From contig OZ038460.1 in the NCBI GenBank assembly GCA_964036195.1, positions 12,899,504-12,963,503 of the forward strand: a stretch of 64,000 nt of DNA, read 5' to 3'. Each line of letters begins with the position of its first letter. The first letter of the stretch is position 1. Below, in pieces: positions 1 through 64,000 of the stretch. Source of the DNA: Sphaerolaimus hirsutus (taxonomy: Eukaryota; Nematoda; Chromadorea; Monhysterida; Sphaerolaimidae). The position numbers were made by a program, and so were the translations under genes. Below the pieces are notes generated by a model. The model ran no database searches. It saw only the letters and a program-made list of their open reading frames with translations, and was not told where the DNA came from.

Positions 1-720
1 CGCGTCGGCTGGCGGCGCTTTATCGCACCTCAAGCTGTGCTTTTTGAAGCGCTCGCTCGCATGCCCGCCATTCCGTCTGCGCCGTGTCAAGGGGCAATTC
101 AGCGGGGCTATTCGAAAATTGACATCGCTCGGCCGTGCTGCAGTGCAGCGCGCGGCGCGCCGCTCGGGCAAGTCTCTCTTCGCCAGGTGTACCGGCGGCA
201 GTAAAAGGAGACCGAGGTGTAGCGCCGGCGGCAGCGCCGTCAGTGGAAAGCGGCCGCTTTAACCATTGTGCTTGCAAACCGCGGCAAAGACTAGGCATTT
301 ACGCAAGGCGACACGAGCCAGCTGGTCGATTTGAGCACCGGGCCGGACAGAAGACGTTACAGTTCTTTGTGAGTCGAACGGTCGGGTCGATGTGCCGATG
401 CGGGCGAGCTGATAGACGGCGGCGCGCGGCTGGCGGCCGGCCGCATGCGTGCGACAGTGTCATGAAGGAATGCACGAATGTGCTTCGCATGCCGGCCGCC
501 GAGCGGACTTGGACCATTGAAAGTGCCAGGTCCGCCCAGTGCGAACAAAGACACGGCTGGGGCGGGGAAAAATGCTCCGTCTACACATACGGCCGCCACA
601 AAGACCCGCTTACAGCTGTTAGCTAGCCGCGTATGTATCCTCCAAAGTCGCGGCCCCCGCGCGCCACCTTCAAAAACGAGAACTCAGTCATCCGTATATC
701 GCGCACGTTCGGAAAACTAG
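1..720. other. GC/CpG-rich island, no recognised gene
   Basis: The base composition is strikingly GC- and CpG-rich compared with the AT-rich DNA that follows. Open frames exist on both strands, but their arginine/alanine-rich translations look like by-products of composition and match no family I know. It may be a promoter, enhancer or non-coding first exon of a host gene lying to the left. Similar islands recur through the window. Confidence 0.5.
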
Positions 721-838
721 AAAAAATACGCAAAATCTCCGCGGCATAATTACTGCATAGAAATCGACGATTTTTATGCAACAAAGCGCGGCGTAACTGG
801 AATCGGGATGAAGGGTGATTTATATTTCAAAACAGTAA

Positions 839-1265
839 GGCGGCGTTTACACGGATTCGTTGTGACGACAAAAAATGCAATTTTTATAACTGTTCTTGTG
901 GAATCAACGTGAAATATATTACATGTGAGATACCTCAATTGATGGTGATTGTGCCAGCTTCACTGCCTGGGGCATACATCAAATTCCATAATTTCCCTAA
1001 TCACCCACACTAGATCACACTTTCACTCACTAGCGAGGCCGCGTAGAACAAACCCTCCGACAAACCGACGACAACAAGAAAAATACATTATCTGCTGTGC
1101 ATTATTGTGTAATGTATAAAAATTAATTATTGTTCCATGTAATGGGGTCGATCAAATAATGATAAATTGGGGCGTCCAATCTATCTACTTATTGGGTTTC
1201 ACCCAAAAACATGGTTGACAAAATCACAATTTTTGTCGTCACAAAGAATCCGTGTAAACACCGCC
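839..1265. mobile_element. PIF/Harbinger-like MITE with TAA target duplication
   Basis: Inverted repeats of about 38 bp with about two mismatches begin GGCGGCGTTTACACGGATTC on the left and are matched on the opposite strand at the right end. The flanks carry TAA on both sides (836-838 and 1266-1268). A 3-bp TWA duplication with GG-starting ends is the usual PIF/Harbinger signature, so the superfamily is inferred from that. The 427-bp body has no coding capacity. Confidence 0.75.
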
Positions 1266-1268
1266 TAA

Positions 1269-2340
1269 AGTTAAACATCAATTGGGGGATACTGGTGAAT
1301 TACAGCTGGTAAAAGGACGCGAGCAAGCTGAGCACTATGCAGTGTTATGCCTACAAAGTATTTATGCTACCGTTCAGGCATTTGCATTTTAATTGAGCAC
1401 CAGGGATGTTTATATCACTTAGTTCAGTTGGCCACTGAAAGAGTTTTTTGAGATAAACAACCCCATACCTAATAATTGCATGCTTCTTGTATCCAGAAAT
1501 TGAAGCGACGAAGACAATTAAATCTTAATTAAATGATATTACTTGTGAAAATGTGGACCTTGTGCGGATTTTTATGCAACATACTGCAAAATCAGTACCT
1601 GAAATTTTTTAGCCGTCGCATTTAAAAGTTTACAAAATTGAGTTTAAAAAACGGTTGAAAAACACCTACATACCAATCTGTTGGGGCACAGGATATGTGT
1701 ATTTATAGTGACAGGGCGGAATTTCCAGCGCATTCTTCACGCAGTGAAATAGTTACTTCCATTTACCAGGAACTTTAGTGTAGGTATTCCTTTGGGAGCC
1801 TCCAGATATGTCTATGATCATGCACACTTTCAGTTATGTCATCTCTGTAGAATTAATTGTCGACATGGAAATATCTTTATAAGGTTGTTTAAACGTGTAA
1901 AATACAAAATAGTACGTAAAATCGTAAACGCAGGCAAAATTAATAAATATAAAATAGGTAGAGGCAGCGAGTGAGCATAAAAAGGTAGAGAAATAGCTAA
2001 AACGGAACAAAAGACAGATCAAAGTATACAAGAAAAAAAAAATTGGTGAAGTGAAAACCAACAAATGAGGTGACGCGTATGAGGGGTTACCCCCGCAACC
2101 CCCGCCATGGAGGACCCCCGAATTTAGACAATTGATGGGATTACAATTGACAATCGCCATTTTAAAAGTCCCACATGTATTTAATTAGATAGAACAGTGA
2201 AAATTCTATTGAAAATAGTACTGGCGGTTCATTTTTCCAAAAAAATTCTGATCCTAAAACTTTGGATTCATAAAATGGCCATGTCTAACAATGTACAGCT
2301 CGATAAATAGCAAAATTGACTGTTGTCACTTTCATTAAAA
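1269..2340. other. AT-rich interval without a recognised gene
   Basis: Stop codons are frequent in all frames and the short frames have no family resemblance. I see no inverted-repeat termini and no RNA gene here. Confidence 0.4.
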
Positions 2341-2344
2341 AAAA

Positions 2345-2570
2345 CAATGCCGATGCACACACTAGTTTACTAACGGAAAACTAAGAATTTGGTAAACTCA
2401 TTTTTTAGTTTCCTAGCGCATCTGAGTTTACCGGAATGTGTTATTTTCAATTTCCGTCAACTGTAGTTGACGAACTGCTCATTTTGGTAAACTCAGATGC
2501 GCCTAGAAGCCGAAAAACGAGTTTACCAAAATCTTAGTTTACCGTTAGTAAACTAGTGTGTGTAGCGCCA
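2345..2570. repeat. Palindromic foldback repeat (CACACACTAG ends)
   Basis: The left arm starts near GCACACACTAGTTTACTAAC and the right arm is its inverted copy ending CTAGTGTGTGTAGCGCC. A second inverted motif, GGTAAACTCAGATGCGC and its complement, lies further in, so most of the unit can fold into one hairpin. Diverged relatives occur near 5.4 kb and 41.2 kb. The target duplication is unclear. Confidence 0.65.
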
Positions 2571-2576
2571 TATCTA

Positions 2577-2817
2577 CCGTATTTCCTCGAAATACCCCCC
2601 TCAAAATGGGCACTATGAATTTGTGGTCCGGGAAATGAATAACAGACGTTCAAAACACTTACTGTGTTACGTTAGAACATCGTTTATACCATCTACATCC
2701 TTATATAAGGCTGTAAAAACTTATAAATGGTGGTTATTGTTGCATTTTTCACGTTTTTCTCTCAAAATATTCACTCTGAAAAATAAACCCCCCGGGGGGT
2801 AATTCGAGGAAATACGG
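2577..2817. mobile_element. TA-flanked MITE, CCGTATTTC family
   Basis: The ends are inverted copies of CCGTATTTCCTCGAAWTACC and are bounded by TA on both sides, as in Tc1/mariner-type insertions. The 241-bp interior is non-coding. Several other copies lie in the window (33.9, 38.4, 44.2, 55.3 and 56.3 kb), making it one of the commonest repeats here. Confidence 0.75.
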
Positions 2818-2819
2818 TA

Positions 2820-4010
2820 TACTCCGGTTACTTTACACCCTGCACGCATGGTTCCCGCTGGAAGTGTGCCAACGATGGTTAACGCGTCCGAGTTTCATAA
2901 AAAGATGACAAAATTGATTGTTGTTATAATGTTATTCATTAACACATTCACATCGATGAATTTTTTTTCATATTTTCACGGAAATCGCATGATTTAATAA
3001 TCATTGGCACGCTTCCAACACGAGACATAAATCAGTGCGAGGGCAGAGTATCACATACGCCGAGTATACGTGTATATTTTTATGTATTTACATAGTATGT
3101 GAACCTAACTCGACATAATCTGCAAGAGGGCAAGTTGCCAAGTGTCAATGTAAAACAAATTTAATTCTCTGTGCTGTGCAAATTCCAAAACCCCGCCATT
3201 AAACCTGCGCAAAAACTACAGATAAAAATCACCCGCGACGGTCATGATGCGATGCAACACGGCCCGAGATTTGTGAAATGAACTTTTCCATTTATTTGGA
3301 ATTGTGAATTATGCGTTCTAGTAGTACTCGAGATGGCAATCGCAGATCTTATTACGAACCGCGGAACGCGGCAGTTGCGAACTGCAAATAGTTCTGCGGA
3401 GGGCATAAACCCCCGTTCCCACATGTCGTTACGGCCAAAGATTGTTTGTAAAACTTTTCTCTCCGCACTACACTCGCTCTGTTGTTTTTTATCAGGAACG
3501 GAATTTGTCTGAAAAAGTTAAATATGTTCCTAATAAAAACTACAAGTCTGGGTTGGACAAGAGCCAAAACAGGACTTGTGTTTACGTGAAATCGCCTCTG
3601 CAGAAATCTCGGTACCTATATGTTTGTTGCGAACTATGTTGCCTAAAATAGTTGCCTCATAAATCTAAATACAAGGGGCGTTTTTCAACAGATTTCAGAC
3701 AGAAGAGACTACGAGTGAAAAAAGCTGTTGCCAAATTTTACACTTATCCATTCTTGTCTTTATTGAACAATGTGAAACGCAAGCTGTGCAACAGGGGCGG
3801 GTAAACGAGGGAAGTAACACTGTGAGACGTAAGTTTATGGCAAGGTGTTCCCAGTGAATAGCCAATCACGACACGTTCACTTCACACACATCACTTTTTC
3901 TAAAGTAACGCTCATTGCAGTCGCGTAATTTTCGACTTAAAAACAACGAAACGTTCAGCAGAATAGTCGAAATGTTACACACACACGGCGTAGCGTCACA
4001 ATATCATACG
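2820..4010. other. Interval without a recognised gene
   Basis: Only short frames of up to about 70 codons are present, without family resemblance. Composition is mixed and I see no clear terminal repeats. Confidence 0.35.
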
Positions 4011-4014
4011 CGGA

Positions 4015-5260
4015 TATTTCGGGCCGCCGGGCGGCCGATGTGCCGCCGACGCACATCATTGCCTACCTGCGCGCCGCCAATGACACACGTCAATATAAAT
4101 AGTACTACAGGTTTGGCAGATAATTTTTCACAAATTTCGCGGTGCCGCGCTGCAGCAGCGCCTCATTACAATATGTCCGGTGGAGCAGCGGCGTTTTTTG
4201 CGGGGGGACGGCTGACGGTCACGCGGCTGCGGCGCTACAGGCGGCGCGGTCGGCTGCAGCGGCGGGGCGGTGCCGCGGCGGCGGGCTAAGCGGACGCGAG
4301 TGCAGTCGGCCGTCGGTGGGCAGCGCGACGGCAGCGACCTGGACTGAGCCGGGCGGCCCACCGCCGCGCCGCCGCCCACCGAGAGACGTGTTTCACGCGG
4401 TTACGCCGTACTTACAATCAGACGTGTTTAGGTAGTGGTAGTTTGCGCCGGAGACGGGCCGGGAGCCCCCCGACGCAGCGCATATATGTTGTGCGTCGGT
4501 ATTTACTATTCACATTATACGCAGCGGAGAGCTACGCAAGGGTGGGGCCGCAGCTCGGCCTGGACGCGGCCGGTCGCACCGCGCCGCTGCACCGGTCCAT
4601 CGCCGTGCCAACTGCGCGTATGCGGGGATGGCCGGCCAGCTATGCCCACTTGCAACTCTCTGCGACCGCACGGCGCGCTGCAATAATCATCGACGCATCC
4701 GAATCGCGTCGCCGGTCGCACACTGATTTGCCACCATTCAGCAGGGCCCGCGCCCGCCGCAGGGCGCCCCGACACTGCACAGGGCCGGCACCCTTGGGAC
4801 TGCGGCACAGAAGAAACGCATGGATGTCAATGGCCCGCCTGAACGACCCCACGGTGGTGCGGCAAAGAACACTTATTTACGTAAGTCACTTATAGTAAAG
4901 GATAATTATCGACACACGCTCGTCGGCCGCAATCATCTAAATTGCCGCATAACCTCATAAAAATCATATTTACATCATTAATGAATGACCGGCGTCGCCC
5001 GGGACGTATGAATAAAGGCTGGCCGTAGTGTGCAAAAATGCAATAAATGTCCGGGGAGTAGAGTTTCGCATACAGCATTATACACATGGGGTTGCTTGCT
5101 CGCGTAGAAGTTGCGCTCGGGCGGGCTGGACGGCGCGACAGCATCCCGTGCCGCCGCCGCGGCTCACAGGGAGTTGGGACTGCAGCAGCAGCGGCGGCCG
5201 GGGCGTGCGTGTGCCAGCGCCGGCCCTGAAAGAAACTACATTGGAACGCCCTGCTCATGG
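4015..5260. other. GC-rich islands with AT-rich homeobox-like core
   Basis: Two CpG-rich blocks (about 4015-4860 and 5090-5260) flank a segment at 4870-5040 that is rich in AATTA, TCATAAA and ATTAATGAATGA-type words. That mixture resembles animal enhancers or promoters more than coding sequence. The long frames are alanine/arginine-rich and probably not genes. A regulatory role is inference only. Confidence 0.4.
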
Positions 5261-5389
5261 TAGGCATAGAAAAAATGGCGCTGGGAAAAAAAAATTTAAA
5301 AAATGGGGCGAGTAGTTTGAGTATCCATGCTGCAGTTTTTATGCAACAATCCATGCTGCAGTTTTTACGTAAATATGCGGTTGCTGCAT

Positions 5390-5620
5390 TGGTGCAGCAC
5401 ACACTAGTTCACTGTCACAGAACTTAAAATATATTTAGTAAACACATAAACACTTTGAATTTTAATGAACTTTGAATGGCAATTTATGGGAATTGGGTGT
5501 TGGTCAACTACAGTTGATGGAGAGTTAAATAACTCATTCCAGTAAACCCAAATGTGTTCCAGGCTAATTTATGAGTTTACTAGAATTTGATTAGTAAGTG
5601 TAGTGATAAGTAGTGTGTCC
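5390..5620. repeat. Diverged copy of the CACACACTAG foldback family
   Basis: It starts with GCAGCACACACTAGTTCACTG and ends with AAGTAGTGTGTCCAGCGAC, the same terminal layout as the repeat near 2.35 kb, with central CAGTTGATGG-type sequence. It is more degraded than that copy. Confidence 0.45.
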
Positions 5621-6039
5621 AGCGACATTTTATTCACTTTTCAATACAACCAGGTAGAAGAAATAGGCTTCATCGGGTTAAGAAAGGCTACTGGGGTCTG
5701 CCGCAATATTGTTGAGCGTTAATTCCTTTAAAAAATCAAAACAAAATACATTTAAAAAAAACACCAAAAAAATACAAAAGATAAAATGCTGACAAAAACG
5801 AGGTGCAGACCAAAATGCAAAGCCAAAGGCATATGTATGGCCTGCCACAAGTAAAGTCATCAAATAATATTCTCAAACAAACCATGTATTTAATATTTAA
5901 TATAAGAACATATTTCTTTTAGAAAATTAAATATTTAACACATGGCAAATGTTTTTATATAATGAATATTATAAAATAAAATAATATTTTTATCGAGTTA
6001 TCCACATTATCATTTTTTGTTGTCACTACCACGCATGCA
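5621..6039. other. AT-rich interval, nothing recognised
   Basis: A/T-rich runs and short frames only. Confidence 0.3.
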
Positions 6040-6535
6040 GACGCGTGTCTCTGTAGTAACTTGTAACGGCGGCTCTCGGCTCGGGGCTGGACGCGAACGA
6101 CAGGCCGGGTGACAAAAGTGCCTGCCGCCCGCCTGCGGGACCCCATCGATCGGGCGCGGCTGCAGCAGCGGCGGCAGCTACAACTAGCCGTTCTGCCGTA
6201 CTGGCGACGGCCGCTCCGCTGCGCTGCGACACGCGGCCACCAGCCTCTGGATGCGTTCGTGCGGCGCTAGGGCGCGACGCCCGCCCACCGCCCGAACGCC
6301 GAGCAGCGGCGCAAGAGCGGCGGCGGCAACTCGCGGCCCACCTGCGGCTAACCCCGCCCTCGCACGCGCCCGCCTGGAGGACCACGGCCGAATGTGTCCA
6401 GCCGTCGATTGAATTGCGCATGCGTACAGCACGTGCGCTTCTGCACTTGTCCACCACGCCGGCGAGGAATCAGCGGCGGCATTTAAACGGCCGCATTCAT
6501 TTGGCACGGCGCGACGGTGTCACGCCGCAGTGTGC
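6040..6535. other. GC/CpG-rich island
   Basis: Dense CpG and CGG/GCC runs bounded sharply by AT-rich DNA. Minus-strand frames here are arginine/alanine-rich and unrecognised. It may be a promoter or a GC-rich exon. Confidence 0.4.
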
Positions 6536-7066
6536 AAAGACAAATTAAATGACTCAAAATTCAAATTTAATGGCAATTAAAACGCATAAAGTTATGTAAT
6601 ATATGGATTACAAATAAGAGGTATTCATTCACTGGAAACTTGGTGCTTCTTCATAATTATGAATTAATTAATTTATTTATTTAATATAATTTATTCAACC
6701 TAATTTAACTTTATTTATTTATTTTTTACTCCGGCTGGGTTTTTCCAGTGATAGATTTAATAATATTTTATTTATTGGAAGGAAACATATCTCATTAATA
6801 TTCTTAATGAAATTTAAAATAAAATATCTCATTAATATTTTTTACTTGACTCTGCGTTTTACAGAGTAATTACGATATACCTATTTTCTGAGATAACATT
6901 TGATTATATTTTCTCAAAATCACCCATTTTCAATGCAAATTATGGCTTTGTGCATGCCATACTAATATCTGACGGGTTGAATTGTTCAAGTAGGGTTTAT
7001 TTTTCTATTCGCCAACACAGTGTATTTTCCAAGCGGATTTGTGGAGGGGGGCTTTTTCAAGAGGTA
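6536..7066. other. AT-rich interval, nothing recognised
   Basis: Strongly A/T-rich, with repeated ATCTCATTAATATT-like words at about 6790 and 6828. No coding or terminal-repeat signal. Confidence 0.3.
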
Positions 7067-7074
7067 GTAGATAC

Positions 7075-7939
7075 TAGGGTGTCAAATTTCCGTTTCCGTT
7101 TTCCGTTTCCGCAGGAAAAATTTTTTCCTTTCCGTTTTCCGTTTTCCGGCAGCTGAGATTTTTTTACCTTTCCGTTTTCCGGCAGCCGGAAATTTTTTAC
7201 CTTTCCGTTTTCTGTTTTCCGGCAGCTGAAAATTTTTTACCTTTCCGTTTCCAATTTTTCCAGGCCATTTTTCCATTTTCTGGCTCGATTTTCAGTTTTC
7301 TGGCATTTTTCCATTATTTTTTGCAATCTGTATTTATCTTTTTCCACTATGGTGTTTTTAACTACCAGGTTCTTGTGTCATTCATAATTTTTATCTGTAT
7401 CCAATCTGCAAAAAACACAAAGTAATTTTGGACAGGTACTTAGCAGTCCGCTGAGTATACTTTTTACTGTTCAGTTAGATCAAAGTTCACTTTTGCTAAA
7501 TTCTTATTGTTGTTGTAGTGTACTTTTGCTACCTTTTGATGATTTTTTGTTGGTTCAGTTAAGCTTGAACTACAAGTGAAGTTACTGGCATGATCCATAG
7601 TTGCAGAATGAACAGCTACCACAATCAAAGCCAAACAGGCAAACCGGCATGCAGGTTTTTCTTCTGCAAATTTGCCCATTTCCGTGCAAATTTCACTTTA
7701 TTTTTTTCTGTTTCCGTTAAAATTTCACTTTCCGTTTTCCGTTTTCCAGCATTTCATTTTTCCGTTTTCCGGCCAATAAATTTTTGTTACCTTTCCGTTT
7801 TCCATTTTCCGCTGAGTGACATTTTTTTACCTTTCCGTTTTCCGGCAGAAATTTTTTTTTACCTTTCCGTTTTCCGTTTTCCGTAAAGTGAAAATTTTTA
7901 CCTTTCCGTTTTCCGCAAAAATTTTTTTTTGACACCCTA
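7075..7939. mobile_element. hAT-like element, TAGGGTGTCAAA ends
   Basis: The inverted ends TAGGGTGTCAAA are flanked by a perfect 8-bp duplication, GTAGATAC (7067-7074 and 7940-7947). TAGGG-type ends with 8-bp duplications are typical of the hAT superfamily. Subterminal regions are built from many CTTTCCGTTTTCCG units on the left and their same-strand counterparts on the right, probable transposase-binding arrays. No transposase remains, so this 865-bp element is non-autonomous. Confidence 0.88.
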
Positions 7940-7947
7940 GTAGATAC

Positions 7948-8412
7948 AGCTTTATATTAGTTTGGTGCGCAGATGGAATGGGCAGAATCGGATATGAAAT
8001 ACCGTGTTTGAGTGTAGTGCAGGATTAGAAAAAATCAAGTTTTTAAATGACTCGATAAAAAATCAATTAGGTAAATAAAAACTCTAAATATAATCAGACT
8101 TTAAAAAAATAGTATATTTATAGAAAAATGCAGCTTGAATGAAGCAGGTGCATTGTTGCAGTAGTAACCTCTAATAAACATTGAAGGCAGTGCAATTGAC
8201 CACCATATTTACTAGGTATATCGTTTACCGCAGATGCTGGTGTGAAACACTAGGTACACAAAATCAATCCAATTTTGCAAAAAAAGTTTTAAAAAAATCG
8301 ACATCGTTTTTTAAAATGGAATCAATTTAATCAAAAATCCTTCAATTAAGATATAGACCTTCAGAATAGGCCTTCAAACATATTTATATTTGACAAAATT
8401 GAATTCTGATTA
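7948..8412. other. Interval without a recognised gene
   Basis: AT-rich, with no long frame and no matching terminal repeats. Confidence 0.3.
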
Positions 8413-8678
8413 TACATGGTCCGACTGAAAAGTCCCCGGGCAGTGCTCGACATTCGCGCTAGGGGTAAGCTACGGTCATAAAATTTTGACAGGTTAAGAT
8501 ATCAGGTGTTTTGAGTTTTCGCCCAAAATTTCACCCCTCTAGCTCCACCCTCTGCGGAACTGTGGCGGTTACAATTTTGGTCATTTTGTACTGGTTTACA
8601 CATGGTGCTCCAGCTCAATGCTGCTTTAAGTTGTGATCATGAAACTTTGGCTAGTGTAAGCCAGTGTGTTGGCAGGGG

Positions 8679-9309
8679 CCAGATTTAATACTCCCTACAG
8701 ATTTGTAGGGTAGGGCGTACGCCCGATAGATTTTTTAAAGTTCAGCCGCATCGACGCACATGCACCAAGAGCAAGGCGGTTTGTAAAATATACGAAACCA
8801 TCTCTTAAGGTCGCCGATATTGCGATATGACGTATATCACTTCGAATTTGGCACGGAAATCATGATTTCGTCATTTCTTGGCCGTCGGTCAATTCGTTTT
8901 TTATTTTATTTTGTCGGGCGGGTTACTCGCATAAGTCGCGCTTTTGTGTAGTCAGGTGGTCACTTTTTTAGTGTTCACTGTCTACAACCGAAACCATGAG
9001 GGCAGCGACAAGAAAGAAATGCATGCACGAGCGTACAAAAGCGTGACTTATGCGAGTAACCCGCCCGACAAAATAAAATAAAAAACGAATTGGCAGACAG
9101 CCAAGAAATGACGAAATCGTGATTTCCGGGCCAAAATCGAAGCGATATATGTCATATTGCAATATCGGCGACCTTAAGGGATGGTTTTGTATATTTTACA
9201 AACCGCCTTGCTCTCGGTGCATGTGCGTCGATGCGGCTGAACTTTAAAAAATCTATCGGGCGTACGCCCTACCCTACAAATCTGTAGGGAGTATTAAATC
9301 TGGCCCCTG
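8679..9309. repeat. Inner palindrome 1, arms about 280 bp
   Basis: The left arm starts GGGGCCAGATTTAATACTCC and the right arm is its inverted complement ending GGAGTATTAAATCTGGCCCC. Both arms carry GTCGGGCGGGTTACTCGCAT towards the centre. The short spacer of about 60 bp means a single strand could form a very long hairpin. Confidence 0.75.
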
Positions 9310-10357
9310 GGGGGACCCCTGTGGCTGCTCTGATGTTGCCACAGGGGCACGACATGTAAATAAGATAAAAATTTTCATCTGGCCAATATAAATGAGTTTT
9401 TTTTCGAAATTTTGAAAAAATGGCATTTTTATATTGTCAAAGCACTGGAAAAGCTCACAGGTAATGGAAAACAACCACTCTGTAAGAGAACCAACCTTTT
9501 TTGGTGTCAAAGGGTCCAATTTCTCTGACAAGCCATCAAAGACTACCTGAACAAATCCCTTTGACATGCAGAAATCATTCCTTTTCACAACTGGTGCTAA
9601 GAGAAACCTTTATTATGGGGGGTTGCCTTTAGGTGACATATACACTTGATGTGGTGCATCTTTTCCCACCCCTCCCCCCCTCCCTGAACCCCGCTCAAAA
9701 AAAGTTGCTGTTGAACAAAATAACTAACTTTTTTCATCTGGAACATCATTTTGGATTTGTGTTCAAGTGGCCCCAGACATATCTGCTACACTGTCTGCAG
9801 TGGTCTCCCCCTTCTCACTACTTGCCAGCCAAAAAGTACCAATGGTCAGAAGCCAGCACAATCATGTTTCTAGGGCCAGTTGAACACAAATCCAAAATGA
9901 CGTTCCAGATGAAAAAAGTTATGTTGTACAGTTATTTATTTTGTTCAACAGCAACTTTTTTTGAGCTGGGTTCAGGGAGGGGGGAGGGGCGGTAAAAGAT
10001 GCACCACATCAAGGTGTATAGTATATGTCACCCAAAGGCGATCCCCCATAATAAAGGTTTCACTTAGCACCAGTTGTGAAAAGGAATGATTTCTGCATGT
10101 CAAAGGGATTTGTTCAGGTTGTCCTTTATGGCTTGTCAGAGAACTTGGTCCCTTTGACACCAAAAAAAGGTTGGTTCTCTTACAGAGTGGTTGTTTTCCA
10201 TTACCTGTGAGCTTTTCCAGTGCTTTGACAATATAAAAATGCCATTTTTCAAAATTTCGAAAACGCTCATTTATATTGGCCAGATGAAATTTTTTTTACA
10301 TGAGGTGCCCCTGTGGCTACATCAGAGCAGCCACAGGGGTCCCCCCAGGGGTGCATG
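9310..10357. repeat. Inner palindrome 2, arms about 500 bp
   Basis: The outer ends are GGGGGGACCCCTGTGGCTGC and its inverted counterpart. Motifs such as GAGAACCAACCTTTTTTGG, CATCTGGCCAATATAAATGA and a C-rich block near 9660 reappear in inverted order on the right arm. It abuts palindrome 1 directly. The frames inside are mirror images, not independent genes. Confidence 0.75.
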
Positions 10358-10640
10358 TAGTAAACACCTGGGGGCAATTCCACACCAGACCACTTGGCCC
10401 AACTATGCTTGGGGAGTGAGATAGAATTGATAGAATCTAGATGTCATCGAAAGCTCGATTATATTAGCCGGCACTTTACAAAATGACCGAAATTCTAACC
10501 CCCACAGTTCCTCGGTGGAGCTGGAGGGGTGAAATTTTGGGCGAAAACTCAAAACACCTGATATCTCACCTGTCGCAATTTTATGACGGTAGCTTACCCC
10601 TGGCGCGAATGGCGCGGGGACTTTTCAGCCGGACCAAGTA

Positions 10641-11262
10641 GAAAAAAATAGGAAAAAAAGGATCCTGCCAAAACTTGAAAAACACTTGACATTGCAAATC
10701 TCAAATTGTCTCAAATTAATGAATACCAAGTCATGGCAAAAGTACAAAAGCATCAAGTGAACAATTGTTTACTCCTGCTTGCAGTCTATTCAATGAACGC
10801 AGTATCAATTTGAGCTTGAAGGTAAGAAATTGATCATGTTCCATTAGTTGCTGCCCAAAATCAAATACTCTACAAATTTGTTTAAGTTTGCATTTGCTCA
10901 AATTATCATTTCTGTGATTTTTCCCACTTCAGTTGTCATTTTGCTTAATTGTTGCTGTTTTCATTATTTGGCATGATATTGTCTCGTTGATACAGATTCA
11001 TAAATTAGAAGTAATGGTACAGTTGCAGAATGATTTTTTGAAGACTGAACAGCAACCACAATCAAAGCCAAATGGCAAACGTGCGTAGGTGCATGCAGGT
11101 GTTTAGTTAATTTTGATAATTTTTCCATTTCCGGAAAAATTTCGCTTTCCATTTCCTCGTTTTCTGGCATTTCATTTTCAATTTTCCGATTTCTGTATAG
11201 TGCAACAAAATTTTTTCGTATCTGTTTCCCTTATCCGACCGCTTACTATTTTAACACCCTAA
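10641..11262. repeat. Diverged relative of the TAGGGTGTCAAA hAT element
   Basis: The right end reads TTTTAACACCCTA, close to the ends of the 7.1-kb element. The interior shares ACAATCAAAGCCAAA and GCATGCAGGT words and the TTTCCATTTCCGG-style subterminal array. No clean left terminus is visible, so it is a degraded or truncated copy. Confidence 0.5.
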
Positions 11263-11929
11263 TCATGTCCCAAAATATCTATCTTTCATACTCTCCTAGC
11301 GAATTCTTTACACACTCTAAACATAAATACCTTTTTACATAAATTTATTTTACTCTATAATGTATACAAATTTATTATACTGTGTTTGTCATGGGAAAAA
11401 TGCACAATAGTTCAATAAAAATAGACAGTTCACAGTTAATTCACATTTTTATGTGTGTAGGTAAAAATTCACAACTGAAAAGTTTTCAGACACAATGTCA
11501 AAAATAGGCACACAGTTTTTCAAAAAGTTTGATTGAAAAGACCGCTTTTTAAAGGAAATATTTACTATTTACAAGATCTAGGAAAGTCGTCATAAATGAA
11601 ACACTGGATCCTACAGGAATATTTGGTGAATACAAAACACAAAAAGGCTCAATATGGCTGCTTGCTGTGAATTTTTGAGAGTCCCATTGACATGTGCATG
11701 TATGTATTCAGATTCAATTTTTTAGTTTTTTTCAATGGTGTCAATGGTGTCGATACATTTTTCTACACGTCTGCTTGAAAAGGTAAAGGAGTTTTGTCAA
11801 ATAAGGATGTTTTCAAAATACCCAGGTATGAAATAAAGGGGTTGCTATCATGTAAAACTAATTATCAATGAGCTATCTGATATACTCGGTGGACATCACA
11901 TTTAGTATAATACCCTACCATAAACCATC
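11263..11929. other. Interval without a recognised gene
   Basis: AT-rich, with only short frames and no terminal repeats. It may contain the 3' non-coding end of the DIRS-like element that continues to the right. Confidence 0.3.
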
Positions 11930-12428
11930 TGAATAATGAACCAAAAATTGTACAGGTTTTTCAATATAATATTTCGTTTTCATGATGGAATACTTTGCAA
12001 AGAATTACCCGAACGGAAAGCTTCACTAGCTACGGCACCACGAATGCTGTGGGGTGCAAATCGCACCGGAACGCCAGCCTGGATCATAATTTGTGTGATC
12101 CAGCGGCGAATAGAATCAGAAGAAACTGGTTTAGACGGATTTAATGTGTAAACAAATAAATGCACATTAGAACCGCATAAATTTGCAGTCATGGCAATCA
12201 ATTTTCGAGTTGCCAAAACTGGGCAGATGGAAGTGTCAGACACTTTTGAAACTGTAAACGTTATCAAGCCCCCTGTCTTCTCTGTCTTGTCAGCTAAATT
12301 ATTCAAAAATTGAATCACAGTAGGTGCCAATTCATCAATTTCCCTCTGATGGCACCAAGCACACCAACGGCGCCATGCAGATTCATAATGGCGCTGGGTA
12401 GTTGGATGTGCATGTGCTCCAGTGATAA
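11930..12428 (-). pseudogene. DIRS-like tyrosine recombinase fragment (truncated)
   Basis: On the minus strand a frame of about 150 residues resembles the C-terminal domain of a tyrosine recombinase as carried by DIRS/Ngaro elements. It begins with HYESAWRRWCAWC, a helix-rich N-terminal part, and includes the catalytic-box-like HSIRGAVASEAF (H..R). The expected terminal tyrosine region is broken: the frame stops at 11980 and similarity would need another frame downstream. The start was cut off by the giant LTR element, which entered at 12428; codons shown beyond that point belong to the LTR. The matching RNase H half lies on the other side of the insertion. Family assignment comes from motif recognition only. 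Confidence 0.7.
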
Positions 12429-14069
12429 TGTGAGCAAAAGTGGGTGTCCAAAAATTGTAAAATTTCAAAAATTTTAAGTGTAAATGTATATATAGTTCAC
12501 TTAATGAATTTATGTAGAGGGTTGTTTACACTTCCGAGCTTACAACAATTTAAACATTTCAGTTCTACTTCGACGATGGTTTTGGGCGATTCGGTGGGCG
12601 AACGTGGCGTTGACGTTTTCGGCTACGTCGCTGCGCTACGTTGGCAACGTGGCAACGTGCATTTCCGTTTTTCCGGTGCCCCATTGTGTTATGTGTGTTT
12701 TTTCTGGCCAAGGAAAGGATTGGAGGTATTGAGGATCTGACACAAAGTTGACGCTGTGATGTAAATAGTTGTTTTTATTTGTTTAAGATTTTTTTAATTA
12801 GGTATTTTTTAAGAAAGTGAGACAAGTGAATTGGCAACAATTTTAATTGTGACAGTTTAATTTAAAAGTAATTTTTACTAGCGGTTTGGATTGCATAACA
12901 AAGTTTCAGTTATTTTCTCTAAGTAAAAAGAGTGACGCTGCAGTTACGTGTCGTAGTGCGTGAATGGTCAGTGATAACTGAGGGCACATAGGTTGAATTT
13001 TGACTAACTCTCGTTGCATTTTTTTACGTGAGGGTCGCGGCTATTGATCTAGTATGTACTGTGCATTCCTGCATTTCCGGATTGGGAAACAAAAGTTAAT
13101 TTACATGCGATTTTACAAAGGTACACTGATTATAGAGGTGCGATGATGATTGGTGTTGAAAATGAGAGGTAATTAAAAGAATCGAGTCTAACTCGACAGG
13201 CATGATCGCATGTCTAAATGCCTACTCCCTTGGCTTGTTGTGAGAACAGCCCAGTCCGCCGATCCCATCGAAACAAGCACCCATACAGTGACAAGTGTAC
13301 TTATTTTTGAGTGAGTTGAGCAGTTCGGTATTTTCGGGGTGTGGTTTTTGCACAGTGCGTATGGGATCAAAAAGCCGTGGCTGACTAATTAATATTCTGG
13401 TAGCAGAATGAGTGGTGTAGCAGCGAGAGTGGTCATTTTCGTGATAGGTGCCTTCGGTAGTTAATGGCTGTTGCGTTTCGGCATGTGGCAGTGGATTCAC
13501 TTGAGTTTGTTTTTAGTTTTAAACTTCAAAAAGTCATGCAATCTAAACATGCATTTAAGCTACAAAGATTGAAATTTATAAACTTTCAAGTTGCCAATCA
13601 TTTGCATTCATATTTCTGTTAAGCGTTATACCGACTTCATATTCATTTTAACTTTAGGTTTGGTAGGGAATAGGTAAAACTCCAAAAACTCGAGTATGCT
13701 AATTTTTATTTGATTTTACGTTTGCAACTTCGTTATTTTTTTATCTACCTAATCCTAGATTGATTTTTTTGTATTTCCCTTTCCCCTAGAAAACTGATAA
13801 CTTGACATTTGGATATTTAGGAATTTATGCAAATTTCGTGGTTGATCTTTATTATACAAAGAGATGAAATAATAAGCCGCTTGTTTTTCCTGTTTTTTCC
13901 CCGAATATTTTGATAAGTGTAAAGGTGATCTGATTTGAGTGCGTATTTATTTAATCACTCTGATAGAATTTCCGCTAAGAGTCTTTAAAACGGTACCGTA
14001 ATTCATTTTTTCCTTGACAGTCAGTGTGAAAGTTAGTTCCATTCGCCTTACCGGTATCCTAATCTTATC

Positions 14070-14276
14070 ATGGATTATCCCACTTACGACATTTTTTCGT
14101 TGTGTATTAATAATACGTGTGCTTCTTACGCTTTGGATATCAACGTCATTTTCGTTTATTATACGCTCTTTTTGCTGATGGGATTACTGTTCGCGTGTTT
14201 ATTTGTTTCGCTAATTGCTGTGTGTTTCCCCGTTCGTGGAGGTGGTTTTGGGATTTCGGTAGAGTTCGCTGAGTAA
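14070..14276 (+). CDS. Small U3 frame, 68 aa, one predicted membrane helix
   Basis: An ATG-initiated frame with a strongly hydrophobic stretch at about residues 28-52 (FVYYTLFLLMGLLFACLF...) and a polar N-terminal part with paired cysteines. An identical copy is in the 3' LTR (29348-29554). It lies upstream of the LTR TATA box, so it would need transcription from an earlier start or from the 3' copy by read-through. I recognise no family. It may be a chance frame, but its membrane-protein composition is noteworthy next to a second similar frame. Confidence 0.3.
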   Translation: MDYPTYDIFSLCINNTCASYALDINVIFVYYTLFLLMGLLFACLFVSLIAVCFPVRGGGFGISVEFAE

Positions 14277-14500
14277 AATTTGAATCGCCCGCCATTTTTT
14301 TTCGCGCTAAAACAGGTTTTTACAGTATCTCGTGTGTTTTTCCTGTTCTTTTTATTCTTGTCGCATTCGTTCATTTTCTTATTTTTCTATTTTTATCCTC
14401 GCTCTTGTTCCCAACCCGATTTTTTGGCGCGTGAATTCTTTGTGTTTTTGTGTAGTTGATCGACGTATCCTGTAAACTGACGCCGTGAATAATTTTAGGT

Positions 14501-14626
14501 ATGCCCGTTTTAAAATTCCGTGTGTCTGTAAAGTCGTTTGTAAGCATGCTTCTCGTGGTATGTGGAAGTGTTGTCTGGACTTGGCTTATGTTGTTGCGTA
14601 TAAAAGCGTACCGTAATTTAGAGTAG
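14501..14626 (+). CDS. Second small U3 frame, 41 aa, hydrophobic centre
   Basis: ATG at 14501, stop at 14624-14626; basic N-terminus followed by a hydrophobic segment (MLLVVCGSVVWTWLMLL). It overlaps the TATA box and follows an acceptor-like TTTTAG. An identical copy is in the 3' LTR (29779-29904). Whether it is translated, alone or as a second exon of the upstream small frame, cannot be told from sequence. Confidence 0.22.
   Translation: MPVLKFRVSVKSFVSMLLVVCGSVVWTWLMLLRIKAYRNLE
14599..14606 (+). promoter_or_regulatory. LTR TATA box with downstream Inr-like TCAGTC
   Basis: TATAAAAG is followed about 36 bp later by TCAGTC at 14635-14640, an Inr-like word. This is the most convincing core promoter in the LTR and would place the RNA start near 14637. 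The same motif in the 3' LTR is at 29877-29884. Confidence 0.55.
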
Positions 14627-14768
14627 GGGTCGATTCAGTCGAAATTGCTTCGGTTTCATTTTCTTGGAGTTTTTTCGAAGGTTTTGTGCCGCTGGTTAGA
14701 AACTCGCTCTCAGTGTGTTCCCTGTGTTCTATCTAAATGTGTGAATTCTGAGTCTAAAAATCGCCTAA

Positions 14769-14774
14769 AATAAA
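14769..14774 (+). terminator. AATAAA polyadenylation signal candidate in the LTR
   Basis: AATAAA about 130 nt downstream of the inferred start, as expected for the end of R. The functional copy for ending the RNA would be the one in the 3' LTR at 30047-30052. Confidence 0.45.
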
Positions 14775-15067
14775 ATCTCTTCTAAAAACTTCGGACCCCT
14801 TGGTGTAAATTAGACATTCAACTAATTGCTGGTGCGTTGATAAAAACGCCATTCGCTAAAAAGCTAACTTAATTGACGTAGCGTACACCTGTGATATTCA
14901 CTTCGGTGAATTCACCATTGTGCGTTGCGAATTCAATCGGTAGTCGCTTTTCCGTTGCCTTACTTTGTCGCTCATCCAACGAGTAGGTGTGAGATCGGTA
15001 AAACTTGGCAGTTTGCCATAGTGGAATTTGGTTGAGTAAAAAGTAGCCGGTGAAAATTCATGACAAC

Positions 15068-15085
15068 TGGTAGCAGCGAGTGGTT
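15068..15085 (+). promoter_or_regulatory. Primer binding site, initiator tRNA-Met-like
   Basis: TGGTAGCAGCGAGTGGTT begins two bases after the LTR. It matches about 15 of 18 positions of the complement of the 3' end of animal initiator tRNA-Met (recalled, so approximate). TGG at the start pairs with the CCA tail. Position and sequence support minus-strand priming by a host tRNA. Confidence 0.7.
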
Positions 15086-15100
15086 TGTTTAATATTCCCA

Positions 15101-15106
15101 GTGAGT
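15101..15106 (+). promoter_or_regulatory. Candidate splice donor in the leader
   Basis: A|GTGAGT just after the primer site fits the donor consensus and has the position used by retroviruses and insect gypsy-type elements to make a spliced mRNA for a downstream frame. It is a short motif with no RNA evidence. Confidence 0.3.
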
Positions 15107-15125
15107 TCAGGCGACTGATCACCGT

Positions 15126-18100
15126 TTGACAATCGCTGGTGAGAACAAACGAACCACCGCCCGGCTGGAGGAACGGAAGGCTACCCGATCGACGCAACCG
15201 ATAAGCACGGATATTTTTGTTTTGGGACGCGAAACTGACGAAATTATTAGTGGGCAAAAAAGGGAAAAGCGGAAAAGTAAGAAAAAATCGAAATCGGTTC
15301 AGTTCAGTACGGACGCGCACTGTTCTGAACCGGGAACCGCTGAGTTGAGTGACGAACCTAACGACTTTGACGTCAACTGCTGGGTGGACGCGGAAGGACC
15401 GGTCCCTGAAAGAGGTGCGGAGGAGTCATTCCCGACCTGTGAGCAAGGCAAGCCAAGTGCGGGTGCGGAGGTGCCATTCCCGACCGTAGGGCAAAGTAAG
15501 TTAGGGCACCGAAGCGCGAGTGCCGGGTACCGAAGCGCGAGTACCCAGTCGTCGAGTGAGTGTGTGTTTTTCCGGTATTCTACTTTGAGTATGGCGCATG
15601 CGAGCGGTAGTGGTGTGAATACGGGTCCCGATGTGGTGCAATTGTTGATTCAAGCGAAAAATTTGACTTTGAACCAAATTAATTCGTCGATAGTGGGGAA
15701 TTCGGTTCAGGGGTCAGAATGGAACCTTAGTCAGGTTGTGACTCAAACGGTGAGTATTGCCGCTTATTTGTATAATCAGCGACCCATGAGTTCTTTGGAA
15801 AATGGGAACATGAGTGATAATGACGAAAAATTAGTGTCATTAGTAAAGTTAGGTGTTGACTGCTATAATTTGCGAAATGATGTGAGTCAAATTGCGGACG
15901 CGATTAATGCATTTGCTGAGTATATTCATTTAGAAAAGCCTGATATGCAAGCGATTAATTCTGTAATTAGCGCTGTTTCTAATTCGGGAGGGTGCTCTAC
16001 CGCTACCACACCACCTATACCTGCTGTGAGTATGATTGCTACTAGTAGGGAGGGTTATGCTGCTGCCATGACCGCGCTTACTGGACAGGTGATACCTTTT
16101 AAGGGGCGCGCTGATGATAAATTTGCTGATTGGCGTAAAAATTGGGACGCAGTTTGTGAGGCGTTGCAAATTCCGACGGATGAGCGAAAATCGCTGCTTC
16201 CGGTTTATTTGCGTGACAGCGCGCGTTCGATTTACATGTCGCATAAGAGTGAATTGATTAATTTAGATTATGAGGAGTTTATGGACACTTTGGAACGTTA
16301 TTATACTAACCCCATTTCGGAGCATCATGCGCAAAGGGAAGTGATTAGTAGTGAGCAGGGCGAAGATGAAGATGTGTTAAATTGGTCAGTGCGGCTGGAG
16401 AAGATTATAAAACGCGCTTTCCCGAAACTATCAAAAATTGAACGCGAAAAGATGGCTGTGGCGAAATTTGTCAGTGGATTGTATCCTGACATCCGTAGGA
16501 ATGTATCTATTACTGCTGGGGCTAAGTTTCAAGACGTAGTCAATAATGCGCGCACGCAAGAAAGTTTTCTGGAAATTGATAAGGACAAAGTGGGTGGTAA
16601 GAAAAAGTCAAAATCCAACGCTGAATTAGTTTCAGAAGCCACCAATTCGGTAATCGAGCGAATTTTTGCTTTAGGGGGTGCGGGAGCTTTCGGAAATTCC
16701 CCGCCCGTTCCGGCGGCGGCGGAAAATCCAAAGTTTGAGGAACAGCGAGTGAAATTGGAGGAACTTTCTAGGCAGTTAGAGGATAAGGATAAGCGTTTAG
16801 TTGACTTGGAAAAGCAATTGATAGGTAACAATGCTGCGAAACCAGTTTCCAAATTTAGGCCGCGTAAATTTGATGAGGGCTGTTATGAATGTGGGGCAGA
16901 TGATCACTTTCGCTCTGATTGTCCTAAATTGACAGAAGAGGAAAAAGCGCGCTTTAGAAATTTTCGGCGCGGGCCGCCGCAGCGACCGATGAATAACTTC
17001 AGAGGTCCAGCGAATATGATGCGCTCTGCACAGCAACCTGTATATTCCATGCAAGCGCCGCCTTACCTGTATTATCCCCCTCCCGCGCAAGTGTCAACTA
17101 CTAGTTGGTCTCCAGTGCAACAAGTTCAATCATCGCAAATGGCCATTGCGGCCCCTCCGTCAACTGAATTGACTGCGTTAAATCCGACGCGCGTGTCTGC
17201 GAACTCAGTGAATCATGCACGCAGCGTGCAAGAAAGTAAGGAATATGTGCGCATGATTAGGGTTGTACCGGGTCTTGAAAGTTCAGATGAGGAAGCAGAG
17301 GATCCATGCAATCCGCCTGAAATAACGCCGCAAGAACATCAATTTATGCTCGAAAGAGAGGCTTGGATTATGCCTTGGGTTTATGCGCGTTCGTTAGATA
17401 GCATGATTTTTCGAACAAAGTGGTGGGCTCAATTGCAACACATGGGTTTGCAGGGGTTGAATATAAGCGGGTTCTGTGAGCATGCTGATGAGCATCCGCA
17501 TGATGACCCTGAGGACACGTTGACGTACGTTAAGTTAGAAGCGCTGCTAGAATTGACCATGCATACATTTATGTGTGAACCGCCGGACATTAGTTTGTCG
17601 CGAACGTCATCTGACTCTGAATTGTATGTGTTGTCCGATTATTGTGAAGCGAGCGTGCCAACTTTGTACCGAACGTGGTCGGAACCGAGTATGTTGCCCA
17701 GTGTGTTGAACCGTGTGTTTTTCCTGTGCTGTCTATTTACGTTTTTTGCAAGTGTTGATGCCCTGGGTGTTCCAAGTGGTGGCGTTGTTAAGAAAAAAGG
17801 AGTGTCAGATGAGTGGATTTTGACCGTGCGAAATTTTCTTGAGGGATTTATCGCTGGAATGTGCACTTCCGTGTTTTTGAGATATATTCTGCCCGCTTTG
17901 TGTGAACTGGTGTTGTATTTAGTGTTCACAGTGTGTGATTGGATAAAAATGAGAGTGTTGCGGGTTCAATTAAATCGCATGTTAGCGATAGAAAATAGGC
18001 GCAATCCTGCAAGGGGTGCGACCCCCGTGACACCGCCGCAAAGGTTAAATCCAGGTAGCGCTGACAGTTCAGGGTATGGTGCCGATATTGAAGAAACGCC

Positions 18101-19517
18101 AGTGAGTAGATTTAAGCGTTTGCCGCCGCTGCGCGTTCCTAAAGGTTCTGCCGTCATGGAAAAGGTGAATGTAGTCACGCTGACCAGTGAAGAAATTGCG
18201 AACATCAAAAGTATTACGGCTAAGCGTAAAGAACTCGTGCCAATTTACTATAGTCCGTCGATTACGGTAGAAATTGAGGGGAATGAATACAAAAGGTGTC
18301 TGTTGGACACAGGTGCGATGAGGTCATTGTGCAGCCCGCTGGTGTTGGCTAGGCATCGAAATAATTGCATAGCGTTTGATGAGGTCACGCCTGTGGGGGG
18401 ATTGCAAAGCGCGTCTCAATGCAAATTGCAAATTGAGGGTCAGTTGGAACTTCAAGTGATGATTACCGGGAAAGCGTTTTCTATTGTATTTCAGGTGATT
18501 AGCGGCTTGTCGGACGACATTTTATTAGGCGCTGATGTATTGAGGCATATGGTTATTGATATGCCTGCGCGTGAGTTGCGAATTGAGAGTGGCGATGCGC
18601 GTAAAAAGTTGACTGTGCCTTTTGACAACCCGGCGCCTGTAGTGCAAGAACGGCATATTTATGCAGTTGTGACTGAACCGACTGAAATTAAGCCGCGGCA
18701 TGAAACGATAATTAGTGCGAAATTATCTGAACCAATTGATGAATTGACGTTTGCGATTGAGCCTTTGAACGAATTTCATGTGAAAACGGGTGTGTTTGCA
18801 GCTAATGCTGTTTATGAAAGCGCGAGTGAATTGTTTCCGGTGAGGTGTGTTAATGTGACTGAAGTGCCAGTAAAGTTGCAGGTGGGCCAGAAAATTGCCA
18901 TCGTAGAGCCAGTGGAGTGTGTTTTACAAGTGCGACGAGGTGATCCGCCTGCTGAGTGGGTGCGAGAGTGCCGCGAGCGTGATATGAGTTTTACCGATAC
19001 TATACTTGAAGCTAGTGAGGAAAAAGTACCAACGAAGGGCACTGTACCTTCAAAAGCGGCGAATACGACTATGAAAGTGGTTTGTGCCGATGGGAGAGAA
19101 ATGGATTTTGAAGTACCGGTTGAATTGGACGAAATTAAGCGCCAGCAATTAAAAGAGTTAATTTTGACTCATCAGGATGCGTTCGCCAGGGATAAGTATG
19201 ATTTGGGATACAGTGAATTGGTTGATTATCGACTTCAGTTGACTAGTAAAATTCCGGTCGCGTGTCGAATGTATAGGTTGAGTTTGGATGACCAGCAGTA
19301 CTTAGAAAAGCATTTAAGTTGCCTGCTTGAGCATGACGTCATTGAACACAGTACGAGTCCGTACTGCGCGCCGACATTAGTTGTTACTAAGCCGGATGGT
19401 GCCAAGCGCATGGTGATAGATTATCGACGATTAAATGCAGTAGTTCACGCTCCCCAATTTCCGCTGCCCAGATTAGACGATACAATAGAGTCATTGCACA
19501 GTTGCAAATACTTTTAG
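15126..19517 (+). CDS. gag-pol: Gag, protease and N-terminal RT of the giant element
   Basis: Numbering starts at a TTG; the frame is open from about 15106 and its first ATG is at 15591, the likelier start unless the leader is spliced or initiation is non-ATG. Residues about 312-485 look like a retrotransposon Gag capsid domain, 537-565 a coiled coil, and C586-C599 a CX2CX4HX4C zinc knuckle. Hydrophobic segments follow at about 864-877 and 904-937, unusual between nucleocapsid and protease. The aspartic protease has DTGA at 1061-1064 and an ILLGADVL strand near 1135. RT starts near 1375 and includes MVIDYRRLN. The frame ends at a TAG inside RT; coding similarity continues immediately in another frame. 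Products would be the Gag shell and maturation protease. Confidence 0.9.
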   Translation: MTIAGENKRTTARLEERKATRSTQPISTDIFVLGRETDEIISGQKREKRKSKKKSKSVQFSTDAHCSEPGTAELSDEPNDFDVNCWVDAEGPVPERGAEESFPTCEQGKPSAGAEVPFPTVGQSKLGHRSASAGYRSASTQSSSECVFFRYSTLSMAHASGSGVNTGPDVVQLLIQAKNLTLNQINSSIVGNSVQGSEWNLSQVVTQTVSIAAYLYNQRPMSSLENGNMSDNDEKLVSLVKLGVDCYNLRNDVSQIADAINAFAEYIHLEKPDMQAINSVISAVSNSGGCSTATTPPIPAVSMIATSREGYAAAMTALTGQVIPFKGRADDKFADWRKNWDAVCEALQIPTDERKSLLPVYLRDSARSIYMSHKSELINLDYEEFMDTLERYYTNPISEHHAQREVISSEQGEDEDVLNWSVRLEKIIKRAFPKLSKIEREKMAVAKFVSGLYPDIRRNVSITAGAKFQDVVNNARTQESFLEIDKDKVGGKKKSKSNAELVSEATNSVIERIFALGGAGAFGNSPPVPAAAENPKFEEQRVKLEELSRQLEDKDKRLVDLEKQLIGNNAAKPVSKFRPRKFDEGCYECGADDHFRSDCPKLTEEEKARFRNFRRGPPQRPMNNFRGPANMMRSAQQPVYSMQAPPYLYYPPPAQVSTTSWSPVQQVQSSQMAIAAPPSTELTALNPTRVSANSVNHARSVQESKEYVRMIRVVPGLESSDEEAEDPCNPPEITPQEHQFMLEREAWIMPWVYARSLDSMIFRTKWWAQLQHMGLQGLNISGFCEHADEHPHDDPEDTLTYVKLEALLELTMHTFMCEPPDISLSRTSSDSELYVLSDYCEASVPTLYRTWSEPSMLPSVLNRVFFLCCLFTFFASVDALGVPSGGVVKKKGVSDEWILTVRNFLEGFIAGMCTSVFLRYILPALCELVLYLVFTVCDWIKMRVLRVQLNRMLAIENRRNPARGATPVTPPQRLNPGSADSSGYGADIEETPVSRFKRLPPLRVPKGSAVMEKVNVVTLTSEEIANIKSITAKRKELVPIYYSPSITVEIEGNEYKRCLLDTGAMRSLCSPLVLARHRNNCIAFDEVTPVGGLQSASQCKLQIEGQLELQVMITGKAFSIVFQVISGLSDDILLGADVLRHMVIDMPARELRIESGDARKKLTVPFDNPAPVVQERHIYAVVTEPTEIKPRHETIISAKLSEPIDELTFAIEPLNEFHVKTGVFAANAVYESASELFPVRCVNVTEVPVKLQVGQKIAIVEPVECVLQVRRGDPPAEWVRECRERDMSFTDTILEASEEKVPTKGTVPSKAANTTMKVVCADGREMDFEVPVELDEIKRQQLKELILTHQDAFARDKYDLGYSELVDYRLQLTSKIPVACRMYRLSLDDQQYLEKHLSCLLEHDVIEHSTSPYCAPTLVVTKPDGAKRMVIDYRRLNAVVHAPQFPLPRLDDTIESLHSCKYF
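15565..15593 (+). promoter_or_regulatory. Leader motif shared with the helicase frame, gag copy
   Basis: TTTTTCCGGTATTCTACTTT directly precedes the gag ATG at 15591. Nearly the same sequence precedes the ATG of the third frame. It could be a splice acceptor, an internal promoter, or a translation-initiation element. Confidence 0.5.
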
Positions 19518-22320
19518 CAGTGTCGATATCAATCAAGCGTTTTACAACATTGCGCTGCATCCGGATGATAGACATATTACGTCGTTTCGTAATTGTTTTG
19601 GCCAATTTCAGATGAAACGCTTGCCGATGGGATTAAAGTGTTCCCCGGCTTTAGCGCAGCGCTGTTTTGAAGTTACAATGGCTGGATTATTGCATCGAAA
19701 TGTGTTGGTATATATAGATGATTTGCTCATTTACAGTAGGTCATGGGAAGATCATTTGAGTGATATAAGTCAGGTTTTGTCGCGTTTGATAAGTAGCAGT
19801 TTTAAAATACACCCAAAAAAGTGTTTTTTCGCGCGCACAACTGCTGTTAAATTCCTGGGTTATATGGTAGGGCGTGAAGGGATTTGTATACCAGATGATA
19901 AGCGAAAGTATTTGAGTGACTGGCCGCTACCTGTGTGTGTGCGTGAAGTTAAAGCGTTTTTGGGTGCCGTTGGGTTTTTCCGGAGATTAATTCATAAATG
20001 TGCTGAATATGCCGCTCCTTTGTCTAATTTAACTCGAACGAAAACTGAATTAGGAACTGAAAAGTATAGCGGAAGTACTCCCGTGGATTTAAATGCGAAC
20101 CCCGCCGCTTTGGAAGCTTTTAATAAGTTGAAAGTGATGGTGGCTGAAAGTCCCTGTATACAGTATCCTGATCCCAGTAAACCGTTCATAATTATTACCG
20201 ATGCTTCTAAAGTTGCATTAGCTGGCATTTTAGTACAACGCGCTGAACCTGCCGCCGCTTTGCATGCGTGTTCATTTTATAGTCGAAAACTTTCCGAAGC
20301 GCAATCCCGATGGCCTGCAATTACGCAAGAAGCATGTGCTATTTTTGAGAGCATACGCAATTGGCATTGTTATTTAGCGGGCCGGCCGTTTGAAGTTTGG
20401 ACTGATGCGAAAAGTATTTCATGGGTGAAAAATCCAAATTTGGAAACCCATCCCCATACGGGTTTGCACCGATTTGCGCTTGCTATTCAATCATATCAAG
20501 TTACTTTTAAGCATTTGCGTGGGAAAAGTAACGAATTGGCTGATGCTTTGTCGCGCCGGCGTGATGCACCCGTTGAATTTGATGAGCGTGTTAATTTGGA
20601 CGAAGCGTTTGAAGAATATGCATTTGATATACCTGTTGATGAATTGGCGAGAATTTTGACTGAGGAAATGGCGTTGTTAACATCTGAGGAACATTTGGCT
20701 TGTCAAGCGGTAGCTAAGGCCATGGCGCGATTGGCTTCTGCTCAAAATTGGCTGAAACATGCGAAAATGAAGTCTTTGGAACCGTCAGTTACGGTAGCTA
20801 CTGAACTGCCAGTGGCAAGCGTTGCTACTGTGCGGGCGCCGCATCCAATGACAATGCGTGTGCGAAGTAAAAAGAAGGTGGAGTCCAATTCTGAAAATGC
20901 TTTGAAATCGCCGCCCAAAAGTGACGATGCGCCTAAATTAATGGCTGGTGGCCGCCGTTCTGTTCAATTAATTAAGAAACCGGAAAAACTCGATGCTTTA
21001 CCTCCTCCCATTACTCCAATTGAAGAGTTGTCGCGTTTGCAAAAAGAAGAACCGTATATAATTACAATTCGTCGTATGTGCGAGGAATCTACTTTGCGTA
21101 GGGCCCCACCGTTTTTCATTGATCAATTTGATGTTGTCAGGCGTGATGCAGAACCGTCAATATTAGTGGGTGAAAGGAAATACGACCCTGCGTGCATTCC
21201 CCAGTCACTAGTTGTCACTGTGTTAGAATTGGCTCATAATCATCCCACTGCTGGACATTTAGGTGTGATGAAAACGTTTGAAAGATTGCGCGAATTTGCT
21301 TGGTTTACAAATATGCGTCCAGAATGCGCTAGATGGGTTTCTACTTGCCCTTCGTGCAACGCGAAGAAAGGATTGCGCCGCTCAATGAAAACTCAAATTC
21401 AGAGCCGGAAAATCGCTAAGTTTCCTGGTGATTTTATTGCGATTGATGCAGTAGGGCCATTGCCAATTACCGAAAAAAGGAATGTGCATGTATTGGTATT
21501 TGTGGATCAATGTACGCGTTTTGGTTTAGCAGTGCCTGTTCCTAATTTGAAGCAAGACACTGTGGCTATTGCGTTTTTGCAACATGTGTTACCGATTTTT
21601 GGTGTGCCCGCTGTAATCTTATCCGACAATGCACCAAGCTTCATTGGCGGCATTTTTGCGGAATTGCTACGTTATCTAAATACAGTGCAGCATAAGTGTT
21701 TTAACTACACGCCAAAAGGAAATGGTTTGGTTGAGCGCAGGAATGGCGTCTTAATGGAAATAATTTTGCATTACGTGAATGGCTCGCATTCGGATTGGGA
21801 CAAACACTTAGGCGCCGCTGTCTATGCGTATAATACGTCTATGCACCCCTCTATGAAAGTGACACCATATGCGTTGCTATTTGGATCAAATTCTCCGTCA
21901 CTTTGGGAGCGTATGATCGAGCCGACGGGAAATGGCACCGATAAGACCGATAAGCCGACGGCGTACAGTCCTTTTGTGTCAAATTTAGACGCGCGACTTT
22001 CGGACGTCCGCACGGCCGCGCATTCGGCTTTACAGCGCGCGCAAGAAAAAGAGTGTTTTTATGCAAATCGCAGTGCGCGCCGCTTGAATTTGAAGCCCGG
22101 TCAATCAGTTCGTGTTTATTCGCCCCGAATTCTTCGAAAGTTAGGTCGCGTTAAGAAATTCACGCATCATTATATTGGCCCGTATGAATGTTTAGATTAT
22201 GTGCATCCCATTGTGACCGTGTTTAATAGGTTGTCTAAGAAAACTTATACCGTTCATGCTGATCGCGTTAAATTAACAAATGAACCAGTTAATCCCACCT
22301 ATTCGCAGATTTTCGGTTAA
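19516..22320 (+). CDS. pol: Pol: RT, RNase H and integrase of the giant element
   Basis: Given from the point where RT similarity resumes; it has no ATG of its own until 19612 and should be read as the continuation of Gag-Pol. RT has SVDINQAF at the junction and the catalytic YIDD at residues 66-69. RNase H carries TDAS near 229 and ends near ADALSRR (about 341). Integrase has the HH-CC zinc module near 574-612, then the catalytic triad: D in AIDAVGPLP, D in LSDNAPSF and E in GLVERRNG, with exactly 35 residues between the last two (DD35E). A GPY/F module (HHYIGPYE) near 884 supports Ty3/Gypsy. Length and motifs look intact, so function depends on resolving the upstream frame change. Confidence 0.92.
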   Translation, partial: SSVDINQAFYNIALHPDDRHITSFRNCFGQFQMKRLPMGLKCSPALAQRCFEVTMAGLLHRNVLVYIDDLLIYSRSWEDHLSDISQVLSRLISSSFKIHPKKCFFARTTAVKFLGYMVGREGICIPDDKRKYLSDWPLPVCVREVKAFLGAVGFFRRLIHKCAEYAAPLSNLTRTKTELGTEKYSGSTPVDLNANPAALEAFNKLKVMVAESPCIQYPDPSKPFIIITDASKVALAGILVQRAEPAAALHACSFYSRKLSEAQSRWPAITQEACAIFESIRNWHCYLAGRPFEVWTDAKSISWVKNPNLETHPHTGLHRFALAIQSYQVTFKHLRGKSNELADALSRRRDAPVEFDERVNLDEAFEEYAFDIPVDELARILTEEMALLTSEEHLACQAVAKAMARLASAQNWLKHAKMKSLEPSVTVATELPVASVATVRAPHPMTMRVRSKKKVESNSENALKSPPKSDDAPKLMAGGRRSVQLIKKPEKLDALPPPITPIEELSRLQKEEPYIITIRRMCEESTLRRAPPFFIDQFDVVRRDAEPSILVGERKYDPACIPQSLVVTVLELAHNHPTAGHLGVMKTFERLREFAWFTNMRPECARWVSTCPSCNAKKGLRRSMKTQIQSRKIAKFPGDFIAIDAVGPLPITEKRNVHVLVFVDQCTRFGLAVPVPNLKQDTVAIAFLQHVLPIFGVPAVILSDNAPSFIGGIFAELLRYLNTVQHKCFNYTPKGNGLVERRNGVLMEIILHYVNGSHSDWDKHLGAAVYAYNTSMHPSMKVTPYALLFGSNSPSLWERMIEPTGNGTDKTDKPTAYSPFVSNLDARLSDVRTAAHSALQRAQEKECFYANRSARRLNLKPGQSVRVYSPRILRKLGRVKKFTHHYIGPYECLDYVHPIVTVFNRLSKKTYTVHADRVKLTNEPVNPTYSQIFG

Positions 22321-22843
22321 AAACCCTGAGATTTTCCGCTCTTCAACCTAAAGTGTCCCAAGTTAATTATTCCGTTCGAAAATTCAATTAAAATTTATTT
22401 TTGGATTATTCGCGTTTAATTCTGACCGTCAATTCGTGGTGAGTTCGGGGTTGCAATTTTTGTGTTTTTGGTTGTGCGCGAGATAATTTTGTAGCAAAAA
22501 GTTGGGTTTTTATGTAAAAGGTAAAGCGCGAAAATTTCATAAGTGTTATTAATTGTTTGTTTCTAATTATCGCCGCAAGTTTAATTCGTTAGTTGTTCAT
22601 ACCATCGCATTTATTTCGTTCTAAATTTGTTCTTTAATTTCATTCTCATTTTCGCCCATTTCGCAACAAAATCAAAATTATTTTTGGCGCAATACGTTCA
22701 ACGTAGTGCGTTGAAAATAATTCGCAACTTTTCGATTAGGGTGTCGCTCAGACCTTCGTGCATTTCGGTGCCGACATTCTGGGTGGCGCATTTTAAGTAG
22801 CAATAAGTTGTGTTTTCCGGTGCTCTACTTTGAAGTGTGAAAT
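22321..22843 (+). other. Intergenic leader between pol and the helicase frame
   Basis: 523 bp without a sense gene. Near 22760 CGTGCATTTCGGTGCC resembles a stretch of the LTR (about 12655), and the last 35 bp repeat the gag leader motif. The region probably holds the signals for expressing the third frame: an internal promoter, splice acceptor or ribosome entry site. Confidence 0.45.
22809..22837 (+). promoter_or_regulatory. Leader motif shared with gag, helicase copy
   Basis: TTTTCCGGTGCTCTACTTTG sits 15 bp upstream of the ATG at 22844. Aligned with the copy before gag, about 26 of 30 positions agree, far more than chance for two leaders 7 kb apart. AG dinucleotides after TACTTTGA would allow splice-acceptor use. 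Confidence 0.55.
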
Positions 22844-25800
22844 ATGACTAGTTCGAGTGGCGTACCTATGGGTGGGTATGGAGCGAGTTCCAGTTCGTAT
22901 CGTGGCGGGCGCATAGCCAAAGCGCCGCTCAAGTCGTGGACTTCTCACGGAAAACAGGGCGGTGACACTATTCCGCCGCTGCCCTACAATCCTCCTCGAA
23001 ACGCCCGATCGACTTGTCCTGAATTTGTCATCAACCAGAAGTTGTCGGGAATAGTGGATCGAGTTCACGTCGGTAACGAGCCGCGTCCTACCAGTTATCA
23101 ATGCCACATTCGTTTCGACGGCGATGCGCAGGCGCTTTTGGAAAGTTATCCGGAGTGGTCGGAAGCGGAAACGGCTTATCCCTTTTTCACCTATTCGGTC
23201 AACAAAGCGGAGCGCGCTCGTGAGCGGTCGGTGCAGAAAATTTTGAAGGAATATCGCGAGGCTAATGAAGCTTACGACATGTTTTTGCCGCTTGTCCGCC
23301 ACGGCATGCATTTTGTCGCGACTGGTATCAGTAGGGTTAGCGCCAATCCGAAATATTGGGAATTGCGAGGCGTCACAATTATGAAAAATGACGCTCAAAT
23401 GCCATTGTTTTTGGGCCGCCCTGTTGTTATTGTTTCGCAAGGACAGGTTGACCTCTCCGTCGATGAGCCAGCATCGGAAATTTCACAGAGAGGACAGGAA
23501 AATCGCGAAGGATATCATCCTTATCCGGCCAAGTGGAGATACTTGCGTTTGAGGGCAGCGTTCACCCCTTCGCGGTACATTAGTGCACCCCCCTTCAAAG
23601 GCGCCGACGAGCGTGATCCGGGCCCTGAAAAGTTAATTTTTGCGCATAGCGAAAATGTCATGGAAAGTGACATACACCCGCACGCCGGACAATTAGGTGT
23701 GGCGCATGTAGAATATCACGCTTTTGATGACGCCGGCAAAGTCAACAACTTTTATTGGGGTCATGCGTATGGCGTGCGTATTTTTTCGGCGCGGCAAATC
23801 GAGGCTGGTATGGAGTGGAAGGGCGAAATGAATAGAAATTATCTCACTTCTCAGCTGCAGCTTCGTTCCATCTTTTTGGCCGCCGCTAACGTGTGTCACG
23901 AAGCGCATTTGCGATACACTGCAACTAGGGCGAAAGCGGTGCGCGCGCAGGTGACTTGGCAAAATGGGCCGCGGGGATTAATTGCGATAATTAGGTGGGA
24001 GCGCGTGCATTTGAATCCAGCTGCTGCGATGCGCGACACGGCCGAGTGGCACAGGAATAAGGCGCAGGGCTACATGTTGAATTTTACTTCGCCCATGTCG
24101 TCGCTACAAATCGTCGAAGCTGATCCCCGGGGGGAAGAGCGCGCTCTGACTGGCCGCCCGCAAATAAATTTACGTACGGTCAGCGCCGACATCACTGCCG
24201 AGGCGGTGCAGCTGGTCGCCAAACCGGATGTATTGGTGCCGCAGGCGCTGTCGCCGCATTTGCTGCCTAATTGCGATTACATGGTGCGCGGTTCCGCTTT
24301 GTCGCCTAGCTACAATGGCCGCATGGAAATTTTGGAGCGGTTGTGCATAATGGGGCCTAGTGGTTACCGGCCAACCGAGAGCAACACCGGAATGCTCGCT
24401 GTGGAAGACCAGGTCAAAATGGCGGTAGTGCTGCACAAGCAGTTGAACCAAGTTGAGACTGATTGGCAGCGCACGCTCGAAAAAATTGAGTCTGACGGGT
24501 TGTATGCCGAGGTGCGCAGAGGCACATGCGAAGATTTATTGCAAGCGCAGCAGGGTGATTTTCGGCCGCAGGAGGGGCAGGGGCGTGTGATTGCGTCAGT
24601 TATCAAGTCTGTGCGAAAAACTGCGCCGCTATTGTTGATGTGTGATTCACCGTTCGGTTCCGGTAAAACGACTGTGCAAAGTCAGTGTGCGTACGCGGTT
24701 GCGTTCAAATTTACTGAGAAAAATGACCCGCCGAACCCGCTGAAGAGGGAATTGCCCTCTGATGCAAACAAAAATGCGCTTTACCACTCCACAATGATTA
24801 CTTGCAGTGTGAATTCGGCCGCTGATGAGTCTGCCAGACGATCGTTGCAAAGTTTGGCAAACATTGGTCTGCCTAATTTGGAAACGGTCGTGGAAGTTTT
24901 GCTGCGCAGTAGGGAGAGGTGGACTGCGATGGATGATAAGCCAAATTTTCAAACACCTGGCTATGCGCGTTTTTGTCAGGTGCGCGCCGCTTTCGCGATT
25001 CGCGTGCTGAGTCCATTGTTGGAAGTTGACGATCGCTATGTCGATATGACGCTCCAGCAATTGCCGCTGCTGAATTTGATCGCGCAAAACATGCCCATGC
25101 ATGTGATCCGATTGAATGACCACTGGCTAACTGCTTATGAACGCTTTACCGCTCAACGCCATATTTGTGACACTTTGAACGAGATCATCGCGAACAATCA
25201 ACACCCCGCCGACATTTTCGAAGCCATTCGGTCGCAGTTGCCTTTGGTTCGTTTGTCCATCGACGAAGACGACGAGGATGACTTGGTGCCACTGGACGAT
25301 GGTCAAGAGGAGGGCGTGCAGGCGTGGGGGGCCGCGGCTGGCTTTGTCGATGACAACCAGGTGTGGGGCAAAATTTACAAGCGCGAAATGCGACGCCTCG
25401 TTAGGGTGGCTACTAGGTTGCATAAGGTGGTGTTGAATGTGCTGCAGCCAGGCCAAGTCCATGTGACCTTGGATTCATCGCGCGATAAGCGACTGCAAGT
25501 TTTGAAATATGCCGCGGTATTTGTGGACGAGGCGTCTTTGGCGGATGAAACTGCGATTTTTGGCGCTGTTTCAAACGCTCGACTCCCCCACAATGGCTTG
25601 GTGCTTTTGTTTGGCGATAGCAAGCAGTTGACCCGAATGGTCAGGCCGCATTCATGGATCGCTCCGATCCTGAAACCTGATCCATCGCTGATCAATAGGT
25701 TGGTGGAAGGTGTGTTGTGCCCAATTCTGAAGCTCGAGACTGTCTTCCGCGGCCACGACGCGCTGATTCAAGTGAATTCAGTCGCTGCGTACGATGGCCA

Positions 25801-27400
25801 ATTGCGCGCGTTCCACGAATACAGTCAGTGGCGAGATACTTTGCCGCTTATGGCTTGCGGTGCCGATCAGGTGCCTTTGTCTTCTGTGATCGTGCACATG
25901 GGTTTCGAAACGAGCGAGGGCGTGTCTGTTAAAAATTTGACGGAAGTGGACATTGTGGTGCGCGTTGTGCAGCAATTCGTCATTTTGGCGCTGAACAGCG
26001 AGGGCGAGAATGTCGTTCCGTGGAGTGATTTAGAAAGCGCCGATTCGCTGCTGATTGTGTGTTTCTATTCAGCGCAGGAGAGAAGAGTGATTGACGAATT
26101 GGTGCGATTGAGCTGGGCGCAGTTGTTAGGGGGTGAGGGGTTCCCCGATTATTTGGTGACCCCAGCGTTTTGGCGGAAAAAAGTCATCACTGCTGATCGA
26201 GCGCAAGCTCGTGAAGCGCACGTGGTGATTGTGTCATGTGTGAGGGGTAGCGCTCCGCGCGTGGACGCTACTGGACACCCGTCGCAGCGCGAGCGCGATG
26301 TGATGGACAGAATTGGCTTTTTGGCGATGCCGGAGCGGTGCAACGTGGCCACGTCTCGCGCTAAAACGGCCAGAGTCGTGATCATGAACGCCGCTACCGT
26401 GCTGCATTCTGAATTTTTCTGGCGTTTTGTGGCGGTGGAATTAGGGAAGGGACACGTTTTTGCGTACCACGAGCGACATTTGTGGGAGAGTGACCCGTTG
26501 GCTAGGTTTCTGGGCCACTGGAGAAGTGCCCCGGTCGATCTGCCAGAACCCGCTCCGCCCGTGCAAGAAGAAGAAGAAAATGAGGTTCCGCCGCCGCAGG
26601 AAGAAGTTCAGGAGGTGGATGTGAGCGAACAGCGAGTGTCCCCTCAGCCAGACGCCGACGTCGTTCCCGCTCTCGATTCCCCAGACGTGCAAATGTTGCC
26701 GCCCGAAGAGCAGGAGGAGGAGTCAGAGAAAGTTCAGCCGCGCGCGGATGAAAAAGCGAGTTGTTCTCGGTCTCGGCGTCGGTATCGCGGTCGTCGTCGC
26801 TCTCCCTCGTCGAGTTCTTCCTCTTCCTCTAGTTCTTCGTCGGGTTCGTCAAAATCGGGATCGAGTGAGACCGATTCGGCCTCGGAGTCTGAACACGCGC
26901 CGCCCGTACCGGCACACAAACAGAAAACGCACCAGGAGGAGGAAGTGATGGAGGTGGAACAGGAGCAAAGTGAACAAGGTGCTCAACAGCAGGAACCGGC
27001 AATGGAAGGTCAACGGCAAGAGCAAGAACCAGAGCCAGATACTGAAGAGGCCAATAATGCAATTATTGGAGAAAAATTGGATGAGTTAATTCAAATGGCG
27101 GGCGAGTTGAACACCGAGTTGGACGCTGAGCGACAGCAACAGTCCATGAGCCCAGACCGGCAGATGCTCAGAGAAATGGACGCCATCCAGGAGGAGGCCA
27201 ATGAATCTGCTGAGCCCATGCAGGAAGATGAGCAGGAGCAGGAGCAGCCTGAGGAAGTGGCCGCACAGCAGCTGCAGCAACCTGTTCAGGTTGTTGTAGT
27301 TGGCGCGTCACCGCCACCGCAAGAGGAACAGAGTCCGCCCCCGCCAGTGACTCCAACTTTGGCAGGTTTGGAGCCAGAGGAGGAGATGGAAGCGGAGTAA
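22844..27400 (+). CDS. UPF1-like superfamily 1 helicase, third frame of the retroelement
   Basis: A 1518-residue intact frame. The first ~580 residues match no domain I recognise. The helicase core follows: Walker A GSGKTT (605-610), Walker B DEAS (895-898), motif III GDSKQL (924-929), then VFRG, a motif V-like block ending VVIVSCVRG, and motif VI RCNVATSRAK (1165-1174). Order and wording fit the UPF1/SMG2-type SF1 group, 5'-3' RNA/DNA translocases. The UPF1 Cys/His domain is absent. From about 1205 the tail is acidic and Gln-rich, with an SR-like, poly-Ser block near 1305-1345, typical of RNP or condensate proteins. It occupies the env position and looks more GC-rich than pol, hinting at separate origin. 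A role in genome unwinding, RNA export or blocking nonsense-mediated decay is inference. Confidence 0.88.
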   Translation: MTSSSGVPMGGYGASSSSYRGGRIAKAPLKSWTSHGKQGGDTIPPLPYNPPRNARSTCPEFVINQKLSGIVDRVHVGNEPRPTSYQCHIRFDGDAQALLESYPEWSEAETAYPFFTYSVNKAERARERSVQKILKEYREANEAYDMFLPLVRHGMHFVATGISRVSANPKYWELRGVTIMKNDAQMPLFLGRPVVIVSQGQVDLSVDEPASEISQRGQENREGYHPYPAKWRYLRLRAAFTPSRYISAPPFKGADERDPGPEKLIFAHSENVMESDIHPHAGQLGVAHVEYHAFDDAGKVNNFYWGHAYGVRIFSARQIEAGMEWKGEMNRNYLTSQLQLRSIFLAAANVCHEAHLRYTATRAKAVRAQVTWQNGPRGLIAIIRWERVHLNPAAAMRDTAEWHRNKAQGYMLNFTSPMSSLQIVEADPRGEERALTGRPQINLRTVSADITAEAVQLVAKPDVLVPQALSPHLLPNCDYMVRGSALSPSYNGRMEILERLCIMGPSGYRPTESNTGMLAVEDQVKMAVVLHKQLNQVETDWQRTLEKIESDGLYAEVRRGTCEDLLQAQQGDFRPQEGQGRVIASVIKSVRKTAPLLLMCDSPFGSGKTTVQSQCAYAVAFKFTEKNDPPNPLKRELPSDANKNALYHSTMITCSVNSAADESARRSLQSLANIGLPNLETVVEVLLRSRERWTAMDDKPNFQTPGYARFCQVRAAFAIRVLSPLLEVDDRYVDMTLQQLPLLNLIAQNMPMHVIRLNDHWLTAYERFTAQRHICDTLNEIIANNQHPADIFEAIRSQLPLVRLSIDEDDEDDLVPLDDGQEEGVQAWGAAAGFVDDNQVWGKIYKREMRRLVRVATRLHKVVLNVLQPGQVHVTLDSSRDKRLQVLKYAAVFVDEASLADETAIFGAVSNARLPHNGLVLLFGDSKQLTRMVRPHSWIAPILKPDPSLINRLVEGVLCPILKLETVFRGHDALIQVNSVAAYDGQLRAFHEYSQWRDTLPLMACGADQVPLSSVIVHMGFETSEGVSVKNLTEVDIVVRVVQQFVILALNSEGENVVPWSDLESADSLLIVCFYSAQERRVIDELVRLSWAQLLGGEGFPDYLVTPAFWRKKVITADRAQAREAHVVIVSCVRGSAPRVDATGHPSQRERDVMDRIGFLAMPERCNVATSRAKTARVVIMNAATVLHSEFFWRFVAVELGKGHVFAYHERHLWESDPLARFLGHWRSAPVDLPEPAPPVQEEEENEVPPPQEEVQEVDVSEQRVSPQPDADVVPALDSPDVQMLPPEEQEEESEKVQPRADEKASCSRSRRRYRGRRRSPSSSSSSSSSSSSGSSKSGSSETDSASESEHAPPVPAHKQKTHQEEEVMEVEQEQSEQGAQQQEPAMEGQRQEQEPEPDTEEANNAIIGEKLDELIQMAGELNTELDAERQQQSMSPDRQMLREMDAIQEEANESAEPMQEDEQEQEQPEEVAAQQLQQPVQVVVVGASPPPQEEQSPPPPVTPTLAGLEPEEEMEAE

Positions 27401-27706
27401 TGGTAATTTAGGTGTACAGGAATTTTTTTTGTTTTTGTTTTTAGTTGTTTTTGTTAGAGCGAACGTTTTACCAGTAGAATTGAGCTTTTGTTGAATTGAA
27501 AATTGAATTTTCATTGAGTTTTACCGGTTCAAAAGTTTTTTTTGTGTTCTCAACAAAGTGTGGAAAAATACGTAATGGTTGTCAACAAATTTAAAATTGG
27601 TTTAAAATAGTTCTCAAAAAACGGGAATTTAGTTCAATTCGTTTCTTTAATAGTTTTGCTGTGCTTCGATTTTAGCCGGGAGGTAAAATGTATGGCTGGT
27701 GGAGTT
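27401..27706 (+). other. 3' untranslated region before the 3' LTR
   Basis: Non-coding and T-rich. A purine-rich stretch CCGGGAGGTAAAA at 27677-27689 and GGTGGAG just before the LTR are the only polypurine-tract candidates, both imperfect. Confidence 0.45.
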
Positions 27707-30343
27707 TGTGAGCAAAAGTGGGTGTCCAAAAATTGTAAAATTTCAAAAATTTTAAGTGTAAATGTATATATAGTTCACTTAATGAATTTATGTAGAGGGT
27801 TGTTTACACTTCCGAGCTTACAACAATTTAAACATTTCAGTTCTACTTCGACGATGGTTTTGGGCGATTCGGTGGGCGAACGTGGCGTTGACGTTTTCGG
27901 CTACGTCGCTGCGCTACGTTGGCAACGTGGCAACGTGCATTTCCGTTTTTCCGGTGCCCCATTGTGTTATGTGTGTTTTTTCTGGCCAAGGAAAGGATTG
28001 GAGGTATTGAGGATCTGACACAAAGTTGACGCTGTGATGTAAATAGTTGTTTTTATTTGTTTAAGATTTTTTTAATTAGGTATTTTTTAAGAAAGTGAGA
28101 CAAGTGAATTGGCAACAATTTTAATTGTGACAGTTTAATTTAAAAGTAATTTTTACTAGCGGTTTGGATTGCATAACAAAGTTTCAGTTATTTTCTCTAA
28201 GTAAAAAGAGTGACGCTGCAGTTACGTGTCGTAGTGCGTGAATGGTCAGTGATAACTGAGGGCACATAGGTTGAATTTTGACTAACTCTCGTTGCATTTT
28301 TTTACGTGAGGGTCGCGGCTATTGATCTAGTATGTACTGTGCATTCCTGCATTTCCGGATTGGGAAACAAAAGTTAATTTACATGCGATTTTACAAAGGT
28401 ACACTGATTATAGAGGTGCGATGATGATTGGTGTTGAAAATGAGAGGTAATTAAAAGAATCGAGTCTAACTCGACAGGCATGATCGCATGTCTAAATGCC
28501 TACTCCCTTGGCTTGTTGTGAGAACAGCCCAGTCCGCCGATCCCATCGAAACAAGCACCCATACAGTGACAAGTGTACTTATTTTTGAGTGAGTTGAGCA
28601 GTTCGGTATTTTCGGGGTGTGGTTTTTGCACAGTGCGTATGGGATCAAAAAGCCGTGGCTGACTAATTAATATTCTGGTAGCAGAATGAGTGGTGTAGCA
28701 GCGAGAGTGGTCATTTTCGTGATAGGTGCCTTCGGTAGTTAATGGCTGTTGCGTTTCGGCATGTGGCAGTGGATTCACTTGAGTTTGTTTTTAGTTTTAA
28801 ACTTCAAAAAGTCATGCAATCTAAACATGCATTTAAGCTACAAAGATTGAAATTTATAAACTTTCAAGTTGCCAATCATTTGCATTCATATTTCTGTTAA
28901 GCGTTATACCGACTTCATATTCATTTTAACTTTAGGTTTGGTAGGGAATAGGTAAAACTCCAAAAACTCGAGTATGCTAATTTTTATTTGATTTTACGTT
29001 TGCAACTTCGTTATTTTTTTATCTACCTAATCCTAGATTGATTTTTTTGTATTTCCCTTTCCCCTAGAAAACTGATAACTTGACATTTGGATATTTAGGA
29101 ATTTATGCAAATTTCGTGGTTGATCTTTATTATACAAAGAGATGAAATAATAAGCCGCTTGTTTTTCCTGTTTTTTCCCCGAATATTTTGATAAGTGTAA
29201 AGGTGATCTGATTTGAGTGCGTATTTATTTAATCACTCTGATAGAATTTCCGCTAAGAGTCTTTAAAACGGTACCGTAATTCATTTTTTCCTTGACAGTC
29301 AGTGTGAAAGTTAGTTCCATTCGCCTTACCGGTATCCTAATCTTATCATGGATTATCCCACTTACGACATTTTTTCGTTGTGTATTAATAATACGTGTGC
29401 TTCTTACGCTTTGGATATCAACGTCATTTTCGTTTATTATACGCTCTTTTTGCTGATGGGATTACTGTTCGCGTGTTTATTTGTTTCGCTAATTGCTGTG
29501 TGTTTCCCCGTTCGTGGAGGTGGTTTTGGGATTTCGGTAGAGTTCGCTGAGTAAAATTTGAATCGCCCGCCATTTTTTTTCGCGCTAAAACAGGTTTTTA
29601 CAGTATCTCGTGTGTTTTTCCTGTTCTTTTTATTCTTGTCGCATTCGTTCATTTTCTTATTTTTCTATTTTTATCCTCGCTCTTGTTCCCAACCCGATTT
29701 TTTGGCGCGTGAATTCTTTGTGTTTTTGTGTAGTTGATCGACGTATCCTGTAAACTGACGCCGTGAATAATTTTAGGTATGCCCGTTTTAAAATTCCGTG
29801 TGTCTGTAAAGTCGTTTGTAAGCATGCTTCTCGTGGTATGTGGAAGTGTTGTCTGGACTTGGCTTATGTTGTTGCGTATAAAAGCGTACCGTAATTTAGA
29901 GTAGGGGTCGATTCAGTCGAAATTGCTTCGGTTTCATTTTCTTGGAGTTTTTTCGAAGGTTTTGTGCCGCTGGTTAGAAACTCGCTCTCAGTGTGTTCCC
30001 TGTGTTCTATCTAAATGTGTGAATTCTGAGTCTAAAAATCGCCTAAAATAAAATCTCTTCTAAAAACTTCGGACCCCTTGGTGTAAATTAGACATTCAAC
30101 TAATTGCTGGTGCGTTGATAAAAACGCCATTCGCTAAAAAGCTAACTTAATTGACGTAGCGTACACCTGTGATATTCACTTCGGTGAATTCACCATTGTG
30201 CGTTGCGAATTCAATCGGTAGTCGCTTTTCCGTTGCCTTACTTTGTCGCTCATCCAACGAGTAGGTGTGAGATCGGTAAAACTTGGCAGTTTGCCATAGT
30301 GGAATTTGGTTGAGTAAAAAGTAGCCGGTGAAAATTCATGACA
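27707..30343 (+). repeat. 3' LTR of the giant Ty3/Gypsy-like element
   Basis: Same length as the 5' LTR and apparently identical: every secondary frame has the same translation and spot comparison shows no difference. It ends TTCATGACA followed by the duplicated ATAA. Confidence 0.93.
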
Positions 30344-31366
30344 ATAAGCTGGGCAGCGTGTTTTGAAACGCCCTTTGCTTGCAAATGTTTCCCGAAACTT
30401 TCCACGCCAACAAACGCAGGCGATGGGGCAACCATGGATGTGGTTGGCCCAATGGGTTGATTAGAAGATGTGGATGCGCAGGTTGTAACAGTGGATGATC
30501 CACTGCCAGATCGAGCAGGCCCGGCCACCACCATTTCCTTGGCCAAAATGGTGTTACGAGCAGCGCGATGCCTTGTGTCTGCCGAATTTTCGCGATCACG
30601 CGGCCTAGCAAACAAAAGGGTGGGAATAAATACGGAAATTGCTCGGACCAATTTAAAGTAAATGCATCAAAGGCAAAAGCCTCTGGATCCAAATTCCAAG
30701 CTACAAATAATGGCAATTTTTTGTTGTGGCGACTTGCAAACAAATCAATAGTCGCCGGTCCCAATTTTCTATTTAATTCATCAAAAATGACCTGATCAAG
30801 CTCCCAATCATAAGGTTGAACTTGAACGCGACTAGCCGCATCGGCTTCGACATTTAAACGACCGGTAACATGTTGCGCCGTCAAAATAATAGAGTGTTCC
30901 ACACACCAGAACCAAATTTGAATGGCCAAACGTGCCATTTCACGATTTTGTGTGCCCCCCGCCCCCCCCCCGCTTATTAATGTAAGCGACAACACTTTTG
31001 TTGTCCGATTCAATCAAAATCGAAATATTTTTTCTGTCTTTGGCGAAAACTTCGATGCCATACCAAATGCCCAGTAATTCTAAATGATTGATGTGTAATT
31101 TGCGCTCGGAAGCAGACCAAAATCCCGAAATTGACTGCTTCTCACAGACCGCTCCCCACGCTTTCAGGGAAGCATCTGTAGTGATAACAAAGCATCAGGT
31201 GCTTTTTCAACTATATCGCGGCCATCCCAAGACTGAATGGCTGAGCATCAAGCGGCCAATTCAGCACGGGGGGCTTCATCAGAAATTTCTATGGTTGCAT
31301 CATACGAACCACGTTGAAGCAAACCGTCAATCATGCAAAACTGAAGTTCACGGAAAGAAGAAGCAC
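30344..31366 (-). pseudogene. DIRS-like RNase H and C-terminal polyprotein remnant
   Basis: Reading leftward on the minus strand, pieces in changing frames give an RNase H of the DIRS/Ngaro type: TTDASLKAWGAV, then HINHLELLGIW, then SDNKSVVAYINK, and after a G/C homopolymer near 30957-30972 QHVTGRLNVEADAASR. A DIRS-typical LLVTPFWPRKWWWPGLL segment follows. The reading frame changes near 31185 and at the homopolymer, and a stop interrupts the upstream part, so this copy is dead. The frame continues into the LTR only by chance. With the recombinase fragment at 11.9-12.4 kb it forms one element split by the giant retrotransposon. Confidence 0.75.
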
Positions 31367-31785
31367 CAGGGGTCTCCTAGGGGGGGGGCTGGGGGGGGCT
31401 GCCCCCCCCCCCAAATCGGCCAGCTATCTATCTATTCCGGAGGCCGCTCAGCTATATATCTTTCCCGAGCAAAATTTTTGGCTACTACCCCCAAAGACCC
31501 CCCCCCAAATCGCTCAGCTATCTATCTATCTGGAGTGGTTTTTGAGAAATTTTGCTCCAATTTTCGCTCAAAATCACTAATTTTCGCACCTTTTTATAGC
31601 TTTTCACCTTCAAAATCGTGCTTTCCGGCTAGGTATATACATGGTTATATACCTATTTTTAGCCATTTTATACCTACTTTCGGCTACTTTTAACTGCTTA
31701 TTAGCGATTTTTCCCCTTTCTGCCTTCTTCACCTTGAAAAAGCCTATATATTGTGCCCCCGCCAGCCCCCCCCATATTATACTTA
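31367..31785. mobile_element. CAGGGGTCTCC repeat (hAT-like), truncated copy
   Basis: The left end reads CAGGGGTCTCC, a hAT-type terminus. G/C homopolymer runs and repeated CAGCTATCTATCTAT words follow, then a conserved block TCAAAATCACTAATTTTCGC. No matching right end is seen; similarity fades into C-rich sequence. It interrupts the upstream part of the DIRS relic. Relatives lie at 35.5, 46.6 and 56.9 kb. Confidence 0.55.
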
Positions 31786-32084
31786 TAATATTAAGTAATA
31801 AGTATACTTATTGACGTTACATATTGAATCATCGATATAGAATACACACATGTGTGGTCTTGGTGAAATTGATATTTAGCATTCTTTCAGCAAAGTGGTA
31901 AGTAAAACCTGGAACATCAGTGTAATTGTACACATTTTTTCAAGACTGTCAACCAACTGTTGGTGTTTCTCATCTGGGGGCAGTCCCAGATTCTGTAAAG
32001 TATAAAGTAAAGTGTGAAATGTAATGTCAAATGTGAAGTAAAGTGAAAATTGTTATGACAAATGTAAACTAAAGTGTCAATTGC

Positions 32085-32210
32085 ATATCCAATTTTTTTT
32101 GGTATCCAGATCTTATGTTTTTGTATCCCAATGTTATTATATACATAATATTTGGATACAAAAACATACGATCTTAATAGAAAAAAATAAAAGTTGGATA
32201 CACCATTGAG
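32085..32210. repeat. AT-rich hairpin within the foldback repeat
   Basis: TATCCAATTTTTTTTGGTAT and ATGTTTTTGTATCC on the left arm pair with GGATACAAAAACAT and AAGTTGGATA on the right arm around a TATTATATACATAATA centre. It is probably a tiny MITE or a local inverted duplication. Confidence 0.5.
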
Positions 32211-32262
32211 ACGTTACTTTATATTTGACACTTTGCATGACAATTGACACTTTACTTTACAT

Positions 32263-32936
32263 TAGAGTTGCGAAAGCATATTTACGCTTACCCGAAATTC
32301 CCGGGTAAATGGGTATTTATACTTACGCTTACGCTTTCATAAAATACCCGTACGCTTTTTTACGCTTTCCCAGCCAAAATACCCAGGTACAAAAAGCGTA
32401 AAAAAGCTTTTCACACAGTTAAGTTTTACGCCTTTGAAAAAGCGTAAAACCACAAAAAAGAGTGACCGAGACTACGTACCAAAAAAAAGACTGCGTGTGT
32501 GCAGTAATTCACTGGAAATAGTAGCATATGTACAAAGTGTGTCGCGATATGAATGTTAATACTGTGTCATCGATCAAAATCGTAGTTTCAGATTAGAAAT
32601 TTTGTCGCTGAAAATGGATCACGACGACGATTTTATCGCCGTCGACAGCACTAACTCCACGTTAGAAGATGAGGATGACATAAGTGTTGCTGCCGATGAA
32701 TAACGAAACAAAATATGAGGGCAAACTATACTAAGTGGACATCTGTGAGGGCTTGATTAGGAAAGAATTCACCGAGCAAAAAGCCTCTAAAATTTTTTTA
32801 CGCTTACGCTTTTATTTACGCTTTCCTAGGTATTTGAAAAATACCTTACGCTTTCAGTATCCATACTCAAGATTTGGAAAGTGTATTTACGCTTACGCTA
32901 ACGCTTTACAAAAATACCGGTATTTGAACAACTCTG
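32263..32936. mobile_element. hAT-like MITE, CAGAGTTG family, copy 1
   Basis: Ends TAGAGTTGCG and CAACTCTG (first base changed) are flanked by a perfect 8-bp duplication, CTTTACAT (32255-32262 and 32937-32944). The subterminal parts are arrays of TTTACGCTTACGCT and ACCCGGGTA words. It is the same family as the element at 38.86 kb. Confidence 0.85.
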
Positions 32937-33374
32937 CTTTACATTTGACACTTTGCATCATGATTGCTACGTTACTTTCATCTGTCATGACAACTAACAC
33001 TTTACTTTTCATTTTTCATGACAATTGACACTTTGCATGACATATGACTCTTTACTTTGACTTTACAGGGTCTGGGATTGGCGCCAGGACAGGATAGATT
33101 GCGATCTCGAATGGATGATATTTATTATTAGTGATGTGATTTGACAGTGTATAAAATCACCGCATAATTTCATCAAGTGTAAGAAAACAAAACAACCTTG
33201 CCAAAGCACAAATGAAACAAAAAGCTGCCTTGTAGTCAAAAATAGTGAAATCTACCATAAATCCTCAATTAACTACCCAGGGGACAAAGTCCCCACACTT
33301 TTTGACTGGGGAGTTATTCGAAGGAACGAGTTATTTTTTTCATCAGAATATTAAGTAAAGTGCATGATCAATGT

Positions 33375-33930
33375 TAGGGTTGGAAAAAACGTTTTTTTAT
33401 AAAATGTTTTTAAATAAATAAACCATTTTTTCAAAAGTTTGCAAATATGGTTATGAGTCGACATATATTTACAGGTATGTCAGATATGTGGTAGTACTTT
33501 GTGATGTCATATGTAGCCATAGAATTGCTGTGGAGCAATGGCCCATGGGATATCATTATATTAAAATTGTGATTTGTGTCAAAAATATCCATTTATATGT
33601 TGACTCATAACATATATCACCTTTTGTCAAATGTTCGTGACTTTGGGTGATGTTCGGCATGGAATAGTGCTTGAATAAGGTTATAAGAGAAGGCTAATAC
33701 ATTGACAGTGATGTTTCACTCAGTAGAAGTGTGTGTGAGCACATTGGCTGGATTTTATATACGACACTCACATATTGCAGCTTATTATTACACAATAGCA
33801 TGGACGTTTCACAAAAGTTTGGAAGGTTTTACACTACAAATGCCTCAAAACCAATGAAAACAACCACCAATGTGTAAACACGGCGGACATGAAAGGAGTA
33901 AACCTTTGAAAAAAACTCCAGCCATCACTA
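33375..33930. mobile_element. hAT-like element, TAGGG..AAAACG family, copy 1
   Basis: The left end TAGGGTTGGAAAAAACG and right end CCAGCCATCACTA match those of the 37.95-kb element, as do internal words (GTGGTAGTACTTT, ATAGAATTGCTGTGGAG). The putative 8-bp duplications ATCAATGT/ATCTACAT agree only partly, so this is an old insertion. Non-coding. Confidence 0.55.
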
Positions 33931-33939
33931 ATCTACATA

Positions 33940-34307
33940 CCGTATTTCTTCTAATAGAACGGCATACCTCCAATAGAACGGCACCCCCAATAGAACGGCA
34001 GGTAGAAATTACGTTGGAAGTGTGCCAGAACACACAAATTTAAAAAAATGGGTGGTGAGAACATCCAAGGTGTTCAGAACTATGATTTAGGGTTACTTTC
34101 AAATGTTGGTATTGTTTGAATTGATGCTCTGATAGTAAAATGTAGTTTATTTTTCTTTAAAAACACTATGTTTAAATGAAAAATGTCTGAAAAATATCGG
34201 TGAAAAAATAGAACGGCAGCCTCCAATAGAACGGCATCTCTAATAGAACGGCAGGTAAAAGTTGACGGAAAAAATAGAACGGCGCTCTTCTATTAGAAGA
34301 AATACGG
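33940..34307. mobile_element. TA-flanked CCGTATTTC MITE with AATAGAACGGC arrays
   Basis: Inverted ends CCGTATTTCTTCTAATAGAA are bounded by TA on both sides. Inside, AATAGAACGGC recurs about eight times in subterminal clusters, probable transposase-binding repeats. The 368-bp unit is a relative of the 2.58-kb MITE with a different interior. Confidence 0.75.
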
Positions 34308-34309
34308 TA

Positions 34310-35190
34310 TTGTATGAATGGGGTTAAATTAGTTCCATAAACCAGTAAGTGAGAATACAAATTCCGTAATTAATCCAATGGAATCAATGCTAGTGAACAT
34401 CAGCTGCAAAAGAATACATGCTTTTAAAGAGAAAGTCTTTACGACCCATCCATCAGAGGGGCTGTTCGAGGGTGGTTATTTTTGCTCCTAATAGGGGAAG
34501 TTATTCGAATGGGGGTGGCCGAAGGAGACTTGTTTTAAGATATACGGGTATCTAAAATGCATTTTTCGTTAAATATGTGGAGTGAATATAAATATTAAGA
34601 TATATTGAAATATTATTATATAGAAGTATTTAAATAAATAGAAGGGCGGGTCTCCAACAGATGGTACTCTGTTATGACTTTATTTGGGGCAGGAATAAAT
34701 TGTCATTTTATGAATCTTCTGTAGATTGGCGCTTTCTATTCAAAAATACGGTAGCAGCGTTTGAAAACATGGCGCACGCCATACTGATTGCAGATACCTA
34801 GGCGATTTTTCAAAATAAATATTCCACAATTTAATACAGTTTAATATATTTAAAATAGGTAAATTCTTAAATAACCACTTGAATAACCCTCTTGATTACT
34901 AAGTAAACCTATACGTAACTATAACTTTATTTACCAGTGTAACTTACCTGCAGGAAAAAAAACCCTCCTGTTTGGATAACTCCATATGTAATGAGCGTGG
35001 TATATATGCGAAAATCCATACAAGTGGTAAAACAGCCAGTACATCGAGCGGATGACGGAATCAAGCTGCATCCAGATGACAATGATTCAAAGTCACTACG
35101 AGCTATGGCAAATGATGTTTTATTCATAAATATAATGTATTTATAACAAAAATTATTGGCACAATACCCACTCAAATAGTCCCGTCTCCG
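34310..35190. other. Interval without a recognised gene
   Basis: It includes degraded TTATTCGAA-type pieces of the CCGTATTTC family near 34460-34560. No convincing coding sequence. Confidence 0.3.
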
Positions 35191-35629
35191 GCCTAGGGTT
35201 AGGAATTTGAAAATATTCGGGTATTCACTATTTGGTATCGGTTCCAAAAAGTTCGGGTCGGGTAACGGGTCACGGTTCCAAAATTTTAGCATGAATCGGG
35301 TTCAGGTTCGGGTATTGATGTCGGACATCGAATTGGGGTTTCAGGTTAGACTGTTGGGTATTGGGTGATAGAATTCTTAGGTATCAGGTAAATGAACTGT
35401 CAGGCATTGGGTAATAAAATCATCTGGTACTGGATAAAACCAACAACAATACATCATGGCATACATAGTGTAGCTATCACAAGCAAGAGTTTACTTTGGG
35501 GGTGGCTGGGGGGAGCTGCCCCCCCTCCAAATCCGCCAGCTATCTATCTATCTCAGAGGCTGCTCAGCTATCTAAATATCTATCCTGAGGCAATAATTTG
35601 AGCTACTACCCCTGAGCCCCCCCCAAATC

Positions 35630-35771
35630 GGTTGACACCCATTGTGGCCGCGACATTGTGGCCGCGGACGTTGTGGCCGCGCCGTTCTGGCCGCGGGACA
35701 CGAAGGCCGCGGACAGAACGGCACGGCCCCAACGTCCGCGGCCACAATGTCGCGGCCACAATGGGCTCATA
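35630..35771. mobile_element. GC-rich foldback MITE built of GTGGCCGCG units
   Basis: The left arm CCATTGTGGCCGCGACATTG continues with further GTGGCCGCG repeats and is mirrored on the right, giving a hairpin of about 60-bp arms and a loop of about 10 bp. The host CCCCCCAAATC appears on both sides (35619-35629 and 35772-35782), suggesting a 9-11-bp duplication, Mutator-like in size. No coding capacity. Confidence 0.6.
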
Positions 35772-36047
35772 CCCCCCAAATCACTCAGCTACTTACCTAT
35801 CTGGAGCAAATTTTGAGAAATTTTGTTCCAATTTTCGCTCAAAATCATTAATTTTCATACCATTTTATAGTTTTTCACCTTCAAACTCGTAGCTTTTGCC
35901 TATACACATGTTTTCAGCCAATTCGGGCAACTTTTAACCAGTTTTTTTTTGGCAATTTGTTTCCTTTCTGCCTTCTATGCATTGAAAAGCCTAGATATTT
36001 GGCCCCTGCGAGCCCCCCCCCCCCCCGAAAATTTTTTCAGTTGCCTA

Positions 36048-37088
36048 CAACGATGGAAAAAACACACATATAAAACACAGAAACTCATTGTGTTTCTGTG
36101 TTTTTGTTTAACACAGAAACATGGAAACTCAGCAATTTTGAAAAACATGGAAACTCAAATGAGTTTTTTTCAGTGAACATGGAAACACAGAAACACAGAA
36201 AATACGGAAATGTTTTTTGAGTTTTTTTTTCAGGCATGATTTGAACTGAACAATGTGAGTATTTGCAAAGGTACATAATGTATGTGTTTATAGTATTTTA
36301 ATATTTATTTACATGAGTTAGTTAATCAGGCTCTCGATAAACATGTTTCTGATGAGCTGAAATGATTTTTGCAAAAAGAAATGATGATTTGATGAAGAAA
36401 AAAGATTTTGCTGCTGTCAAGTTTTGGTGTGGTTTTGGTGACAAGGCGGTGTACTTAGCATGCCAGTGTCCACTGGCAGTGTGGAGCATCCCTTTAGCCA
36501 GTGCCCAGTGATATTCGGTGCTAGGCATCTCCGTATGAACCCATTTTCTCTTGAACATGATTTTTTGTTGAAATTTAATATGAAATGTTTTGGGACGGGT
36601 AACTAGTTCAGATACGTTGAAGGCTTCAACAGATGTGCATGTTCAAGTATAGATGCAGTTTAACTCATACAGTACAACATACAGTGCACATCCATTGAAG
36701 TATTTTATCATACAGTGTGAATTGTCATTTTTTTGACATTTTTTATGCTTTGTTTTATGCTGTGGAGTGGATATGCTTATTTTTTGATTTTGTGGACTGT
36801 TGTGGACATTTTTGTGGACTTTTTGACACATGATTGAATATGCAGATGCTCAATACGTGGAACATCTATATCAGCAAAACCTGAACTTGAGTTTTTACAA
36901 AAAAAACTTGAGTTTTTACCAAAAAAACTTGAGTTTTTACAAGAAAACTTGAGTTTTTTAAAAAAACACAGAAATAAAACACGGAAACTCAAGTTTTTTC
37001 ATGAAAAAAAACTCAAAACACAGGTATTCATTTTTGAAAAACTCAAAACACAGAAAGTGTTTTTTATTTGAGAACTTACCCATCGTTG
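36048..37088. mobile_element. hAT-like element, CAACGATGG ends
   Basis: Nine-bp inverted ends CAACGATGG are flanked by a perfect 8-bp duplication, GTTGCCTA (36040-36047 and 37089-37096). Subterminal arrays are GAAACACAGAAAC-type on the left and AACTTGAGTTTTTAC-type on the right. No transposase frame; non-autonomous. Confidence 0.86.
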
Positions 37089-37599
37089 GTTGCCTATCCC
37101 TCCGGAGGAGCGATTTGCTACCTATCCAGCCCTGTGAGGGCCAAAATCTTGGAGACCCCTGAACACAAGACATGAAAACTTTCAAAGGAGGGCATATTTC
37201 TGGCAGTACCGGACATGCATGCAAGTTTGTGGCAGTGGCTGCCAACTGTCTTGCATCATAGGTGAGATTTGTGTGTAGTATGATATCAATGTTTCTATTT
37301 TCTGAAGTATTTAAATTTTTCCATTTTGAAATTTTGAAACCATGGTAAAAGAGCCACATTTCAATGAATCTAGCAATTGTCTGTTGTCCCAATTTGAATT
37401 ATCTATTTAAGGTGTATATGAATGTCAGAAGCTGTACCAATTACAGAAAGTGGCTAAATAACAACTGCACAACACAACTGATAGTATTCACAACATTTGA
37501 ATGAACTGCTTGAATGATTGCACCCTGATAAATATTTGTGGGTAGTAGGACAGGTTCAGGTATAGGGTATCGGGTTTCAGTTCCAAAAATGAGCGGGTA

Positions 37600-37695
37600 T
37601 TGAGTTCGGTCGGGTCAGGTCAGGTCGGGTCAGGTCGGGTCGAGTCGGGTCGGGTCGGGTCGGGTACGGTCGGGTCGGGTCGGGTCGGGTCCCAA
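37600..37695. repeat. (TCGGG)n pentamer array
   Basis: About 17 near-tandem GGTCG/GGTCA pentamers. It is the subterminal array of the TAGGGTTGGGAA element, expanded here. Not a canonical telomere repeat. Confidence 0.7.
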
Positions 37696-37945
37696 CTGTC
37701 CAGTGCTAAAAGAACTCCAATGGGACGAATAAACTATATTTGTATGAAAATTCAAACGGCGCGGATTTGTGACAGGGCGACGAAAATGTGACAGTTTGTA
37801 ACTGACATACCTAGTATCATTTCAACAGCAAAATTATATCAACTGTGTCGAGAAAGATCAAGCAGGCAGATAGTAACGCTGTACGGAAGTAAATCAACAC
37901 ACCCCAGCCAGCTAATGAGCGCAATCCAGATTAGGGTATCAAGAT

Positions 37946-38404
37946 TAGGGATGAAAAAACGTTTTTCAAATGACCCGGTTAAAAAAAAACATTTTTAAAC
38001 CAGTTTTTTTTCAAAAGTGCCCAAATATGGTTAAAGGAACATATACAGACATATCAGACAAGTGGCAGTACTTTTGATTTCATACATAGCCTTACAATGA
38101 CTGTAGAGCCATGGGATAAAATTTTAACTGGTGACTTCTGTCAAAAATATCCATCTTATCTCAACTCGGGATGTACATATAACACCTTTTGTCAAAAAAT
38201 GGGACTAATACCAGCGATTAGAAAAATCTATTAAAAAACCGGGCAGCCTAAAAAATTGATTTTTTTCCAGCCCTATTAGCGTGCAAAAATTGCATAAACA
38301 AAAATTTTTGGTTGTTTTTTCAATGGTTTCGATGCTTGCGTATAAAAAAACAAATAGGTATGTATTTTTCTTATAAAAAGCGTTGAAAACTCCGGCCATC
38401 CCTA
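37946..38404. mobile_element. hAT-like element, TAGGGATGAAAAAACG family, copy 2
   Basis: The left end TAGGGATGAAAAAACG and right end GGCCATCCCTA recall Ac-type hAT termini. The flanks ATCAAGAT and ATCAATCA share only five leading bases. Internal words match the 33.4-kb copy. Confidence 0.6.
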
Positions 38405-38439
38405 ATCAATCATGATAGATAAATGTACTTACCTAACGT

Positions 38440-38825
38440 ATTTCTTCGAAATAACCCCCAGGGGGTTTATTATTTCTTCAGCAAATTTTGAGGGGCTTAT
38501 TCAAGGGTTTTTTTATTATTTCGTCAGAAAATTTCGTGAAGGTTCCTAAGCAAAGAATAAGCCAAAACATACCCAAAACTGGTAAGAAATGAGTCCAAAC
38601 AGGGTATATTTAGACATATATAGGGATATATCTACGCAAACTAGTATGTGTAGCTGCGATGCAATTTGGCAGCAATTAATACATAATGTATAAGTAGATT
38701 GCATACATTATGTACATTATTCAAGACGGTTTTTTTCGAGGGTGTATTTTTACCTCAGGTCGCTCGCCTGGGGGTATTTTGAGAGGGGTCAATTCAAGGG
38801 GGTAATTCTAGGAAATATGATATAT
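38440..38825. mobile_element. Degraded CCGTATTTC-family copy
   Basis: ACGTATTTCTTCGAAATAAC at the left and GGTAATTCTAGGAAATATGA at the right are mutated versions of the family ends. An ACTAGTATGTGTAGC piece near 38640 points to the CACACACTAG repeat inside or adjacent. Confidence 0.45.
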
Positions 38826-38859
38826 AGGTAGGTACGTTAAGTTAAGTACAGGTACGGTC

Positions 38860-39654
38860 CAGAGTTGTGAAAGTGTATTTACACTTACCCGAAATACCCG
38901 GGTAAATGGGTATTTATATTTACACTTACACTTACACTTTCATAAAATACCCATACACTTTTTTTTACACTTTCCTCAGCAAAATACCCGGGTACAGAAA
39001 GTGTATTTTTTTCTTTCAGATGGCCCTGTTTTATTCTTTTGAGAAAGCATAAAAGAGGGTCATCATGTACAAAAAATAACTGCACAGTGCACACATGCAG
39101 TTATGCATTGAATGTAGAAAATATGGCAAATGTACAAACTATCCTTCGATCTCCAACCTTTGATCACTACTCATGGTATTCTACAGTTTCATCATACTTT
39201 TGTAAAAAGGACAAGATCAATGGAAATTCACCAGCTGGACACGAAGTCAACTGGCTTTTGCATTGACATTTGCTGCATGTCCATTCTTGCATTTAAACAG
39301 TGTGTATCACATTGCTTAATCAGTAAAATATCAAAACTGAAAAAGTGCCATTATTAGGGAACTTCATACCACTACAGTATTTGTTACAGTCTGAAATGTT
39401 TCATAAAAGGCAGTAAAATGTGAAATAATGCATGAAGATGACAAATAAATTGATCTAAAGGTGAAAACAGTGGTGTTTTCTAATGCTCAACAGTGATAGC
39501 TCTGTCTAAATTTTTTTTACACTTACACTTTTTTTACACTTTCCTAGGTATTTTAAAAATACCTTACACTTTTGGTATCCATACTCAAAATTTGGAAAGT
39601 GTATTTACGCTTACACTTACACTTTCCAAAAATACCGGTATTTTAACAACTCTG
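38860..39654. mobile_element. hAT-like MITE, CAGAGTTG family, copy 2
   Basis: Ends CAGAGTTGT and ACAACTCTG with a perfect 8-bp duplication, GTACGGTC (38852-38859 and 39655-39662). The TTTACACTTACACT subterminal arrays parallel the TTTACGCTTACGCT arrays of the 32.3-kb copy, differing mainly by C/T changes at CpG, consistent with CpG decay. Confidence 0.88.
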
Positions 39655-39699
39655 GTACGGTCAAGCAAAACGCCCAGCTCAATTTGCATTATGCACTAG

Positions 39700-40620
39700 C
39701 GTTGACTGAGCGTGTCTTCAAGGTTTTAAGCGGGTGACCACGGCTCAACTTGATTGATGCAGTGCGTGCAGGGCGGACGCGCGAAACGATCATATTTACG
39801 CGTGTGAGGGGTCCACGCGACCAGCTGACAAAACCAGCTGCCGCGGGCGACGCTGCAGCGCGGCCCCGCCGCGCCCTCCGCCATTCGCCTTCAGGTGCCA
39901 ACGACAACCGGGCGGCCGAAATTTCACCGCCACCCGACTGTGGCCACATAAAAGCGCTTATCTCGAAGTCGGACGGCGACGGGATCGCGGAACGGAATCG
40001 GCGCCTATCTGCTGTCGCGCTTGCGGTCGCGGCCCGGCGGCCACGGCGAGGCTCGCGTGCGACGCGTAAAGTACGACAGCGAGACTCGTTCACGCAGCGC
40101 GCGCGCCCGCCGTCTAGTCAAAACAGGCACTGAAGCGGACGCCGCGCTGCAGCGGCAGCGAGACGACGGGAACGCACTGCGCTGCGGCGGCCGCCGCGCC
40201 GCACAGCTGTGTCTACGCCCCCCCCCCACTCCCGCGCGGCCCGCGTGTGTACGCTGTACGCGCGCGCGCGCTCGCGGGACGCGGCGATGGGAAAAGTCGT
40301 AAAAAGTCAAAGTCTGAAATTGTAGCGCGCCCGCGGAATAGCATAGTGTGTCTAGGGAAAAAATAGCCGATACTGTCTAGCCCACCACGAAGAACAACGG
40401 AAAGGGGTGCATCGACCGTGAATGGTTGTTCCGTGACTCGAGCAAACCTACTGATTGCGCGCCAGCACAGGAAAAAAAGGGAGAAAAAGTTTGCCAACAC
40501 CAAAGGACAGCTTCTGCAGCGCGGGGCCGACCGCGCTAGCGCCAAACGCTTGCACAAATAAAGTTGCTGGCTGGGTTTGACACAAAAACGCGTACATACA
40601 CACACCGCGAGCTGTCGTCA
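39700..40620. other. GC/CpG-rich island
   Basis: CpG-dense DNA containing CGCGCGCGCGCTCGCG near 40259. Overlapping frames of about 100-130 codons exist on both strands, with arginine/alanine-rich translations and no recognisable domain. Promoter-like or a GC-rich non-coding exon. Confidence 0.4.
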
Positions 40621-41239
40621 ATGCAATGCTGCTAGCCTAATGTTTTTTATGTATTTATTTATGTATTTATAAATACATTACTTATGTGCATAGATAAATA
40701 GAAAACTACATACTTTAAATACATAAAATGTACCGGTACGTATAATTATTTATATCAATACATATGTATTATATAATGTACCTATAAATATGCAAATATT
40801 GTGTGTATTCACTTTGCCTCTGCGTCTATCTTTATCTATCAAATTTCTGAATTAATTAAAACAAGTAGGTAGAGAAATAATATTCTTTAGCAGGAATGAC
40901 ACGTATTATCCCATTTGTCCAGGATCACACAAAAACGTTAAAGGAAACAATCTCCAGTGGAATATGGAGATGTGCCACCATATTGGCAGAAAATGTCAGC
41001 TGACTATCATTTACCGAATTGCAAAGCCACCAAAAAAACAAAGATTCCGTATGTATGCAAGTATGCACCCAAAATTACTTATGTCGTTGTCGCGCTATGG
41101 CGCTAGCAGGATACTTATACTTTCACAACAAAATAAAAACTACAAAAATAAAAAGGCATTGTTGCGTACAAGCGACACATTTTTTCATGAAAAGTTTTTT
41201 CTTTTCTTTTGGAAAAAAATTGATTGTATGAATGGTCCC
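40621..41239. other. AT-rich interval, nothing recognised
   Basis: Repeated TATTTATGTATTTATAAATA-type sequence near 40650, then low-coding DNA. Confidence 0.3.
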
Positions 41240-41485
41240 ACACACGCTAGTTGACGCCAAAATTAGCGTCAACTCAGAGTCAACTGGTCAAAAATTCAAT
41301 TGACTCTGAGCCATTTACAATATGTATCCAAAAAATCCCCTTCTTTCATTCTACATCAATCGACTTCTCAATATTTCTTAATCAACACAGGTAAAAAATT
41401 AAAAATAGTTATACTTTAAACAGTTGACTCTGAGTTGACTAAATCGACTTCTAAAAAGTAGCGTCAACCACCGTGTGGAGCGCCA
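41240..41485. repeat. Foldback repeat (CACACACGCTAGTTGAC ends)
   Basis: The left CACACACGCTAGTTGACGC and right GCGTCAACCACCGTGTGGAG are imperfect inverted ends, each followed inward by AACTCAGAGTCAACTG-like sequence. The layout, including the GCGCCAAT flank, parallels the 2.35-kb repeat. Confidence 0.5.
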
Positions 41486-41721
41486 ATGATAACGTCATGA
41501 TGGAGTGTTTCCTTCAGAAAAAACTTATGGCATGCGGTCTGCGGAGTATATCAAAAATTTGGAACAACTGATATCCCAACCCAAACTCATACTCCAAAGT
41601 TTCCGGCTCTTTTGGGGTGCTGCCAATGCCATTGTAAAAAACAACATTCTTACTGCTCCCTCTTTACTATGTGCGATAGGGCTCGAAACTCGATTTTTTA
41701 AACTTAACTTGGAGTCACAGC

Positions 41722-42728
41722 TAGGGTTGGGAACCCGACCCGACCCGAACCCGATACCCGCACACTTTTTGGAACCGAAACCCGATAACCGAACCCGATA
41801 CCCAACCTCAATATCTGAACCCGCACTCAATACCCTAAAATACCAGCAAAAATTTCCCACAGTTCAATCTTTCAAGCAGTTTGGTAGGATTGTGAATACT
41901 TCCAGTTGTTTCATGCAGTTGTAATTTAGACACTTCAATTGGTTTGTTTGAGTAAGTTCAGATCTGATTTTATTATGTACTGCATGTGATTATTCACATT
42001 TCACAAAAATATGATTCAATTGAAGACAATTCAGAAAGCTGCATTTCCCTTCACCAAAATGGCTGCCAGATGTTTGGGTGCACTTAATTTCAGCAAAACC
42101 TGCAAAAAATATGTTACACCATCTTTGGGGCGTCAGCAGCCATGACATGACACTAGTCCCACTAGGTACAGCCATCACTCACTCTCCAAAATAACAGAAC
42201 CAATAAGCTCAATTGCTACAACTGGAAATGATTACTAAGAATGATTGAAACATATTTCTGTTAGGTTCACAGGGCAATGCCTTGGGCAGTTATTACCAAG
42301 CATGTTGCGGTAACACTGTGGGCCAATTTTAATCCACCAAAAATATGCTTCCCTATTTTTTGGCAACCCAGCCACCATGGTGTGATGGTATCCCCAGCAA
42401 ATGGAGCTGTGTTTCACATCACAATTCAATGGTCCTTTTTTTCTTGAGTAAGATGATTTTCTTGGAAAAACTGCTGCATCTCCATGTGTATTTTGCACTT
42501 AGTAATACACCTTGTGATAGATACACTACACCATGCTGTATTTTTGTTGTTCAATCCTATATCAGATGATTTTATTACCCAATACCCAACAATTCTATTA
42601 CCCAATACCCGACAATTTTATTACCTGATACCCGACATTTTGACCCGAAAAACCCAACCCGATACCCGAAATTTTTAGGACCCGATACCCAATACCCGAA
42701 CCCAAAAATTTTGAAATTCCCAACCCTA
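41722..42728. mobile_element. hAT-like element, TAGGGTTGGGAA ends
   Basis: Perfect 12-bp inverted ends TAGGGTTGGGAA are flanked by GTCACAGC and GTCATAGC (7 of 8 match). Subterminal arrays of ACCCGAACCCGATACCC words occur at both ends. It has inserted into another repeat whose TAGGGCTCGAAACTCG end lies at about 41676. No transposase. Confidence 0.82.
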
Positions 42729-43126
42729 GTCATAGCCCCAATTTTTTTTCTCAGTTGTGTCTGCGAGACGAGTCAGTTGGATCAGTGAAAATCGAGCCTC
42801 GAGTCAGAATAAAATCTTGAGTCTCCAGTTGAGTCGGATGCACTACTTGTTGGTAAAAATGATGCCATGCAGAAATTTTAGATACTGGCTTTTTACGCAT
42901 GCTTTCACACAAATTTAAGTGTTAATCAAGATAAAGCAAAAGCATTAAATACTTAGCTTATATATATTCATAAATAGATATATTCCAGACAGATTGCCAG
43001 ACATGTTGCCAGACAAATAAAGTTTGACACGAATGGAAAGCAACTTCCTATAAAAGATACAAGTTTTTCTCTGTATTTTTCTGAAGAAGACTGGGTTATT
43101 TATCATCAAAGGTCATCAGCTACATC

Positions 43127-43293
43127 CAGGGACGTATCCAGGATTTTTGAATGGGGGCTGTTTCCCTACAGATTTTCAGAAACTATAAGTACCTTCCAAA
43201 ATTTATTCTGAATGTAGAATTACCCTATATTCTGCATGTCTGACCTGGGAAGAGAGGCTGCAGCCACCATAGCCCTCTCTGGATACATCCCTG
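43127..43293. mobile_element. Short MITE, CAGGGACGTATCCAG family
   Basis: CAGGGACGTATCCAGGATTT on the left and CTCTGGATACATCCCTG on the right form imperfect inverted ends of a 167-bp unit. The ends match those of the 53.4-kb element. The flanking 8-mers match only partly. Confidence 0.6.
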
Positions 43294-43531
43294 GCTGCAC
43301 AGAATAGAGAATGTAACAAAGATAAATACATTCTGCCTAGACATATGCATTTTTTAATGTATTTAGTTGAATTCATATGTATATTATTCATTACAATATA
43401 GAGTGAAGAGTCCTAATACAACTACATCTACATTTGGATCAGTGCCAACATTGTATCTGATGTGGTGTGTTACAGATGGTTCTGTGCCTTATTTGACTGT
43501 TTCATTTTATAGAATCGTATGGCAGTAAGAT

Positions 43532-44059
43532 AAGGGCTCGAATTCAACTCGACTTGTGACTCGAGGATAAAAAGGCTTGACCCAACTGGAAAAACATGGT
43601 CATGAGACTTGAGACTCGAGCTGTTTTTCTCAACACATCTCGAAAGTTTGTTAAATTTCGAGTTGGTGTGCCTCATTGAATCACTAAAAATATCTATTTT
43701 ATACAATTTTTTTAACATATTTTTTCAAAAATTTGCATGCAAGCACGCATTTACACACTGCACACCAGTTATTTCATTGAATGGCATGGTATTATATTTA
43801 TATGTATTTATTGAATGAATGATGAAATGCGCACTAGTGTGATTTTTTTAAATGTGCTAAAAATTAGTATAAGAGATTGAATTTTTTGACAAAACTCAAT
43901 GAAGCACCCGACCTAAAAATGCCAAAAATTTGAGTAGAGTCAGTCAAAAACCTTGAGTTTCAAGTCACGATCATATTTTTAAGTCAAGTCGAGTCGAGTC
44001 TTTTGGCACTCATTTTTAGCGTCGAATCACAAGTCGAGTCGAGTCGAGCTCGAACCCTA
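43532..44059. mobile_element. hAT-like MITE, TAGGGYTCGA family
   Basis: AAGGGCTCGAATTCAACTCG at the left is mirrored by GTCGAGCTCGAACCCTA at the right, with GACTCGAG/CGAGTC subterminal arrays. No target duplication is recognised. A second copy, interrupted by the 41.7-kb element, spans about 41676-42850. Confidence 0.55.
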
Positions 44060-44169
44060 CGTGCTGGTTTGTTTTATTAAATGTTTGCACCTGCTCAAAG
44101 TGTTTTCTTCCTCAATATAATGGCGATTATGCTGTAGTTGATGACGTGATGGATTCACTGACATATAAG

Positions 44170-44310
44170 ATTTGGGTCCCCTCGTGTTGGTTTTGTTTTC
44201 AAAGTGCAATTTTGAGGGGGTTAATCGAGGGAGGGGGTATTTCGAAGGGGTTTATTTTTTCAGATTGCTGATTTCGTAGGGGGTATTTCGAGGAAACACG
44301 GTAGTAAATC
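44170..44310. repeat. Half copy of the CCGTATTTC family
   Basis: GGGGTATTTCGAGGAAACACGG at the right end, with GGGGGTTAATCGAGG upstream, matches one end of the family. No opposite end was found. Confidence 0.45.
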
Positions 44311-45439
44311 GCTTATATTTAACACAGATCACTAAAAAATAGCACACATCATTAAAAAATATTTTTTTAAGGAGGGGTGTTGGTTCAATAGAAATACATG
44401 CAATACATCTTTCTCAGGGGGTGGATGCAATGAGTGTAAAGGCATAAAAATATTTGTAAAATACCTAACTAGTGTTCAAATGGGACAGAGTTTTTGTAAT
44501 TGGATTAGCGTTCCAAAAGATGGCCGATTTTGAGGAAATATAATTAAATATTATCTCAGAAAATATCTCTGAAAATAAGATATAATTAAATCTCTCATGT
44601 CATTAGGAAAATATAATTAATTGATTTGATCAGAGTGCCAATTAGATACTGTTTGTTGCCCCGATTGGGTTGAATGGTAAAAATGGAAATAGGTAACTTT
44701 CTAATGATGTTTTGAAGGGAGAAATTCTGTACAAAAATCGTACAATGGAAGCACCCAAGCTCGAAATATTTATGCACTGAAATGCTCAAAGTGAAATTCA
44801 CATTCAGAAAGTATGCTAATTAGTAAAAAAATTGATTTGGTTGAGTAGAATTGGTGCTCTTTTTAAGACACTGTTTTTTTCAGTTTGCAGAACACTAAGA
44901 GGACTAAGAGTTCTGGTACAATTTCCACAAGTAAAAAAACTTTTATAAGTGAGAAGTAAAACAAAAGGAAAAGTATATTTATAAGTGAAAAGTGAAATAG
45001 CAAATAAAAGTTAAAAGACAAAGGGCAAGTGACAAAAAACGCTAAAAATGTTTTTGACTTTTTAGTTGCCATTTCACTTCACACATAAATTTACTTTTCT
45101 TTCAACTTATAACGTGCCATTCCATTTCACTTCTTACTTACAAATTTAATTTTCTTTTAAACTTTTTAACTTTTCGTTTATAAATTTTTTTCTTCACTTC
45201 CCCACTTGCGGAATTCACCCCGACGAGAACAGGTCGCGTGACTTCTCTTATAATTTATTCCACCATAACCACGAGCATCTTCAAATCGGAGTGAAAATAA
45301 ATGACCGAATGTTTAAAAAGAATACATAGTTTGTAATTTTGCGGATTCGTACCCGTGAGAAAGAGATGAAGAAGTATTTACAAAAGATGACCCAAATAAA
45401 ATAAGGTTGATCTCACTTTATAACTACGAATGACCAAAC
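44311..45439. other. AT-rich interval without a gene
   Basis: It contains AT-rich inverted words (AAATATAATTAA, GAGATTTAATT-type) and, at 44930-45195, a loose inverted repeat of AAGTGAAA/TTTCACTT units. No coding signal. Confidence 0.35.
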
Positions 45440-45739
45440 CATTACGGTCACGCCGAGCCTCGATCGGATATGATGAGCACCGGTCGAAATGAAGCCGACA
45501 AAAAGCGTCCGCGATCAGATCAACGAGCCCTCGATGCGACAGGCGGCTCGCTCGAACGCCCGCTGTCAACTATCGCCGCGGCGGCCCATCATGACACTTT
45601 TTCAATTCATTTCGAGTGCCCCAGCGCGCGGCCGCCGCCGGTGTGGGATCGGCTCGGCCGGCGCGCGTCCGACGACGCGGCTAGCCGGCCGCGTCGCTTT
45701 GCGTTCCGCATACAACCGTTCAAAATTATCACGCACCAC
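45440..45739. other. GC-rich island interrupted by a hAT insertion
   Basis: CpG-rich unique-looking sequence that resumes at 46497 after the transposon. A plus-strand frame (45489-45854) runs out of the island into the transposon and is therefore not a conserved gene. Confidence 0.4.
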
Positions 45740-46496
45740 TAGTGATGGAAAGCACCGGGGCGCAGGTGCGGTGCGGTGCCCTTTTTTGACGGTGCTCTGC
45801 CGGTGCCGGTGCCATTTTGTTCAGAATAGCACCGGTGCCATTTTTTCAGAATAGCACCGGTGCCAGTGCGGTGCAGTGCCATTTTTTGCCGATGCCAAAG
45901 TAAAAGGCACCGGGAAAGGCACCGGCCAAGTCTTCATAGGGTGTATAATTTCATCCACAGCATGTGCTTATTCATATATACCCAAATGTTTTTAGTCTAC
46001 CTTTTTTGAAAAAAAGATACTTTGAAATCTTTTATACCCTTCTGAAGATGGAACAAAAATTGTGTTGGTTTTCATAATCATAAATATTGCATTTGTTTCA
46101 TCATTTTGTTCATAATTTGTCGTCAGTTGATGACAAAATATAGCAACATCCATTCCAGTCAGTAGACCACAGTGACTATGTGTATTGGAGCATATTCAAT
46201 GTTTGAGCTATCGTTTTTAGTCAGTCGAGTTGCTTCATATTCGTAAAGTGATCGCCACATCATTCTGATCATTTTAAATGATCAACCATCAAAATCGGTA
46301 GAGAATTCATGGAAATATGCAGTTCCGAAGGTCTACTTTAAAAAAAACCCTAAATAGCACTCTAAAAATACCGAATAAATACTTCGGAACCTCCAGCCGG
46401 TGCCCATGGTGCCAGCTGCCCTTTCTGAGGAATGGCACCGGTGCGGGTGCGGTGCGGTGCCATATTTCCCGCCTCCCGGTGCCTTTTCCATCACTA
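45740..46496. mobile_element. hAT-like MITE, TAGTGATGGAAA ends
   Basis: Inverted ends TAGTGATGGAAA with a perfect 8-bp duplication, CGCACCAC (45732-45739 and 46497-46504). Subterminal arrays are GCACCGGTGCCATTTT units at both ends. The 757-bp unit has no transposase. Confidence 0.88.
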
Positions 46497-46629
46497 CGCA
46501 CCACACGATGCGTCCAATGTACCGTGTGCTCTTGAATATGAGTCATGGAGTATTTTTAGATGGGCGATGGATTCGCGGAGGAATGATCTTGTTGGGGTCA
46601 CTGTGTTGTCATCTATTCTTTTCTTGAGT

Positions 46630-46990
46630 CGCTCCCCAGGGGTAGGCTGGATAGATAGCAAATCGCTCCTCTGGAGGGATAGATAGCTGAATAATTTTTT
46701 TTCTTTGGGGGGGGGTTGGGTAAGGTTTTAGCGAGGGTTCAATATATTTTCGAGGTATAGTAATCGGAAAACGAAGACAAATCGCTAAAAGAAGGTGAAA
46801 AATGGCCCATATAGTACAAGATATAGCTGCAATTGGCAAAAAACACATTAAGTAGCGATTTTGAAGGTGAAAATCTATGAAAAGTAGCAATTTTGAGTGA
46901 AAGTGGATAGCTGAGCGGCCTCTGGCATAGATGGATAGCTGGGCGATTTGGGGGGGGGGGGGGTTACCCCCTCCAATCCCTCTTTCCTAC
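46630..46990. repeat. CAGCTATCTATC repeat, inverted copy
   Basis: GGATAGATAGCAAATCGCTC, GGAGGGATAGATAGCTGAAT and GATAGCTGGGCGATTTGGGG are the reverse-strand versions of blocks in the 31.4- and 35.5-kb elements. Terminal sequences are lost. Confidence 0.55.
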
Positions 46991-48560
46991 CCCTACCGCT
47001 CGGTCACAAAATGGGTTTATAGGCGGGGGGCACGGGTGACTTACACAAAAAAATACGATATCTAAAGGAAACGTAGATGCAAATCTATGTTTAAATATTT
47101 TGAACATGGTGGCACCGAGCTTTAATAAAATATTCAATAAATGTATACCTATATTTTATTGATAAAATATTTAATAAATGTAAATATATATAAAGGAAAC
47201 CAATTTCCGAGTACTCCCTAATTAATATGAATGGTTGCAATGCGGAGATTACGGTGTTCGAGCCCAAGGGTATTCATTCACTCGTTCATTTACTGACAAA
47301 TCGTTTGGAAAAATTAATGGGAGTAACTAAAATACCTCCTACCATATACACATTGGGTTGGCTAGTCGGTTCAAAAGTTCTTTTCAGAAAAAACCCATAA
47401 TTCAAAAAACCATGGTAGGAACAATGCTTTTAAGCTGAAATTTTCACTAATCATTCATTCACTAGATATTTTGCAAAAATGTTTAAAGCTGTTAGTGCTG
47501 TTAAAGCTCGCAATACCGACCAATATATTTGAAATAACATGAATTGTTGGTTTTGTAGGTTTGCGGCATTTTTGGGGCCTTTTTGCCGATCATTTTAAGT
47601 GTTTAACGAGCCAAATCAGCCAGAAATGGGCGAGTTATCAAGCTTCAAATTCAAGTCTATGGTGAAAAGTCCCAACTTTTCTGCACAGTTGTGTATTTAG
47701 AAATTTTCAAATACCTCTCTCAGCCAAAGTCATGAAAATTTTATGAAAGGTGGCATACCTAACTAGTCCACATAAAATGTATCATTTAGCTGAAAGCACG
47801 ACCAGACACTACCTAATACTGATATTTCATATATCATGACTAGCATTGAAAATCTCAATCTCTGTGATATTTATATTTAAAACATATCAGAAAATCTCTG
47901 AAAATATAAGATTTTCTTAGATTTATATTTTTTCCAGGATTTTCCAGAGAGATTTGATTATATTAAATCTCTCAAATTCTGATATTTATTTTTATTTTTA
48001 TTTTTTCCAGGTTTTTGAGAGAGATTTAATTATATTTCATTCTCGAGAGAATTTCTGAGATTATATTGATGATTTTTTAATGCTATTTATGATTACCTAT
48101 ACAGAAAATATAAATATGACCACAATATGCGTAATAGAATAGTATACTAAATGTGCCAGTTCATACACACTTTTTCCATGCCCATACTATAAACAATTGA
48201 CTTTGAAAAAGAGCATAGGTATTTTTCAACCTGAAATACATGCGACATTTCCATACCAAATACCTATTCACAGTATAAATTGTAGTAGTTGAGTGAACTA
48301 AAACTTGTAGTAAGTTCACTCAACAACTACAAAATGACAACAGGTTGATATCACCTGTCATAGGGGATGTGCAAATTTAACACAGAGTTGCCAATACAAA
48401 ATCGTGGAGTGGTTATGCAAGTAGGATAATGTTGAGCATGAAGGGTTAACGGTTTATGGAATCTGGCCTGAATTTATTATACTGTGTGAGTTACCAGGAA
48501 TGACAATATACAGAACTTCTATTTATTTGTATAAATTTTCAAGGACATACTGGTGGAGGG
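46991..48560. other. Long interval without a recognised gene
   Basis: AT-rich. It includes words shared with the 52-kb palindrome (CATTTTAAGTGTTTAACG near 47590), an AGATTTAATTATATT-type inverted AT-rich block at 47860-48080, and a small hairpin GTAGTTGAGTGAACT/AGTTCACTCAACAACTAC at 48288-48335. Confidence 0.35.
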
Positions 48561-48574
48561 ATGGGAGGCTGACG

Positions 48575-48760
48575 ATGGGGCAGTCTGCACCCTGTAAAAT
48601 GTAATGTGTCAAATTTCATGCAAAATGTCATACAAATTTGTCAAATATCATATGAAATGTCAAAGTTCAGCAATAAAACCTTTTTTTTAAATTTGATTAA
48701 AATTTTGCATGAAATTTTACGCTTTACTTAACACCTTGCAGGGAGCGGGACTGCCACATA
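48575..48760. repeat. Foldback repeat, GGCAGTC family
   Basis: GGGCAGTCTGCACCCTGTAA at the left and CTTGCAGGGAGCGGGACTGCC at the right are inverted. The interior is ATGTCAAA/TTTCATG words like the 32-kb copy. Confidence 0.5.
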
Positions 48761-49189
48761 AAATTGCGTTCGTTAGATTATCATGTCAAACCAACAAATT
48801 AAACAGTAATTTCAATTGCCTTATCAAAAAACCGTTTGACCTTTTCATCTTGCTGTAACTGCTGTCCACCAGTGAAAACTGATTTATGTTTGCAATTTTT
48901 TCATAGTTTTCATCAATCTATAAAACCACCAAAATTCAATATGGCGATCACTTTGTGAAGAGTGACCACAGTGTGAAGACCAAATTGAGGTCTCACACAA
49001 TCGTCACGCTGCAAACTAGTGTGCGCAGCGCCAATGTAGGTAATGTCCGGTTGACCATAGGATTCGGTTCGGTCTTTTTCGGCGAAAACGGACAAAAATG
49101 TAGGCCGTCGCTCACTCGACTTGCAGAAAGATACATCAACCTTGCTTAACAGGTAAACTGTAACAAATAAATATACAACGCGAACCGCA
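48761..49189. other. Interval without a gene
   Basis: It contains an isolated ACTAGTGTGCGCAGCGCCAAT end of the CACACACTAG family near 49013. Confidence 0.3.
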
Positions 49190-49637
49190 CCAGAGCCCCC
49201 GGGGGTGGCACGTGGCGGTGAATGGCAGCGCGAGTGAACGCAAAAGCCGCCCTTTGTCTTGTCGCAAGTACAGTTTTAATAAGCGGCCGTTGAAAGGTTC
49301 GCGTGCGGCGCGCACCGGGCCGCCCGTCGTACCACCGGCACCGGGTGTCGTCGCGTCGCCGACGGCCACACACAACTGGTCGGCCGGGGCGAAAAAATGC
49401 TAATTGCCCCACCCGTTTCCGACCGGGCGGCCGCGCGCCAGCGGTATAGGAACAATGAACGCGATCCTCCTAAGACGCAATCAATCGCGCGAGCGCGACG
49501 TACCCGGTCCGGTTCGAATGCCGAACGATAAACGATCGCCAGGTCGTGAAGCGGGTCGCAAGACGGCGTGCCGCCCGCGGCCGACTACTTCCTGCGGCAC
49601 GGCGCGCTGAACGAGGACATTGGCTACTTTACGTGGG
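49190..49637. other. GC-rich island
   Basis: CpG-rich; frames on both strands are proline/arginine/alanine-rich and unrecognised. It is interrupted at its right side by a small hAT insertion. Confidence 0.4.
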
Positions 49638-49928
49638 CAGAGGTGTTAAAAGTACGATACCTTTTCCAAAGTAAACGTAAAGTATTTTATTTTTACTCAC
49701 CCCTGAGTACAGAACACGTAAAGTACATCTTTGTACTTTTAGACTGCGTAAAAGGTGGGTAAACGTAAATAGCTTTATTTTTACTCAGGGAAATGTAAAA
49801 TTGAGTATTTTTTCAATTTTGTACCCAGGTGAGTACGGGTGTTTTCCTGGAGGAAACGGAAATGTATTTACACAGTACTCGAGTATACGTATTTTTCGAG
49901 TCAACGTAAATACGTCTTAACAACCATG
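49638..49928. mobile_element. Small hAT-like MITE, CAGAGGTGTTAA family
   Basis: The left end CAGAGGTGTTAAAAGTACG and right end TCTTAACAACCATG are imperfect inverted repeats flanked by a perfect 8-bp duplication, TACGTGGG (49630-49637 and 49929-49936). The 291-bp interior has ACGTAAA/TTTTACTC arrays. Confidence 0.82.
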
Positions 49929-49936
49929 TACGTGGG

Positions 49937-51230
49937 TCCACACGATTGAGTGAACGCCACAGCAATTAGTTTCTTCTGACATTTTAAACGCTCTATAAAT
50001 AAACGACGTTGAAATTTCGTTGCTGCACCGTGCATATCACTTAATCATGCGGCAAACTACAGGAACACGTGAACAATTTGAGTGGCGGCCGCGACGGCGA
50101 TTTATGAGCCTCGCCGGGAACTTGATGTTGGAACCAGCTACCGGTGGTCATCAACTAAATGCCAAGCAACCGCACAATTAGGTAGACCCAATGGAACGGA
50201 GGTGGTTGTATTTGCGTTCGAATATCGTTTACGAGCTAGAGTATTTACTTGAATACCATAAATACTTGAGAGAAAAAAACCCAGGAAAGTTATTATTTCG
50301 ACAGATTTTTTTACGGGGGTATTATTCAAGGGTTGGAGGTAATCATGAATTACCTCCTCGAATAACTCTCCCTTTGCTGTGAGCGTTCCAGAAATAAAAA
50401 GAGTGATTTAAAAATATATAATTTTTTATATTCTTTTAAAAATATAACTCAATTCCTCTGAAAAGCCTGGAAAAGCATACAAATAAATATAAATGCGATA
50501 TTTCTTTCATTTTCTTCCAAAAAGGACAAATTTATAATAGAATCCCTCTAGAAAAGCCTGTACAAAGTAAAAGATAAAAATGCACAATTTTTGTCTAAAA
50601 TTTGAATTCCGTTGCATGAATTCAGTTCTTTTTATCAATTTTTGGGTATTTTGAGTCAAATTCAACGATCTTACGTTTTTTGGCTCCGTTTCTTCGTGCC
50701 GACTTTTCGATACGCATTTAACAAATCGCGTTCCGTATGGATGACATGACGTGCTTCACAATTCCACCGACTGTTTCATTAACATAGAATTTTATATCGA
50801 AAATAACTGAAATCTATAAGGCATGGACAGTGCAATAAAGTCACCAATGTACAACAAAACGTGCCTCAAAGCGTGATGGTGCTCTGCACAAGAATTACGT
50901 CAGTAATAGTCATTAGATAAAGGGGGGTATTAACTGCATTTAGATTCAATGATATAATTTGATAAGTAGCGCTTCTCCCCACTCTCGAATAACTCCCTAT
51001 CAAAAATTCCGACTGGGGAATAGCTCTCTGGGGATTTATTCAAAAATATACGGTAGAAAAATACGATAGAGACAAATGAGTACAGGTGCACAAAGAAGCG
51101 ATAAATATAAATAAGCCAATACGCTTTAGGATCGGTACGAGAAAAAAATATTGCTACAAAAATGCATGGGTCGGTTGATGAATAGAAAAGAACTGGAGCG
51201 AAAGCGGCGGGTGCTGCGGGGCAAGTTGGA
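49937..51230. other. Interval with degraded CCGTATTTC-family pieces
   Basis: GGGGGTATTATTCAAGGG near 50315, AATTACCTCCTCGAATAACTC near 50349 and TTATTCAAAAATATACGGTA near 51037 are decayed family fragments. No gene recognised. Confidence 0.35.
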
Positions 51231-51930
51231 ACGCTTGGGGGGTATTGAGGTGGCCGCGCGGCGCACTTGTCCGCGCCGCGGTGCACTGCGCGCCTGAACA
51301 AACACGCGGCGGGCGGGCGGGCGCGCGTGCACCGCGCCCACGAGTACTTTCCGTTCGCGCACGTTTCACCGGCCGACGCCGGGGTTCACCGGCGCCGGCG
51401 ATGGGCAGCGCGGCGGCCGGCCCCATCGTCAGTGTCCAGTTGCCCCGTGGGGCGGCCGGGCCGAACGGGTGCGGCGCGCGTGCGAAAAACGCGCCTCGTC
51501 GCGCGGCCGAACCCGCGGCCCGACGCTCGGCGCCTAGTGGCAACGCATGCAAATGTGATTATGCAGTCGGCGGCTAAGTTGATGCTCGCTACCGGCCATG
51601 TTCATTACTTCTTCGGCTACAATTGGACTGGCGCGCGCGAGGTGCGGCCACACGTCACACCATTAATGGCTACTCAACAGCAGTTGACACGAACGGCGCG
51701 CGGCAGCCGGCGGGGCGGAAGTGGTCGCGGCGGCGGCGGGGCGGGCCGGTGTAAGCCGCAGCCAGGCACCGCGCGTCGCATGTCTGTCGCGCACGCAACA
51801 AACTCCTGCGCGGACGACCAGCGTTCATGTGGCACATGCAATGCGCCGTCGCCGCTGCAGCTGCACATGAAGCTCTCGCTGCGCCGCTCGAACGCCACAG
51901 TTTGACACCAAAACCGAAACCCGGCGAACG
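51231..51930. other. GC/CpG-rich island
   Basis: Very GC-rich, with overlapping long frames in several phases on both strands, the hallmark of composition more than of coding. One plus-strand frame (51267-51905) reaches 212 codons but is Arg/Ala/Pro-rich without a domain. Confidence 0.4.
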
Positions 51931-52027
51931 AACTTATTGCCATTTTTTTTATAAGAGACTAGATTTTTTGTGGTGTTTGTATATTGAGCATATTTATGAC
52001 TCAATTTTTCAATCAAAACAGCCCAAC

Positions 52028-55000
52028 CATAGGGGATTTTCGGGGTAGCATTTTTTTTTTTGGGGGGGGGGGGGGTCCGGCAAAGTTTGCATGGTTATAA
52101 CTCTGCAACCACTGGGCAAAATTTGTCGAAAATTTAACATAATGATGTTTCAGGTCGGGGCGGTATTGAAAATCGAATTCGACTTTCTACGACCCCCCTG
52201 ACACGAGATAGAGTGGGTCTGAAAAAAGGCACATTTTTCGATTTTTTTCGGGTGTCGCCTTGAACACGCAAACTTTGATGTCAATAACTCCGTGATTTCA
52301 CGGCCGATTTTGTTCATTTAACTTCTAAAAAATGAGAAATTCTAGAAAAAAAATCTTTGGAGATTCCATTTTGAGGTCATTTTGGTGATGTACAATTGCG
52401 GTCATATCCATTTGACCCAATTTCTGAATGCCAAATTGTGAGCAAATTTTTTTTGAACATGCTATCATAAACTTTAGACGACGAGAACTCATATAAAACA
52501 AAAATGAGTTCAATATGACTTTCCAATCAAAAGTTATAGCGTGTCAAACTTTCCCTTCCATCCACATAAATAACAATGCAACTTCAAAACTCCATATCTT
52601 GACCATTTCTAAGCCGATTTTCACCAATGAACACTTAAAATGATCAAAATGACATGGAGATATCATTTTTGTCTGTGAATTATCAGTTCTTCCGTACAAG
52701 AAAACAATGAGAACTCTTGAATGAAATTATCACAATGAAAGTGCACACAAATAAACTGATAATAAAAACGATATCCCCATGTTATTCTGATCATTTTAAG
52801 TATTCGTTGGTGTAAATCGGCTGAGAAATGGTCGAGATATGGAGTTTTGAAGTTGCATGCCTTGTTGTTTATGCAGTTATAAATGTGGATAAGAGGGAAA
52901 CGTTTGACTTTTGACACGCTATAACTTTTGATTAGAAAGAGATATTGAACTCATTTTTGTTTTATATGAGTTCTCGTCGTCTAAGTGATAGCATGTTCAG
53001 AAAAATTTATTTTTCGTGTTGAAAAACCTGATCAAATTGGCATAAGGAATTTAGACATCACTAATACGACTACAAAAATGGAATCTGCAAGTTTTCTGCC
53101 TGATTTTAAGAGTTAAACGATCAAAATCGGTCATGAACTGGCAGAGTTATAGCGCTGCAAAGTTCGCATGTTCGAGGCGACAGCGAAAAAATCGAAAAAT
53201 GTGCCTCTTTTCAGACCCACCCTATCTCGGGTCAGGTGGTCGTAGAAGGTCGAATTCGATTTTCAATACCGCCCCGACCTGAAACATCATTATGTTAAAT
53301 TTTCGACAAATTTCGCCAAGTGGTTGCTGAGTTATTACCATGCTAACTTTGGCGGATCCCCCCACCCAGGGACGTATCCAGGATTTTCTAGCGGGGGGGG
53401 GGGCTGCTTGTTTACGGGGGCCGGCGAACGGGGGGGGGGCTCAGCCCCCCCCCCTAAAATTTTTCCCTATATAGGGACGGAAAGGCGTTTTGGCGCTAGC
53501 GCCATACAAAGGCGCCACGCCATGGCGCTATTGGCGTTGGCGCCAGCGCCAGGAATCGCTTTATATGTATGTAAAAATGCATACATATAAACTGGTGGCA
53601 CATATAAATGAGAAACCAGGTACCTCATTTTTCACAACAACCTCACAGGGAAACGTGCAGCCCAATATGGCTGCCATTTTTTCTGGGGGTGCCCACAACA
53701 TTTGTCTACATATATGCCAAGTGGCACCCCATGGCACCCCCCTGTTCTTCTGCTACAGATTGATGAAGTTTTTTTGCCAATTTTTTCCCGGAAAATATAA
53801 ATGAGAATTTTCAAAAAACCAAACAAAATATAGCTGCGGTAAAGTGTGCAGCAATTTTTTGGTGTGCTGACAACACAAGGGATGATTACACTTGTGTTGG
53901 TGCTTTTTCAAAAAATAAAAATTCCTTGTGGCTTGCCAAAAGCCATATTTTGACCCGCTGGTCATTTGTGAGTATATTTTGACCCCCATTCCACTACCCC
54001 CAATTAAAAATGGCACCAATATGCAGACATGTGCTATGAAGCCATCTCAACAACTATTTCAAACTTTGTCCTAATCCAAATAGTGATTGTAATTGAAAAA
54101 CCATGATTTTCAACTTTCTGGACATAACATAGTTTTTTGTCTGGCCCATTAAAACTAGATACATGGCACATTGCCCATTGGCCCCAATAGATTTTTTACA
54201 CATAATTAGTGCCCACATTGAATGGGCACAATTATTTTGTGATTTGTGCAGTGACATTGCAGGCGTCGGACACGTTGTCACGCAAGTGCCCTCTTTACAC
54301 AGGGCCATTTTTATCATTTGCTATAAAAAATATTTGAGTGCAAAAACGGGGCCCAGGAGCAGCCACATGTTGCCCCTGACACTGAATAAGCCAATTCTGG
54401 CCCCCATGTGCTCCATGAATAGCTTGGGATAGTGGATTGTCCACTTTCTAAAACCTATGTTTTTCTCAAAAAAAAATTTTCAGTTTGATCAACAACGCCA
54501 TCATTGTGTGGGGGTTCTGGGGACTCTGAGGGGGTAAAAAAGTTGTACATACTTTGAATCTACCAATGTTAAAAAAACTTTTTGGTCTCAAATGTCCAGA
54601 AAAAAAATTATTGAAAATTTAAATTTCATCGGGAACAAAAATTTGTATGGAATTCTCATTTATATTTTCCAGAAAAAATGTGAAAAAATTTTTTTCCTGC
54701 ACCATAGGTGGCCTGAGGGAGGTGCCCCCTAGGGTATATATAGTAAATACTTGGGGGCACCTTCACACAAGATGAAAGCCTAACAGCATGCACATGGGAT
54801 TTGTAAAATACAATTAAGTGATTTTCTCATTTATATTTTCCACCAGTTTACAGTGAAATTCGCAAAAATGTGCTTATTTCCGAGGAAATTGGTTTACAGG
54901 GGCCGATCCGCTGAAAATACAATGCATGGGGAAGAAATTGCGCGCTTGCGCGCAAATTTTTTAAGAAACGTCGGAGAATATATAGGAAAAGTTGCATTTT

Positions 55001-55113
55001 CCGGGACTTTTTGGGTCTCACCCCGGGAAGGGGGGGGGGCTGCAGCCCCCCCCCGCCCCCCTGGATACGTCCTTGCCCCCACCCCCAAAATGCTACCCCA
55101 AAAATCCCCTATG
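52028..55113. mobile_element. Long-palindrome hAT-like element, interrupted
   Basis: Ends CATAGGGGATTTTCGGGGTAG and its inverted counterpart are flanked by a perfect 8-bp duplication, AGCCCAAC (52020-52027 and 55114-55121). The arms are hundreds of bases long: for example ACATAATGATGTTTCAGGTC (52138) is inverted near 53285, and CAAAACTCCATATCTTGACC near 52585 is inverted near 52840. A second hAT-like element sits in the right arm; without it the unit is about 1.37 kb and almost wholly palindromic. Non-coding. Confidence 0.85.
53367..55075. mobile_element. hAT-like element, CAGGGACGTATCCAG ends, nested
   Basis: The left end CAGGGACGTATCCAGG and right end CCTGGATACGTCCTTG are flanked by a perfect 8-bp duplication, CCCCCACC (53359-53366 and 55076-55083). 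It lies inside the right arm of the palindromic element. GAAAATATAAATGAGAA-type words recur at 53794, 54653 and 54827. No transposase frame is seen over 1.7 kb. Confidence 0.86.
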
Positions 55114-55328
55114 AGCCCAACTCCCTCGTATGCCATTATCGGAATTTGTAGTGGAGTCAAAAGCATATTACCAACCAGAGACGAAACGAAATTACTTTTC
55201 GAATACGATAATTGATATTTCGCCAAAGCTTTCGATTCGATATTAAACATGGTTAATACACTATGCCCTGCAAATCAACTGTAAACTTACCAATTTGTTA
55301 TTATGCGACATTTATATTTATATAAATA

Positions 55329-55762
55329 CCGTATTTCCTCGAAATACCCCCCCCCCTTGAATTAACCCCCCCCCCCCCTATCGAAATACCCCCAGATGTT
55401 TTCGAGCTGAGGAAACGATAACCCCCCCCCCCTCGAAATACCCCCCCCCCCTGGAATAAGGTACATCATGTTCAGCAAGGAACATTATGTATTTATTGCG
55501 ACACTTTTGCATCGCAGTTAAACGTATACGCTAGTTTGTGTAGCGATGTACGTTTACTTCCCTGTTATGTCCCTTTATACCCTATTTGGTCACGTCTATG
55601 ACGGGTTTGGTGTATCTAAAAGCGTATTCTTCAGTACGACGTTACCGAAAATTTCTGACGAAATAATAACCCCCTTTCGAATAAGCCCCCCCTCGAAATA
55701 CCCCCCTCAAACTTTCCACTCTGAAAAAATAAACCCCCTGTGGGTATTTCGAGGAAATACGG
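55329..55762. mobile_element. TA-flanked CCGTATTTC MITE
   Basis: Inverted ends CCGTATTTCCTCGAAATACC bounded by TA (55327-55328 and 55763-55764). Subterminal C-runs, CCCCTCGAAATACCC, recur five or more times. A CTAGTTTGTGTAGCGATG piece inside is shared with the 38.6-kb copy. Confidence 0.78.
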
Positions 55763-56580
55763 TATATATTTTCTACAGAAATTCTTGAAATGTTCCATGG
55801 CGTACCAACTTACATCATTCGGTGAGCCGGTGAACTCAATTGACAAAATCGTCAGACCTTTTGTGGATTCGGGTTTTCCTGTGACTAGTTCCAAGTTCCA
55901 CTGAACACGTGTCACAGAGTGATGGATGAGCTGGTGCATAGTATTTTATTTACGTGGTCATCTCGGCGTCGCGAGTCGCGACGCACCATTGCCGCGCCAT
56001 CGCTTAACAGCGATATAAATACAACAAGTGGCCAGCGTCGGACGTCGAATCGCTCATTTCGTCGCAAAAATGCTCGACCGCAAATGTACGCGCCGCCGTG
56101 CAGTTCCGCAGCGATACCAAGAGACGCCAATGGCAATGATCTAATGACTGTGCCAACATTCTCGACATTCATGGGGGACGATGTTGGAAATCTGGAGTCT
56201 CGCCCCCCCCCCCTTCTTGCGTGCTGGTATTCCCTCCAGAACTAAAGTGCGATTTTCATACGAATCGTTGAGTTATAAATTTGTTTGAATATTGCCCCCT
56301 TGGATCATTCCCCCCTGTAAGACGAGTGGGGAAATAATAATTCCCCCTAAAATGATTTTATCAATTTGTTGTGCCCTATTTTTACAAAAATGTCACTTAA
56401 TTGTGTTATAAAGCATATTTGTGTTGAGAAAATGAGTTGAGAGAATCATGCTTGAAAATTTGGACAAAATAGTTCCCCCTCGAAAAATTTCCCCCGTCGA
56501 ATAGTTCCCCCTCAAGAAGGTCTGACGAAATAATATTTAATTCCCAGAGGTATTGTTCAAGCAAATATATTATATTTTAT
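55763..56580. other. No gene recognised; degraded MITE at its right end
   Basis: 55960-56230 is moderately GC-rich with a 108-codon plus-strand frame of unknown nature. 56290-56570 contains AGTTCCCCCTCGAA/TTCCCCC pieces of a decayed CCGTATTTC-type element. Confidence 0.3.
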
Positions 56581-56899
56581 TATCGGTATATTGTATTGTA
56601 TTTTATTCTTTTGGCCAGCCCTAAACCTAAAGTACTCAAAATGCATTAATTCATAGAAAGCCGTAATTATCGGAGACATAAAATTATTAGAGCAAATGTG
56701 GTATTTAAAATCGAATAGTGTATGTATTTCCCCAGTTTGACAAAGTTACGATAAACTATACATGGTAAAACACTGCATGGGAGGACATCAATGAAATTCA
56801 TTTTATGGAGTCATCAGCCGATGTGCGTCCTTCCATTATGCTGTGTATAAAATATAGATAACAGAGTTATTTGAAAATATTTGGAATGAAGTTAGGGAG
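56581..56899. other. AT-rich interval, nothing recognised
   Basis: No long frames and no terminal repeats. Confidence 0.3.
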
Positions 56900-57087
56900 C
56901 AGGGGTCTCCAACGGTCGGGAAGCAGGGAGGGGAGGGAGTTGGGGTTTGGGTCCCCTCAAATCGTCCAGCTATCTATTACCCCCGCTAACCCTCCACCCC
57001 CAAAAGCTTGTTGAGCTATCTTTGCTTCCAGAAGAGCAATTTGCTATATATCAAACCCCCGCGATGGTCAGATTTCTGGAGACACCA
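56900..57087. mobile_element. Short CAGGGGTCTCC-family copy
   Basis: The left end is CAGGGGTCTCCAACGGTCGG, and CTGGAGACACC at the right is a mutated inverted end. CCAGCTATCTATTACCCC inside marks the family. At 188 bp it is an internally deleted copy. Confidence 0.6.
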
Positions 57088-57089
57088 AT

Positions 57090-57260
57090 TGCCACTCCCA
57101 GATAGTGTAAAATGTCAAATACCATGCAAGTGTCAAAGTCATGGAAAATATCAAACGTCGAGTAATAAAAGTTGACATTTTATACGACTTTTTACAAATT
57201 GCATGACATTTCACACAATTCCCGGTATTTTCCGGAAGTTGCCGCTGAAGGGCGGGTGGG
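57090..57260. repeat. GGCAGTC-family foldback, diverged
   Basis: TTGCCACTCCCAGATAGTGT on the left and AATTCCCGGTATTTTCCGG on the right enclose ATGTCAAA-type arrays, as in the 48.6-kb copy. Confidence 0.4.
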
Positions 57261-57279
57261 GGGGGGGGGGCTAGATAGA

Positions 57280-58100
57280 GAAGGTCGGACCAGTGCGCGC
57301 TAACACTTGATTGTTAACCAGCTAAATCAAGCTGACGTGGATCGCAGCTGCAGCTACAACGTTTGCGCAGTTGACGAGGGCACAAACACGGTCGCTCATA
57401 ACGCCGGCTCATAAATCATGACGCCTCGCATAGCGGCGCGTTCATAATGCGCATTAGCATCACGTGCACGGGTGCAGGGCGACACAAAAACTATCTGGCC
57501 GGCGCGTCGCTGCGCGCTGAAAAGCTGATTTATCATGAGCAGCATGGATACGTATCTCCGATGCGGCCACGCGCCGGGCTGCAGGCGTCGCTGCGCACCG
57601 CTTTATATGTATTGAATGAGTAAATGTTTGAAGTCGCATAAAATAGAGCTCAAATGACTCAACAAATGGCATAAATTAATACACTCGTACAGCGTGTGCA
57701 ATTTCAGGGACGGCACAAAAATGCACAATGAATGCGTGATCAAGTTTCCGCTGCTCGTGCCGCGCCGCTCTGCACGCCGGGCACACAAGCGAGGTACTGC
57801 GAGCGCGCCAACCAAGTTGGGCGGAGCGTTTCGGCGCGGCGGCAACGGCCGAGCGCAGTGCTCCGGCTGCAGACGTTCCATTCGAACGGGTCCGAACGTC
57901 GTGGCGGCCGGCCGGGAGGGAGTGCGCAAGTTGTTCGTGCCAGCCCGTGCCCCAACAATCTCATTAGTGAGTGCTACGAGTGCGCATGCGTGCCGCCACT
58001 ACGCGCCGCGCAGCTGCACCCGTCGTCGGCGCGGCGGCGAGCTAAAAACTCACCCGGAACTCCGCGCTAGACTGCACTTGTTACGGCAACTATGAAGATC
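57280..58100. other. GC-rich islands around an AT-rich core
   Basis: CpG-rich blocks at about 57280-57600 and 57720-58090. The first contains several CATAAAT/TTCATAAT words amid GCGC, giving an enhancer-like look similar to the 4.9-kb region. Frames in the second overlap in all phases. Confidence 0.4.
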
Positions 58101-58193
58101 ATTTGAAACCGTTTATTAATTTTTAATTTACGTGACCCGGGTCTCCCGACATTACTTGTGGTGTCAATTGACATGCAAGTCAAATGTCATACC

Positions 58194-58440
58194 GTATGGA
58201 TTCTAATGGAAGAGCGCCGTTCTATTTTTCACCAATTTTTTCACACATTCTTTATTTGAATACAGCTTTATTTTCAATGAAACTTGAGTAAGACTATAAC
58301 ACCAAAGCATCAATTTGTAATCAAATAGCAATATTTGAATGCCTTGAACGTTCTGCCATCAATTTTTTTATATACATATTTGTGTTATGGCACTTCCAGC
58401 GTAAGAATGATTCGCAAATGAATACGAAATTATTTGTGAT
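58194..58440. repeat. Half copy of the AATAGAACGGC MITE
   Basis: ACCGTATGGATTCTAATGGA, then GAGCGCCGTTCTATTTTTC, matches the inverted right end of the 33.9-kb element. The other end was not found. Confidence 0.5.
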
Positions 58441-58548
58441 AACCAAATGGTTGATAATTATAAAATGAATGTTTTTATTATTTGGTTGCGTTAAATGTTT
58501 GCTTTTTCTTGGTCAAATTGTATCAATTTTTTCCGTTGACCAATGAAC

Positions 58549-58920
58549 TGTTGCACCCACGGGGCTCAGAGCAATGGCAGTCTGTACCCGGGGAGCTATT
58601 CGACTTGTGAGCCTCAGCAATGCAGAGTTGAGGTCACCTGGTGCCGATCAAGGTGAGGAGTGGAGGCGTTCGGAGTGCGCTGTGGAATTATTATTTGGGC
58701 ACCGTCGCCGTGCGACACGTTCCTCATTGTTTGATTAACTTCATTTTACTGAAGTGCAAAAGAGAACAGGCAAAAGAACTGAACTGAATTGGCATACAAA
58801 ATAGCCACTTATAAAGAATTGGCTGAAACATAAAGTTTAGGGGTTCAGCACATGCCCCAAAACCTACTCAACTGTGGAATAAATACATGGGAATAAATAC
58901 AATGTAGTGTCACTACAACA
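58549..58920 (-). repeat. 3' LTR of the gag-protease element
   Basis: 372 bp, TG...CA on the strand shown and on its complement, apparently identical to the other copy. It carries GAATAAATAC and AATAAA words in AT-rich sequence towards 58890, and a CCGTCGCCGTGCGACACG stretch. Confidence 0.92.
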
Positions 58921-58930
58921 GCCCCCCCTA
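58921..58930 (-). promoter_or_regulatory. Polypurine tract
   Basis: On the minus strand TAGGGGGGGC abuts the 3' LTR, a near-perfect polypurine tract in the place where plus-strand synthesis is primed. Confidence 0.75.
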
Positions 58931-59083
58931 AGTTCACCCTACAGGGGGGAACTGACAGGAAAAAGCAACATCAAAATCCTGCAAAAATGAGAATAAAAAC
59001 ACTAATTTCAAATACAAATTTTTCACCAAATATCACACACCATAAGGAAAAAATCACAATCATGCCTTATTGTACAGATTTAC

Positions 59084-61222
59084 TTATTGTACAGAGTTTT
59101 TCTTGCGTTTCTTCTTGTGATTCCGCTGTCCATTGAATGGCATGGCTGGCAAACTGGCTGGCAGTTGTCCTTCGGCTGGTGAATCCCCAGAATTGTGCAG
59201 CTGATCAGGATAGCGCAGTACATGGTGATTCAGTGAGCTGGTTTTGGTTGGGATGGTGGGTGGTGGTGTCTTTTGTTCTGCTGCCTCATTGTTGGGTGCT
59301 GTGTTTGGTGCCTGCATTGGGTCTCGAAAGCTGCTGCTTGCAAAGCCATCCGCTGCTCGCCCCTGCTGCAAAGTCAGCCGCAACGACTGCATGCTACTGT
59401 GGTCCCCGTAGAAAGCGAGCATTTCCACCAACTTCTTCTCCTCTTGCTCCACTTGCAATTTTGCTTCTAGCACTTTGACCATCTGACGCAGTTGGTTGCA
59501 TTCTTTCAATAGCCCAGCTTCCGCAGTGATGTGGGTCGGGGGGTCTCCTTTGTAGTGACTGCCTTCTATTCTGGCAGCCTGGGTGTGATCGATGCAGCCC
59601 ATTCCCAATTGTGGTGAATTTTTGTTTTTGGGCTGGCAAGTACATTGACTGGAGTTGGTCTGATTTTTGGGGCTGGGTATATTTGCTGTGGGTTGAGTTG
59701 GGGCATTCCTGTTGCTGATGATCTTCATGTGATCCATGCAGTTTGTCAGTGTTCCCAGGTATTCTTGTGACAGTCTGTCCAACTCGCAGTGGGCAGTGAG
59801 CACCACCTGCAGTGGTCCCCAAATTGCTGCTCCTCCAATCAAAAGTGGTTGTCCTGCTGGGAGAAATTCCATTAATTTTACGATTGCGGGCAGAGTGTCA
59901 CTGTGCCACTGGCCATCTGGAGTTTTATGCTTGACTCTCATATCATAGACGCGTAAGCAATCCTGCTCAATTCTGTGTCCCGAGGTTGAAATATGGCCAT
60001 TTGTGTATGGGCGGAATTTTGCACGTTCTTCCATTGGGTTGGCTTTGGCATTTTTCCAAATCTTTTCCAGTGCCGAGTCTTCAATGAACAAGCCAATGCT
60101 GCATCCCGTGTCAATGCGCCCAATCACCGGAACTCCCATAAACATGATTGTGGCAATTGGGTCAGGGTTTGTTTTGGGAATTTGGGTGGTGTTTTCTCTG
60201 GCACTTGCCACGGTTGGCATCCAACCCTCGAGGAGACCTTCCCATTTTTCATCTTCATCATCTGTACAGCCTGCCCATGATTCATTGTCTTCTTCATACT
60301 CCTCCTTTGTGCACCGGCTGGCTAGGCAATCTGCTTGGAATGGAATCCCAAGTTCTTCACACTTTTTCCGCATGTGACGCTCGGCCTGTTCCTCTGTTTT
60401 GCCTTGTCTGATTAGGGACTGTTTGACTCTCTCAGCCCTGTCTGCTTGGTACTCTGGAGACTTGCTATTAATGTAGCATTTGTTGGGGTCATGGGGCATG
60501 GGTGCTCGGTGCATATAAAATGTGCACCATGGGCCTTTGTGTGATTTTGGATCGAATGCTGCTCGAACGCCCCTGGTCTCATATCTCTTTGCACTTTGAA
60601 CTTTCAGGTCAGACTGCCAGCTTCCACTGTGAAATGGTTTGCTTTGCTGGTCTCTCTGCTGTTCTTTCCGCTGCATGCGGGTTTGATCAGCCTCTCTACG
60701 GGCCGCATCCATGTTGGTGATAGCCATGTTCAATGTGCAACTACCCTCTTGCCACCGTGTACGCCACATGTACCAACAGCTCACTGGGGCTAGTTGTGGG
60801 GCTTCCGCAAAAAATTTGTCTCCAATCATACGCTGCCTGTCATAGTCGGACATGGTTTCACTGACGTGGTGGAAATTTGCACATAGGCGCGTATGGAAAG
60901 CAGATGCAGATTCGCCTGTCTCAGGTTTCAGATTGTACCACTCTGACACCGCATGCACTGTGTGGTCGAACCGGTATGCCTCAACCAAGTTGTCTACAAC
61001 ATACAGGATATCATGGCGCTTGTTAACGCGAATCGCGCGGTATTTGTTCTGGGCATCTTCAATGAGGCACTGGGCAAACACATGGTTCCAAAAAAGCTGC
61101 TGCTGGCATTCCGGGATGCCCATGGCTTGCTGCAGCACCATGTGGAGCCAAAATCGGAAAGGGCCAGTGTTATTGCATTTGTCGCCATCAAATTTGAGCT
61201 GTTTGCTGGCCGTGGTTGCCAC
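59084..61222 (-). CDS. Gag C-terminal region plus aspartic protease
   Basis: 712 residues from a GTG; the frame is open further upstream, to the overlap with the first frame, and so is probably translated by frameshifting or was one frame before an indel. An N-terminal helical Gag/capsid-like region (WYNLKPETGESASAFHTRL) is followed by a Cys/His motif, C-x4-H-x5-H-x4-C, in WCTFYMHRAPMPHDPNKC. A retropepsin-like domain has RIDTGCS with DTG near 60108 and a later LLIGGAAIW strand. A coiled coil lies near the C-terminus. There is no RT after the protease; the frame ends in a basic tail and the 3' non-coding region follows. Confidence 0.82.
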   Translation of the reverse strand: MATTASKQLKFDGDKCNNTGPFRFWLHMVLQQAMGIPECQQQLFWNHVFAQCLIEDAQNKYRAIRVNKRHDILYVVDNLVEAYRFDHTVHAVSEWYNLKPETGESASAFHTRLCANFHHVSETMSDYDRQRMIGDKFFAEAPQLAPVSCWYMWRTRWQEGSCTLNMAITNMDAARREADQTRMQRKEQQRDQQSKPFHSGSWQSDLKVQSAKRYETRGVRAAFDPKSHKGPWCTFYMHRAPMPHDPNKCYINSKSPEYQADRAERVKQSLIRQGKTEEQAERHMRKKCEELGIPFQADCLASRCTKEEYEEDNESWAGCTDDEDEKWEGLLEGWMPTVASARENTTQIPKTNPDPIATIMFMGVPVIGRIDTGCSIGLFIEDSALEKIWKNAKANPMEERAKFRPYTNGHISTSGHRIEQDCLRVYDMRVKHKTPDGQWHSDTLPAIVKLMEFLPAGQPLLIGGAAIWGPLQVVLTAHCELDRLSQEYLGTLTNCMDHMKIISNRNAPTQPTANIPSPKNQTNSSQCTCQPKNKNSPQLGMGCIDHTQAARIEGSHYKGDPPTHITAEAGLLKECNQLRQMVKVLEAKLQVEQEEKKLVEMLAFYGDHSSMQSLRLTLQQGRAADGFASSSFRDPMQAPNTAPNNEAAEQKTPPPTIPTKTSSLNHHVLRYPDQLHNSGDSPAEGQLPASLPAMPFNGQRNHKKKRKKNSVQ

Positions 61223-61977
61223 GTGTCCAACACCAACTTTCTCTCTGGGGGGCGGATGGTGCTTAGTGGCTGTAGTCCATCTTCTGGGGCCATGACGAAG
61301 CGCTCCATGTATTCAATCATCTGTTGCAATAGTGGCCCTTGCGACAATGTTCCTAAGCGATCTTCTGTCGTCCATTTCCATGGATCTTCGCTGCTCCTTT
61401 GTCTCTGTGCTGTATTCTGAGGCAGGTTGGCTGTTGTGCCATTTGCAATTAATCGGGTCAGTTGCTCTATCCGCTTGTTCTGCTGGTCAAACTGTTTCTG
61501 GTGAAGGTCAAATTGCTGCTGGAACATGGCAGCCATGGCAGCCAGGTCAGAGGTTTGGACTTTCATCTCAGAGAAGGGGGCAGGGGATAGTGAATCACGT
61601 GGTTGTATTGTGGGTTGGACCAGTGGTGGGCGGGATGTGTTGTCGCCATCGTCACTGTCCTCACTGTTCTCGCTATCTGTGCGGTCTGGGTCATCCATGA
61701 CAATCTTGTCTTCTGACACTGATTTGAAATATTTGTCTGCAAGCCGCAGGAGGCGGCGTGCCAATGTGGCATTGCTGTCTTTTGTGGCAATCGAGCCCTT
61801 CGGCCAGTCGTTTTGGCGGTACTTGTTGATTGCCTCAATCGCATTGACAAGTGACTTCCATTGTCTTCTGTCACCCCATTCTGCAATCTTCTCACTAAAT
61901 TCATGCTCGGTGTATGTCACCTGGTTGCGCGTGCTTGGGTTAGTTTCTCCCGCTGCTGGGGGTTCATTTGTTGACAT
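60994..61977 (-). CDS. Gag N-terminal frame of the gag-protease element
   Basis: ATG-initiated; about the first 243 residues look genuine: a small helical N-terminal part (TYTEHEFSEKIAEWGDRRQW), an acidic Ser/Asp linker, and a Gln-rich coiled coil (MFQQQFDLHQKQFDQQNK). Beyond 61246 the frame only shadows the second Gag frame, so the annotated end overstates the protein. A C CCC CCA heptamer at 61252-61246 is in the right phase to move ribosomes -1 into the second frame. Confidence 0.78.
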   Translation of the reverse strand: MSTNEPPAAGETNPSTRNQVTYTEHEFSEKIAEWGDRRQWKSLVNAIEAINKYRQNDWPKGSIATKDSNATLARRLLRLADKYFKSVSEDKIVMDDPDRTDSENSEDSDDGDNTSRPPLVQPTIQPRDSLSPAPFSEMKVQTSDLAAMAAMFQQQFDLHQKQFDQQNKRIEQLTRLIANGTTANLPQNTAQRQRSSEDPWKWTTEDRLGTLSQGPLLQQMIEYMERFVMAPEDGLQPLSTIRPPERKLVLDTWQPRPANSSNLMATNAITLALSDFGSTWCCSKPWASRNASSSFFGTMCLPSASLKMPRTNTARFALTSAMISCML

Positions 61978-62138
61978 CTTGTGTCACTGTAATCGCTCGT
62001 GTGGCGCACGTTGCACGTCGCTGGTTCTGGACGGCGTGGCGGGGGCCGCTACTCTGCTAGCGGTGCTGCCGCAAATGGGGTGGGTGCCCTTGATGTCACC
62101 GGGGGACAGTCAGGGGCAGGTTCGCGTTGGCTTAAATT

Positions 62139-62156
62139 AAACCCGTACGATCACCA
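62139..62156 (-). promoter_or_regulatory. Primer binding site of the gag-protease element
   Basis: Immediately after the 5' LTR on the minus strand, TGGTGATCGTACGGGTTT starts with TGG, complementary to a tRNA CCA end. I could not assign the tRNA. Confidence 0.65.
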
Positions 62157-62528
62157 TGTTGCACCCACGGGGCTCAGAGCAATGGCAGTCTGTACCCGGG
62201 GAGCTATTCGACTTGTGAGCCTCAGCAATGCAGAGTTGAGGTCACCTGGTGCCGATCAAGGTGAGGAGTGGAGGCGTTCGGAGTGCGCTGTGGAATTATT
62301 ATTTGGGCACCGTCGCCGTGCGACACGTTCCTCATTGTTTGATTAACTTCATTTTACTGAAGTGCAAAAGAGAACAGGCAAAAGAACTGAACTGAATTGG
62401 CATACAAAATAGCCACTTATAAAGAATTGGCTGAAACATAAAGTTTAGGGGTTCAGCACATGCCCCAAAACCTACTCAACTGTGGAATAAATACATGGGA
62501 ATAAATACAATGTAGTGTCACTACAACA
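62157..62528 (-). repeat. 5' LTR of the gag-protease element
   Basis: Same length as the opposite LTR and apparently identical in sequence, followed by GAAC matching the other flank. Confidence 0.92.
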
Positions 62529-63096
62529 GAACACACTAAAAAGCGGTATCAATAAACTATGACATATTCTCAGGGAAAATGAAATACATATTTCTTTTTT
62601 TGTCACTCGTAGCACACACCGAACGGCCCAGACGCCCTGCAAACTTCCTGGGAATACTGGCGCTGGTGGCTATTCTCAGAACGCACACCGCATTTACTTT
62701 CGAAAAAAATTGAGTTCACGTCGGCAGCGGCACACGCACAATATAAAATCAAGCCAACCAAATCACAAGACTCCAGCTAGGGCTCCGTTCACTGAGAAAG
62801 ACATCATGCGAATTCATGCCGCCGCCGCCGCCGCGGCATTCAATGAAACCTGTACCAAAAACGTCGCATGCAAACACATTGTGCGAGGCGCGGACAGAGG
62901 TCAATAGATAGCGGCAGTGTCCATTGTGCATTGATAACCGCGCAAGCCGCGTCAATGGAAACTGGTCTCAGCCGCGGCGACTGCATGCGCCATCGATAGA
63001 ATATCAATACACACACACAGTCCAACACGGCAATTACCACATCACTCACAAGGCGTACTAGATTATCGAAAGTATTTTTTTAACAAGAAAAAAACA
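62529..63096. other. Host sequence upstream of a possible exon
   Basis: Mixed composition with a GCCGCCGCCGCCGCGG run near 62820. It could hold the promoter of the exon that follows. No frame is convincing. Confidence 0.3.
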
Positions 63097-63291
63097 ATGC
63101 AATCAGAGGTGAAGAGCGCGGCCAAGTGGAGTCAACGGGCGGCGGCGTTGGGCGGCGTCGCGTTGGCCGCGGTGCTGCTCGGCCTGCCCGCCCTGTTCGT
63201 GTCCATCGCGGACTTGGAGGCCGAGCTGCACGAGCACGTGCACGACTACGCGTTCGTTTACGAAATTCTATTGACTACAGACGGTGTCTAA
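63097..63291 (+). CDS. Possible first coding exon, membrane-anchored, collagen-like N-terminus
   Basis: A 64-codon ATG frame after AAAAAAACA, with strongly GC-biased third positions over its first 55 codons, unlike the surrounding DNA. It encodes a short basic start, a hydrophobic segment (VALAAVLLGLPALFVSI) and an acidic amphipathic stretch (ADLEAELHEHVHDYAFVYE). This layout recalls the N-terminal domain of nematode cuticle collagens, where a signal-anchor precedes a short coiled region. No Gly-X-Y repeats are present, so the rest would lie in later exons outside or unrecognised. The last nine codons may be intron. It could equally be another small membrane protein. Confidence 0.35.
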   Translation: MQSEVKSAAKWSQRAAALGGVALAAVLLGLPALFVSIADLEAELHEHVHDYAFVYEILLTTDGV

Positions 63292-63390
63292 GAACATGCG
63301 AGTCGTTTGACTGCCATAAATGAATTTATGCGTGCGTTGCATGTAATCCATTACTTCTAGATATAATTCGTGTAATGTAAAATCTGATAT

Positions 63391-64000
63391 AATTGAGGCG
63401 TCCAATTCTAAAAGTCGACAAGTCCACAAAATGTGATTTTGAGTAAATCGCAATTTAAGTTTCAGATCCGATCCACGGTCCGTGCTGCGTGTATTTACAA
63501 TTTGGCTCTCTCATGCCACCATTAAACTACCTCATGCCATCTCTCGGCCTACCTACCATCAAGTTCCACATTTTGACAATAAAGTGTAAAATTTTCAGCC
63601 CCCGCTCTCAACGTATATGTGAAAAATTGGGTGTCCAGAACATCCCATTTAGACAGCGCAAAGCTGTTTGTTTGTTTTTGGGGGGGGGCTTGTCCACTTC
63701 TTGCACACGACAACATTTTTGTGTCCATAGTGGACTTATCACATCTTTTTTCCAAACAAAAAGGCTGCGGGCGGAAGGTGGACTTGTCGACTCTTAGCCC
63801 AAAACTAAGTGGGCCCAATTTTTCCGCATTTCTCCCAAAAAATGTTAAATTTGACCCTATCATACAGTGGTATGTCGGGTCAACGAATTCATGAAAAAGA
63901 ATGAAAAATGCGCGGGAGTAGTCCCAGATGACGTTTCCGAGTCTAACTAAAAAAAGTTATATTTTGGATTTCTCGACTTTTAGAATTGTGCGCCTCAATT
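63391..64000. mobile_element. MITE-like element reaching the window edge
   Basis: AATTGAGGCGTCCAATTCTA at the left is inverted at the last bases of the window, TAGAATTGTGCGCCTCAATT, giving terminal repeats of about 30 bp with few mismatches. Flanking duplications cannot be tested because the window ends there. The 610-bp interior contains a G-run and no recognised gene. Confidence 0.6.

What the first reader, a model, noticed from the sequence alone, without database searches (positions are those of the whole stretch)
12429..30343. Ty3/Gypsy-like retrotransposon that carries its own UPF1-like SF1 helicase
Seen: identical-looking 2637-bp LTRs, ATAA duplication, gag, pol, and an intact 1518-codon third frame with GSGKTT, DEAS, GDSKQL and RCNVATSRAK in SF1 order. 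Known: Ty3/Gypsy elements often add env or a chromodomain, not normally a helicase; RNA viruses with genomes above roughly 6-7 kb commonly encode one. Inference: a 17.9-kb RNA may need its own helicase for reverse transcription, packaging or export, or a UPF1 mimic may shield an RNA with a 5-kb region downstream of pol from nonsense-mediated decay. This is the best candidate here for an undescribed system.
Basis: partly seen in the sequence, partly recalled or inferred. Interest (0 to 1): 0.93.

Follow-up and report, generated by a model that had tools for sequence, protein, structure and literature searches.

The report
Retrotransposon family with own helicase gene
A roundworm genome carries many copies of a giant virus-like jumping element whose third gene looks like an RNA helicase and is kept intact by natural selection, which suggests that these elements bring their own RNA-remodelling motor.

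Summary
Window 12429-30343 is one Ty3/Gypsy-type LTR element: identical 2637-nt LTRs, ATAA duplication, tRNA-Met primer site, gag-protease-RT-RNaseH-integrase, and a 1518-codon ORF3 with UPF1-like SF1 helicase motifs. It interrupts a DIRS-like element. The host is a nematode. The helicase is no one-off: all 17 other full-length copies examined carry ORF3 (15 open), 60 of 64 scored places are open, and a second family (helicase 39% identical, pol 60%) has the same gene order. dN/dS is 0.13 here and 0.08 in the second family. (1) The ORF1/ORF2 frame change lies inside the RT domain, at UUU_UAG_C, and is conserved (289 sites; none found in the one-frame spelling), so it is probably programmed +1 frameshifting. 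(2) In the second family a mononegavirus-like glycoprotein lies in frame between gag and protease, as in planarian Burro; the window's family keeps only the flanking segments. What the helicase does is inferred, not shown. No published description turned up in my searches of open-licence papers.

The parts
12425..12428 (.). target-site duplication ATAA, left copy
   Evidence: joined-flank test
12429..15065 (+). 5' LTR, 2637 nt, TG...CA
   Evidence: identical to 3' LTR; its first 1001 nt match 40 scored places (390 first-look candidates)
15068..15086 (+). primer-binding site, 19 nt complementary to the 3' end (with CCA added) of a host tRNA-Met(CAT) gene
15105..19517 (+). ORF1: gag, two hydrophobic segments, protease, first part of reverse transcriptase (1470 codons stop to stop)
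   Evidence: open frame of exactly 1470 codons in 76 of 110 scored places (1332 candidates)
16110..16451 (+). gag capsid (PNMA/Ty3-type)
   Evidence: PF14893 25.3 bits against cut-off 25 when this part is scanned alone; 23.2 bits, below cut-off, in whole ORF1
16878..16928 (+). CCHC zinc knuckle, below Pfam cut-off
   Evidence: PF00098 18.1 bits against 20.8
17691..17945 (+). two hydrophobic segments (17691-17777, 17847-17945); stretches around them are homologous to those on both sides of the second family's glycoprotein
18261..18548 (+). aspartic protease (DTGA), below Pfam cut-off
   Evidence: PF13975 14.8 bits against 28.2
19512..19518 (+). UUU_UAG_C: proposed programmed +1 frameshift site inside the RT domain
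   Evidence: same site in 17 of 17 other first-family copies and in the 4 second-family copies looked at; 289 exact motif matches in the genome, reversed control 0; other spelling 0
19489..22320 (+). ORF2: rest of reverse transcriptase, RNase H, integrase (943 codons stop to stop)
22321..22843 (+). T-rich spacer (39% T) before ORF3; no TTTTCAG found
22844..27400 (+). ORF3: UPF1-like SF1 helicase protein, 1518 codons
22844..24475 (+). ORF3 N-terminal region, residues 1-544; no match in Pfam or PDB for residues 1-559; 36% identical in the second family; dN/dS 0.10
24476..26563 (+). ORF3 helicase core, residues 545-1240; 45% identical in the second family; dN/dS 0.095
25685..26389 (+). AAA_12 match inside the helicase core (residues 948-1182)
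   Evidence: PF13087 5.4e-20
26564..27397 (+). ORF3 tail: Glu/Gln/Ser/Pro-rich with a basic SR-like cluster from residue 1309; dN/dS 0.27
27707..30343 (+). 3' LTR
30344..30347 (.). target-site duplication ATAA, right copy
11980..12428 (-). tyrosine recombinase part of a DIRS-like element hit by the insertion (DIRS label is my reading)
   Evidence: PF00589 19.1 bits, below cut-off; continuous with the other flank when joined
30348..31013 (-). other half of the interrupted DIRS-like element (RNase H-like region by eye; no Pfam match over cut-off)

Best explanation
What it is (near certain): a recently inserted copy of a nematode lineage of 17.6-17.9-kb Ty3/Gypsy, retrovirus-like LTR elements in which a UPF1-like SF1 helicase is a standing third gene, most simply inherited together with pol since before the two families split. 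How it most likely works (inferred): ORF1 (Gag-protease-RT front part) is made in excess; a +1 slip at UUU_UAG_C inside the RT domain makes the full Gag-Pol; ORF3 is made from its own mRNA. The helicase binds the element's own genomic RNA, moves along it, strips proteins and opens structure. So an RNA of about 15 kb, whose main stop codon is followed by roughly 8-11 kb of untranslated RNA, stays intact, is packaged and can be fully reverse transcribed.
For: Shown: identical LTRs, TSD, PBS to a host tRNA-Met, restored target; ORF3 in 17 of 17 other full-length copies examined, one open frame in 15; 60 of 64 scored helicase places (511 candidates; the window's copy is one of the 64) open at 1514 codons or more; on contig C1 all 16 helicase places listed (12 assigned to the second family by score, 4 to the first) have the RT shift site 4.4-6.0 kb upstream on the same strand; second family with the same order, read in one copy; dN/dS 0.13 over 16 copies, core 0.095, and 0.080 over 18 of 28 second-family loci for the roughly 880 codons held; catalytic motifs kept between families; frame change conserved, 289 exact matches against 0. 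For action on its own RNA: core and N-terminal region are equally constrained while the tail is looser, which fits a replication factor better than a fast-changing antagonist (inference).
Against: No biochemistry, transcript or ribosome data. Other giant LTR elements (Ogre, Burro) are described without a helicase (PMC6431247), so length alone does not demand one. Scored copies are the best-matching ones, so intact ones are over-represented. The single-sequence structure model failed (pLDDT 34.4); the N-terminal region has no recognised fold. At the shift site no stimulatory RNA structure (z 0.07 to 0.93) and no clear extra codon conservation were found, and in bacterial tests UUU_U was far less shift-prone than CUU_U (PMC5009743, passage). 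No TTTTCAG acceptor lies before ORF3. RNA binding, direction of movement and packaging are carried over from the UPF1 family, not tested.
Confidence: 0.45

Rival explanations
1. Counter-silencing factor. The helicase acts on the host's small-RNA machinery: it displaces Argonaute or RdRP complexes from element RNA, or competes with host SF1 helicases of the silencing pathway, so that the element escapes silencing.
For: Retrotransposon-borne SF1 helicases of insects are reported to have a weak silencing-suppressor activity in a plant test system (PMC6338049, passages read). Nematodes rely on RdRP-amplified small RNAs, and UPF1/MOV10-type helicases work in these pathways (recalled). ORF3 is a separate gene.
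Against: Antagonists of host defence often evolve fast (general knowledge); here core and N-terminal dN/dS are about 0.1 and 0.08 in the second family. Host silencing helicases were not compared.
Confidence: 0.25
2. Decay shield. The protein occupies element RNA in place of host UPF1, lacks the UPF2-binding zinc domain, and so blocks nonsense-mediated decay of an RNA whose main stop codon lies 8-11 kb before its end.
For: UPF1-like core, but no UPF1 zinc domain found by Pfam up to E=10 in residues 1-559 and only sparse cysteines; no S/TQ sites in the tail; the in-RT stop at 19515 leaves a very long downstream stretch.
Against: Distance to host UPF1 is large (best local match 31% over 81 residues), so no sign that it was taken from host UPF1 for mimicry; absence of a zinc domain also fits every other role.
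Confidence: 0.2
3. Chance passenger: a host gene captured once by one copy, or an assembly join.
For: ORF3 differs from gag and pol in codon composition (GC3 0.58 against 0.38-0.46), which suggests a separate origin at some time.
Against: Present in 17 of 17 other copies examined, in a diverged, broken sublineage (L079) and in a second family; dN/dS 0.08-0.13.
Confidence: 0.01
4. ORF3 is an envelope-position gene with a structural, not enzymatic, role.
For: The third-ORF position is where env is usually assumed to lie (PMC5408684, passages).
Against: A hydropathy scan shows only one borderline segment, inside the helicase core (no signal-peptide program was run); the glycoprotein of the second family is elsewhere, between gag and protease; catalytic motifs are intact in both families.
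Confidence: 0.03

Closest known systems
Burro giant Gypsy-like elements of planarians (PMC6431247, section 7 read)
   Same: Gypsy-like, very long, proviral look; an env related to mononegavirus fusion glycoproteins lies in frame between gag and pol, as in the second family here.
   Different: Burro exceeds 30 kb and has BIR, ankyrin, BCL2, MATH and other domains; that section mentions no helicase gene and no frame change inside RT. The elements here are 17.6-17.9 kb with the helicase as a separate third ORF; the window's family lacks the glycoprotein ectodomain.
Insect retrotransposons with SF1 helicase domains: TRAS and Jockey LINEs, two Ty1/Copia fusions (PMC4686597 abstract and outline; PMC5563155 and PMC6338049 passages)
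   Same: A retroelement that encodes an SF1 helicase with its full motif set, kept over evolution.
   Different: Those helicases are virga/tobamovirus-like domains, mostly in LINE proteins, in insects. Here it is UPF1-like (AAA_12), a free-standing ORF of 1.3-1.5 kilocodons in Ty3/Gypsy-type LTR elements of a nematode.
Bdelloid rotifer LTR elements with enzymatic ORF3 (PMC5408684, 12 of 22 places seen)
   Same: Third ORF is a captured enzyme.
   Different: DEDDy exonuclease, GDSL esterase or env-like in the passages seen; the paper uses the word helicase once, at a place I did not see.
UPF1/NAM7 and SMUBP-2 helicases
   Same: Helicase core: AAA_12 72-89 bits; best solved matches NAM7, UPF1, SMUBP-2.
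   Different: No UPF1 zinc domain found, a large N-terminal region without known relatives, no S/TQ in the tail, low identity to a host UPF1-like exon.
Ty1/Ty3 +1 frameshifting (PMC5009743, passages)
   Same: +1 shift to make Gag-Pol with a slow A-site codon; stop codons are reported to be effective there.
   Different: The Ty sites are near the 3' end of the gag gene; here protease and the first part of RT are already in the upstream frame and the shift is inside the RT domain.

Membership tests
Ty3/Gypsy LTR retrotransposon (Metaviridae) | paired LTRs TG...CA with short target duplication | tested here: met
   2637-nt identical LTRs, ATAA; restored target frame
Ty3/Gypsy LTR retrotransposon (Metaviridae) | gag with capsid and zinc knuckle | tested here: met
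   PNMA/Ty3-type capsid just over cut-off when scanned alone, just under in whole ORF1; second family Retrotrans_gag over cut-off; zinc knuckle below cut-off in both
Ty3/Gypsy LTR retrotransposon (Metaviridae) | order protease-RT-RNase H-integrase | tested here: met
   protease itself below Pfam cut-off
Ty3/Gypsy LTR retrotransposon (Metaviridae) | tRNA primer-binding site next to the 5' LTR | tested here: met
   19 nt complementary to a host tRNA-Met(CAT)
Ty3/Gypsy LTR retrotransposon (Metaviridae) | RT tree position | tested here: inconclusive
   97 pol relatives at 22-35% identity, some named Gypsy by their sources; no tree built
UPF1-like (SF1B) helicase | ordered SF1 motifs and AAA_12 match | tested here: met
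UPF1-like (SF1B) helicase | AAA_11 first RecA domain | tested here: inconclusive
   25.1 bits against cut-off 27 for the core alone; 18 bits in the second family
UPF1 orthologue | N-terminal Cys/His zinc domain | tested here: not met
   no Pfam hit up to E=10 in residues 1-559; cysteines sparse
UPF1 orthologue | S/TQ-rich tail | tested here: not met
   0 S/TQ in residues 1241-1518
Insect SF1H retrotransposons | virga-like helicase (Viral_helicase1) | tested here: not met
   no hit in window ORF3; second family 15.9 bits against cut-off 21
Burro | env in frame between gag and pol | tested here: met
   second family only: PF24664 28.2 bits against 27 in one piece of one copy; one frame of 2216-2228 codons in 59 of 90 scored places, 3 of them with a stop inside the matched piece; the window's family has only flanking segments
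Burro | over 30 kb, BIR/ankyrin/BCL2/MATH domains | tested here: not met
   17.9 and 17.55 kb; no such Pfam hits
Active helicase | ATPase and unwinding | not testable with these tools
   needs purified protein
Programmed +1 frameshift | conserved slippery codon plus slow A-site codon at the frame change | tested here: met
   UUU_UAG_C in 17 other first-family and 4 second-family copies and 289 genome places
Programmed +1 frameshift | stimulatory RNA structure | tested here: not met
   z 0.07 to 0.93 for four 120-121-nt pieces; not every known site is said to need one
Programmed +1 frameshift | measured shift product | not testable with these tools
   needs reporter or peptide data

The most novel reading that the evidence does not exclude
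A lineage of endogenous retrovirus-like elements replicates with its own SF1 helicase as a standing partner of its RT, the way large RNA viruses do, and controls that RT by a programmed +1 frameshift placed inside the polymerase domain. I know of no retroelement that combines these two features (recall, plus the searches listed in the report).
Probability: 0.35. Interest if true: 0.92.

Novelty: new variant of a known kind. Interest (0 to 1): 0.8.

Why it matters
Retroelements are generally thought to manage without a helicase of their own (general knowledge). A UPF1-like helicase kept under purifying selection in two families means that some gain from having one. That gives a natural test of what a helicase does for reverse transcription, RNA stability or escape from silencing in a nematode. 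A conserved frame change inside RT would be a new place for programmed frameshifting. The gag-glycoprotein-pol order of the second family, reported as a first case in planarian Burro (PMC6431247), would then also exist in nematodes.

Tried and rejected
Protein search with ORF3 residues 100-1240 and 905-1215 found no relative; it needs shared 5-residue words, so distant relatives may exist. Phage records hold 3 weak matches. Scans of viral contigs and prokaryote contigs gave no relative. PHROGs had no match; NCBIfam gave TIGR00376 (IGHMBP2 family) at 36 bits, far under its cut-off of 349. PDB searches found only the generic helicase core and chance-level rows. Structure prediction of the core without an alignment failed (pLDDT 34.4), so no fold search was made. 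No stimulatory RNA structure and no clear extra codon conservation at the shift site. I first took the ORF1/ORF2 frame change for a damaged copy or sequencing error and dropped that. No helicase tree was built: named relatives were not available. Whether related families without a helicase exist in this genome was not tested; the lists from pol pieces are filled by these families. Rows left out of the dN/dS counts: L042 and L054 in the first family (16 sequences used), and 10 of 28 second-family loci with frames under 800 codons; a first run by strand + only used 11 of 28 and gave 0.075.


Full report
Observation. The LTRs at 12429-15065 and 27707-30343 are identical over 2637 nt, start with TG and end with CA, and are flanked by ATAA. 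Its stop-to-stop frames are ORF1 15105-19517, ORF2 19489-22320 and ORF3 22841-27400. Joining the flanks without the element gives a continuous minus-strand frame across the junction. I read it as a tyrosine recombinase of a DIRS-like element; Pfam gives Phage_integrase at 19.1 bits, below cut-off. Nineteen bases from 15068 are complementary to the 3' end, with CCA added, of tRNA-Met(CAT) genes of the same genome; the tRNA arm occurs at 8 places, of which two neighbouring ones were fetched. That this is the initiator tRNA is my reading of recalled features.

Host. The genome held for the window has 348,482,957 bases in 762 contigs. It has 56 places with the nematode cuticle-collagen N-terminal domain at E <= 0.001, all over its cut-off (91 candidates scored). 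The 14 control genomes have none, but those named are prokaryotes, so they are a weak control. I take the host to be a nematode; the species is unknown.

Proteins. ORF1 holds a PNMA/Ty3-type capsid (25.3 bits, cut-off 25, scanned alone; 23.2 in the whole frame), a zinc knuckle below cut-off, two hydrophobic segments, a DTGA protease below cut-off and the first part of RT. ORF2 holds the rest of RT, RNase H and integrase. ORF3 holds AAA_12 (72.2 bits, cut-off 27). Its nearest solved relatives by sequence are NAM7/UPF1 and SMUBP-2 (E 7e-4 to 0.02 for the core alone; 2e-5 with a two-family profile). The motifs are at residues 605 (GSGKTT), 654 (Ia-like), 894 (VDEAS), 924 (GDSKQL), 967 (VFRGHD), 1122 (AREAHVVIVS) and 1165 (RCNVATSRAK) (motif names recalled). 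Residues 1-559 match nothing in Pfam up to E=10 or in the PDB. The tail is rich in Glu, Gln, Ser and Pro with a basic SR-like patch. ORF3 differs from gag and pol in codon composition: GC3 0.58 against 0.38-0.46.

Other copies. The first 1001 LTR bases match 40 scored places (390 candidates), 95-100% identical. Besides the window's own pair, 34 of these 40 form 17 pairs about 15.2-15.3 kb apart, as in the window; 4 are single. I call these 17 full-length by this spacing; only their ORF3 region and shift site were read. All 17 contain ORF3, 97.8-99.1% identical in the 16 collinear ones. Fifteen have one frame of 1517-1520 codons, one is split (L042), and one has an inverted segment and a gap (L054). 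Genome-wide, 64 helicase places were scored of 511 candidates, the window's own among them, and 60 have an open frame of at least 1514 codons. A diverged copy (L079, about 95% identical protein) is broken in several places but still holds the helicase.

Selection. Over 16 open first-family copies, pooled pairwise dN/dS is 0.128: 0.105 for residues 1-544, 0.095 for the helicase core and 0.27 for the tail. Among codons with two states that differ by one base, 185 are synonymous and 60 are not. In the second family, 18 of 28 loci gave 0.080 (pairs 0.03-0.30) for the roughly 880 codons held. These are best-scoring copies, so the values describe the lineage that spreads, not decayed copies.

Second family. 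A search for AAA_12 in the genome scored 150 of 454 candidates, all over cut-off. The top two look like host UPF1-like exons: L010 reads as UPF1 by eye, L009 I judge by its score alone. The other 148 score 89.7-97.8 bits, and many have an open frame of about 1332 codons. The 28 of them that were fetched are 93-97% identical to L020, one of them over part of its length (L020 is itself one of the 28); the rest I assign by score. One copy was fetched in three pieces (L056-L058). It has LTRs of about 1.68 kb, gag, a Cys-rich region, protease with the first part of RT, pol, then a 1332-codon helicase frame, about 17.55 kb in all. Against the window, the helicase is 39% identical over 1234 positions, pol 60%, the protease-RT piece 57% and gag 34%. 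By domain of ORF3 it is 36% (N-terminal), 45% (core) and 28% (tail). On contig C1, all 12 such places and all 4 first-family helicase places listed have the RT shift site 4.4-6.0 kb upstream on the same strand (my arithmetic, which list 150 of 454, 64 of 511 and the first 100 of 289 places).

Frame change inside RT. ORF1 ends at UAG (19515-19517) just after the KYF of RT, and ORF2 continues with SSVDINQAFYNI one base on. The same seven bases, UUUUAGC, sit at the frame change in 17 of 17 other first-family copies, in the fetched second-family copy and in 3 of 3 more of that family. A degenerate 24-base motif with this site has 289 exact matches in the genome, its reversed control 0, and the spelling that would keep one frame 0. 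The upstream frame has exactly the window's 1470 codons in 76 of 110 scored places (1332 candidates). A damaged copy or a sequencing error does not explain this. Programmed +1 slippage of a UUU codon before a stop is the simplest reading. The review PMC5009743 (passages read) reports that a stop codon in the A site is effective and that the base after it, often C, matters. It also reports that UUU_U was far less shift-prone than CUU_U in E. coli tests, which speaks against a high rate. No RNA structure (z 0.07 to 0.93) and no clear extra codon conservation supports a stimulator, and the shift was not measured.

Glycoprotein. In the second family one piece between gag and protease matches a mononegavirus-like fusion glycoprotein (PF24664, 28.2 bits, cut-off 27). 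The fetched copy has stops and frame changes there. But 59 of 90 scored places (1343 candidates) have one frame of 2216-2228 codons, 3 of them with a stop inside the matched piece; that length fits a run from gag through this region into RT, and the glycoprotein piece gives the same frame length at many of the same places. The window's ORF1 aligns with the stretches on both sides of the glycoprotein (33% over 115 residues, E=2e-13; 33% over 48, E=0.005) and lacks the middle. I read the window's family as one that lost the ectodomain; gain in the other family is not excluded. The same order is reported as the first case of its kind in Burro (PMC6431247, section 7 read).

Age. The window's LTRs do not differ. 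Two other pairs differ at 1 of 2500 and 1 of 1007 positions compared. The family has moved very recently.

Mechanism. Shown: presence, linkage, constraint, conserved motifs, conserved frame change. Inferred: that ORF3 is expressed and acts on the element's own RNA. I favour an RNP-remodelling helper for keeping, packaging and reverse transcribing the genomic RNA (0.45) over counter-silencing (0.25) and a decay shield (0.2). Against a simple length argument, giant elements without a helicase exist (PMC6431247).

Literature. Searches for a UPF1-like or SF1 helicase in LTR or Gypsy elements, for helicases in nematode elements, and for AAA_11/AAA_12 or NAM7 with retrotransposons returned no paper that I recognised as describing such an element (listings, of which I opened those named here and passages of PMC8022731). 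One search for a frameshift within RT gave 33 papers; the 10 listed titles did not concern it. These searches cover open-licence PubMed Central papers only. The closest precedents are insect retrotransposons with virga-like SF1 helicase domains (PMC4686597 abstract and outline; PMC5563155 and PMC6338049 passages).

Noticed in passing
window 19512-19518; 289 genome places: Conserved +1 frame change inside the RT domain at UUU_UAG_C, shared by two families.
   Followed up: yes
L056 8232-9999 and L057 3-548: Mononegavirus-like fusion glycoprotein between gag and protease in the second family; that region of the fetched copy has stops, but 59 of 90 scored places have one long frame (3 of these with a stop in the matched piece).
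   Followed up: partly
window 11980-12428 and 30348-31013 (-): DIRS-like tyrosine-recombinase element interrupted by the insertion.
   Followed up: partly
window 59084-61983 (-): Two long overlapping minus-strand frames that look like gag and protease of another retroelement by eye; no Pfam match up to E=0.1.
   Followed up: no
window 63100-63291 (+): Possible start of a cuticle collagen gene; weak match (11.2 bits, below cut-off).
   Followed up: partly
window 7087-7930: Arrays of TTTTCCG-rich tandem repeats.
   Followed up: no
Over 1300 first-look candidates for each protease-RT piece, so the genome may hold many more, older or related elements.
   Followed up: no
G000:C15:17298992: One table row shows an open frame of 22196 codons, perhaps a withheld N stretch.
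   Followed up: no
L079: Diverged copy of the window's family, broken in several frames, with its own spelling of the shift-site motif.
   Followed up: partly
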